Of a stretch of 39,681 bases of DNA, positions 1 to 39,681 are shown piece by piece. The notes under the pieces were generated by a model. That model was not told where the DNA came from. It searched no databases and saw only the letters and a list, made by a program, of their open reading frames with translations. Position numbers and translations under genes: made by a program. Within the stretch, counting starts at the first letter, position 1, and the number at the start of each line of letters is the position of its first letter. The stretch comes from Actinomycetes bacterium (GTDB lineage Bacteria; Actinomycetota; Acidimicrobiia; Acidimicrobiales; Acidimicrobiaceae), in assembly GCA_021803345.1 (NCBI GenBank), contig JAJZLS010000073.1, positions 1 to 39,681 on the forward strand. Reading direction: 5' to 3'.

Positions 1-508
1 TAGTTATGACCTGATTGTCATAGAGGATCTAAAAGTTGAGAACATGTCCCGTTCTTCTAAGGGAACCAAAGACAACCCAGGTAAGAACGTAGCCCAGAAG
101 AGAGGGCTGAATAGATCCCAAGCCTGGACACTATTCAGAAAGAGACTGAAGGACAAAGCAGCTAGTGCAACTTCTCCCGTACTTGTTATACCCATAAATC
201 CTAAGTTCACATCTCAAACCTGTCCCCAGTGCGAAGAAGTAGCTAAAGACAACCGTAAGAGCCAAGCGGTCTTTAGCTGCATCGTCTGTGGACATACCAC
301 TAATGCAAATATCAACACAGCAAAGAACATTCTCACCGCAGGACTGGGTCCCCTTTGGGGGGTCACAGGACGCAGATGGACACTGCAGCAAAAGCCCACA
401 GGGGCTGAGCACAGCGGCCCAGTGAAGCGTCAACTCTCTGAAGGACGAGTGGCATGAGCATAACTGGTTCTCAGGAATCACCTTCAGTAACGGAGGGGAA
501 GATGTCAA
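1..508 (+). mobile_element. 3' part of an IS200/IS605-family element (TnpB end plus right end)
   Basis: The window opens inside a tnpB gene, and 50 bases of non-coding right end follow its stop codon at 457. The right end finishes in a GGAGGGGAAGATGTCAA-type sequence (492–508), which resembles the conserved terminus of many IS605-type elements that end in TCAA. The CTTC (482–485) and GAAG (498–501) arms can pair as a weak hairpin. The left end and any tnpA lie outside the window, so completeness cannot be judged. The element abuts cmk, whose ATG is only 9 bases beyond TCAA. The exact boundary is inferred from family resemblance. Confidence 0.7.
2..457 (+). CDS. tnpB: TnpB (IS605 OrfB) RNA-guided nuclease, C-terminal part, probably inactive
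   Basis: The reading frame is open from the window edge (S-Y-D-L-I-V-I-E-D-L-K-V), so the gene is 5'-truncated here; the internal ATG at 44 is not the real start. TnpB is an RNA-guided DNA nuclease of IS605 elements. The RuvC-II segment with its glutamate (IEDLKV, 20–37) and a four-cysteine zinc ribbon (CPQC ... CIVC) are present. In the RuvC-III motif, usually D-x-N-A-A-x-N-I, the sequence reads N-I-N-T-A-K-N-I: codon 308–310 is AAT (Asn) where the catalytic Asp is expected. The remnant is therefore predicted to be nuclease-dead. Downstream TnpB guide RNAs normally overlap the gene's 3' end and run into flanking DNA, here the start of cmk. Confidence 0.85.
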   Translation, partial: SYDLIVIEDLKVENMSRSSKGTKDNPGKNVAQKRGLNRSQAWTLFRKRLKDKAASATSPVLVIPINPKFTSQTCPQCEEVAKDNRKSQAVFSCIVCGHTTNANINTAKNILTAGLGPLWGVTGRRWTLQQKPTGAEHSGPVKRQLSEGRVA

Positions 509-517
509 GGGCGGGTA

Positions 518-1171
518 ATGGATAACGAAGAGGGAAAAAGAATAGATGTAATAGCTGTGGATGGGCTAGCGGGAACTGGCAAGTCCACTTTGGCCAGTCG
601 GCTCTCAGAAAGACTTGGCATGAGTCATCTGGATACCGGCGCATCTTTTCGCATGGCAGCTTTAGTGCTAATTCAAAAAGGCATAGCCCCTGACGAAAAT
701 GAAAAAATGATCGAAGCTATAAGTCAGGTTGAAATGGCTTTTGAAAACGGTGCGTCTTACATAAACGGACTTGATGTCAGTAGAGATATCCGCAGTGAAA
801 AAGTGTCGTCCATGGCATCCAAGATCGCTGTAAGTCCTGAAATTAGACGTACTTTGCTCGAGTGGCAGCGCGCATGGGTGGATGCGCACGGCGCATCTGT
901 GGTCGAGGGCAGAGATATTGGTTCGGTGGTATTCCCGGAAGCGCTAGTAAAGGTTTACCTCTACGCCGATGATAGTGTGAGAAGTAAGAGACGAACTGAA
1001 TCGAGCGCAGAAGGGCTAAGGGAACGTGATCAACGTGACCTGAATCGTGAAGCTGCGCCCACAGTTCAGGTACAAGATTCCGTTGTAATCGATACCACAT
1101 TGCTGGAACCGGAAAAGGTTGAAGAGTTGGTTGCTCAGCTATGGATGGTTCGAAGACCCACAGAAGATTAG
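518..1171 (+). CDS. cmk: Cytidylate kinase
   Basis: Phosphorylates CMP and dCMP to the diphosphates in cytosolic pyrimidine nucleotide salvage and synthesis. The 217-residue product has the P-loop GLAGTGKST near residues 16–24, the LDTGASFR segment that follows the nucleoside-binding site, EGRDIGSVVFP around residue 130, and a lid-type RDQRDLNREAAP motif. Its length is close to the family norm of about 220–230. The ATG at 518 is the only sensible start; the AAGG at 507–510 that could act as its ribosome site comes from the IS605 right end. plsC follows after 14 bases, and this pair precedes the ispH/der neighbourhood. The inserted element probably replaced the original upstream region of this essential gene. 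Confidence 0.93.
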   Translation: MDNEEGKRIDVIAVDGLAGTGKSTLASRLSERLGMSHLDTGASFRMAALVLIQKGIAPDENEKMIEAISQVEMAFENGASYINGLDVSRDIRSEKVSSMASKIAVSPEIRRTLLEWQRAWVDAHGASVVEGRDIGSVVFPEALVKVYLYADDSVRSKRRTESSAEGLRERDQRDLNREAAPTVQVQDSVVIDTTLLEPEKVEELVAQLWMVRRPTED

Positions 1172-1185
1172 ATTCGGAGTAGCAA

Positions 1186-1896
1186 ATGAAAGATAGAAAG
1201 AAACCGATACACTTTGTTGCACGTCCCGTCAAATCGTGGGAATTGTATGCTTATGGATTTGCAAGGACACTGGTTCACTTCGTCAATAAAACCGTATGGC
1301 GGATTTCAGTTGAAGGGGCAGAGAAACTACCCGACGGCCCGTTTATTCTCACTCCGGTCCACAGGTCATATTTAGATACTCCACTCGTAGCTTCCCTCAC
1401 TACCAGAAGGCTACGTTATATGGGAAAAGATGGAGTATTCAACATATGGGGATTTGGAGCCATACTTACAGCATTGGGTGGGTTTCCGGTTCATCGTGGA
1501 GTGGCTGATCGAGATGCTATGAGTCGTTGTGTGGCAGTACTCTCGAATGGCGAGCCACTGGTTCTTTTCCCTGAAGGCACCAGGAACTCCGGACCAAAAG
1601 TTGATGACGTTCTTGAAGGTGCTGCTTATTTGGCTCTAAAAGCAAATGTGCCAATTGTACCGGTTGGAATTGGGGGAGCGGAGCGTGCGTGGGGACGAGA
1701 TCAAAAATTACCGCGCTTTAGCAAAGTGTTATTAGTAGTCGGTGACCCAATATATCCTTCGCGAACTTCAGCGGCTGGATCTAAACGCCATATCTCAAGA
1801 TCAGATATAACTAAACTCACCGAAGAGTTGCAACACGGGATTCAAATTGCATTTGATCAGGCTCAAGAAAAATTAGGGCTCAGTGCCGTAAAGTAA
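1186..1896 (+). CDS. plsC: 1-acyl-sn-glycerol-3-phosphate acyltransferase
   Basis: Member of the PlsC acyltransferase family, which moves an acyl chain to position 2 of lysophosphatidate at the membrane in phospholipid synthesis. The 236-residue protein shows the HX4D catalytic motif as HRSYLD (about residues 58–63) and the FPEGTR glycerophosphate-binding motif (about 128–133). A further block, VPIVPVGIGGAERAWG, matches the usual family motif IV. It starts 14 bases after cmk with a GGAG at 1175–1178, so the two are probably cotranscribed. The cmk–plsC pairing recurs in actinobacteria and Firmicutes. Exact acyl specificity cannot be read. Confidence 0.88.
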   Translation: MKDRKKPIHFVARPVKSWELYAYGFARTLVHFVNKTVWRISVEGAEKLPDGPFILTPVHRSYLDTPLVASLTTRRLRYMGKDGVFNIWGFGAILTALGGFPVHRGVADRDAMSRCVAVLSNGEPLVLFPEGTRNSGPKVDDVLEGAAYLALKANVPIVPVGIGGAERAWGRDQKLPRFSKVLLVVGDPIYPSRTSAAGSKRHISRSDITKLTEELQHGIQIAFDQAQEKLGLSAVK

Positions 1897-1906
1897 TAGG
1901 TGTACT

Positions 1907-2386
1907 TCACAAGCCGAGACTGGAGAGTGAAGGGTAATCGTCTGGACGCCTTGATCCACTCCAAAGATATTTTCTATCATCCTCTGTAATAGCTAGATCA
2001 TTAATGGAAGCGTATCGCCTGGTCATCAGTCCAGACTGGTTGAATTCCCACATTTCGTTCCCATAGGATCTAAACCAATCTCCGGCGTCGTCATACCATT
2101 CATAGGCAAACCTAACTGCGATTCGGTTCTCGCTTACTGCCCAGAGTTCCTTGATCAGCTTATATCCAAGCTCTTTCGTCCATTTGCGGCGGAGGAACTC
2201 AATTATTTCTTTTCTGCCAGTTATAAATTCAGACCTGTTGCGCCACTGGGAATCTACCGTGTAAGCAAGGGCTACCCTTTCGGGGTCTTTACTATTCCAA
2301 GCGTCTTCAGCCATTCTTACCTTTTGGGTAGCAGAGGACATATCAAATGGCGGAAATGGGGGCCTCTTTTCGTCGTCGTGGCTCAT
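1907..2386 (-). CDS. DUF1348 family, SnoaL/NTF2-like protein
   Basis: A small NTF2-fold protein of the DUF1348 group. Visible family blocks are RPPFPPFD near the N-terminus, [23 protein letters not shown], the FLRRKW segment, [19 protein letters not shown], and a C-terminal YASINDL. No catalytic role is established for this family. I place the start at the ATG at 2386 and not the upstream ATG at 2404, because an AAGGGAG ribosome site lies 6 bases before the inner one; this gives 159 residues. It lies downstream of ispH in the same direction after a 105-base gap that contains a perfect 13-base direct repeat. Confidence 0.8.
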
Positions 2387-2416
2387 AGCAACTCCCTTTT
2401 TCATATCTGTGTCGAG

Positions 2417-2489
2417 AATAGATTCTGATGGGGTAAATGTCTAGATTTTTACACTTTGGTCAATTAACAAAGTCCAAATAGATTCTGAT
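2417..2489. repeat. 13-bp direct repeat pair between ispH and the DUF1348 gene
   Basis: AATAGATTCTGAT occurs at 2417–2429 and again at 2477–2489, exactly 60 bases apart (start to start), in the gap upstream of the DUF1348 gene. Between them on the minus strand is a CTTTG...CAAAG inverted pair overlapping a TTGACC. The spacing and location suit paired operator sites, but no regulator is identified. Confidence 0.45.
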
Positions 2490-2491
2490 AT

Positions 2492-3544
2492 TTAGGATTT
2501 GGCTGTGAGTCCTTCCAGGATATCTGACGCCTTTACATTCCTGTCATTGTCAACAGGGTAATCCTTGCAACTAGGAGCAACGAGCGATAAAGAAACAAGA
2601 TCTGAAATGGTACGTAGAAGGTCACGCAGTTCCGGAGGTGGTGGAAAATATTCCTCTTCAAAGGTGACGTTTACCTCTTCAACTCCATCAAGTGGACTCA
2701 TGCGGTCAATAACTGATTTCACCAAATCTTCAGGCGCAGATGCCCCGGCGGTGACGCCCACAATCCCCTCAAGGTTGGTTGGCAGCTCGTCCGGGTGATT
2801 AATCCTGTAAACCCTCTTTGCTCCATAGCGTTTTGCAGTCTTTTCCAATGCGACCGTGTTTGAAGAGTTTGCAGATCCTATGACAATCACTATCTCTGAA
2901 AGAGACGCTATCTCTCTTATAGCCATTTGACGGTTTGTGGTGGCAAAACACAGGTCCGAACGGTTTGGCATCCAGATATTGGGGAATTTCATCTCAGCAG
3001 CCTGCTTCACCCCCGCCCACTCGTCTATGGAAAGAGTAGTTTGAGTAAGAAGGGCAACTAATGAATCATCAATCTGGAGCTGTTCGAGATCAGCTTCAGT
3101 TTCTACAAGTTTCACCGATTCGGGAGCGACCGCCATGGTGCCTATAGCCTCGTCATGCCCTTTATGACCCACGTAGACTATTGAATAACCTTTCTTCGAC
3201 CTAACCTTGACTTCGTGATGGACTTTTGTAACAAGAGGGCACACAGCATTGACATTGATGCCAGCCGTTTCTCTGACGGATTCGACTATCTCTGGAGCTG
3301 ATCCGTGAGCCGACAACATCACCGGAGCTCCAGGTGGAACCTCGCTGATATCATTTACAAATATCACTCCCAGCTGTTCAAATCTATCAACAACCACCCG
3401 GTTGTGAACAATTTCGTGATAGCAGTAAACAGGGGACTCGAATACCCTAACCATCCAAGTGAGCGATTTAATAGCCATTTCCACGCCGGCGCAAAATCCC
3501 CGTGGTTTGGCTAGATATACCTTATTGACGTTCACCTGTAACAC
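2492..3544 (-). CDS. ispH: 4-hydroxy-3-methylbut-2-enyl diphosphate reductase
   Basis: Final enzyme of the methylerythritol phosphate pathway, reducing HMBPP to IPP and DMAPP with a [4Fe-4S] cluster. The three cluster cysteines are visible: C18 in PRGFCAGVE, C102 in NAVCPLVTKVH and C199 in RSDLCFATTNRQ. The active-site block GHKGHDEAIGT supplies H130 and E132, and TQTTLS lies near residue 170. Length (350) is slightly above typical because of a C-terminal tail after residue 310. Start is GTG at 3544, with AGGGA 9 bases upstream. It is divergent from the DUF512 gene with only about 20–30 bases between starts. Confidence 0.95.
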   Translation of the reverse strand: MLQVNVNKVYLAKPRGFCAGVEMAIKSLTWMVRVFESPVYCYHEIVHNRVVVDRFEQLGVIFVNDISEVPPGAPVMLSAHGSAPEIVESVRETAGINVNAVCPLVTKVHHEVKVRSKKGYSIVYVGHKGHDEAIGTMAVAPESVKLVETEADLEQLQIDDSLVALLTQTTLSIDEWAGVKQAAEMKFPNIWMPNRSDLCFATTNRQMAIREIASLSEIVIVIGSANSSNTVALEKTAKRYGAKRVYRINHPDELPTNLEGIVGVTAGASAPEDLVKSVIDRMSPLDGVEEVNVTFEEEYFPPPPELRDLLRTISDLVSLSLVAPSCKDYPVDNDRNVKASDILEGLTAKS

Positions 3545-3573
3545 TTTAGTAGGTCCCTAATACTATGGAATAC

Positions 3574-4941
3574 ATGTCCTCGCCTCGCGTCCTCTCAGTT
3601 ACCAAGGGATCTCCAGCGGAGTCTGCACAGATATGTGAGGGTGATCAGTTCCTATCTATCAATGGTCGAAGACCTAGAGACATAATCGAATATCAACTAC
3701 TAGTAGAAGAACCCGACCTTGAGATAGAGATTGATAGAGGTGGTCTCGCACGAATTGTAACCGTGGAAAAGTTAGCGGGTCAGCCCCTGGGGGTGGAAAT
3801 AGAATCGGCTCTTTTCGATCAGGTTCGCACATGCGACAATCACTGTGAATTCTGTTTTATATATCAACTTCCTAAGGGAATGAGAAAAAGCCTATATATG
3901 AAAGACGATGACTATCGCCTCTCTTTCTTATATGGAAATTTCACCACACTAACAAGATTTACTGAGGCAGATCTAGAAAGAGTCATCACCGAAAGGCTGT
4001 CACCGTTATATGTTTCGATACATTCCACTGATCCCGAATTGCGGGCTTCGCTGCTGCATAACAAGAGGGGCGCTACGTCGCTGAGATGGTTAAAAGAGCT
4101 TCTCAAGGCAGGGATCGAAGTTCACGGTCAAATTGTAGTCTGTCCAGGAATCAATGATGGGTTTCGATTTGAGGAGACCCTTTTAGGAATCCTGGAGGAA
4201 TACCCACAACTGAAGACTGTGGCGGCTGTTCCACTTGGCATTTCAAAATACTCAAAGGAGCCAAATATGCGGGCCCATACGCTGGCTGAGGCATCCGCGG
4301 TAGTGGAACTGGTAGAAAAATACCAAGACATCTTCGTTTCCACCCTGGGCAGAAAAATGGTTTTTGCTTCCGATGAGTATTATCTGCTCGCCAATAAGCA
4401 GTTCCCCGCTAGTGAAAGTTATGATGAGTTTTCCCAGCATGAAAATGGGATCGGAATGGCCAGAGCATTCCAAGACTCATTCAACGGTGACGAGAGCAAA
4501 GCGTTTGGAGTCAAATCAGGATTTTTTGCGTCAGTTGATGGTGCACCTGCTTTGGGTTATCGTGCAGTTAGGGCAGGTGCGAGTGGATCCGGTAGCCAAG
4601 TTCAGCTACGCAAAAGCCTACCGGTAGCCATTATTACCAGTCAGTACGGATATAGAATATTGTACCCGCTGGTATCGGATCACAATAGGCAGGATATTTC
4701 CTTTGCAGTTGTGAAGAATGAATTCTTTGGAGGAAATATTGCCGTCGCTGGACTAATGGTAGGGACTGATATTTCAAGGACGCTCAGCGACATGGGTCCA
4801 GGCTATAGATATCTTTTACCTGATGTATGTTTATCCGAAGGTCGGTTTTTGGATGGTATATCTCCCGATGCCTTACCTTTTCCTGTAGAGATAATTCCAA
4901 CTGATGGGCTTTCACTGTCCCGGGCATTGAACAGACGTTAG
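3574..4941 (+). CDS. DUF512 protein: PDZ domain plus radical-SAM-like domain
   Basis: The N-terminus is a PDZ-like domain (RVLSVTKGSPAESAQICEGD). A radical-SAM-type cluster motif C-D-N-H-C-E-F-C follows, with cysteines near residues 87, 91 and 94, then the family signature FIYQLPKGMRKSLYMKDDDY and RLSFLYGNF. The C-terminal DUF512 region ends in GRFLDGISPD...PVEIIPTDG. The family is common in actinobacteria, cyanobacteria and clostridia; its reaction is not established. I favour the ATG at 3574 over the ATG at 3565, because a TACTAT −10-like hexamer (3561–3566) sits 7 bases before it, as in leaderless actinobacterial transcripts. No Shine–Dalgarno is visible for either start. Confidence 0.85.
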   Translation: MSSPRVLSVTKGSPAESAQICEGDQFLSINGRRPRDIIEYQLLVEEPDLEIEIDRGGLARIVTVEKLAGQPLGVEIESALFDQVRTCDNHCEFCFIYQLPKGMRKSLYMKDDDYRLSFLYGNFTTLTRFTEADLERVITERLSPLYVSIHSTDPELRASLLHNKRGATSLRWLKELLKAGIEVHGQIVVCPGINDGFRFEETLLGILEEYPQLKTVAAVPLGISKYSKEPNMRAHTLAEASAVVELVEKYQDIFVSTLGRKMVFASDEYYLLANKQFPASESYDEFSQHENGIGMARAFQDSFNGDESKAFGVKSGFFASVDGAPALGYRAVRAGASGSGSQVQLRKSLPVAIITSQYGYRILYPLVSDHNRQDISFAVVKNEFFGGNIAVAGLMVGTDISRTLSDMGPGYRYLLPDVCLSEGRFLDGISPDALPFPVEIIPTDGLSLSRALNRR

Positions 4942-5019
4942 GTTATCTTCTTCTTTTTCAGAACCAACTAGGCTGCATTTATCGCAATTCGCTGCAATAA
5001 GCGTCATATGAGGGACTAA

Positions 5020-6405
5020 GTGGCTATCGAAAGAAATAACAGATTTACGAGCGAAATTAGACCGATAGGTAAGGTAGCCATTATTGGTAGGCCAAATGTT
5101 GGTAAATCAACGCTAGTTAACAGGATCGTTGGACAGCAGGCGGCAATCGTTGAATCAAGACCCGGAGTAACACGTGACCGGAAAAGCCTTACTGCAAGTT
5201 GGCAGGGATTTGATTTTGAAATTATTGATACCGGGGGATGGCTTGCCGGTGGAGACTCCTTGGAAAACAAGATTTCAGAGCAGGCTGAATCTGCTGCTAA
5301 CGAAGCTGACCTCGTCCTATTCGTTGTAGACGTCACTGTGGGAATAACTGAGGAAGATGAAGCTGTTGCCAACATGCTTCGGCGCTCAAACTCATCAGTG
5401 ATAATGGTTGCGAATAAATCCGATTCTAACTCTAGGGATTTGGATTCTTGGGAGTTTATGAAGCTTGGTTTTGGCGAGCCATACAGTATCTCAGCTCTTC
5501 ATGGTCGCATGACTGGAGACTTACTTGATATCGTAATAAAAAGGCTGCAGGAGAAATACCCTAGCGAAGAATTGGAGACCCTGTCAAGCGACAACCAGTC
5601 ACTAGGGGAGTCCGAAGATTCCATATATAACCGGGAGTCATTTTCTGTAGCCATTGTTGGGCGACCAAACGTGGGTAAGTCAACGCTTTTCAATAGGTTG
5701 ATCGGGGACGAACGATCAATCACTCACGATCTTGCCGGCACAACCACCGATTCGATAGACACCCTGGTTGAAACGGAAATTGGCAAGCTGCGTTTTATTG
5801 ACACAGCTGGAATGCGACGTAAATCCAGAATTGATGACGGCACGGAATATTACTCGATGGTTCGCGCCCTCAGGTCAATTGATGATGCCGACGTGGCGTT
5901 ACTGGTGATCGACGGCACCCAAGGTGTGACGCACCAGGATCAGCGGCTGGCTGAAAGAATTGATGCAGCAGGATCACCAGTCGTCATAATCCTAAACAAA
6001 TGGGACTTACTATCAACCGAAGATAAGTTGCGTGTGAATGAGGAAGTTGCAGATCGCCTTGCCTATCTTGATTATGCCCCGGTGCTAAGAATCTCGGCAC
6101 TGTCCGGACTGGGTGTGACAAAGCTGTGGTCAGCGCTTGCTAATTCAATTGCAGCCTATCGCAACAGAATACCCACCAGAGAATTTAATATTTTACTGCA
6201 ACAAGCACAGGCTAAGAATCCGCCACGCGGCTCGAAGATTCTGTATGGGGTCCAAGGTGCCACGGATCCTCCAACCTTTACGCTATTTACCACCAAAGAA
6301 CTCTCTGTAAACTATCTACGCTATCTTGAAAGGCAGATTCGGGAACGTTTTGCACTTGGACCGACTCCCGTCAAAATACGGGTTAGGCGAAGATCTTCCC
6401 GCTAG
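5020..6405 (+). CDS. der: Ribosome biogenesis GTPase Der (EngA)
   Basis: Tandem-GTPase assembly factor acting on the 50S ribosomal subunit. Both G domains are complete: the first has GRPNVGKST (about 23–31), DTGGW and NKSD; the second has GRPNVGKSTLFNRL (from about residue 213), DTAGMRRKSRID and NKWD. A KH-like C-terminal domain follows, ending in VRRRSSR. Length of 461 is typical. The start is GTG at 5020, chosen because AGGGA (5011–5015) precedes it; the nearby ATG at 5008 runs into a stop after two codons. The 78-base gap after the DUF512 gene shows no terminator, so read-through is possible. Confidence 0.95.
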   Translation: MAIERNNRFTSEIRPIGKVAIIGRPNVGKSTLVNRIVGQQAAIVESRPGVTRDRKSLTASWQGFDFEIIDTGGWLAGGDSLENKISEQAESAANEADLVLFVVDVTVGITEEDEAVANMLRRSNSSVIMVANKSDSNSRDLDSWEFMKLGFGEPYSISALHGRMTGDLLDIVIKRLQEKYPSEELETLSSDNQSLGESEDSIYNRESFSVAIVGRPNVGKSTLFNRLIGDERSITHDLAGTTTDSIDTLVETEIGKLRFIDTAGMRRKSRIDDGTEYYSMVRALRSIDDADVALLVIDGTQGVTHQDQRLAERIDAAGSPVVIILNKWDLLSTEDKLRVNEEVADRLAYLDYAPVLRISALSGLGVTKLWSALANSIAAYRNRIPTREFNILLQQAQAKNPPRGSKILYGVQGATDPPTFTLFTTKELSVNYLRYLERQIRERFALGPTPVKIRVRRRSSR

Positions 6406-6462
6406 TGTGATCTTAGGACTGTGAAAAAACTAATGATTGTGAAAACTTGAAATCGATTACCA

Positions 6463-6666
6463 ATGCCTTTTTGTGAGAACTGTGCCAAATTTCATGACCA
6501 GGATGCCCTAAACAACAAGGGTGAATGTCCGAGCTGCGGTGCCGTTATAGCACCTCCCAAGAAAGCGCCTTGGCACTTTAAGCTTTTAATCGTTGCCACA
6601 ATTATTTATTTAACTTACCGTTTTATTCAGCTGGGTTTCTGGATCGCAAAGCACATTGGCCATTAG
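6463..6666 (+). CDS. Small zinc-ribbon membrane protein, function unknown
   Basis: A 67-residue protein with two CxxC knuckles (CENC at 4–7 and CPSC at 22–25) and a single hydrophobic segment at about residues 43–60 (KLLIVATIIYLTYRFIQLGF). This layout predicts a cytoplasmic metal-binding ribbon attached to one membrane helix. It lies 57 bases after der on the same strand and just before tRNA-Pro. Similar small ribbon-plus-helix proteins occur next to der in actinobacteria, but no function is assigned and I do not recognise a named family. No clear ribosome site precedes the ATG. Confidence 0.7.
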   Translation: MPFCENCAKFHDQDALNNKGECPSCGAVIAPPKKAPWHFKLLIVATIIYLTYRFIQLGFWIAKHIGH

Positions 6667-6760
6667 CGAGCAAGGGTGCTTTTCTCAGTGTTTGAAGCTG
6701 AAAAATTCGCCTGCCTAGCCTGAATCAATTATGATTTGGGTTACGCTCTAATGAGTCATA

Positions 6761-6835
6761 CGGGCTGTGGCGCAGCTTGGTTAGCGCGCTTGACTGGGGG
6801 TCAAGAGGTCGGAGGTTCAAGTCCTCTCAGCCCGA
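6761..6835 (+). tRNA. tRNA-Pro (anticodon GGG)
   Basis: The acceptor arms CGGGCTG (6761–6767) and CAGCCCG (6828–6834) pair perfectly. The D-arm region has GCGCAGCTTGGTTAGCGC, the anticodon stem is CTTGA/TCAAG around loop CTGGGGG (anticodon GGG), and the T-arm is GGAGG-TTCAAGT-CCTCT. The discriminator base is A at 6835 and CCA is not encoded (CGA follows). The gene marks the junction between the housekeeping block and the accessory block, but I found no second copy of its 3' end that would define an attachment site. Confidence 0.97.
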
Positions 6836-7053
6836 CGATATATTAGCAGGTCAGAGGCTATGTATTTAATTCAATGTAGCTAGAATACACTAAACTTTTG
6901 TCTTCAATTCCGCATTGGGGTTTCTGCCCTGAAAGTCAGGCCTGTACTGGGATTAGTTCTCGCTTCAGTGGCACTTATGATCCACATCTATGTCATAAGA
7001 GCCATATTTATGCCTACTAGAAGCGGAACCTAATACAGAGCAACAGCGTCGGT

Positions 7054-7071
7054 GTTATACCCGGTTATACT
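7054..7071 (+). promoter_or_regulatory. Likely leaderless promoter with GTTATAC direct repeats before the antitoxin gene
   Basis: GTTATAC occurs at 7054–7060 and 7064–7070, ten bases apart, i.e. on the same face of the helix. The second copy forms TATACT (7066–7071), a good −10 box whose transcript would begin at about 7079, exactly the antitoxin ATG. Ribbon-helix-helix antitoxins normally bind tandem short repeats at their own promoter, so these may be the operator half-sites. Confidence 0.5.
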
Positions 7072-7078
7072 TGTAGTT

Positions 7079-7327
7079 ATGAAGACTGCAATATCGTTGC
7101 CAGATGATACTTTTCAACGTGTTGAGATCAAGGCAAAGAAGCTCGGCATGAGTCGTTCAGAATTTTTTACAAAGGCGGCATTGCGATACCTAGATGAGTT
7201 AGATATAGAGTCACTCACTCACTTGGTTGACGAGGTGATCGATGCCCAAGGTCAAAGCGATGACTCTGTTACTGATGCCGTAAATGTCGGTCATAGGTTG
7301 CTTGCGGGAATGGATGAGGATTGGTAA
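7079..7327 (+). CDS. Ribbon-helix-helix antitoxin of a MazEF-like module
   Basis: An 82-residue acidic protein starting M-K-T-A-I-S-L-P-D-D-T-F, the strand-and-helix pattern of a CopG/RHH DNA-binding domain, with a C-terminal tail (VDEVIDAQGQSDDSVTDAV) of the sort that wraps the toxin. It is 7 bases overlapped by the MazF-like gene, so the pair is translationally coupled. An in-frame GTG exists at 7052, but the protein homology and a −10 box 7 bases before the ATG favour 7079 and a leaderless message. The product is expected to neutralise the toxin and repress the operon. Confidence 0.8.
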   Translation: MKTAISLPDDTFQRVEIKAKKLGMSRSEFFTKAALRYLDELDIESLTHLVDEVIDAQGQSDDSVTDAVNVGHRLLAGMDEDW

Positions 7328-7665
7328 TCACTAGGGGTAGTGTTTACTGGGCTGATCTTGGCGATGCAATAGGTTCAAGACCGGCGAAGCGGCGTCCAGT
7401 ACTAATTGTCTCGAGTGATTTGTATAACCGAAGCAAACTCGCTACCGTAGTGGGGGTCGTTATAACAACTAACACGGACCTTGCTGCAATGCCGGGAAAC
7501 GTATTCCTGCCTTTGGGCGTCAGTGGGCTGACCCGTGATTCCGTGGTCAACGTTACAGCAGTAGTTACACTCAACAAGGCCGATCTCAGTAAAAAATCCG
7601 GAACAGTTTCACTTTCATTGATGGATGATGTCGATCGGGGATTCAAAAGAGTGCTTGGACTCTAG
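7321..7665 (+). CDS. mazF: MazF/PemK-family endoribonuclease toxin
   Basis: A 114-residue protein of the type II toxin family that cleaves mRNA in a sequence-specific way. The family blocks RGSVYWADLG (about 5–14), R-P-A-K-R-R-P-V-L-I-V-S-S-D (the conserved basic and RPV/SxD active-site loop, about 20–33), VVVITTN-like strand and a C-terminal DDVDRGFKRVLGL helix are present. The best start is TTG at 7321, overlapping the antitoxin stop; a stop codon lies two codons upstream in frame. GAGGA at 7316–7320 touches the start, so initiation probably relies on coupling. Length is normal and there is no sign of inactivation. Confidence 0.85.
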   Translation: MVITRGSVYWADLGDAIGSRPAKRRPVLIVSSDLYNRSKLATVVGVVITTNTDLAAMPGNVFLPLGVSGLTRDSVVNVTAVVTLNKADLSKKSGTVSLSLMDDVDRGFKRVLGL

Positions 7666-7819
7666 AGATCCACCTTTCCATAGGACAATAGCTCAATGGT
7701 TGGTTGGCGGTAGTGAGGGGTTTATTCTTGCTAACCGACCTGCGTAAATTGAAGATCGATGGGAATGGCGGTTTCGGAGAATATCGCGCAGTTGAGATGG
7801 ATCAAAGGATTATGGCTTG

Positions 7820-7909
7820 ATGGCAAAGCGTCGACGAAAAAAGAAATCTGACTGGAAACTCGTTGTAGTCGTCTTGTGCATTCTTGTAGTCTTTATGACA
7901 GGGATTTAG
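7820..7909 (+). CDS. 29-codon basic membrane ORF, possible N-terminus of the following nuclease
   Basis: ATG at 7820 is preceded by AAAGGA (7804–7809). The product begins M-A-K-R-R-R-K-K-K-S-D-W and continues as one hydrophobic helix (LVVVVLCILVVFMTG) before TAG at 7907. Basic tails followed by a membrane helix are common at the start of membrane-anchored Mrr-like nucleases of actinobacteria. A −1 shift near GGGATTT (7901–7907) would fuse it to the next frame as ...F-M-T-G-D-L-V-T-A-W. It is either a separate micropeptide or the lost front end of that gene. Confidence 0.45.
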   Translation: MAKRRRKKKSDWKLVVVVLCILVVFMTGI

Positions 7910-8439
7910 TAACTGCTTGGATTAACGCAGATCCAACAGAGGCCTTGACGATAGGCCTGTTCCTACTTTTAGTTCTTTGTGCATATATGGTTTGGCGGTA
8001 CCAGCGTCGCAAGAAACGTATCGAAGGACAACGATTCCATGCTAAGAATCTTGGCGAGCTACTTGTATTAACCCCTTCAGAATTTGAGCGTGCAATCGGT
8101 AGCTTGCTGAGTGGTCTCGGCTACCGCGATGTGGTTGTATCTGGCAAAGCGGGAGACCTGATGGCAGACATCACATGTCGGGATACACAAGGCCGGCTAG
8201 TTGTATGTCAGTGTAAACGTTACGGCCCAGGCCATAGCGTCGGAACTCCAGAGGTCCAAGCATTTATTGGAATGCGACATGCTCATTTTGGCGCTGCCGA
8301 AGGGATATTTGTCACGACTTCAAGATTTACCAATCCCGCACGCGCTCTAGTCCAAAAGCATCGCATCACATTGATGAATGGTGAAACTCTAACTTCTTAT
8401 ATGGGACAGTTATCTCCAGGCCAACACCGGGATTTATGA
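7876..8439 (+). CDS. Membrane-anchored Mrr-type restriction endonuclease-like protein
   Basis: Taken from the in-frame GTG at 7876 the product has 187 residues: one hydrophobic helix (about 23–38), a basic stretch (RYQRRKKR), then an Mrr_cat-like PD-(D/E)xK nuclease domain. The nuclease signature is SEFERAIGSLLSGLGYRD (E71), DLMADITCR (D98) and CQCKRY (Q112, K114), followed by VQAFIGM and GIFVTTSRF. Such proteins cut modified or foreign DNA, although many membrane-bound members are untested. The GTG has no ribosome site and lies within the upstream 29-codon ORF, so the true N-terminus probably belongs to that ORF and a frameshift separates them. No methyltransferase gene is nearby. Confidence 0.75.
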   Translation: MHSCSLYDRDLVTAWINADPTEALTIGLFLLLVLCAYMVWRYQRRKKRIEGQRFHAKNLGELLVLTPSEFERAIGSLLSGLGYRDVVVSGKAGDLMADITCRDTQGRLVVCQCKRYGPGHSVGTPEVQAFIGMRHAHFGAAEGIFVTTSRFTNPARALVQKHRITLMNGETLTSYMGQLSPGQHRDL

Positions 8440-8605
8440 TACACACTGAGCGCTGTAAATGGCCTGGTTGAGATTATGGAGGTAAATCGCCTCACTTGGC
8501 GTCGGGTATGGATACGGAGATGGACCGGTCCAAGGTTGACCTGGATGATCTTCAGAGGTTATCAGTCCAGTCAGCCGAGGCTTTCCAGCGTCAATGGTTG
8601 TGGAA

Positions 8606-8611
8606 TATAAT
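8606..8611 (+). promoter_or_regulatory. TATAAT −10 element upstream of the EAL gene
   Basis: A perfect TATAAT at 8606–8611 lies 122 bases before the preferred ATG of the EAL gene. No convincing −35 hexamer is seen 16–18 bases upstream (TTCCAG at 8583–8588 is the nearest). Confidence 0.4.
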
Positions 8612-8727
8612 AAAAGATTCTGATAGACTGATTTTGTTTCCTAAATGATGTGACCAATGATATGGCTCTAAATGCCAGCTTGAGCAGATCACGCAAAAGC
8701 AACAATAGGGAACTTAGAGAGGACCCC

Positions 8728-10248
8728 ATGGTCGGAGACTTGGTCAAAGGCAGGGAACCCCGAAAGGTTCTTATCGTTGGGCAAAATGCCGCTCGAGGCA
8801 CTTTTATCTTAGAATCGCTTGCTTCAGACACATCAAATGCACAGATCGTCCTTGCTGATGAATTAGAAGCAAGTTTGCTAAAGCTAGGGTTTATCCCGGA
8901 AATTGTAATATTAGATAGTTCTAATTTAAAAACCCCTGCTATAAGTTCTGTAGCCCTAATGCGTCGCAAGTTCGAACATTGCACCATTGTAGCTTTGGAT
9001 GGACCTTCAGATAATGACTTTGCGCTCAAGCTGACAGCAGCCGGAGTAGACGAGTACTTAGCTCTGAATAGCTACGATTCTCAGATATTAGGTACCACAA
9101 TCTCGTATTCGCTTGAGCGAAAAGTTGATACAAAGAAAATTAACGAGTCGCCTAAAAATATTGACCCCTGGGAATTGCGTAATAACCTAAAACCGGGAGC
9201 TTCCCCACCTTTACCATTTTATTTTCAGGACTCGGATAAAGCAACTAGTCTGCAGAATGCGCTGGATTCTGATGAATTTGTATTGCATTATCAACCGATC
9301 GTAGATTTAACCTCTGGCAATGTTCGCGGAGTTGAAGCATTGATTCGTTGGCAGCACCCAAGCGAGGAATTGGTGAAGCCAGATGTATTCATCCCATATG
9401 CTGAAACAAGCGGCGACATAATCCCAATTGGAGCTTGGGTAATAAAAACAGCATGCGATCAGGCTGTCACTTGGACCAAGCAGGGATTAGATCTTGAAAT
9501 GTCAATAAACTTGTCTACGCGACAAATATCTCAGCCTGACTTAATAGACACTTTGTCAAATATCATAAAGTTAACTGGCATAGATCCCACTCGACTTGTA
9601 TTCGAAGTGACTGAATCAGCAATTATGGAAGACGCTGAACAAGCGGTAGCCGTGCTCAGCCAGATAGCATCTTTTGGAATTGCCCTGGCAATAGACGATT
9701 TTGGCACCGGATACAGTTCATTGGTTTATCTTAAGCGCTATCCAATTCGGGTACTCAAAATTGACAAGTCCTTCATTGACGGATTAGGTATTTCTACTGA
9801 AGATGACGCTATTGTGGCCAGCGTAATTGAACTTGCCAAGGCTGTTGGCGGGTCATGTGTGGCCGAAGGAGTAGAGACAGTGTCACAGCAGAATCTGCTA
9901 TACGAACTTGGATGTGAGTACGCCCAAGGATGGCTCTTTGGTGCAGCGGTTCCTGCTGAAGATTTGCCTTCGTTGATTGTCGAATGCGAAAGAGATCTAC
10001 ATCACCCAAGACCGCGAGTGGCCCCTGTCCATGCCAGTAGAATCCTTGCCGCAGACGAAAGAGACCTGGCAGCAAACGAACGGGACGCCGCCGCTGCTGA
10101 ACGAGACAATTTAGCAAATGAACGAGATGTTGTTGCGAATGAGCGAGACAGTCTAGCGAACGAACGGGATGCGATTGCGAATGTGCGGGACAATGCACCT
10201 AGCTCAAAACGTGAAAACCAGGACCAGTCTCCGTTTGGGCGTAACTAA
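8728..10248 (+). CDS. EAL-domain c-di-GMP phosphodiesterase with receiver-like N-terminus and ERD repeats
   Basis: Predicted to hydrolyse cyclic di-GMP. The N-terminal 125 residues look like a response-regulator fold (KVLIVGQNA ... EIVILDSSNL ... AAGVDEYLAL) lacking the usual acidic pair and lysine, so phosphorylation is doubtful. The EAL domain keeps its catalytic set: VEALIRW (about 202), INLSTRQ, FEVTESA, IDDFGTGYSSL (about 324), KIDKSFI and EGVET (about 381). The C-terminus has seven 7-residue repeats ending in ERD (about 440–488). I prefer ATG 8728, with GAGAGGA 4 bases before it; GTG 8650 and ATG 8662 are in frame but have no ribosome site. There is no GGDEF domain. Confidence 0.88.
   Translation: MVGDLVKGREPRKVLIVGQNAARGTFILESLASDTSNAQIVLADELEASLLKLGFIPEIVILDSSNLKTPAISSVALMRRKFEHCTIVALDGPSDNDFALKLTAAGVDEYLALNSYDSQILGTTISYSLERKVDTKKINESPKNIDPWELRNNLKPGASPPLPFYFQDSDKATSLQNALDSDEFVLHYQPIVDLTSGNVRGVEALIRWQHPSEELVKPDVFIPYAETSGDIIPIGAWVIKTACDQAVTWTKQGLDLEMSINLSTRQISQPDLIDTLSNIIKLTGIDPTRLVFEVTESAIMEDAEQAVAVLSQIASFGIALAIDDFGTGYSSLVYLKRYPIRVLKIDKSFIDGLGISTEDDAIVASVIELAKAVGGSCVAEGVETVSQQNLLYELGCEYAQGWLFGAAVPAEDLPSLIVECERDLHHPRPRVAPVHASRILAADERDLAANERDAAAAERDNLANERDVVANERDSLANERDAIANVRDNAPSSKRENQDQSPFGRN
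10045..10191 (+). repeat. Seven tandem 21-bp units coding for xxANERD heptads
   Basis: Seven in-frame 21-base units encode heptads such as LAANERD, NLANERD, VVANERD and SLANERD. The protein pattern is far better conserved than the DNA, which indicates selection on the peptide. A charged heptad pattern of this kind would form a long helix or coiled coil at the end of the EAL protein. Confidence 0.85.
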
Positions 10249-10371
10249 TTCCTAAGTGGGAAAATAGCGTCCTCGCTTTGTACCAGTCCTCGGTAGGCAT
10301 GGACAAATCGAGTTTGTAATTTCATATTGCCGGAGTTTAGGGTTTTATGAAATGGGCGGTCCAGCCTTAGA

Positions 10372-10386
10372 TACAATTGTCTTGTA
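10372..10386. promoter_or_regulatory. Candidate GntR-type operator TACAA-N5-TTGTA
   Basis: TACAA (10372–10376) and TTGTA (10382–10386) form an inverted repeat with a 5-base spacer, 62 bases upstream of the first cyclodeaminase-family gene. Spaced TACAA/TTGTA-like arms are of the form bound by GntR-family dimers. The only GntR regulator in the window is at 19693–20439, so the link is inference. Confidence 0.35.
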
Positions 10387-10447
10387 ACTCAGGCTTTTGA
10401 AATTCCAGTGTTGCTCACAATAAAACACTCTGAAAGGACATCCCAGA

Positions 10448-11518
10448 ATGACGCTAGTACTCGGCATTGAAGAGCAGCAGGAAATTTTGGATATGCAATC
10501 CGTTCTCGGTGCGCTTGAGATCTTATATTCCGAGGAAGCAAACGGCAGAGCCCTAAATCGACAGCGATCAGACACAATAGTTACCAATCAGACGGGAATA
10601 TACGGTCTGAAATCTATGGACGGAGTAGTTCCGATTTTTGACGTTGGCGCGGTGCGTATCAATTCAGACGTAATAACCTGGCCAGAAATTAATGGCACCA
10701 AAAGACGTGTCAAGGTTCCCGCTGCTCCTGGTAACCGCTGGGTGGGATTGATTTTACTCTTTTCAGTTTCCACTGGAGAACCGTTAGCTATTTTTCCAGA
10801 TGGATTTATCCAAAAGATGAGAGTTGGAGGGACCAGCGGTCTTGGGGTTAAATACATGTCTAGAACGGATTCGAAAGTCCTGGGAATAATCGGATCCGGG
10901 TGGCAGGCCAGTGCCCAACTTTCTGCGGCATGCCAAGTACGTGATTTTGAGAAGGCTTACATTTACAGTCCGACCCGAGATAATCTGGAAAAATTTATCG
11001 CTGAGATGTCGCCTGATTTTGAAATTCCACTCATCGCGACGGTTGGAGCGGATGAGGTAGTTGAAAAGGCTGACGTATTACTTTGCGCAACAAACTCACT
11101 AAAACCTGTTATTGATGGCACAAAAATACGTCCCGGTCAGCATCTGGGATCGATAAAACCTTGTGAGTTTGACTCAATCACCTATCAGTCAGTTGACCGA
11201 TTGGCTATTCACACCCGCAATACCAAACCTTTGCACGAGGTTATGGATACGGTTGATATGGAAGAACTTGCCGATGACCAGGGATGGTCGGCCTTTCAAG
11301 GAGCAATCAATTGGGATGAGGTACCGACAATTGCACAGATAATTGCTGGAAAACAGATTGGTCGTAAGCGGGACAATGAAATAACATGTTTTGTTAACAA
11401 TCTCGGAATGGGTATCCAGTTCGCGGCTGTTGGAGCAAAGGTTTTAGAACTGGCACGCGCCAAAGGCGTAGGTCATGAATTACCCACCGAATGGTTCACG
11501 CAATCAGTACATCCATGA
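10448..11518 (+). CDS. Ornithine cyclodeaminase / mu-crystallin family protein (copy 1)
   Basis: A 356-residue NAD(P)-binding protein of the OCD/mu-crystallin family, whose members include ornithine and alanine cyclodeaminases or dehydrogenases and cyclic ketimine reductases. Visible blocks are a substrate-side N-terminal domain (VGLILLFSVSTGEPLAIFPDG), R-V-G-G-T-S-G-L-G-V-K-Y, then the Rossmann motif LGIIGSGWQASAQL, followed by YSPTRDN and LGSIKPCEFD. GAAAGGA at 10432–10438 precedes the ATG. A paralogue follows after about 120 bases, suggesting related or complementary reactions. The true substrate is not predictable from sequence; an imine or amino-acid step in the downstream catabolic region is possible. 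Confidence 0.82.
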   Translation: MTLVLGIEEQQEILDMQSVLGALEILYSEEANGRALNRQRSDTIVTNQTGIYGLKSMDGVVPIFDVGAVRINSDVITWPEINGTKRRVKVPAAPGNRWVGLILLFSVSTGEPLAIFPDGFIQKMRVGGTSGLGVKYMSRTDSKVLGIIGSGWQASAQLSAACQVRDFEKAYIYSPTRDNLEKFIAEMSPDFEIPLIATVGADEVVEKADVLLCATNSLKPVIDGTKIRPGQHLGSIKPCEFDSITYQSVDRLAIHTRNTKPLHEVMDTVDMEELADDQGWSAFQGAINWDEVPTIAQIIAGKQIGRKRDNEITCFVNNLGMGIQFAAVGAKVLELARAKGVGHELPTEWFTQSVHP

Positions 11519-11641
11519 GATCTACGACCTGGCGCCTTTGACGGTGTAGCTGCAAAGAAAAATCTCTTGGCTCTTCGCAGGACTAATTTAGGAAGTTCGA
11601 AAACAAGATCTCGATTCATCACCCGGGGAAAGGGGAGAGAA

Positions 11642-12745
11642 GTGCTCGTAATTGATAACAACATGGTTTCGCAGCTCCTCGATGTTCCAAGCGCGCTCAA
11701 GGCGCTTGAGGAGTCATATATTGATCTCGCAAATGGAGACGGCATTTGCAGACCCCGTATTGACATGAGGATCCCAAGCGGAGATGCGAAATCTATTTAT
11801 CAATGGGGAACGATGGAAGGCGGTTCAGCTAAATCCGGCTATTTCGCTATTCGAATGAAATCCGACGTGCTTGAGGAACAGACAGTAAACGGCAATCGCA
11901 CCCAGGAGAAGTATTGCATTAAGCCGGGGACATTTATGGGGTTAGTCCTGTTATTATCGGTCCGAAATGGTGAACCTCTGGCTCTATTGAATGATGGGAT
12001 TCTGCAACATGTCAGAGTTTCCTGTGATTCAGCAATTGGGGTTAAGTACGGTGCTAAAGCCGATGCCTTGGTACTGGGAATGATAGGTTCGGGGGGTATG
12101 GCGAGAGGGCACCTCGAAACGATTCTTGAAGTTCGCAACATTAAAGAAGTAAGGGTGTACAGTCCCACCAAAACCAATCGACAGCGATTCGCCGATGAGA
12201 TGTCACAAAAGTATGAAATAAAGGTCCAGGAGGTCGATTCTCCTCAAATGGCCTGTAAGGATGCCGACATCGTTTGCGGATGCACGGATGCCGTAGGGCC
12301 AGTTATTTATGGAGATCATCTCACCCCGGGAACCCACGTCACAAGTATTGGGGGTAGGCCGGATCAAAGCGCGCGCGAGAAGTTTGATCGCTGGCTCAGA
12401 CTTGGCGACGCAACGGTACCGTCCAACAATCCCAGCTGGAGTACCAGAGAAGAATATATCTATTACAAAGCTCAACCCAACCATCCGATATGGAACGAGC
12501 ATCTTCATGGCTCAAAAGGTTGGAACGTGAACGGACTCGAAGACAAAATCGTAACTTTGTCCGATGTAATCAGTAATAAACGCCAGGTCAGAATGAATGA
12601 CACTGATATAACCTTTTCTGAAAGGGGCAATGCCCAAGGAGCACAGTTTCATGCAATCTGTGGGTTGATTTATGAGCGTGCAATAGAAAATGGTGTGGGT
12701 AGAGAAATACCTACTGATTGGCTTGTGCAAGATATTCGAGACTAA
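11642..12745 (+). CDS. Ornithine cyclodeaminase / mu-crystallin family protein (copy 2)
   Basis: Paralogue of the preceding gene, sharing the order of blocks: MGLVLLLSVRNGEPLALLNDG, a V-R-V-S-C-D-S-A-I-G-V-K-Y loop, Rossmann motif LGMIGSGGMARGHL, V-Y-S-P-T-K-T-N and a C-terminal G-R-E-I-P-T-D-W that mirrors H-E-L-P-T-E-W of copy 1. I place the start at GTG 11642, because GGGGAG lies 4–5 bases upstream and the product then begins at the same point as copy 1; reading further back to a TTG at 11567 adds 25 low-complexity basic residues. The protein has 367 residues. The two copies may be partners in a heteromer or act on successive substrates. Confidence 0.82.
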   Translation: MLVIDNNMVSQLLDVPSALKALEESYIDLANGDGICRPRIDMRIPSGDAKSIYQWGTMEGGSAKSGYFAIRMKSDVLEEQTVNGNRTQEKYCIKPGTFMGLVLLLSVRNGEPLALLNDGILQHVRVSCDSAIGVKYGAKADALVLGMIGSGGMARGHLETILEVRNIKEVRVYSPTKTNRQRFADEMSQKYEIKVQEVDSPQMACKDADIVCGCTDAVGPVIYGDHLTPGTHVTSIGGRPDQSAREKFDRWLRLGDATVPSNNPSWSTREEYIYYKAQPNHPIWNEHLHGSKGWNVNGLEDKIVTLSDVISNKRQVRMNDTDITFSERGNAQGAQFHAICGLIYERAIENGVGREIPTDWLVQDIRD

Positions 12746-12965
12746 ATAACCCAATGAATCCAGCTGCTAATAGTCGGCGTTTTCCAGTTTCGACCAGCGA
12801 ATATGAATTCCGTTGAATATCAGGGGTCTAGATTCTCTTGGCACTGCGGGTTTACATCTGGTTTGAGGGGTGGATGTAATTTAGTCCGCTAAAGCAACAA
12901 AATCGACTAAGCTCAAATCGGAAACAGGTTGCAGTATGACTATAGGGGTGTGACGAATTCCAATA

Positions 12966-12995
12966 TTGTCTTACGTGGTTGATAAGGCTCATAAT
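12966..12995 (+). promoter_or_regulatory. Candidate promoter of the GGDEF gene
   Basis: TTGTCT (12966–12971) and CATAAT (12990–12995) are separated by 18 bases and lie 35 bases before the GTG start. The rest of the 285-base gap after the second cyclodeaminase-family gene shows no ORF with a ribosome site and no terminator hairpin. Confidence 0.35.
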
Positions 12996-13030
12996 GTAAT
13001 TTCATTTCAATTGCTGAACAGGAATTAGCA

Positions 13031-13975
13031 GTGCCATTTCGAGAAGTTGAGCTTTACCAACATAACCTGGAGACTGCGGCAGCCAGCGCCCTGGATCTGC
13101 TCTCAGAAATTATCGGTGTGGATACACTGTTCGTAGCGACCAATGACGGCAAAACGAACCACATTATAAAAGCATTAAATAGAGATCAAAAATTAGTTGA
13201 AGAAGGCAGCTCGCTTCCATTCTTTGACACCTACTGCAGCTTGGTTGTAACGGGTTTGGATCCTGTGCTTGTTATTCCCGACACCAGTGACTCAACTCTC
13301 ACGTGTTCGATGGAAGTAACTAAGACGTTAGGACCGACCTCCTTCATTGGAGTTCCAATAATCCTGCCAAATGGGGAGCCAGTAGGGACAATTTGCGGCA
13401 TGGATAGACACGGTTACCAATTTACCAGTAGAGATCAGGAATTACTAAAGAGGGTTGCAAAGCTGTTTTCTTATGTGGCCGGCCTGGAAAGAATTGCCTA
13501 TCGGGATGGGTTGACAGGTGCCTACTCCAGAGAGTTCTTGTACACCAACTTTGCCAAAACTTTCAAGGACCAATATGATTCTGCTGCATTTATGTTCCTT
13601 GATTTAGATGACTTCAAAACCATTAACGATCAACACGGACATTCAAGTGGCGATGAAGTATTGAGGATAGTTGTGAAACGCATTGAAGCGAGGATCCGCG
13701 AAGGTAATTTTGTCTTTAGAATTGGTGGCGATGAATTTCTGGTGGTAGTGGCTGACTATGGCTCCGAACAACTATTGGAAACCATCGCAACCACAATTAT
13801 TGAAAATGTGATGAAACCAATCAAAACGACAGATTCGATACTTGAATGCTCAATCAGTATTGGTATCAGTACATTTCCGCATAATGGAAAGGATATTGAC
13901 ACTCTGATTGACTTGGCGGATCAAGCTATGTATCGATCGAAATCAGCTGGAAAAAACACCTACCGATTTGCCTAA
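13031..13975 (+). CDS. GAF–GGDEF diguanylate cyclase
   Basis: Predicted to make cyclic di-GMP under control of a GAF sensor. The GAF-like domain covers about residues 10–145 (TLGPTSFIGVPIILPNGEPVG is typical). The GGDEF domain begins at DGLTGAYSREFLY, has FLDLDDFKTINDQHGH and the intact active-site GGDEF (about 231–235). The inhibitory I-site position five residues before it reads R-E-G-N where R-x-x-D is expected, so product inhibition may be weak. The start is GTG at 13031 with AGGA 7 bases upstream. It is convergent with the dioxygenase gene, 19 bases away, with no clear terminator between. Confidence 0.9.
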   Translation: MPFREVELYQHNLETAAASALDLLSEIIGVDTLFVATNDGKTNHIIKALNRDQKLVEEGSSLPFFDTYCSLVVTGLDPVLVIPDTSDSTLTCSMEVTKTLGPTSFIGVPIILPNGEPVGTICGMDRHGYQFTSRDQELLKRVAKLFSYVAGLERIAYRDGLTGAYSREFLYTNFAKTFKDQYDSAAFMFLDLDDFKTINDQHGHSSGDEVLRIVVKRIEARIREGNFVFRIGGDEFLVVVADYGSEQLLETIATTIIENVMKPIKTTDSILECSISIGISTFPHNGKDIDTLIDLADQAMYRSKSAGKNTYRFA

Positions 13976-13994
13976 GTATCACAATGCAAAATTA

Positions 13995-14855
13995 TCAGCT
14001 TTCCGCCTTTTGAAGGACCGGTGAAAATTCAGTTTCAAACCACTCGTTTGCGGCTAGAGGCGAATTCTCGGGTGCCGGGTCAGCGTGGTACTTAAAGGCT
14101 CTGACCAGAGAGTCTTTAACGCCGAAAACTGCGTCGGAATCAATATAAGGATCGCCTTTTTCAAATATATGGGTTACCAAGGTCTTATAGCCCGGTGCCG
14201 ACACCTTAAAATGCACATGGGCCGGTCGCATAGGTGATCGATTACACGAAGATAGCAGTCTCCCGACTGGGCCGTCAGTGGGTATTGAGTAATAGGATGG
14301 TTTGACGCACCAAACAGAGTAATTTCCGGTTTGGTCAGAATATAGGTGTCCTCTGCCGGCGCTGCCTTGGTCAAGGTATTCAACGTCATAGCGGCCTTGC
14401 TGGTCGGCTTCCCAAATTTCGATCAAGGCTCCCGGTACTATAGAACCATCCACACTTGTTACCGTTCCAGAAATTAACAATGGGATTCCAGGCGCCTCTC
14501 CGGGGAGTGTTCCTCCATTTAAAACCTCAGGCGATCCTTCGACGAAAAATGGACCGAAGACTGTCGACTCGGTAGCCCGCGAATCCTTTGGCGCATTTAT
14601 CTCAACCACCGTCATGGATAGACCCAGAACATCAGATAGAAGAATGAATTCCTGCCTTTTGTCAGTTGTGATATCCCCAGTCTGTTTGAGAAATTGAACT
14701 GCAACTGCCCACTCTTGTTCGGTCAGCTTCACCTCTCTGGCAAAAGAATGAAGGTGAGTTACTAGCGATGTCATTATCTCGCGTAGCCGAGGAGAGGGCG
14801 TTTCAGAGAAAGCGTCCAGTACTTGTTCTGTAAGTGTTTCTTTTGCAATGTCCAT
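13995..14855 (-). CDS. Intradiol ring-cleavage dioxygenase, hydroxyquinol 1,2-dioxygenase type
   Basis: Non-haem Fe(III) enzyme that opens a catechol-type ring between its hydroxyls. The four iron ligands are visible: Y156 (GRYDVEY), Y189 (SYYSIPTDGPVG), H213 and H215 (MRPAHVHF). The N-terminal helical linker (about 1–95) is the dimer domain of the catechol/hydroxyquinol group, and TVFGPFFVEGSP is a family block. The next gene in the operon encodes maleylacetate reductase, which makes hydroxyquinol (giving maleylacetate) the likeliest substrate; chlorocatechol-type specificity cannot be excluded. Length of 286 is typical. It is 10 bases downstream of the reductase gene and surely cotranscribed with it. 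Confidence 0.9.
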   Translation of the reverse strand: MDIAKETLTEQVLDAFSETPSPRLREIMTSLVTHLHSFAREVKLTEQEWAVAVQFLKQTGDITTDKRQEFILLSDVLGLSMTVVEINAPKDSRATESTVFGPFFVEGSPEVLNGGTLPGEAPGIPLLISGTVTSVDGSIVPGALIEIWEADQQGRYDVEYLDQGSAGRGHLYSDQTGNYSVWCVKPSYYSIPTDGPVGRLLSSCNRSPMRPAHVHFKVSAPGYKTLVTHIFEKGDPYIDSDAVFGVKDSLVRAFKYHADPAPENSPLAANEWFETEFSPVLQKAES

Positions 14856-14865
14856 TCATGTCCCC

Positions 14866-16026
14866 TTATGCACTGTGTTTCCGTAGCCATGCCTGCTGTA
14901 GCATGTCGGCAAATATGGGTTTTAGCTTTGCCTCTGAAGATTCAAGTGTCGAAGATGTCAACTGGTTTACTTGCAGCAGATTTTGCTTGCTTATCCCCAA
15001 GTCTCTTAGTGATTGACTGGATCCATATTTCTCAGATAGTTGAATTAGGTAGTTATTCAGTTCTGCAGTGTGAAATATCTCCACGATCTTGGCTTTCACC
15101 CGTTCTGAATAGATATGATCCATCATTGCCTGCACGCTGTATGGCAGAAGAGACGCATGAGCATTAGAGTGGGAAAGCCCATATGTCCCGCCCAAAACAT
15201 GGCAGATCCTATGGTGGAAGCTGGTGCCGGCTTGCGCTAGGCAAAGTCCGGCGTAAAACGACCCCCGCATCAGCATTGTCCTTGCGCGCAAATTTTGTCC
15301 GTTACCACCTTCCAGTTCTTTCAAGCCAACATTGATCTCCCTAAGTGCACTGGTTGCAAAGAGGTCAGTAACCGGGTTGTTTCTGGGTGACGCCAGAGCG
15401 CTAAATGCATGGGCTAAAGAATTAAAAGAACTGGTTAAGGTGAGTTCAGACCCAATATGAAGAGTCAACAGTGGATCATACACAACTGTCTTTGGCAGCA
15501 CCCGTGGGTCCACAACTGTCTTTTTTACACCTTCCGTAGTAATGCCGACAACAGGAGTAACTTCTGATCCTGCATAAGTGGTTGGCACCGCAATTATTGG
15601 GATTTCGGTATTCAGTGCAACTGCCTTTGCGGTGCCGGTTGTTGAGCCGCCCCCTATCGAAAGGATCAGGTCACAATTGTTCTTACGAAGTAAGTTTGTC
15701 GCACGCATCGCAACATCGCCTGGAACATGCTCCTCCACGTCAACAAAGGAAGTGGAAATGGGAATTCGGCTGTCAATAGTGCCAATTCTCCGCAAGGTTC
15801 CGGGAGTACTAACAAGAAGCACGCTCTGTGCGGACATTCTGGTAACTTCTGCATGAAGAGCTGAATTGAAGGCGCCGACGGCGAAAACAATCCGATAGGG
15901 CAGGGTTGTATAAACGAAGTCATCTTCAAAAGAATTCACCAATAGATTTTGCCATAGTTTTACAGATGATGGAGTTTGCCCTCCAATTAGCCAAAGCTTT
16001 TTTGACAGCAAGTCATTATTAACCAC
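14866..16026 (-). CDS. Maleylacetate reductase (iron-type alcohol dehydrogenase family)
   Basis: Reduces maleylacetate to 3-oxoadipate with NAD(P)H. Family blocks are FVYTTLPYRIVFAVGAF (from about residue 37), the nucleotide loop GGGSTTGTAKA (125–135), V-P-T-T-Y-A-G-S-E-V-T, the N-S-L-A-H-A-F segment in which Asn replaces the metal-binding Asp as in other maleylacetate reductases, and SFHHRICHVLGGTYGLSHSNAHA. The start is GTG at 16026; this gives about 37 residues before the usual family N-terminus, so a later start is possible, although no better ribosome site is visible. It is first in a two-gene operon divergent from the molybdenum hydroxylase genes. Confidence 0.9.
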   Translation of the reverse strand: MVNNDLLSKKLWLIGGQTPSSVKLWQNLLVNSFEDDFVYTTLPYRIVFAVGAFNSALHAEVTRMSAQSVLLVSTPGTLRRIGTIDSRIPISTSFVDVEEHVPGDVAMRATNLLRKNNCDLILSIGGGSTTGTAKAVALNTEIPIIAVPTTYAGSEVTPVVGITTEGVKKTVVDPRVLPKTVVYDPLLTLHIGSELTLTSSFNSLAHAFSALASPRNNPVTDLFATSALREINVGLKELEGGNGQNLRARTMLMRGSFYAGLCLAQAGTSFHHRICHVLGGTYGLSHSNAHASLLPYSVQAMMDHIYSERVKAKIVEIFHTAELNNYLIQLSEKYGSSQSLRDLGISKQNLLQVNQLTSSTLESSEAKLKPIFADMLQQAWLRKHSA

Positions 16027-16274
16027 GCAAAGAGCGGTTGCCCAGAGCGATCTGGACTGCAGATTGCAATGGTATTACGGTTAGGACTTCATTTGATGGT
16101 TAAATCTTGTTATTATTGGATAAGTAGTGAACTGTTGAACATTGAGATTTTAAAATTTCAACGGTCGCTGATTTTTGGGTGCTCTAATCGTGGAGTACTT
16201 CGAAAAATAAGCCGATCGGGCATGTTTTTATGTTCCGAGGTTGTTTGATTTAATTTCTTATAGAGGGTGGATAT

Positions 16275-18374
16275 ATGTCGGAACGTCGAATAGACGCGGT
16301 TGCCAAGGCTACCGGAATAGCTAAATACAGTGCTGATATCGTACTGGAAGGAATGGCATATGCAGCTGCAACCCGAAGTGCCTATCCTTCTGCAGTCATT
16401 GAAAGCATCGACACTTCTGAGGCCGAGAAGCTTGAAGGCGTGATTGGTGTTTTTACCGCTAAAGATCTTCCCGGAGGCAATCTTTATGGTCGTAGAGTGA
16501 TGGACGTCCCAATTCTTGTAGCCGACAGAGTGCGTTGGCTTGGGGATAGAGTTGCTGCGGTAGTGGCTACCACCCGCGAAATAGCAGAAAAAGCTGCTGA
16601 ACTGGTGCAAGTAACTTATAAGGAACTTCCCGCTGTCACAAACGCTGACGATGCAATTGCGCCGAATCCAGTGGTAATTCATGAGGCACCCTGGGATTAC
16701 AAGGGTGCGGTGGCTAAGCCGGAAATGGGACCCAATATACAGGCGCTTGAAATTCACGGCTCCAAGGAAAAGGCTGAACAAGCGCTAAGTAAGGCCGCAC
16801 ATACAATTGAAGCAACTTATTATACCCCTGGGGATCATCAGGGGTATATAGAGCCTCAGGCCTGTGTCGTCGATTACAAGCAAGATGGCAGCTTGAGAAT
16901 CTGGGCCACCAATAAGAGTCCTTATAGGTTACGCGAACAAATTGGTTTGGTCTTCGGACTCGATCCCAAAAGGATCGAGATCATGCCAGTAGTGCTGGGG
17001 GGAGACTTTGGCGGGAAAGGTGCGCCAGGAGAGGTTCCGCTGTGCACTGCGCTTTCTATCCTTACCAAACGCCCAATCAAAATGGCGCTTAGGTACAACG
17101 AGGATCTATTGGCAACTGACGGAAGACACGCTTCCAAAATAAAGGTGAAATTGGGGATTGACAAGGAAGGCCATTTTGTAGGGGGGACGTTCGAAGCTCT
17201 GTTGGACGGAGGTGCATACGCTGGATTCAAACCAGTTCCCACTGTCAATCTGCACGGAATAGTTGATGCAGCTATTGCCTATCGTATGCCGGAGTTTTAC
17301 GTTGAATCAAAGATTGTCTATACCAACAATCAACCAAAAGGTCACATGAGGGCGCCAGGATCGCCTCAGGCGGCATTCGCCTTTGAGTCCGCGCTTGACG
17401 AACTTGGCAAGAAAAGCGGATTAGGTCCAATCAAAATACGCGAGATGAATCTCCTTGACGACGGCGAAGTCAATGCTTATGGAGACAAGTGGCTGGAATA
17501 TCGCGGAAAGCAGGTTTTAGCTCTTGCGACGAATCAGCCTAAAGAAGTTGAAGTTCCAAAGGGGTGGCTCTACGGCGAAGGTATAGCTATTTATGCCCGA
17601 AGCATGCCTGCGGTTCCCAAGACCAGCTTGCGCCTGACTATGCAGGAAGACGGAAAGGTAGTCGTAGAGGTGCCAATTCCCGAAAATGGCGCCGGTGGTC
17701 AGACCGTAGTTAGGGAGATGATCAGAACGGGCCTTGGAATCGAGTCAGACAAGATTGAAGTAAGACAGGTCTCTACGTCTTCGCTTCCCACTGATGCTGG
17801 CGTGGGTGGAAGTCGGGTCAGTCTGGGAGTGACAGTGGCGGTAGCAAATGCTATCAAAGCCTGGAAAGAACGCCCAGCTGGAACCAACTCAGTCGAGGTA
17901 ACAACCAACGAGGAGTCTGATGGACCTAGTGGAGCGTACTGCGCGCAACTAGCTCGGGTTGCAGTTGACCCGGAAACCGGTCAGCTTAAGGTGTTAGAAA
18001 TCATATCTGCGGTAGATGTCGCGGAGATCGTAAATGAGAAGGCACACCAAATGCAGATTGATGGTGGGGCCGTAATGGGTTTCGGATTTGCAGTAATGGA
18101 AGATCTCCTCGAAGATGACGCCAGAGTATGGGCTCAAAGCATGGGTGAGTTCAAGCTCCCGAACATGGCAGACCTGCCCAAGCTGACAACCGTACTACTT
18201 CGAGGCGGCAAAGGGGTCGGACCAAACAATATCAAGAGCGTAGGGGAGTTGGCCAACTGTGGGACAGGAGCCGCAATCGCCAACGCAGTCACAGATGCAA
18301 CGGGAGTGCGAATACGAAGACTACCAATTAAAGCCGAGGCTATTTATTCTGGAATGAGAGAAGGCAACAACTGA
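16275..18374 (+). CDS. Molybdenum hydroxylase (xanthine dehydrogenase family), large molybdopterin subunit
   Basis: A 699-residue catalytic subunit binding molybdopterin cytosine dinucleotide or a related cofactor. Order of motifs: small N-terminal a/b domain (IDAVAKATGIAKYSADI), GGDFGGKG near residue 242, AYRMPEFYVESKIVYTNN, R-A-P-G-S-P-Q, G-V-G-G-S-R-V-S and the catalytic-glutamate region KSVGELANCG (Glu about 658). It lacks the CO-dehydrogenase CSFR loop, so it is more likely a hydroxylase of an aromatic or N-heterocyclic compound or an aldehyde oxidoreductase. GAGGG precedes the ATG. The stop overlaps the next start by one base (TGATG). Substrate unknown. Confidence 0.9.
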   Translation: MSERRIDAVAKATGIAKYSADIVLEGMAYAAATRSAYPSAVIESIDTSEAEKLEGVIGVFTAKDLPGGNLYGRRVMDVPILVADRVRWLGDRVAAVVATTREIAEKAAELVQVTYKELPAVTNADDAIAPNPVVIHEAPWDYKGAVAKPEMGPNIQALEIHGSKEKAEQALSKAAHTIEATYYTPGDHQGYIEPQACVVDYKQDGSLRIWATNKSPYRLREQIGLVFGLDPKRIEIMPVVLGGDFGGKGAPGEVPLCTALSILTKRPIKMALRYNEDLLATDGRHASKIKVKLGIDKEGHFVGGTFEALLDGGAYAGFKPVPTVNLHGIVDAAIAYRMPEFYVESKIVYTNNQPKGHMRAPGSPQAAFAFESALDELGKKSGLGPIKIREMNLLDDGEVNAYGDKWLEYRGKQVLALATNQPKEVEVPKGWLYGEGIAIYARSMPAVPKTSLRLTMQEDGKVVVEVPIPENGAGGQTVVREMIRTGLGIESDKIEVRQVSTSSLPTDAGVGGSRVSLGVTVAVANAIKAWKERPAGTNSVEVTTNEESDGPSGAYCAQLARVAVDPETGQLKVLEIISAVDVAEIVNEKAHQMQIDGGAVMGFGFAVMEDLLEDDARVWAQSMGEFKLPNMADLPKLTTVLLRGGKGVGPNNIKSVGELANCGTGAAIANAVTDATGVRIRRLPIKAEAIYSGMREGNN

Positions 18375-18820
18375 TGAAGATTAATTTCACATTGAATGGC
18401 AAAAGTGCAGAAATCGATGCCGATCCTATGGCGATGGCATTGGATGTCATTAGAGACTTAGACCTGACTGGCACCAAGGAGGGATGTGGAGTCGGAGTTT
18501 GCGGCGCATGTACGATCATGGTGGATGGGGAGCCGGTTAGCTCATGCATCTGTGTGGTTGGAACACTTCAAGATAGAGAGGTGTGGACAGTTGAGGGGAT
18601 ATCCGAAAAGATGCCCGATCTCATTGAAAAATTTATCGACAACGAAGGGATGCAGTGCGGAATTTGCACTCCAGGTCAAATCATGGCCGCTGCAGCAATC
18701 TCATCGGTAGATATAACCTCTGAAGAGGACATCAAAAAATACATGGCTGGAAATCTTTGCAGATGCACCGGCTACCAGACCATCTTGAATGCCGTGGAGG
18801 ATTACCTTGCCATCAACTAA
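18374..18820 (+). CDS. Molybdenum hydroxylase, [2Fe-2S] small subunit
   Basis: A 148-residue electron-transfer subunit with two [2Fe-2S] clusters. The plant-ferredoxin-type cluster uses C38, C43, C46 and C58 (EGCGVGVCGACTIMVDG); the helical-domain cluster uses C95, C98, C129 and C131 (MQCGICTPGQ and NLCRCTGYQ). Length is close to the norm of 150–170. It starts on the TGATG overlap with the large-subunit gene, indicating translational coupling, and overlaps the FAD-subunit gene at its end. All eight cluster cysteines are present, so the complex should be functional. Confidence 0.94.
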   Translation: MKINFTLNGKSAEIDADPMAMALDVIRDLDLTGTKEGCGVGVCGACTIMVDGEPVSSCICVVGTLQDREVWTVEGISEKMPDLIEKFIDNEGMQCGICTPGQIMAAAAISSVDITSEEDIKKYMAGNLCRCTGYQTILNAVEDYLAIN

Positions 18821-19661
18821 AACAGAATTTTTAGCTCCTACCTCCATCGACGAAGCCTTACAGGCAATTTCTTATGAGGACGCAATATTTCTCGGAGGCG
18901 GCACCTCGACGGCCCTGCTGTACAAGACCAGGTTGATTGAACCGTCAAGGGTTGTCTGGTTGGGAGCGCTGAGAGATTTGAGCGGAATCTCAATCTCTAA
19001 GAACGAGATCCGGATCGGATCTATGGTATCAATGTCAAAGATATCTCAGTCAAATGAACTTTCTCAATTAGTCCCTGCCCTGACCACCGCTGCTGGCGTG
19101 ATTGGAAATGCCAGGGTCAGGGCTATGGCTACAATTGGCGGAGCACTGGCTCATGCTGATCCGCGCCAGGATGTTCCACCGGCTCTAATTGCGCTTGACG
19201 CAGTTGTTGCAACCAAAAGTTCAGGCGGCAGCCGAGAGGTACCCTTAGCTGAATTTTATGAGGGTTTCTTAGAGACAGTTTTGGCTGAAAGCGAACTGAT
19301 AACTGAGGTGAAGATCCCTGTCGTGGCAAATCGGCGTTCTGCATACCTTCGCTACACGCCGACAAGCGAGGGCGACTATCCAACGGTTGGTGTGGCGGCA
19401 TCTGTTACCTACGACAGCAACAACAAGGCGATTAAAGATGTACGAATCGTGCTGTGCGGAGTAGGCCAAACTCCTATTTTAGCTACCGATTCTGCCCAAA
19501 AAGTAATCGAGGGCAATGCCAACCCTGAATCGCTTCGTGAGGCGGCAAACCTGGTCAAGCAGGCCGTAGATCCACACGATGACGAGAGAGGCTCGGCTGA
19601 CTATAAACGTGAGATGAGCGAAGTATTTACCCTTCGCGCCCTCAGGGAGTGCCTTGCCTAA
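18807..19661 (+). CDS. Molybdenum hydroxylase, FAD-binding medium subunit
   Basis: A FAD subunit of the CoxM/XdhB type, passing electrons from the iron–sulfur subunit to an acceptor. FAD-contact blocks are F-L-G-G-G-T-S near residue 30 and A-T-I-G-G-A-L-A-H-A-D-P near residue 110; the C-terminal domain has YLRYTPTSEGDYPTVGVA and REMSEVFTLRALRE. I favour the TTG at 18807, because GGAGG (18796–18800) lies 6 bases before it; an ATG at 18789 is also in frame. The gene overlaps the small-subunit gene by 14 bases. The 284-residue length fits the family. It converges on the GntR gene across a 14-bp inverted repeat. Confidence 0.9.
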   Translation: MPSTKTEFLAPTSIDEALQAISYEDAIFLGGGTSTALLYKTRLIEPSRVVWLGALRDLSGISISKNEIRIGSMVSMSKISQSNELSQLVPALTTAAGVIGNARVRAMATIGGALAHADPRQDVPPALIALDAVVATKSSGGSREVPLAEFYEGFLETVLAESELITEVKIPVVANRRSAYLRYTPTSEGDYPTVGVAASVTYDSNNKAIKDVRIVLCGVGQTPILATDSAQKVIEGNANPESLREAANLVKQAVDPHDDERGSADYKREMSEVFTLRALRECLA

Positions 19662-19673
19662 AGAAACGTCTGC

Positions 19674-19708
19674 CCAGATGATTGCCTGCTAATTAGGCAA
19701 TCATCTGG
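19674..19708. repeat. Perfect 14-bp inverted repeat at the convergent end of the FAD-subunit and gntR genes
   Basis: CCAGATGATTGCCT (19674–19687) and its exact complement (19695–19708) flank the 7-base loop GCTAATT. One arm is the last codons and stop of the gntR gene (Q-M-I-A-stop). There is no T-run on either side, so it is not a classical intrinsic terminator, but its position between convergent genes suits a bidirectional transcript end or stabilising hairpin. Confidence 0.75.
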
Positions 19709-20439
19709 AATCGGAACGGCGTCCGGCTGCGGTGCAGTTCAAGCAGAGACTTTGCTAAAATTGGATTGTTACTTCTGATCGCTTCCACAAGTTCAATATG
19801 CTCTTGAACTCCAGGGTGGCCACGATCGGGTTCGTCTTCACTCAACGGTTTATCAAATAGTTCCAAAGTAACCTGAAAAGTATCTACGATCATGTCGAGT
19901 GCACGATTGTGGGCGCAGTGAGCCAATGCCCGGTGAAACTGAAGTGATAAGGATAATGAATAACACCCTTTTTCGAGAGCAATCAGGGAATCAGAACAGA
20001 CCTTATCGAGTACGCTCAGATCGTCTGATGTAATTCTCTCGCAAATGAGATCGATCAAGCCGACTTCGAACGAAAGTCGTGCTTCACGAACTTCTGCTGC
20101 AGAAAGAGTTGCTGTGGCAATCATATCATTGAGACTGTTAGCGATACTAACGCTACTAGGAGCTGTTACAAAAGCTCCTCCTCTTGATCCAACCCGTATT
20201 TCAATTAGTCCCATAGTTTCAAGAATCCGAAGTGCATCCCGCACTGTCGCGCGTCCTATTCCAAATGACTGGCACAGCTCACGCTCACTTGGAAGTTTGT
20301 CATGGGGTTTTAGAACGCCTTCACGGATAAGCACCTTGATTCGATCTACAATAATTGACGAAACTCTGACAGTATTGACTGGATGAAACATCAGTGTTTT
20401 GGGCTGTCTACTTACACTTTCGCTGTCTGAATCAACCAT
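19693..20439 (-). CDS. GntR-family regulator, FadR/FCD subfamily
   Basis: Winged-helix repressor with a FadR-like all-helical C-terminal ligand domain. The HTH region is KLPSERELCQSFGIGRATVR, followed by DALRILETMGLIEIRVGSRG, the usual wing. The FCD part (about residues 110–235) has EVREARLSFEVGLIDLICER and an S-L-Q-F-H-R-A-L-A-H metal/ligand-site block. I place the start at ATG 20439, preceded by a run of G (GGGGGGG) 2–3 bases before it, as also seen before the ThDP gene; ATGs at 20463–20472 and TTG 20481 are in frame. It is divergent from the bicupin operon, the likely target. The ligand is probably a pathway acid. Confidence 0.88.
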   Translation of the reverse strand: MVDSDSESVSRQPKTLMFHPVNTVRVSSIIVDRIKVLIREGVLKPHDKLPSERELCQSFGIGRATVRDALRILETMGLIEIRVGSRGGAFVTAPSSVSIANSLNDMIATATLSAAEVREARLSFEVGLIDLICERITSDDLSVLDKVCSDSLIALEKGCYSLSLSLQFHRALAHCAHNRALDMIVDTFQVTLELFDKPLSEDEPDRGHPGVQEHIELVEAIRSNNPILAKSLLELHRSRTPFRFQMIA

Positions 20440-20770
20440 TGCCCCCCCGAAACCCTTAACCATTGTCATCATGGCAAACAACTATGACTTTTATTACATC
20501 TATGTATATCATTTATCGAGGAACTTTGCTATTTAGCCTTCCTTTGTGGGCTGGCGGTCATCGGTTTAGGCCGATATACAATAACTGCTTCCAGATTTGA
20601 CAGCCAAGCGATTGGGTATAACAATAAGAAAAATAATCCAGCGCTTGCTTTTAAGCTAAGATAAAACCCGCCGATAAGGAAGCCTTAAAATTTTCCTTCA
20701 ATTTGAGCTTTCTTGTCGTGGTGGATTTATATTGGCTAATTGTGATGAAAACAGAAATGGGAGCCAGTGA
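20440..20770. promoter_or_regulatory. Divergent control region between gntR and the bicupin operon
   Basis: An exact 8-base inverted pair, TGTATATC (20503–20510) and GATATACA (20573–20580), flanks the middle of this region and is a candidate operator for the adjacent GntR regulator. Downstream, TTGACA (20597–20602) with AACAAT (20620–20625) at 17 bases, or TATAAC (20617–20622) at 14, gives a plausible rightward promoter, leaving a leader of about 140 bases to the bicupin ATG. The rest holds no ORF with a ribosome site. Confidence 0.5.
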
Positions 20771-21838
20771 ATGACAAATGTTACTAGAACTTCGACGAGT
20801 CATTACGAAGTTCAAAAAACACGACGAGCAAAATTTATCGAGGATTGGCGAAACAATCATCGAACCGTGATTCGCGTCGAAGACGTTGAGATGAAAGAGA
20901 CATCCAGAGGTCTGATATCCGGTGGATACATAGGTCCCGATGTTGATAAGCCGACACGAACAATGGATGCAGCGGTACATGAAATCAGTCCCGGAATCAC
21001 GAGTGGAATTCATCGCCATTCATGGGATGCAATGATGTATTGCGTTGGAGGATTCGGTTGGACCGAGATCGATGGTCAGCGGATCAACTGGGGTCCTGGT
21101 GACAGCCTTCATCTTCCGGCATGGGCGTGGCATCGTCACGGTAATGAAGGTAAAGAACAAGCTCGTTATATGTCATTCTCCAGTGAACCGTTCATGGAAA
21201 TTCTCGGCTTCGCCATATTAGAGGACGAGGGAGATGCAGATGTTTCCAAACTGCCGGGTCGTCCAAACTTTACCGAAGCAGTATCCGGAAATGACGCTTA
21301 TGCCAGAAGAATACGTCGCCTAGCTGGCGAGCAGCAAGCCCGAAGAACCGGCCGCCTGCACACGCCCTGGGAAGAACTGGAATTCCTTCAGACCCCACGA
21401 GGTACCCGTACCACGTTCTTGCTTGATCGAGCCACTGGATATCAGGCATCCGGCATTACTATGGCGATGTTCGAAATCGCACCAGGTAGAAGGCAATCAA
21501 TGCACCGCCACCCGGGGGAAGCCTGGTTGTATGTAGTTGACGGGAAAGGCCACTCATTTTTAGGTACTGAGCCGGACAATGGCGAGGATCATGAATGGGA
21601 AAAGGGCGATCTCATAATCGTAGATCATTTCCTTTGGCACCAACACTTCAATGACGACCCGGAGAACAGCGCCCGAGTGGTAAGAATTCACATGTTCGAC
21701 ACTGTACTTGAAACCATGAGGGCTCTCTGTGACCCGCTGGTACTTTTCGAAGAGCCACCAGACGAGATCCGAAATGCCCAGGCTGGAGATCTCAGTACAA
21801 TTCGTTGGCCAGAAGTAAGGCGGCCCTCTTGGCCATAG
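20771..21838 (+). CDS. Bicupin protein, gentisate-dioxygenase-like
   Basis: A 355-residue protein with two cupin barrels. The first has H81 and H83 (GIHRHSWDAMMYCVGGFG) and H121/H123 (WAWHRHGNEG), with Asp86 near the position of the usual Glu. The second has a full motif: H245, H247 and E250 (MHRHPGEAW) and H290 (LWHQHFND). This tandem layout and the HRH segments resemble gentisate 1,2-dioxygenase and related Fe(II) ring-cleaving bicupins, but identity to a known enzyme cannot be checked here; an isomerase or storage-type bicupin is possible. GGGAG lies 7 bases before the ATG. Its 3' end overlaps the TRIP13-like gene. Confidence 0.8.
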   Translation: MTNVTRTSTSHYEVQKTRRAKFIEDWRNNHRTVIRVEDVEMKETSRGLISGGYIGPDVDKPTRTMDAAVHEISPGITSGIHRHSWDAMMYCVGGFGWTEIDGQRINWGPGDSLHLPAWAWHRHGNEGKEQARYMSFSSEPFMEILGFAILEDEGDADVSKLPGRPNFTEAVSGNDAYARRIRRLAGEQQARRTGRLHTPWEELEFLQTPRGTRTTFLLDRATGYQASGITMAMFEIAPGRRQSMHRHPGEAWLYVVDGKGHSFLGTEPDNGEDHEWEKGDLIIVDHFLWHQHFNDDPENSARVVRIHMFDTVLETMRALCDPLVLFEEPPDEIRNAQAGDLSTIRWPEVRRPSWP

Positions 21839-22716
21839 ACCATCATCATTCAACACCAATTTATGGTGTTTCTGGATTACGGGTACTTCCTGACGAAGGT
21901 GGTACCCGTAACTGGGACACAATAATTGTCGATGAAAGTGTAAAAAATCAGCTGCTTTCACATGCCGTTCTGACTCTGGCTCATCAAAAAGAGCTCAGTA
22001 AGCTTCCTGGGAGTATGCAAAGATTGGTGATATTGGCCGGCCCACCAGGCACGGGAAAGACCACACTTGCCACAGGTCTGGCTGAGAAAGTCTCCACTCT
22101 TTTAGCTGAAAAAGGTGATACAGCACTGGTGGAGGTAAATCCGCACTCACTTCCAAGTGAGATGCTCGGAGAAAGTCAGAGAAATGTAGCCCGACTGCTT
22201 GACAACTCGCTGCCGGAGCTTTCATTGCGTTACCCTCATGTAGTTGTGGTGATTGATGAGGTGGAAAGTTTTGCTGTTCGCAGGTCCTCGGCTTCATTCG
22301 AAGCTAACCCGATTGATGTTCATCGCGCCAGTGACGCGGTGTTGGAGGGAATGGACCGACTTATGAAGCGTTGTCCGAATGTATTAGTTGTCACCACCAC
22401 CAACTTCCCGCAAGCTATAGACGAAGCATTCACTTCTAGAGCGGACCTCGTGATATCGGTTGCGATTCCAACTACTGAAGCAGCTGCTGAGATTGTAAGA
22501 CTTTCATTATTCGAACTTTCCCAGATATGGTCAGAATTAACTGATTTAGCAGAGGACGAATCGCTGCATCGATCTATAGCTGAGCAGTGCAACGGATGGG
22601 ATGGGAGACAGCTCCGTCGCCTACCCCTTAAAGTGTTGGCTTCAAATATAGAGTTGGCTTCAAATCCGCAGTTGTTGACCAAAGAAGACATTTTCAGGGC
22701 AATAAAATCATTCTAA
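21829..22716 (+). CDS. Pch2/TRIP13-like AAA+ ATPase
   Basis: A single-AAA ATPase whose landmarks follow the eukaryotic Pch2/TRIP13 and bacterial Cap6 group, which remodel folded client proteins. Seen in order: DESVKNQLL (TRIP13 has a similar V-K-x-x-L-L), Walker A GPPGTGKTT, VEVNPHSLPSEMLGES, Walker B VVVVIDEVES, ASDAVLEGMDRL, sensor V-V-T-T-T-N, SRADLVI (arginine finger region) and CNGWDGRQLRRLP, near-identical in pattern to the S-G-R-V-L-R-K-L-P of TRIP13. Only about 30 residues precede the ATPase core, so the substrate-recruiting N-domain of TRIP13 is missing. TTG 21829 (AAGG 8 bases upstream, 10-base overlap with bicupin) is preferred; TTG 21805 is possible. No HORMA or CBASS gene is nearby. 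Confidence 0.82.
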   Translation: MAIDHHHSTPIYGVSGLRVLPDEGGTRNWDTIIVDESVKNQLLSHAVLTLAHQKELSKLPGSMQRLVILAGPPGTGKTTLATGLAEKVSTLLAEKGDTALVEVNPHSLPSEMLGESQRNVARLLDNSLPELSLRYPHVVVVIDEVESFAVRRSSASFEANPIDVHRASDAVLEGMDRLMKRCPNVLVVTTTNFPQAIDEAFTSRADLVISVAIPTTEAAAEIVRLSLFELSQIWSELTDLAEDESLHRSIAEQCNGWDGRQLRRLPLKVLASNIELASNPQLLTKEDIFRAIKSF

Positions 22717-22738
22717 AGTTAAGAATTCCGGGGGGAAC

Positions 22739-24523
22739 ATGGCAGATAACTCCAAAGATGACTTTGGCACCGATTTAAATAGTGTTGAAGTTCCTGTCGA
22801 AATTCCGGTGGATTTAGGTCTGCCGGAATTCGGTTCTGACGCGGTAGTTGACCTGCTCGGTAAATTGGGTTATAAATTCATTGCTATAAATCCTGGGTCA
22901 AGCTTCCGGGGACTGCATGATTCAATCGTCAACCATCACGGAAATAAAGATCCAAAGCTCCTGCTTTGTCTCCATGAGGAGGTAGCCGTATCCCTTGCTC
23001 ATGGTTATGCAAAGGCATCTACGACGCCAATAGCGGTGGCAATTCACGACCTGGTTGGACTTATGCATGCTTCAATGGCTGTCTACGATACCTTTGTTGA
23101 CCGCACAGCACTCTTGATTCTCGGAGGAAGTGGCCCACGGGATCGTTATAAGCGAAGACCCATTGACTGGATTCATTCTGCGGATAGTCAAGCTCAACTT
23201 ATACGGGAGTTTGTCAAATGGGATGATGAACCTAGCCCCTCATCAGCATTTGTACCGAGCGTAATGAAGGCCCACCAGATTGCACATTCCTGGCCCTATG
23301 GCCCTACATATGTTTCTCTCGATTGTGCGCTCCAGGAGGAAGAAGTTGACGAACAAGCTGAACTGGACATCGATCCAACCAGATACCCATCTCTACCTAC
23401 AATTACACCAGATCCTGTTGTAATTGCAAAAATAGCGGAAGTACTTTGCAGTACTCAAAATCCCTTGGTGATCGGAGGAAGGATTTCTCGGATTCCCAGT
23501 ATTAGCGAAGCTCTTGAGTCTCTTGTTGAAAAATTAGGTGCAGCCTACATCGACGAGAGAAATTCGGTATCGTTCCCAACTGCTCACCATTTAAACTGCA
23601 ATGGCCTTGACTCAATGATCGATCAAGCTGATGTAATCCTATCGATAGACGTAAGCGATCTTCCATCGTTGCTGGAACGAAAGGGTTCAACATCAGCGGC
23701 CGGTAAATTTATTATCGACCTCTCGTTTGGCGATATAGATGCTAAGTCCTGGAGCAATAATTCTTCGCTTCTGTCGCCTCGGGACATTCATCTCATCTGC
23801 GACCCGCTTCTTGGTATCAGGGCAATTACAAAGGAACTTGCAAAATCTCTAGATAGCGATTCTGTACAGTTGCGAACGAACTTTATTCGGGCAAAGGTGA
23901 ACGAGTTTCGTAAAGAAAGAGACGCTGATCAGAAACGTCATCTTGACGATGCTCCAATTTCACAGGTACGGCTGGTTTCTGAGCTCTGGAATGCTGTCAA
24001 AGACATAGATTGGTTACTCCTTTTGCGCAATACCAGAACCTGGCCAGAAGGTATATGGAACTTCACCGGAAGTGGACAGTTTCTCGGACATTCAGGCGGA
24101 GGAGGTGTTGGATATGGTCCTGGAGCAATGGTCGGAGGCGCGTTAGCCGCACAGGAACAAGGCAAGCTCGGAGTTGGCATAATTGGGGATGGCGATTTTC
24201 TAATGGCGTCATCCGCCCTTTGGACCGCCACACATTACCGGATACCAATGCTGATGGTGGTAAATGACAACAATTCGTTTTATAATGATGAGCCCCATCA
24301 GGCGCGGGTTGCAAAGCGAAGAGGCAGACCAGTCGACAATTCTTGGATAGGTATGAGAATTTCTGATCCCGCGATAAATATATCCGAATTGGCAAGATCT
24401 TACGGATGCTGGTCAATCGGTCCAATTGACGATCCCTCCAAGTTGAAAGATGCGGTCAAGCAAGGGCTCAAAGCAGCAGTGTCAGGAAAAACTGCTGTAG
24501 TCCATGTACTTACTGCTCGCTGA
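22739..24523 (+). CDS. Thiamine diphosphate-dependent enzyme, acetolactate-synthase/benzoylformate-decarboxylase fold
   Basis: A 594-residue ThDP enzyme with the usual Pyr, middle and PP domains. The cofactor-activating glutamate is in C-L-H-E-E-V-A-V-S-L-A-H-G-Y-A-K-A; the ThDP/Mg motif is GDGDFLMASSALWTATHYRIP followed by V-V-N-D-N-N-S-F. An extra N-terminal segment of about 25 residues precedes the first domain. The family includes 2-oxoacid decarboxylases, carboligases and 2-hydroxyacyl-CoA lyases; the family position cannot be fixed by eye, but decarboxylation of a ring-derived 2-oxoacid would fit the context. The ATG follows a GGGGGG run. It is third in the bicupin operon, 22 bases after the AAA+ gene. 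Confidence 0.82.
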   Translation: MADNSKDDFGTDLNSVEVPVEIPVDLGLPEFGSDAVVDLLGKLGYKFIAINPGSSFRGLHDSIVNHHGNKDPKLLLCLHEEVAVSLAHGYAKASTTPIAVAIHDLVGLMHASMAVYDTFVDRTALLILGGSGPRDRYKRRPIDWIHSADSQAQLIREFVKWDDEPSPSSAFVPSVMKAHQIAHSWPYGPTYVSLDCALQEEEVDEQAELDIDPTRYPSLPTITPDPVVIAKIAEVLCSTQNPLVIGGRISRIPSISEALESLVEKLGAAYIDERNSVSFPTAHHLNCNGLDSMIDQADVILSIDVSDLPSLLERKGSTSAAGKFIIDLSFGDIDAKSWSNNSSLLSPRDIHLICDPLLGIRAITKELAKSLDSDSVQLRTNFIRAKVNEFRKERDADQKRHLDDAPISQVRLVSELWNAVKDIDWLLLLRNTRTWPEGIWNFTGSGQFLGHSGGGGVGYGPGAMVGGALAAQEQGKLGVGIIGDGDFLMASSALWTATHYRIPMLMVVNDNNSFYNDEPHQARVAKRRGRPVDNSWIGMRISDPAINISELARSYGCWSIGPIDDPSKLKDAVKQGLKAAVSGKTAVVHVLTAR

Positions 24524-25058
24524 AGTTTTCCCAGACAGGGAAGTTAAAGTAGGATTTTTCATTTTATGTAGCTCGGACTGAACAATCTGAGCTATCTCGA
24601 TTTCCACGGAATTGTTCAGCATAAGTATTTCCTGCAGCTTTTTCCGGAATAGTACCTGAGCCGTGCAACACCCTTGTTATAGCTCATTTACCGCCCATGG
24701 TCGCTAACGCTGTCAATGTCTCGAAATTAAAGCAGCCTCCAATAAAGGCGGGGCTAAGTATTCAGTAAGAAATATGACAATTTTCACAACTTGAATTTGA
24801 CCACGATTTGACTGTAGGTATAATGGTCCGATGTATCAACTCTGCTTGCGTCTTTAACACAATATGGAAACACCAAATGGTGGTAAGTCAGACAATATTT
24901 TTTCAGGAATACAACGGGAGATGTAAAGTCGCAGATGATATCGACTCTCCGTATTTATAACCACAGCTTCAAATCTACAATCAGAGAGTGCCTTGCTCTG
25001 GCTCCTTCACTACTCCGAAAGAGCCACACAAGCCTTATTAGTTAGGTGACAATTACTC
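24524..25058 (+). promoter_or_regulatory. 535-bp gap with promoter and structured leader before the M29-like gene
   Basis: The first 270 bases after the ThDP gene show no ORF with a ribosome site and no strong terminator. A good promoter follows: TTGACC (24797–24802), a 16-base spacer and TATAAT (24819–24824), with a start near 24831. The resulting leader of about 230 bases can fold into several hairpins: AGTCG/CGACT (24927–24946, extendable to 24915–24951), CAGAG/CTCTG (24982–25000) and TGGCTC/GAGCCA (24999–25026). The last two share two bases and exclude each other. No known riboswitch class is recognised. Confidence 0.6.
24797..24824 (+). promoter_or_regulatory. Promoter of the M29-like/CbbQ/CbbO/Tct operon
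   Basis: TTGACC and a perfect TATAAT are spaced by 16 bases. This is the clearest promoter in the window and indicates that the second half of the catabolic series is transcribed separately from the bicupin operon. Confidence 0.65.
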
Positions 25059-26549
25059 ATGACCATTGAAAATCCACAGTCTCTGCAAGCGTACGCACCT
25101 GGAACTCCGCCTGGTTTAGATGGGTTTGAATATCCGGCTCCCAGGCACCCTGTCTATCTGCGTCAGGAAAGGTCGACGGATGTCGAAGAGTTGATGCCAC
25201 TTGCTAGATCGGTAGCTAGACGGAGGTATGGTCGGGCCGCTCTTGGTCTAACTGAACCCGGAGACAAAATTCTGGTAATCACATATCCTCACCAGAATGA
25301 GGTGGTTTACCAGGCAGTGAGCAGAGCGCTACTGGAAGAAGGCGCATCCAGCGTCGACCGAATTGACGTCACTGACCTGGGTATGGAGGTCAAAACTTAC
25401 AGTGCCGCCGAAGGATGGCGTGAAATCACCGATCGACTTCCTCCAATGGTTGAAAGCGGAGTCGAATTCAATGTTGCTGCTGCAACTCTTAAAAATTACC
25501 TTCAAGACCGCCCTGGTTACACTGCTGTGTTGGCCGGAGAGGCTGGACGACGCCACTGGAAGCGTGCAGCCGGGCAACGGGTTAAAAATAACTGGATGTA
25601 CGCAACCTATGAAGACTTTATTTCCAGAGCCAATAGCTATCCGGACGAGCTCTGGAGAACAATCGACCTCAAGGTTGTTGAATCATTCAAAGATGCAGAA
25701 GAAATTCGCATTACCAGTCCTGAAGGTACTGATATCGGATGGAAGGTGACCGCTGAGCAAGCTGACCTCTGGCAACAGGGAGCTTTCCAGTCTGGACACA
25801 TCATTGGATCAACTATCCAGGGAATTCGCTTTGGCCACCCTGTAGAAACCTTTGTCAAGCAGGCTGACTCGTTGTATCAGACTCTCAATGGTGTAGTGGC
25901 TGGAGTTAGTAACCACACCGGATATTTTCCTCACATTGAAGTCCACATAGAGCGAGGTCAGATCGCCAAAATAGTTGGAGGAGGGCGATATGGGGAGCTA
26001 TGGCGTGAGGTGGTAGAAAAATATAAGGATTACCACTACCCGGGGTTTCCATATCCCGGATGGCATTACTTTAATGATGCTTCAATTGGGACGAATCCCA
26101 AGAGCTACCGCCAAATAGAAACTCTCTGGAATTATAACGACTCTTGGACCAACCTACCGGAAAGGGCACAGGCCGGAGTGATTCACTTTGGCTTCGGAGC
26201 TGAGCACTGGGATCAAACCTTCTTGAGCTACGCTAAGGAAAACCGTCTCCCAACCATGCACTTTCCTCATGTCCACAATGTTTTTGCCACCTACAAAATC
26301 AAAAAGAGGAGCACCGGCGAATGGTATACCCTCATTGAGAAAGGCCGATTAAAGATCCTTGACGAACCAGATGTGGTTCGCTTGGCCTTGACCCTTGGGG
26401 ATATAAAACTTCTTGAATATGACTGGATACCAGCAGTGCCTGGAATCAACTACCCCGGCGACTATATGAAAGATTACGCCAGTGACCCAATCTCCTGGAT
26501 TAAAAGAGACCAAGAGGGTGAGTTTGCAGTGAATAGGGAGCTAAGGTGA
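25059..26549 (+). CDS. Peptidase M29 (aminopeptidase T)-like metalloprotein
   Basis: A 496-residue protein recalling the aminopeptidase T/M29 superfamily, which also contains the Fe(II) ring-cleaving enzyme NicX (2,5-dihydroxypyridine dioxygenase). Visible family-like blocks are LTEPGDKILVITYPHQNEVVY, N-V-A-A-A-T-L-K-N near residue 145, the DIGWKVTAE segment, a D-A-S-I-G-T-N-P strand (usually E-x-x-x-G-T/L-N-P), AGVIHFGFGAEHWD and MHFPHVHNVF in place of the usual H-x-D. The altered ligand set argues against a normal aminopeptidase. The 496-residue length exceeds the M29 norm of about 370–410. Its stop overlaps the CbbQ-like start (GTGA), making it the likely client of that ATPase. Specific reaction unknown. 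Confidence 0.65.
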   Translation: MTIENPQSLQAYAPGTPPGLDGFEYPAPRHPVYLRQERSTDVEELMPLARSVARRRYGRAALGLTEPGDKILVITYPHQNEVVYQAVSRALLEEGASSVDRIDVTDLGMEVKTYSAAEGWREITDRLPPMVESGVEFNVAAATLKNYLQDRPGYTAVLAGEAGRRHWKRAAGQRVKNNWMYATYEDFISRANSYPDELWRTIDLKVVESFKDAEEIRITSPEGTDIGWKVTAEQADLWQQGAFQSGHIIGSTIQGIRFGHPVETFVKQADSLYQTLNGVVAGVSNHTGYFPHIEVHIERGQIAKIVGGGRYGELWREVVEKYKDYHYPGFPYPGWHYFNDASIGTNPKSYRQIETLWNYNDSWTNLPERAQAGVIHFGFGAEHWDQTFLSYAKENRLPTMHFPHVHNVFATYKIKKRSTGEWYTLIEKGRLKILDEPDVVRLALTLGDIKLLEYDWIPAVPGINYPGDYMKDYASDPISWIKRDQEGEFAVNRELR

Positions 26550-27400
26550 CCCAAAACCTGGTCACCGCTTCGCCAAAACAGGTTAATGGAGCCGAGCCTT
26601 TTTATGTAGCCACTGGAGATGAAATATCACTGTTTGAGGCCGCTTATTCCGACAGAACTCCAGTACTGCTCAAAGGGCCTACAGGAACCGGGAAAACCCG
26701 GTTCCTTGAGTATATGGCATACAGGCTGTCTGCGACAGGCGGGGAAAATATTCCCTTGAGTACTGTTAGCTGCCAGGAGGACCTTACCGCGTCCGATCTG
26801 TTAGGAAGATTTATCCTTGAATCCAATGGGACAAGATGGGTGGACGGACCGCTAACCAACTCAGTCCGAAATGGCGGGATTTGCTATTTGGATGAAGTGG
26901 TGGAGGCCCGTAAAGATGTGATGGTAGTCGTCCATTCTCTGACTGATCATAGGCGAATGCTTCCAATTGCAAAATTAGATACTGTAATTGAAGCCCATCC
27001 GTCTTTTTTATTGGCTATTTCATATAACCCCGGCTATCAAACCAGTATCAAAGATTTGAAGCACTCCACCCGTCAACGGTTTATAGCTATTGATTTTTCC
27101 TACCCACCCCAGGAGGTCGAGCGCGAAATACTTGTCAAAGAAGGTGGCGCTTCACAAGAAGATGCTGAACGATTGAGTTCTCTGGCAGTAAGACTTCGTA
27201 ATTTAAATCAGGATTATCTTGTGGAAGGTCCCAGCACTAGACTACTGATTTATGCGGCGCGTCTAATACAGCGCGGCATTCCCAGGTACCGTGCCTGTAT
27301 GGCTGCGGTAGCTGATGTAGTTACCGACGATTACGTTACTCGCCAGGCGATCAGCGAAGTAATCACGACTTACTTCGAAGACACTGATACTAGGTTATAA
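26546..27400 (+). CDS. CbbQ/NirQ/NorQ-type MoxR AAA+ ATPase
   Basis: A 284-residue MoxR-group ATPase of the CbbQ/NorQ branch, whose known members act with a VWA partner to activate Rubisco (CbbQO) or to mature nitric oxide reductase (NorQD). Walker A is GPTGTGKT (44–51), Walker B ICYLDE (112–117). The branch-specific segments SCQEDLTASDLLGRF, GTRWVDGPL, VHSLTDHRR and SYNPGYQ...STRQRF are all present. Start is GTG 26546 with GGGAG 5 bases before it, overlapping the M29-like stop by 4 bases. Neither Rubisco nor NOR genes are in the window, so the client must be another protein, most simply the coupled M29-like protein. Confidence 0.9.
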   Translation: MTQNLVTASPKQVNGAEPFYVATGDEISLFEAAYSDRTPVLLKGPTGTGKTRFLEYMAYRLSATGGENIPLSTVSCQEDLTASDLLGRFILESNGTRWVDGPLTNSVRNGGICYLDEVVEARKDVMVVVHSLTDHRRMLPIAKLDTVIEAHPSFLLAISYNPGYQTSIKDLKHSTRQRFIAIDFSYPPQEVEREILVKEGGASQEDAERLSSLAVRLRNLNQDYLVEGPSTRLLIYAARLIQRGIPRYRACMAAVADVVTDDYVTRQAISEVITTYFEDTDTRL

Positions 27401-27412
27401 TTGCGGATCCAA

Positions 27413-29530
27413 ATGGCAAGTACCATATTCGATTGCACTGAACTCAGACTCGAAGCTTATGAGATGTATTTCAAAGCTCTCACTGGAGCCAATATAACCA
27501 TAGAGGAGTTCGAGCCAGAGACGAAGTTTCCATTTCCGGACACTCCGACAACTCTTCGTTTACCTAGGTGCGTAGAGAAGTTAGCCAAGCCGATTTTTTT
27601 CCAAATCGCGCTAGCTCACAGAGCCCAACGAATAACGACATCAACCTTTAAAGTAGATGTTTTACCGATAGTAGACAGCGAAAAACTCGCAAAACTTGAT
27701 GATGAGGTGAATGGATTCGCCGAGTCTCCTCTGGAACTATTTTTTCGGTGTTTTGCCGACAAGCATTTAGCACAGTTTATTTATCAGTGTCTGGACGATA
27801 TGAAAATCGATCTAAACCTGCCACATTATTACCCAGGATTGACCGGCAAACTGGGCAAGGTCATTAAAGCGTCGTTATCTGACCGGCCGGTGTTGACGGG
27901 TATGGTGCCGAAAGCTGCCGCAATGGAACTGCTTCTTCAGGCTAGCCTGGGCCACAGGTATTCATCGTTGCCGTATCCTATTGTTGAAGCTGGATCGGAG
28001 ATATATGCGATTATCGATACCATCAGCTTTTTTGATATCAGCCAACAATCGGTGCTTGAGGCGACCGTCAGAATCTATAGCTGCATTAATGCGCTTCCAA
28101 GCCTGGGAAAACTCACCGGATTTGACAATTTGGCTGACATCACTGCCAATCCCCGACGAGTAAAGAATTTATGGCCCAACCCTTGGCCGGAGTCTGCCAG
28201 GGCGCGTATTGAAGGCGATGATATTTTAGACGTTACCATTCCTCAAGTCGCATATCGCGGTTCAATTGAGGCACTGTTAGCAAGCGCACCGGCAGCAGCT
28301 GGTCCAGATCATCAAGCGCTCTACCGTCTCTCCAAATTGTCCAATTTTTCAGACTCAGAACCTGATCTCGGTAGTAGGCCAAAGATGGATGGGCCGCCAG
28401 AACCCCTCCCACACGAACACCACGATCTCGCCAGAGAACTCCACCATCACGAAGAAGGAGAGCTTCACCATAAGGGAGGCAATTCCTACCTTTATCCAGA
28501 GTGGGACGTGTATCAACAACGATACAGAAAAAACTGGTGCAGGGTGATAGAAGAGAAACCTTTTGCAGCTACCGATGGTGAAAAGGTATCACTACAGGTC
28601 AGATATGCCAAGGAACTCAACCGGCTCAAGCGGGTGATGGAAATTCCAAACTCAAATGCGTTCACTGCTCAGCGACGGCGCTCCGGAGGACCTGACCTTG
28701 ATTATGATGCAGCTGTTGATGCGATGATTGATCTCCGCAGCGGGATGGAACCATCAGAGAACATTTATATAGATCTAGTTCGGAAAAAACGTGACGTCGC
28801 AATATTAATACTGATTGATATAAGCGCATCAACTGCTGAAAGAGTTGAAAATGCGGAGCCAATTCTCCTTGACCTTTCGGGTCTTCCCAGTCAGCAAGTT
28901 AAGGAGAGACCACCGAGAATACTCGATTTAGAAATCATAAGTTCACTGCTATGCAGCAATGCGCTGGAGGGAGTTGGAGATGCATTTAGCATCTGGGCCT
29001 TTTCGGGCACTGGGCGTGAACATGTGATGCTCAGCGAGATCAAACCCTTCAATCAGTCAATGTCCGGAGTTGTAGTTTCAAGAGCTGCGGCACTAAAACC
29101 GGTACATGCGACAAGATTAGGAACAGCAGTCAGACATTGTGGAAAAGTCTTAGGTAAAATCCAAGCAGAAACAAAACTTCTATTGGTACTTACAGACGGA
29201 CGCCCCTACGATACCGACTACGGAACCTCATATGGAGAGACTGAATCTCAGTCATATGCGATCGCTGACAGTGATATGGCTTTCAAGGAAATAATGGAAA
29301 TGGCAATAGACCCATATGTTCTTACCATAGATGCGCAAGGAGAACAGTACATATCACAGTTCAAAAATGTCCAAGTTGACCTCTTAAAAGATGTAAGCCA
29401 ACTACCAGAAAGGCTGCTGAAGCTTTATTTGAACCTGGTTATCGGCCAGCAAAGCTACAAAAGTCGTGTCCGAACCGCCGCATCTAATCAAAACCTCTTG
29501 CAGAAAGTTGTAGGGAAAACAAGCGTATGA
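27413..29530 (+). CDS. CbbO/NorD-type von Willebrand factor A protein
   Basis: VWA partner of the preceding CbbQ-type ATPase, expected to link the hexamer to its client. The C-terminal VWA domain has the MIDAS motif D-I-S-A-S (about 468–472), E-G-V-G-D-A-F-S-I-W-A-F, ATRLGTAVRHCG and LLLVLTDGRPYD (about 590). The central LYPEWDVYQQRYRKNWC block matches NorD/CbbO. Just before it is a histidine-rich tract (8 His in 20 residues, about 333–352; 28411–28470). I use ATG 27413; TTG 27401 is the alternative. Length is 705, similar to CbbO. The stop overlaps the permease start as ATGA. Confidence 0.88.
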   Translation: MASTIFDCTELRLEAYEMYFKALTGANITIEEFEPETKFPFPDTPTTLRLPRCVEKLAKPIFFQIALAHRAQRITTSTFKVDVLPIVDSEKLAKLDDEVNGFAESPLELFFRCFADKHLAQFIYQCLDDMKIDLNLPHYYPGLTGKLGKVIKASLSDRPVLTGMVPKAAAMELLLQASLGHRYSSLPYPIVEAGSEIYAIIDTISFFDISQQSVLEATVRIYSCINALPSLGKLTGFDNLADITANPRRVKNLWPNPWPESARARIEGDDILDVTIPQVAYRGSIEALLASAPAAAGPDHQALYRLSKLSNFSDSEPDLGSRPKMDGPPEPLPHEHHDLARELHHHEEGELHHKGGNSYLYPEWDVYQQRYRKNWCRVIEEKPFAATDGEKVSLQVRYAKELNRLKRVMEIPNSNAFTAQRRRSGGPDLDYDAAVDAMIDLRSGMEPSENIYIDLVRKKRDVAILILIDISASTAERVENAEPILLDLSGLPSQQVKERPPRILDLEIISSLLCSNALEGVGDAFSIWAFSGTGREHVMLSEIKPFNQSMSGVVVSRAAALKPVHATRLGTAVRHCGKVLGKIQAETKLLLVLTDGRPYDTDYGTSYGETESQSYAIADSDMAFKEIMEMAIDPYVLTIDAQGEQYISQFKNVQVDLLKDVSQLPERLLKLYLNLVIGQQSYKSRVRTAASNQNLLQKVVGKTSV

Positions 29531-31605
29531 TAAGTCATCTGGTTTCCGGACTTACCAACCTGGCAACAGCGTCAACCTTCCTGTTGCTGCTTTTTGGAAT
29601 GGTAATCGGGATGTTCATGGGAATGCTCCCTGGGCTCGGGGTAGTACTTGTTCTTAGTCTGATGTTACCGTTCGTACGACATATGTCAGTGTTGGACGCC
29701 ATCTCAATGATGCTGGCCACGCAAGCGGGAGTATATTTCGCTGCTTCAATTACTGCAATTGTCTTGAATTCTCCCGGAGCACCAGAGTCATACCCCACCA
29801 CATTAGACGGGTATCCGATGGCCAAAAGGGGAGAGGCCGGAAAGGCGTTAGCAATATCGGCCACCTCTACCTGGCTTGGCGGCTGGGTTGCATGTGTATT
29901 TTTTGTCATCTTCATACAGTTCGCAGGACCGCTAAATAAAATATTCCATCCACCGGAATACATGGCAATCATCATCCTGGCCATTGTACTGATAGCTCAG
30001 ACCGGGTCGATTCCGCTTACCAAGGTATTTATTTCTGGTCTGCTGGGCCTGATGCTTTCCTTTGTTGGAAGCGATCCGGTAACCGGAGTGGAACGATTCA
30101 CCATGGGATTGCCCACCCTGTACAGCGGAATTGGAATCGTACCATTTGCTCTTGGAGTCTTTGCAATCACTCAGATGATAAAAATGTTTGGAAGTGGAAG
30201 ATCCGTAGCCAGCTTCGATTCTGCTCAGCTTGGCGAGGGCTTTCACGCCCAAGTCCGAATGGGAATAGCTGAGACTTTCAAGAATTGGTATCACGTTCTA
30301 AGGTCCTCAATTATTGCGGTCTTTTTAGGGTTAGTCCCTGGAATAGGTGGATTTACCGCGAACTTTATCTCATACGGAGTTGGGCAGAGGGTTTCAAAGG
30401 ACGGCAAGAAATTTGGTACCGGAGTCACTGCAGGATTAATTTCTGCGGAAGGCTCCTCTCTGTCAAAAGAGGTCGGATCGATTATTCCAGCAGTTGCCCT
30501 CGGACTTCCGTCAGGACTGGGTATGGTGATCTTTTTGGCAGCCCTAACAATACTTGGTTTGGAACCTGGTCCGACGCTTCTGAATACTACTCCCAGCTTG
30601 TCATATTCAATGATGTGGGTGATGGCGATTGCCGGATTTCTGTCTTGCTTATTGGGTCTGTTTCTTGCTCCTCAGCTTTCAAAAATAACCAAGGTAAAGG
30701 GTCCATTTATTTTTCCTTTCATCATTGCGCTTTCCGTCCTTGGCAGCTTTGCTTCCGCAACTACATTGACCGGTGTGTACCTTCTGGTTTTGTTTGGAAT
30801 AATTGGAGTGATCTTTAGGGACCTTGGGTACTCCGTAGCTGCTGCTTCTATCGGATTGGTACTTGGTGGTACCTTTGACGATAACGTTCATTTGACCTTT
30901 TCCCTTTATGGATGGGATTTCCTCTATAAAAGTCCACTTGCAGATGTCTTTTTAGCAATTGCAATTTACCTAATAATTTCGGCAGGAAGGCGCTGGAGTA
31001 AGACAAGGGCTGAGCGAGTAGCCCAAGAACTCAAGCACCCGTTGATGGAATGGATATTCGACGCATCCATGCTGGTATTTTCTATCGTGTATTTGATAGT
31101 CGGTACTGGTTATCCAACTCAGGCTGGCGAGATTCCGGTAATTGTGGCAGCGCTTGCCATCCTTGCATCTGGTTACAGATTGATTGGTGATTTTCGAACC
31201 TGGTTGAAAATCCGCAATCTCGACTACGACTCAGCGGAAGCAGAGCTTTCCCACCTTCACCATATTGACACGACACCTGCCCCGGATACTCAGGGCGAGG
31301 CGCAGGTAGCCGTGATGACAAGAGCCGAGGAGGAAAGTGAGCCTAAGTCGAAAGTGGATCGCAGAAAACGCAATATGCGTGAACTCGCTGCCATCGGATG
31401 GTTCGTAGGTTTCGCAATTGCGGCATTCATATTAGGATTCGAAATTGGGATTCCATTGATTACCATTATCTATTCTTTGGTAATCAAGGAATTCACCAGT
31501 GTTCGAAGGCGTATCATCTTTACAATAAGTGCGGCACTCGCTACTGGAATAATTTCATATGGCTTCGTGCAGTTATTCCACCTTACCTTTCATGGGATGA
31601 TATAA
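29527..31605 (+). CDS. Tripartite tricarboxylate transporter permease, TctA–TctB fusion
   Basis: Membrane component of a TTT-family secondary transporter for organic acids. Residues 1–500 are TctA-like: GMVIGMFMGMLPGLG, N-S-P-G-A-P-E-S-Y-P-T-T-L-D-G-Y-P-M-A and L-G-L-V-P-G-I-G-G-F-T-A-N are signature segments. From about residue 505 a further part with about four hydrophobic helices and a charged linker (about 570–620) looks like a TctB small subunit, normally a separate protein of about 150 residues. The total of 692 residues supports a fusion. It overlaps the VWA gene by four bases and precedes the TctC gene, so uptake and the activase genes are coexpressed. Confidence 0.88.
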   Translation: MISHLVSGLTNLATASTFLLLLFGMVIGMFMGMLPGLGVVLVLSLMLPFVRHMSVLDAISMMLATQAGVYFAASITAIVLNSPGAPESYPTTLDGYPMAKRGEAGKALAISATSTWLGGWVACVFFVIFIQFAGPLNKIFHPPEYMAIIILAIVLIAQTGSIPLTKVFISGLLGLMLSFVGSDPVTGVERFTMGLPTLYSGIGIVPFALGVFAITQMIKMFGSGRSVASFDSAQLGEGFHAQVRMGIAETFKNWYHVLRSSIIAVFLGLVPGIGGFTANFISYGVGQRVSKDGKKFGTGVTAGLISAEGSSLSKEVGSIIPAVALGLPSGLGMVIFLAALTILGLEPGPTLLNTTPSLSYSMMWVMAIAGFLSCLLGLFLAPQLSKITKVKGPFIFPFIIALSVLGSFASATTLTGVYLLVLFGIIGVIFRDLGYSVAAASIGLVLGGTFDDNVHLTFSLYGWDFLYKSPLADVFLAIAIYLIISAGRRWSKTRAERVAQELKHPLMEWIFDASMLVFSIVYLIVGTGYPTQAGEIPVIVAALAILASGYRLIGDFRTWLKIRNLDYDSAEAELSHLHHIDTTPAPDTQGEAQVAVMTRAEEESEPKSKVDRRKRNMRELAAIGWFVGFAIAAFILGFEIGIPLITIIYSLVIKEFTSVRRRIIFTISAALATGIISYGFVQLFHLTFHGMI

Positions 31606-31616
31606 GTGAGGCAGCC

Positions 31617-31646
31617 CTGGGTTGCCCAGATATGGCCTTTGGCCAT
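31617..31646 (+). promoter_or_regulatory. Two tandem hairpins between the permease and binding-protein genes
   Basis: CTGGG-TTG-CCCAG (31617–31629) and ATGGCC-TTT-GGCCAT (31632–31646) are perfect short stems side by side, 12 bases after the permease stop and 87 bases before the TctC start. No T-tract follows. Such structures often protect a downstream transcript so that the binding protein is made in excess; that role is inference. Confidence 0.5.
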
Positions 31647-31732
31647 CAATAGGGGGGGTGTTGTGGGGATCAGCGAAATTCGTTAGAAACTTGTAATTTA
31701 CGTAAACTTTGAAAAGAAATCGGTAGGAGAAA

Positions 31733-32848
31733 ATGAAAACAATTAATCTCAGTAAAATCAAGCTCCGTAAAAGGGTCTCTGTAATGGGGATTGGAGTAGC
31801 AGCAGCTGGAATGCTATTGGCTGCATGTGGATCAGGAAGTACAACTTCATCAAGTACATCCAGCACAAGTTCCGGGTCAACTGCCACTACATCAGCTACA
31901 GCTGCTGCGGCGGCATATTTCAAGGGCAAGACCATAACACTTATCGCTCCAGACAATCCTGGCGGTGACTTTGATCTCTATGCTCGTATTGTTGCGCCGG
32001 CACTTGGAAAGTATCTAGGGGCCACAGTAAATGTTGAAAATGTAAACGGTGGTGGTACCGTGGTCGGCACCAACCAAATGGCGGCAGCATCACCCAACGG
32101 GCTTACACTCGGAGTTGTCAATTTCGGTGGCGACGAGGCCAGCCTTATCGAAAAGAAAACCGGTCAAAACTTCAACCTGGCCAAACTGAGCTACATTGGT
32201 CAGCCGGGATCTTCACCCAGCGTGTTCATAACTCAACCCAATTCTGGATTTAGTTCATTTAAGCAACTCCTGAGCGTAAAGACTCCTATCAAGGTTGTCG
32301 ACGTACGAAATGGTACTGGAGACATGATGAACAGGGTGGTCCTTGGGGCATTTAATATACCGCACACCTTCATCACAGGGTTTACGTCGGTAAGTGCCCT
32401 CAAACAAGGGTTCCTGGCTGGAGATGGACAGTTCGCCTTTGAAAATCTGCCACCATTCCGGTCCATGCTGGATGGCGGACAGGCCAAGGCACTTCTAACC
32501 ACGTTTGAGCCGACACTACCTACGCTTAAAAAAGCGGTAGGTTCCGCGATCACGCTAAGTCAAGCTCTTAAGCTTACCACGCTAACCTCTGCTCAATCTG
32601 CTGCAGTCAAAGAGGCCTTGGCACTGAGTAACGTGACATTTGACTTTGCAGGTCCTGCTGGAATTCCGAGTGCACGACTCGCCGTTTTGCGTGAAGCCTT
32701 CAAAAAGGCTCTGGCTGACCCGAGCACTATTGCCGCTGCCAATAAGGAAGGGGAGCCGCTTAGCTACACCAGTGGCGCCACTGTGACATCGGAAATTCAG
32801 ACCGCCATATCTCAGGCCTCCACAATCTCTACCTATGTAAATGGTTAG
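31733..32848 (+). CDS. TctC/Bug-type solute-binding lipoprotein
   Basis: Extracytoplasmic receptor of the tripartite tricarboxylate transporter. The N-terminus is a lipoprotein signal: basic residues to about 14, a hydrophobic stretch and lipobox L-A-A-C with Cys32 as the acylated residue, followed by a Ser/Thr-rich linker (33–60). The mature domain begins at KGKTITLIAPDNPGGDFDLYAR, a version of the family's ligand-loop N-P-G-G-x-x-D, and has N-V-N-G-G-G-T-V-V-G-T-N. AGGAG lies 3–4 bases before the ATG. It is last in its operon and ends 42 bases before a strong terminator. Bug proteins bind carboxylates, including aromatic acids; the ligand here is unknown. Confidence 0.9.
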   Translation: MKTINLSKIKLRKRVSVMGIGVAAAGMLLAACGSGSTTSSSTSSTSSGSTATTSATAAAAAYFKGKTITLIAPDNPGGDFDLYARIVAPALGKYLGATVNVENVNGGGTVVGTNQMAAASPNGLTLGVVNFGGDEASLIEKKTGQNFNLAKLSYIGQPGSSPSVFITQPNSGFSSFKQLLSVKTPIKVVDVRNGTGDMMNRVVLGAFNIPHTFITGFTSVSALKQGFLAGDGQFAFENLPPFRSMLDGGQAKALLTTFEPTLPTLKKAVGSAITLSQALKLTTLTSAQSAAVKEALALSNVTFDFAGPAGIPSARLAVLREAFKKALADPSTIAAANKEGEPLSYTSGATVTSEIQTAISQASTISTYVNG

Positions 32849-32890
32849 GATTCACTAGGAACATAGTTCCTTCTGATAATGTGCCGGTCA

Positions 32891-32921
32891 AAAGGGCACC
32901 CCAGACGGGGTGCCCTTTTTT
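32891..32921 (+). terminator. Rho-independent terminator of the catabolic operon
   Basis: GGGCACCCC (32894–32902), loop AGAC and GGGGTGCCC (32907–32915) form a perfect 9-bp GC-rich stem, extendable by the flanking A3 (32891–32893) pairing with T3, followed by six T. It ends the M29-like to TctC operon. Confidence 0.95.
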
Positions 32922-33034
32922 ATTGACTTAAACCGGTTCAATAAACGAATTAACGATAAATCCGATCAGATTAGTCAGGAATTCAAAATCTTATGGTAGA
33001 GTAGATAAATACCAAATCAAAAGGGGGTCGTACA

Positions 33035-33151
33035 ATGTCTGAGATTACGTTCAATTCAAGTTACTTAATCATCGGATTACCGATGGGACCTTCTTTTATG
33101 TCCTTATCCACTGCAATCTTTATACCTGCCCAATTTGGGAATCAGCGATGA
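33035..33151 (+). CDS. 38-residue ORF coupled to the siroheme synthase gene
   Basis: ATG at 33035 follows an AAGGGGG ribosome site (33020–33026) 8 bases upstream, the strongest in this region. The frame encodes a mildly hydrophobic peptide (S-Y-L-I-I-G-L-P-M-G-P-S-F-M-S-L) and stops in ATGATGA-like fashion: its TGA at 33149–33151 overlaps the siroheme synthase ATG at 33148. That gene has no ribosome site of its own, so translation of the small ORF probably drives it. It is a coupled leader peptide or small membrane peptide; I recognise no family. Confidence 0.55.
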   Translation: MSEITFNSSYLIIGLPMGPSFMSLSTAIFIPAQFGNQR

Positions 33152-33756
33152 TAATTTCACTTCAACTAAAAAATAAGGCGGTTTTTATCGTCGGAGATAG
33201 CATCGAAGCCATCAAGAGGGCGAATCAATTCACAAGCGAAGGTGCCAAGGTCACCCTTTACGGATCGCCCTCAATCGAGTTACAAACTCTACTCAATTCT
33301 GGAATAGTTCAACGTGGTCGAATTCCACGCAGACACGAGCTTCGTAAGGCGTTTTTAGTAGTCGCTACAGATGGCAATCCTCGCATTAATAAGCGGCTGC
33401 ATGGCAGCCAACGAAGAATGAGATTTCTTCTAAACACTTTGGACGTAAAATCTAGTTGTAATTTCTATCATCTTGCTACCAGAAAACTACATGAGTCAAT
33501 TGAAATAGCTGTATCTACCAACGGCGCCTCTCCGGCATTTGCATCTCGCTACGCAGATCGGATCAGGGACTCATTCACCGATAAGGACAAAGAAGTATAC
33601 GATGCCTTCATCGAAACCCGGGCTGGTTTGAGAAATCTCGGCATCTCCGGATTTGATTTCGATTGGCTCGGGCTTGAGAAATCAGTTCGGTCCAAGGCTC
33701 GACAAGAAAGCAGAATGGAAATTAGCTCAAGAGGAAGTTCCGCTGCAACCAATTAA
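33148..33756 (+). CDS. Siroheme synthase, Met8/CysG N-terminal type
   Basis: Predicted precorrin-2 dehydrogenase and sirohydrochlorin ferrochelatase, making siroheme for the sulfite reductase encoded downstream. The 202-residue protein has a Rossmann start (LKNKAVFIVGDSIEAIKRANQF), the N-T-L-D-V-K-S-S-C-N-F segment equivalent to the N-x-x-D dehydrogenase/chelatase site, and IEIAVSTNGASPAFASRYADRIR typical of the family. The glycine loop reads G-D-S-I-E where most members have G-G-G-x-x-A, a mild deviation. No uroporphyrinogen methyltransferase domain is attached. The start overlaps the 38-codon ORF by 4 bases. cysC follows after about 110 bases. Confidence 0.85.
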   Translation: MIISLQLKNKAVFIVGDSIEAIKRANQFTSEGAKVTLYGSPSIELQTLLNSGIVQRGRIPRRHELRKAFLVVATDGNPRINKRLHGSQRRMRFLLNTLDVKSSCNFYHLATRKLHESIEIAVSTNGASPAFASRYADRIRDSFTDKDKEVYDAFIETRAGLRNLGISGFDFDWLGLEKSVRSKARQESRMEISSRGSSAATN

Positions 33757-33866
33757 CTCTTAGCAGTCAAATCTCGATTCAACCTAGGCAGCTGGGGGTT
33801 AGTGCGAGTTGATCGTGATTTGTGAAATATCCAGCTAATTAGTGACTCAATTGGAGGAAAATTATT

Positions 33867-34403
33867 ATGGCCCAATCAGCCCCAGTGCTCTGGTTTACAG
33901 GACTATCTGGCGCAGGAAAAACCACTATAGCTAGCGAAGTTATCCATCGACTTCAACGCAAGGGGGTGAGAGCCGAATTGCTCGATGGCGACGAGATTAG
34001 AAGCTCACTCTCATCTGACCTTGGTTTTTCAAGACAGGACCGGGATTTACAGGTCCAGCGAATTGGATGGATAGCAAATCTTCTGTCTCGAAACAATATT
34101 GTGGTTTTAGTCTCTGCGATAAGCCCATACAGGGAAGCTCGCAGTAAGGCTCTTGCAGGACTACAGCGAGGTTTAGAAATCTTCATCGACGCTTCGCTTG
34201 AAACCGTTGAAAAGCGGGACACTAAAGGTCTGTATAAAAAGGCAAGAGCAGGGGAGATCAAAGGATTCACTGGAATAGACGATCCATATGAACATCCTGA
34301 ATTTCCTGAACTGAGGATCAATACCGCAGAGAAATCTCTCCAACAGTCAGTTGAAGAAGTACTGACACTGTTGGTCAAGGAGGGGGTAATTGAGTCTGCC
34401 TAG
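33867..34403 (+). CDS. cysC: Adenylylsulfate kinase
   Basis: Phosphorylates APS to PAPS. The 178-residue protein shows Walker A GLSGAGKTT (12–20), LLDGDEIRSSLSSDLGFSRQDRD (substrate-contact region), S-A-I-S-P-Y-R, F-I-D-A-S-L-E-T-V-E-K-R-D, G-L-Y-K-K-A-R-A-G and the lid segment FTGIDDPYE. All family motifs are intact. GGAGG lies 9 bases before the ATG. The 3' end contains the ribosome site of cysH and overlaps it by 14 bases. Because the adjacent reductase is of the APS type, PAPS made here may serve sulfation instead of, or in addition to, reduction. Confidence 0.95.
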   Translation: MAQSAPVLWFTGLSGAGKTTIASEVIHRLQRKGVRAELLDGDEIRSSLSSDLGFSRQDRDLQVQRIGWIANLLSRNNIVVLVSAISPYREARSKALAGLQRGLEIFIDASLETVEKRDTKGLYKKARAGEIKGFTGIDDPYEHPEFPELRINTAEKSLQQSVEEVLTLLVKEGVIESA

Positions 34404-35037
34404 TTCAACCTCACCATATCAGACAGTTGAGTGGGCGATATCTACTTATCATGATCTGGTAATGACTACCGGTCTCAATCTATCCGGGCTTGTGCTTCTC
34501 GACATCGCGGTCAGTGCTGGCTATAAAGGCGATGTGGTTTTTGTAAATACTTCATTCCATTTTCCGGAGACTTTAGAGTTATGGGCCAACCTACAGAGAA
34601 AGTACCCTGAGCCTAACTTTATAACCCTGGAGCCAGAAACTGAAACAGGTTATCTGTTTGAAACTGATCCAGTTCGGTGCTGTCAAATCAATAAAGTTTC
34701 ACCTCTTGACAGATACCTTGCACGGACCAGGCCAACTGCTCTTCTGAACGCACGGACCAGAGAGAGTTCACAGACTCGCAGCTCGCTGGTCCTGGTCGAA
34801 GACGGAGATCCGGCAAGGATAAATCCCCTCATCGAGATGACCCGTAAAGACCTTGAAGTTTATTCAGTAGAACACAGTATAGATAAGCATCCGCTTTACG
34901 AAAACGGCTTCTTATCAATGGGTTGCTGGCCATGCACGAAAGCGGTAAGAAATGGCGAAGATCCACGTTCCGGTCGTTTCGCTGGACAGGGACGGACAGA
35001 GTGCGGCATGTGGGGAACCATTGGAATTACCAGATAA
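34390..35037 (+). CDS. cysH: Adenylylsulfate (APS) reductase, assimilatory
   Basis: Reduces activated sulfate to sulfite using thioredoxin. Cysteines C97, C98 (VRCCQINK), C179 and C182 (MGCWPCT) form the [4Fe-4S] site that marks APS-using enzymes; C205 in R-T-E-C-G-M-W is the catalytic thiol. V-F-V-N-T-S-F-H-F-P-E-T is the usual substrate-side block. TTG 34390 is chosen as start because AAGGAGGGGG (34377–34386) lies just upstream inside cysC; there is no ATG before the conserved N-terminus. At 215 residues it is slightly short of the family average. It is tightly coupled with cysC, and sat follows. Confidence 0.92.
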   Translation: MSLPSSTSPYQTVEWAISTYHDLVMTTGLNLSGLVLLDIAVSAGYKGDVVFVNTSFHFPETLELWANLQRKYPEPNFITLEPETETGYLFETDPVRCCQINKVSPLDRYLARTRPTALLNARTRESSQTRSSLVLVEDGDPARINPLIEMTRKDLEVYSVEHSIDKHPLYENGFLSMGCWPCTKAVRNGEDPRSGRFAGQGRTECGMWGTIGITR

Positions 35038-35090
35038 CTATTAATAATTTTACTCACAATGAAAATAATCTCAGAGAAGGAACCAAATAC

Positions 35091-36227
35091 ATGTCATCTA
35101 GTAATCTGCCCCTTCCGCACGGAGGCGAGCTGGTAAAGCTCAGACCAGCTCCTGTGATTTCGTCAAAGAACATTGTCCCATACAGGCTGACTCCCCGCCA
35201 ATTTGCAGATCTGGAAATGATATCGATCGGAGCCTATTCACCACTTTGCACATTTATGGGTAACGACGACTACCTGTCTGTAATCGAGAGCACGTCACTG
35301 GCAAACGGAACATTGTGGTCAATCCCCATTGTTTTCCAGGTGCACGTAGGACAAATCAGTCCCAACACACACGCTTTAGCGCTGATTGCTGAAAATGGTG
35401 TTCACGTTGCAACGCTCCAAATTGAAGAGCAATTTCACCTCAATTTAGAGCTCGAATCAGCAAAAATATACCAGACTAGTTCGCTTGAGCATCCTGGAGT
35501 AAAAGCACTATATGCTGGGGGCGAAATTGGAGTGACCGGAGAATTGACAGTCCATCAGGACCTCCGGGGCTACCAGGGAATTGAGCACACCACCCCTGCT
35601 CAAACCAGAGAGATTTTCACCGAGCGTCAATGGCGCACCATAGCTGCATTTCAAACCCGCAATCCAGTTCACCGGGCTCATGAATATCTACACAAGGTAG
35701 CGCTCGAATTAGTAGACGGCTTATTTCTTAATCCCCTGGTGGGCCAGACAAAGGGTGATGATGTTCCAGTCCCAGCCCGGATGGAAGCATATAAAGTCCT
35801 ACTGGAAAAATATTATCCAAAAGACCGAGTATTCTTGGGGATATACCCGGCTGCTATGCGCTACGCCGGTCCAAAGGAAGCAATATTACACGCGATCTCC
35901 CGCAAGAATTATGGTTGTACCCATTTCATCGTAGGCAGAGATCACGCCGGGGTAGGAAACTACTACGGCACGTATGCAGCCCAAGAGATTTTTGAAACTA
36001 TTGACAAATCCAAACTTGGTATTGAAATACTTAAGTTTGAACACAGCTTTTACTGCTCGCGCTGCGAACAAGTTGCCTCCAAGAGAACCTGTCCTCATGC
36101 ACCGGATTTTCATATTGCGCTCTCGGGAACCAAAGTAAGAGAACTGTTGTCAACCGGGGCAAATCTTCCCCCACAGTTTTCAAGACCAGAGGTGGCTGAA
36201 GTCCTCAGAGAAGCTTATGCGAAATAG
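35091..36227 (+). CDS. sat: Sulfate adenylyltransferase (ATP sulfurylase, homo-oligomeric type)
   Basis: Makes APS from ATP and sulfate. The 378-residue product has the nucleotide-site motif Q-T-R-N-P-V-H-R-A-H-E (about 180–190), LVGQTKGDDVP, AMRYAGPKEAILHA and G-R-D-H-A-G-V-G. A zinc-type CSRC...C-P-H cluster (about 320–337) is typical of bacterial Sat. The ATG at 35091 is supported by GAAGGAA 8 bases upstream and by the usual family N-terminus; the frame is open further upstream only because it overlaps cysH in another frame. No APS kinase domain is fused, consistent with the separate cysC. Confidence 0.95.
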   Translation: MSSSNLPLPHGGELVKLRPAPVISSKNIVPYRLTPRQFADLEMISIGAYSPLCTFMGNDDYLSVIESTSLANGTLWSIPIVFQVHVGQISPNTHALALIAENGVHVATLQIEEQFHLNLELESAKIYQTSSLEHPGVKALYAGGEIGVTGELTVHQDLRGYQGIEHTTPAQTREIFTERQWRTIAAFQTRNPVHRAHEYLHKVALELVDGLFLNPLVGQTKGDDVPVPARMEAYKVLLEKYYPKDRVFLGIYPAAMRYAGPKEAILHAISRKNYGCTHFIVGRDHAGVGNYYGTYAAQEIFETIDKSKLGIEILKFEHSFYCSRCEQVASKRTCPHAPDFHIALSGTKVRELLSTGANLPPQFSRPEVAEVLREAYAK

Positions 36228-36288
36228 TGCATCCGATTCGGTGAACTTATACTCGCCAGAGTCCCTTTTCAATAGTTAAGGAGATTGA

Positions 36289-38001
36289 ATGTCAGAACAA
36301 CAATCAAAAACACTTTCAAAAATAGAAGAAATTAAGATCAGTTCAAATCGGCTACGTGGCACGATTGCAGAGGAACTGGATAATGATCTCACTAGTTTCA
36401 GTTCAGATACTGAACAAGTGCTGAAATTCCATGGAATCTATAACCAGGATAACCGTGACGTTCGTGCAGAGCGTAAAAAAGCTGGACAGGACCTCGAACA
36501 TATATGCATGATAAGGTTAGCGTTACCAGGCGGTCGCCTTACTGCGCAACAGTATCTTCTTATCGACTCACTGTCTGACCTGGTGGGCAACGGCTCTTTG
36601 CGCGTAACTACACGGCAGGGAATCCAGTTTCACTTTGTGACAAAGAAAAATGTAAAGCAATCAATTAAAGAAGTGAACAAAATTCTCATAACGACCTATG
36701 CAGGTTGCGGTGATGTGGTTAGAAACGTCACCGCGTGCCCCTCTCCTCACCCTGAAATAGAGAATATCGGTCTTAGCGAGTTGGCAGAAGCAATCTCGAG
36801 GCGTTACAAGCCAGCATCAAAGGCATACTATGAAATCTGGCTCGACGGTGAGAAGCTAGAGACTGGATCTGAAAATGAAACGGAGACAATTTATGGTGAT
36901 GCTTATCTTCCTCGGAAATTTAAAATTGGATTAACCTCGGAAGATGATAATTGCATCGACGTACTGTCCTGCGACCTGGCCCTGGTTTTGTCAAAAACGG
37001 ATCACCAAAAGATCAAAATATTCGTAGGGGGGGGATTGGGACGGGCTCATGCCGACGACACTACCAAAGCCCTACTCGCTCAGCCGCTTACCCACATCAC
37101 TCGAGATCAGCTCTTCCCGGTGATCGATGGTATAATTGGCATTCAACGAGACAACGGTGATCGTTTCGACCGTAGCCACGCCCGATTCAAATATCTTGTA
37201 GAACAATGGGGAACACAAAAGATACTGGAAGAACTGGAAAAAAGAGTCGGCTTTGCACTGCCCGCCCTTGATGAGTTCCACTTCGGCGCCAGCGAAGATC
37301 ACTTGGGTTGGACTGAACAGAGTGATCATAAATTCAGCTATGGAGTCAAGGTACCAAGTGGCCGAATTATTGACACAACCTCGGCTAAATATAGATCTGC
37401 TATCAGGGAGATCGCATCTAGGTTTTCGGCATCGATTCGCTTCACCGCCAAAGAAGACGTCATCCTCAGCGATATAGAACTAGCTCAAAAAGAACAAGTT
37501 CTTGAAATTTTAGAGCGTCACGAAGTCCCTGTACCAGACGCTTATACCCCGGTATCGCGTCATGCTTTTGCCTGCCCAGCGCTTCCTACCTGTGGGCTGG
37601 CCTTAGCTGAATCTGAGAGGTTCCTTCCGACCTTGCTTGAGCAGTTAGACGATGCCACAGCAGAGCTTGGCTTACAAGATCTCGACATTGAACTTAGAAT
37701 GACCGGGTGCCCTAATGGATGCGCAAGACCCTACCTGGGTGAAATCGGCATTGTCGGAAGATCAAAAAAATCGTATGATATCTACCTTGGGGCAGATAAA
37801 TTCGGCAATCGCCTTGGCGAGATATATGCCACGGACGTGGTTAATGATTCCCTGGTCGACGCCTTGAAACCCATCCTTTCGTTATATGCAAAGGAAGCGG
37901 AACCGGTAGAGGGTTTTGGAGACTTCTGCAACAGGGTAGGCATCGATGAACTCAGAAAATATGCACCGGAACCCAGGAGGCGCAAGCTCAATGTTTCGTA
38001 A
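36289..38001 (+). CDS. Assimilatory sulfite reductase hemoprotein
   Basis: Reduces sulfite to sulfide with a siroheme–[4Fe-4S] centre. The two ferredoxin-like half domains each carry a substrate strand (R-V-T-T-R-Q-G-I-Q-F-H-F near 100 and the matching C-terminal one). The cluster cysteines are in CPALPTCGLALAESERF (about 429 and 435) and TGCPNGCARPYLGEIG (about 474 and 478). At 570 residues it resembles CysI-type hemoproteins, but no CysJ flavoprotein gene lies beside it, so ferredoxin or another donor may serve. AAGGAG precedes the ATG. It is the last gene of the sulfate operon; no terminator hairpin is visible after it. Confidence 0.93.
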   Translation: MSEQQSKTLSKIEEIKISSNRLRGTIAEELDNDLTSFSSDTEQVLKFHGIYNQDNRDVRAERKKAGQDLEHICMIRLALPGGRLTAQQYLLIDSLSDLVGNGSLRVTTRQGIQFHFVTKKNVKQSIKEVNKILITTYAGCGDVVRNVTACPSPHPEIENIGLSELAEAISRRYKPASKAYYEIWLDGEKLETGSENETETIYGDAYLPRKFKIGLTSEDDNCIDVLSCDLALVLSKTDHQKIKIFVGGGLGRAHADDTTKALLAQPLTHITRDQLFPVIDGIIGIQRDNGDRFDRSHARFKYLVEQWGTQKILEELEKRVGFALPALDEFHFGASEDHLGWTEQSDHKFSYGVKVPSGRIIDTTSAKYRSAIREIASRFSASIRFTAKEDVILSDIELAQKEQVLEILERHEVPVPDAYTPVSRHAFACPALPTCGLALAESERFLPTLLEQLDDATAELGLQDLDIELRMTGCPNGCARPYLGEIGIVGRSKKSYDIYLGADKFGNRLGEIYATDVVNDSLVDALKPILSLYAKEAEPVEGFGDFCNRVGIDELRKYAPEPRRRKLNVS

Positions 38002-38329
38002 CCGACCTTAAACTGGGACCCAGTAGAATAGCGGATATTAGAAGAGTAAAATATCCATTGCAATCAGCCGGGCCGCAATCGATTCTTGTAGGAGCAGTGT
38101 CTGAGCCTAAAGATGAAGCGAGCGAATTAATTTGCGCGCTGTCAATTGGCACGCGGTGGCATGGAAATATTGTCTCTATATAAGTTCGCAGCTACGAAGA
38201 TAACCGCCGAAAGCTAACGATTGCAGAGGTTTATGTTCAACAAGGTAATCCTGCCGGTTGTTACCCCAGGGTACCTTGCCTACATAGCAACTCAATGATA
38301 GCTTTGCAAGATAGAATCAAGGAGTACGG
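38002..38329. other. 328-bp gap between sulfite reductase and the DoxX-like gene
   Basis: No terminator hairpin or recognised RNA is seen. One plus-strand frame stays open across 38002–38179 without an ATG; it could begin at GTG 38096 (28 codons, AGGAG too close), so I do not call it a gene. GTTACCCCAGGGTAC near 38260–38275 contains a short palindrome. AAGGAG at 38321–38326 is the ribosome site of the next gene. Confidence 0.5.
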
Positions 38330-38779
38330 ATGATATTTGGAAAACGCTATTTTCACAATGTACCGACAAGATTAGTGGCCGGCGCATTTATTTTGAATTC
38401 TGGAATCTCCAAGCTTAAGGCCGACGACGCGCATCTCGATCAAGTATTTTCTACTGCGATTACTGCATATCCTTTCCTGGAGCCCGTTGGAGCATCGAAG
38501 TTCGGACGTCTACTTGGTTCCTATGAAACCACCGTGGGTTCTACGCTATTGATGCCGTTTGTTTCTGATCGCAAGGCTGGAATGGTGCTGCTTCCTCTGA
38601 CAGTAGCTTTAGTAGGGCTTTACCTGAAAATCCCTGGTATGCGCCAAGACGCAAGTTTGCGTCCTTCATCTCAAGGGATCGCCCTTGCAAAAGATAGCTG
38701 GCTTCTTGGGATCGCGTTAGGTCTTTTGCTTTCTACAAAGAAAGTAAAACCACATCTGCTGCCACAAACCGAAGCGTAA
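38330..38779 (+). CDS. DoxX-like membrane protein
   Basis: A 149-residue protein of the DoxX-like group with about four hydrophobic segments: TRLVAGAFILNSGISKLK at the N-terminus, a GRLLGSYETTVGSTLL segment, a V-L-L-P-L-T-V-A-L-V-G-L-Y-L segment and LLGIALGLLLS near the end. The R-x-x-x-G-x-F-x-x-x-G-x-x-K pattern at the N-terminus is the family's usual signature. Members are linked to quinone or oxidative-stress functions, but this one's role is not known. AAGGAG lies 6 bases before the ATG. It converges on the ABC-2 permease remnant. Confidence 0.75.
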   Translation: MIFGKRYFHNVPTRLVAGAFILNSGISKLKADDAHLDQVFSTAITAYPFLEPVGASKFGRLLGSYETTVGSTLLMPFVSDRKAGMVLLPLTVALVGLYLKIPGMRQDASLRPSSQGIALAKDSWLLGIALGLLLSTKKVKPHLLPQTEA

Positions 38780-38803
38780 CCTCTTCTAGCACAAACGTAT
38801 CTT

Positions 38804-39570
38804 TCAGCCGATAACACGCCTCGAAAGACCCTTTATAGAAACAATTCCCAGCCCAATCGAGAAGGCAACTATCGCGCCATAAACATAGATAAGACCCATA
38901 TGCGGAACTCCCTGGGTCAAAGCTGCCCTGAGTCCTTCGTTGATGTAAATCAGAGGATTAATTAAAACCCCAAATTTCAGCCAGGCTATGGGGGTGAGCG
39001 CTGACCAGGGATAGTACACAGCGCCAAGAAAAGTAATAGGAAGCACAATTATTGCAAATATCAATGGAACCTGGTTTGGCGGGATCAGGGTTCCAATCGT
39101 CAGACCCAAAATCCCCGAAAGTATCGCTGATAAGGGAATAATTGTAAGCAAAACCGGCCAATCAAAATGAAGATGAACCGGGGTAGCTGGGATGAAAAAA
39201 CCACAGGGAAAACGACTATGGCTGCAACAGTGGCCTGCAGGGCACCTGATAGTATCTTTTCAACCGCTAAGCCCCAAACCGGTATCGGCGCTAAAGCTCG
39301 ATCTTCAATCTCCTTTGTAAAACCAAACTCCTGAACCAAAGGCAATGCTACAGCCTGGATTGCCTGAAAAATGATCGAGATTCCCACGACTCCTGCTACA
39401 AGCAGTGTGGAAAACTCGGCAGATTTCGCACCCCCACCTCCAACCCCCTGACCGATTTTTGGAAAGACATAAGTAAAGACAAAGACGAATAACAGTGGTT
39501 GCATAATCACTCGTATAATAAAAAACATAAATGTTTTACGAAGCACCGCTATATCGTTTCCATTCACCAC
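38804..39570 (-). pseudogene. ABC-2 type transporter permease, split by a frameshift
   Basis: Two overlapping minus-strand frames together make one ABC-2 exporter permease. The N-terminal part (from 39570) has LRKTFMFFIIRVIMQPLLF, VFVFTYVFPKIGQ, E-F-G-F-T-K-E-I-E-D-R-A-L-A-P-I-P and V-E-K-I-L-S-G-A-L-Q-A; the C-terminal part has H-F-D-W-P-V-L-L, G-T-L-I-P-P-N-Q-V-P, Y-Y-P-W-S-A-L and NPLIYINEGLRAAL. The frames join without loss if the A6 run at 39195–39200 (T6 in the mRNA) had one more base, giving ...V-V-F-F-I-P-A-T-P-V-H-L-H-F-D-W-P. This is a natural mutation, slippage or a sequencing error. The real start is unclear: GTG 39570 is possible, and a stop lies at 39601. Confidence 0.8.
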
Positions 39571-39600
39571 CCATGACGGAGCACGCCAGCCAGATGTGAT

Positions 39601-39681
39601 TTAGGAGTAAGAAATAGTTTCTAGCGGGTGGAGCTGTATGCTCAAGTCCGCAGTGGCATCGGAGGCATCCAGGGGTGCCCG
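39601..39681 (-). other. Open frame running off the window edge, upstream of the ABC-2 permease
   Basis: Twenty-six codons are open from the window end to TAA at 39601–39603 (ending T-I-S-Y-S). ABC-2 permease genes usually follow their ATPase gene, so this could be its C-terminus, but no ATPase motif lies in the visible piece. Confidence 0.25.

Follow-up and report, generated by a model that had tools for sequence, protein, structure and literature searches.

Two AAA+ ATPase genes beside putative ring-cleavage enzyme genes in a proposed catabolic locus from Acidimicrobiaceae

TRIP13/Pch2 ATPases have been studied as remodellers of HORMA proteins in cell division, meiosis and phage defence, and HORMA proteins are their described substrates, also in a review of CBASS. 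For CbbQ/NorQ-type ATPases the closest described systems are NorQ-NorD and CbbQ-CbbO, in which the ATPase is encoded next to a VWA protein and the partners are nitric oxide reductase and Rubisco, respectively. In the locus described here, members of both ATPase families adjoin genes for putative metal-dependent ring-cleavage enzymes.

Organization of the locus

The window is a stretch of 39,681 nucleotides (contig JAJZLS010000073.1) from an Acidimicrobiaceae genome. Matches to Pfam and PDB bear out the gene list and coordinates of the preliminary description, which named ring cleavage, reductase, Mo hydroxylase, bicupin, ThDP enzyme, TTT transporter and two AAA+ genes; a NorD/CbbO-type VWA gene at 27401-29530, however, was missing from it. 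The features are as follows.

13995..14855, minus strand: hydroxyquinol 1,2-dioxygenase (PF00775/PF04444; PDB 1tmx, hydroxyquinol 1,2-dioxygenase, E 2e-91, 310 bits)
14866..16026, minus strand: maleylacetate reductase (Fe-ADH; PDB 3w5s, E 4.8e-59, and 3hl0, E 6.1e-54, both maleylacetate reductase)
16275..18374, plus strand: Mo hydroxylase large subunit, xanthine dehydrogenase family (MoCoBD_1/2, Ald_Xan_dh_C)
18374..18820, plus strand: Mo hydroxylase 2Fe-2S subunit (Fer2_2, Fer2)
18789..19661, plus strand: Mo hydroxylase FAD subunit (FAD_binding_5, CO_deh_flav_C)
19693..20481, minus strand: GntR/FCD regulator (PF00392, PF07729)
20771..21838, plus strand: gentisate-dioxygenase-like bicupin, proposed TRIP13 client (Cupin_2; PDB 3bu7, gentisate 1,2-dioxygenase, E 3.8e-19)
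21829..22716, plus strand: TRIP13-family AAA+ ATPase, no HORMA partner detected (PADLOC TRIP13, E 2e-90, 301 bits; PDB PCH-2 4xgu, E 9.2e-34)
22739..24523, plus strand: ThDP-dependent decarboxylase-like enzyme (TPP_enzyme_N/C; benzoylformate decarboxylase 4q9d, E 6.7e-27)
25059..26549, plus strand: M29L, NicX-fold putative Fe(II) ring-cleavage enzyme, proposed CbbQ-VWA client
26546..27400, plus strand: CbbQ/NorQ-type MoxR AAA+ ATPase (AAA_5, CbbQ_C E 6e-24; Walker A GPTGTGKT)
27401..29530, plus strand: NorD/CbbO-type VWA adaptor, first ATG 27413 (PDB 9qhd, NorD, E 2.7e-25, residues 331-670)
29527..31605, plus strand: TctA carboxylate transporter (PF01970, E 2.2e-102)
31733..32848, plus strand: TctC substrate-binding protein (PF03401, E 1.7e-10)

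The hydroxyquinol dioxygenase/maleylacetate reductase branch has close homology to solved members of both families (1tmx, 3w5s). The three-gene Mo hydroxylase spans 16275-19661, and its large subunit lies under the cut-offs of all 13 NCBIfam models listed. The start of TctA overlaps the stop of the VWA gene by 4 nt. With a probability of about 0.6, we read the whole as serving the breakdown of an aromatic or N-heteroaromatic carboxylate that is taken up by the cell; each of two metal-dependent ring-cleavage enzymes would be translated together with an AAA+ remodeller of its own. The observed parts of this reading are the gene families, a NicX-type fold in a predicted model, the conserved adjacency of both modules, the co-occurrence of TRIP13 and bicupin, and the lack of bacHORMA_2 matches in the genomes searched, whereas the physical client relation, the role of the bicupin tail, activation through metal or inhibitor exchange and the substrate class are inferred.

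The TRIP13-family ATPase and the bicupin

The ATPase encoded behind the bicupin matches the TRIP13/Pch2 family profile and carries the AAA+ motifs GPPGTGKT and VVVIDEVES. The overlap of the two genes claimed in the preliminary description is present; it amounts to 10 nt if translation begins at TTG 21829, a candidate start found in 9/9 genus loci, or to 34 nt if it begins at TTG 21805. With the bacterial TRIP13 of CBASS type III it shares the PADLOC match and, for 12 of 13 plasmid copies, 36-45% identity along most of its length. In contrast to CBASS type III, where TRIP13 lies beside HORMA and CD-NTase genes, the window gene is coupled to a bicupin gene; CBASS queries against the window and three genus loci (L027, L030, L032) returned TRIP13 as the sole match, with no HORMA or CD-NTase, and a CBASS remnant was rejected on these grounds. 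The two groups also differ at predicted pore-loop residue 123, which is E in 9/10 bicupin-linked rows and K in 7/8 CBASS rows.

Of 20 TRIP13 genes outside CBASS, 17 lie next to a bicupin gene. No bicupin is adjacent at L131 (G703) or L093 (G302), and in L094 the neighbour is a one-domain cupin and no bicupin. Co-occurrence of the two proteins is near-perfect in the class sample, by Fisher counts that ignore phylogeny and use thresholds that differ between the two proteins. It could be argued that the substrate of TRIP13 is a HORMA-like protein that escaped recognition at another genomic site, and that operon hitchhiking explains why the ATPase gene follows the bicupin, as the described substrates are HORMA proteins and the genome-wide search was of the bacHORMA_2 family only. 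This explanation is unlikely given the adjacency, the co-occurrence and the divergence at residue 123, and given that bacHORMA_2 was absent from 16/16 non-CBASS genomes tested (including G000, with G699, G703 and G706 left out), while positive controls matched. In the available parts of the literature, a search for TRIP13 with cupin gave only work on euglenozoan kinetochores, and no paper was found that brings a gentisate dioxygenase and cupin together with an AAA family ATPase.

The bicupin itself is assigned to the gentisate type from its homology to solved gentisate dioxygenases and from candidate metal-binding histidines in the first cupin. It scores 74 bits against NCBIfam MabB and 63 bits against gentisate 1,2-dioxygenase, far under the NCBIfam cut-offs, and the equivalog cut-off is missed. 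Residues H81, H83 and H121 of the first cupin, together with H245, H247, E250 and H290, are invariant in an alignment of 9 rows, and possible metal ligands are kept in both cupins, unlike in the gentisate and 5-aminosalicylate 1,2-dioxygenases. A further difference from those enzymes, beside the TRIP13 partner, is a T/R-rich N-terminal tail, MTNVTRTSTSHYEVQK; its likeness to HORMA tails was spotted by eye and scored afterwards. Five genus bicupins that adjoin M29L have neither a TRTxT tail nor a TRIP13 gene next to them, although TRIP13 occurs elsewhere in G004 and G007, two of the three genomes that carry these bicupins; tailless forms of this enzyme type can therefore exist. On the tree the link between tail and TRIP13 is not significant in an underpowered comparison (1-2 concordant and 0 discordant pairs, with about two independent losses).

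The M29L, CbbQ and VWA proteins

M29L had been described as M29-like. Sequence comparison gave no support for an M29 peptidase: the window protein matched no Pfam family at E up to 1, and neither phmmer nor a profile search of PDB gave a meaningful hit, to NicX or otherwise; the relation is visible only in comparison of folds. A predicted model of moderate quality (pLDDT 68) points to a NicX-type fold by VIA-align. Identity to NicX, a 2,5-dihydroxypyridine dioxygenase, is 14%, and M29L is longer (496 versus about 350 residues). The Fe ligands of NicX-type enzymes are His/Ser/His/Asp; the invariant histidines of M29L include H376, H401, H404 and H406 in the alignment. The available part of the published NicX account mentions no AAA+ partner. 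M29L gave no match on plasmids.

As the preliminary description had it, the M29L and CbbQ genes overlap, sharing 4 nt (GTGA). The ATPase has AAA_5 and CbbQ_C domains and is adjacent to a VWA protein with the MIDAS elements DISAST and LVLTDGRP, an arrangement that resembles NorQ-NorD and CbbQ-CbbO both in the DxSxS MIDAS and in the match to 9qhd. The gene partner here is, in contrast, the predicted NicX-fold enzyme, and neither Rubisco nor nitric oxide reductase is among the 30 window proteins by Pfam scan. Among 28 close M29L genes, 26 have CbbQ and/or VWA alongside; in L070, no CbbQ was present within 6 kb of one of the tandem M29L copies. Titles and the beginnings of abstracts revealed no pairing of CbbQ/CbbO with a dioxygenase, nor of MoxR/VWA with aromatic degradation or a dioxygenase.

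MoxR/VWA pairs that serve Mo hydroxylases are known (CoxDE). With a Mo hydroxylase inside the window, the CbbQ-VWA pair might mature that enzyme, as CoxD/CoxE do for CO dehydrogenase, M29L being a mere neighbour. This we regard as very improbable: the CbbQ_C match in Pfam is clear, and across taxa the pair tracks M29L and not the Mo hydroxylase, which gave no match in the available stretches of L054, L055, L057, L058 and L067. In G002, moreover, the Mo hydroxylase goes with bicupin-TRIP13, and no close M29L was found.

Relation of the two modules and a possible mechanism

Both adjacencies recur widely and more than expected by chance; the preliminary description had set its proposal against the prospect that the AAA+ homologues would rarely neighbour these enzymes, which is not what the counts above show. 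Its pairing of enzyme and AAA+ gene holds as conserved adjacency; the symmetry of two-gene units does not, since the M29L module comprises three genes, M29L-CbbQ-VWA. Nor is its placing of both modules in one pathway supported in the sense of one obligate pathway, which is rejected because the modules separate between genomes. G002 has bicupin-TRIP13 and only a distant M29L (34% identity), while at the Oxalobacteraceae loci L054, L055 and L069 M29L-CbbQ-VWA is present and the respective genomes (G700, G701, G707) gave no match to TRIP13 at E 1e-15. In G702, G704 and G705 the TRIP13 search gave only weak matches of about 1e-19 to 1e-20, inside larger AAA proteins.

In the proposed mechanism, M29L would be matured or reactivated by CbbQ with the NorD-like VWA adaptor: the VWA protein would hold the client and CbbQ would pull on the adaptor, so that M29L opens and iron can be loaded, or a dead-end ligand can leave. 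TRIP13, with no HORMA protein detected, may grip the T/R-rich tail of the bicupin and partly unfold it; the cupin site would then be open for a metal to enter or an inhibitor to leave. More tentatively, and at somewhat less than even odds, a HORMA-independent TRIP13 lineage would be an enzyme activase that reads the TRTxTSHY-like bicupin tail, similar to the N-terminus of CBASS HORMA proteins, and the NorQD-like pair would serve the NicX-fold enzyme. Since AAA+ rings commonly unfold proteins and oxidation readily inactivates non-haem iron enzymes, both ATPases could instead serve quality control, unfolding damaged enzyme to clear it, and not be activases. We consider this improbable, as neither has a protease domain by Pfam and the close relatives NorQ, CbbQ and TRIP13 are described as remodellers. 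A parallel for the proposed activase role is ALAS, a metabolic enzyme that the AAA+ protein ClpX activates by way of an unstructured extension at the N-terminus (PMC7077987), although both the AAA+ family and the enzyme are different.

If the reading is correct, a HORMA-less TRIP13 clade tied to a metabolic enzyme would widen the TRIP13 substrate range and offer a small soluble system for studying substrate choice. The idea of MoxR/VWA proteins as 'metal inserters' would extend to ring-cleaving dioxygenases, and their AAA+-dependent metal loading would be an overlooked layer of aromatic catabolism. Attempts to express such dioxygenases heterologously might fail if their ATPases are left out, and this would matter for function assignment in uncultured degraders.

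The GntR/FCD regulator is found between the Mo hydroxylase and the bicupin in seven further genus loci (L027, L030, L032 and L110-L113), counted among those whose contigs reach that far.

Gene block and identity of the TRIP13-type protein

The window is contig C21 of a 2.65 Mb genome that is 94.9% complete. The block of catabolic genes noted in the preliminary description is real, and is arranged in the following order.

Hydroxyquinol dioxygenase, minus strand
Maleylacetate reductase, minus strand
Mo hydroxylase, three subunits
GntR regulator, minus strand
20771–21838, bicupin, gentisate-dioxygenase-like
21829 or 21805 to 22716, TRIP13-type AAA+ protein
ThDP enzyme
25059–26549, M29L, NicX-fold putative Fe(II) ring-cleavage enzyme
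26546–27400, CbbQ
27401–29530, VWA protein
TctA
TctC

Comparison with solved structures bears out the first two names: hydroxyquinol dioxygenase matches 1tmx (E 2e-91) and maleylacetate reductase matches 3w5s (E 4.8e-59). The AAA+ protein upstream of the ThDP gene matches the PADLOC TRIP13 model (E 2e-90), and its best match among solved structures is eukaryotic Pch2/TRIP13. In type III CBASS, an anti-phage system, TRIP13 lies beside HORMA and CD-NTase genes, whereas neither was matched in the window or in three loci of its genus. Ten of 13 plasmid relatives, all below 60% identity, were examined; the nine annotated records are CBASS operons with two small genes separating a CD-NTase from the AAA gene (the tenth, from a Shinella plasmid, carries no annotation and stands outside this count). 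The small genes are annotated as HORMA in three records, and bacHORMA_2 was confirmed in both records tested. A genome search for this family, which left out G699, G703 and G706, found it in the CBASS genome G676 and in none of the 16 non-CBASS genomes tested; CBASS queries gave no match in the TRIP13 loci of the three omitted genomes. In the tree, CBASS sequences cluster apart from the bicupin-linked TRIP13 sequences with moderate support (92/90, root position not fixed), and the latter may have a single origin. Residue 123, within a stretch aligning with the TRIP13 pore loop, is E in 9/10 bicupin-linked and K in 7/8 CBASS sequences.

Association of TRIP13 with a tailed bicupin

The link between TRIP13 and the bicupin is the most surprising part of the analysis, and the literature searches made here turned up no paper describing it. 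TRIP13 is present in nine of ten genomes of the genus, with a bicupin directly 5' of all nine copies; the tenth genome, G005, is 82% complete. Of 296 genomes sampled evenly across the class, seven contain TRIP13 (E 1e-25), and five of the seven TRIP13 places outside the window's genome come after a bicupin. At locus L093 no cupin adjoins TRIP13 directly, though a few kb upstream there are two frames resembling bicupins; at L094 (6835–7359) the gene directly before TRIP13 encodes a one-domain cupin, not a bicupin, and genes for a Mo hydroxylase and a ThDP enzyme lie nearby. The 396 phylum genomes (E 1e-40) yielded two more copies, one convergent with an adjacent bicupin (G508) and one in the CBASS operon of G676. 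Three copies occur in M29L-bearing genomes, those of G699 and G706 after a bicupin and that of G703 behind an ABC transporter gene. In total, a bicupin adjoins 17 of 20 TRIP13 copies outside CBASS. Where both genes lie on one strand, each of the 16 pairs has a candidate TRIP13 start that gives a 4–10 nt overlap with the bicupin stop.

In the reverse direction, the bicupin (E 1e-50) was found in six of the 296 class genomes, all six with TRIP13 (Fisher 8e-12 counted by genome and 1e-8 counted by genus, with the window's genome included and no correction for phylogeny). In the phylum sample it occurs in the window's genome, G508 and G370, the last giving weak AAA matches only and no TRIP13. Because the genome searches score the best few candidates per genome, misses are possible.

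Several neighbourhoods differ in detail. At L115 (2076–4212) bicupin and TRIP13 are convergent rather than co-directional, and an adenylate/guanylate cyclase gene adjoins. At L131 (4427–6489), the G703 locus, TRIP13 lies directly 3' of an ABC transporter ATPase gene, and matches to bicupin and CBASS are both absent from the locus. M20-peptidase-like genes adjoin the pair at L090 (6569–7990, a borderline match) and L096 (6531–7835); M20-type aminohydrolases are known from nitroanthranilate breakdown.

All 17 TRIP13-adjacent bicupins carry a T/R-rich N-terminal tail ahead of HY/HW..Q (for example TRTSTSHY, TRTTTSHY and SRTTTNVTHY), which resembles the N-termini of CBASS HORMA proteins (TRTHTATH, SRTHTAKY, SRTQSVTY). 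This likeness was spotted by eye before scoring with a matrix from eight HORMA tails, which gave 0.0003–0.0023 expected hits per N-terminus for 14 of 15 adjacent bicupins, 0.02 for that of L115, and 0.006–0.3 for five untagged bicupins of the genus. Tailed bicupins without adjoining TRIP13 occur at L142 and L052, in genomes with TRIP13 elsewhere; the former (770–1831, contig C27) is a second tailed bicupin of the window's genome. No tail is present on the five bicupins of the genus that neighbour M29L (in G004, G005 and G007, the first and last having TRIP13 elsewhere) or on that of G370 (MTGTTHY), representing two changes on a tree built without the tail, too few for a test. For human TRIP13, PMC5717197 describes the Mad2 N-terminal region as required for binding, and the end being pulled as debated.

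Composition and distribution of the M29L module

The frame at 27401–29530 has no match to Pfam or NCBIfam. It is matched by NorD, the VWA partner of NorQ (PDB 9qhd, E 2.7e-25), and the MIDAS motif DxSxST is found in 22 of the 25 VWA sequences gathered, contig ends truncating the remaining three; what had been described as an M29-like/CbbQ pair is thus M29L-CbbQ-VWA. Overlaps of 4 nt join M29L to CbbQ and VWA to TctA. Across six genus loci the VWA protein has changed far more quickly than the adjoining M29L (739–769 of 1602 bits versus 1045–1054 of 1164).

A profile scan of named genomes returned 26 loci, spread over 25 contigs. They come from Actinomycetota MAGs, the window's genus among them, and from Streptosporangiales, Actinoallomurus, Phytohabitans, Nitriliruptorales, Nocardioidaceae, and Oxalobacteraceae or other Betaproteobacteria. 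With the window counted, CbbQ and/or VWA adjoin 26 of 28 close M29L genes, both being present for 22, including one (L070) with CbbQ 1.2 kb away. The two exceptions are L062, where the contig stops 2 bases past M29L, and the upstream tandem copy in L070. The order is M29L-CbbQ-VWA in most loci, CbbQ-VWA-M29L in L060, L061 and L067, and VWA-M29L in L059 and L068 as far as the contig reaches. The surroundings vary by taxon: in the genus and in Streptosporangiales the module has TTT transporter genes nearby, in Oxalobacteraceae and Nocardioides ABC-type solute-binding proteins, and in Phytohabitans and Herminiimonas ThDP enzymes. Neither CbbQ nor VWA was found near nine distant M29L homologues of the genus (31–35% identity), several on short stretches; a second, distant M29L-related family (L034, L036, L037, L041–L044; ~32–35% identity) lacks these neighbours in the genus.

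Proposed mechanism and pathway

The preliminary description proposed paired enzyme–activase modules within one pathway, refutable if the AAA+ homologues rarely neighboured the enzymes. The adjacency counts (26/28 for M29L, 17/20 for TRIP13 outside CBASS) favour both pairings. Less well supported is the claim of a single pathway, because the two modules travel separately. M29L is probably a client of CbbQ-VWA (probability about 0.8), and the bicupin, with nearly the same confidence, a client of TRIP13. These relations are better supported by the evidence than the reason for remodelling, for which metal loading has an even chance. Finger-in-pore twisting has been proposed as the way in which NorQD acts on nitric oxide reductase (PMC13036017); on this model CbbQ-VWA would open up M29L so that iron can enter. 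In the other module, TRIP13 would pull on the tail of the bicupin.

Judging from the protein families, TctA/TctC would import a carboxylate, the Mo hydroxylase would hydroxylate the ring, the candidates for its oxygen-dependent opening are the bicupin and M29L, the ThDP enzyme would decarboxylate a keto acid, and the hydroxyquinol branch would end at 3-oxoadipate. The favoured candidate substrates are N-heteroaromatic or aminosalicylate-like acids. Two adjoining ornithine-cyclodeaminase/mu-crystallin genes upstream of the block (10448–12745) may belong to the pathway, since related genes are also found close to TRIP13 at other loci (L094, L112, L129). Directly 3' of the block is a sulphate assimilation run (33148–38001; siroheme, APS kinase, CysH, ATP sulfurylase, sulphite reductase), which is also seen in L030 and L032.
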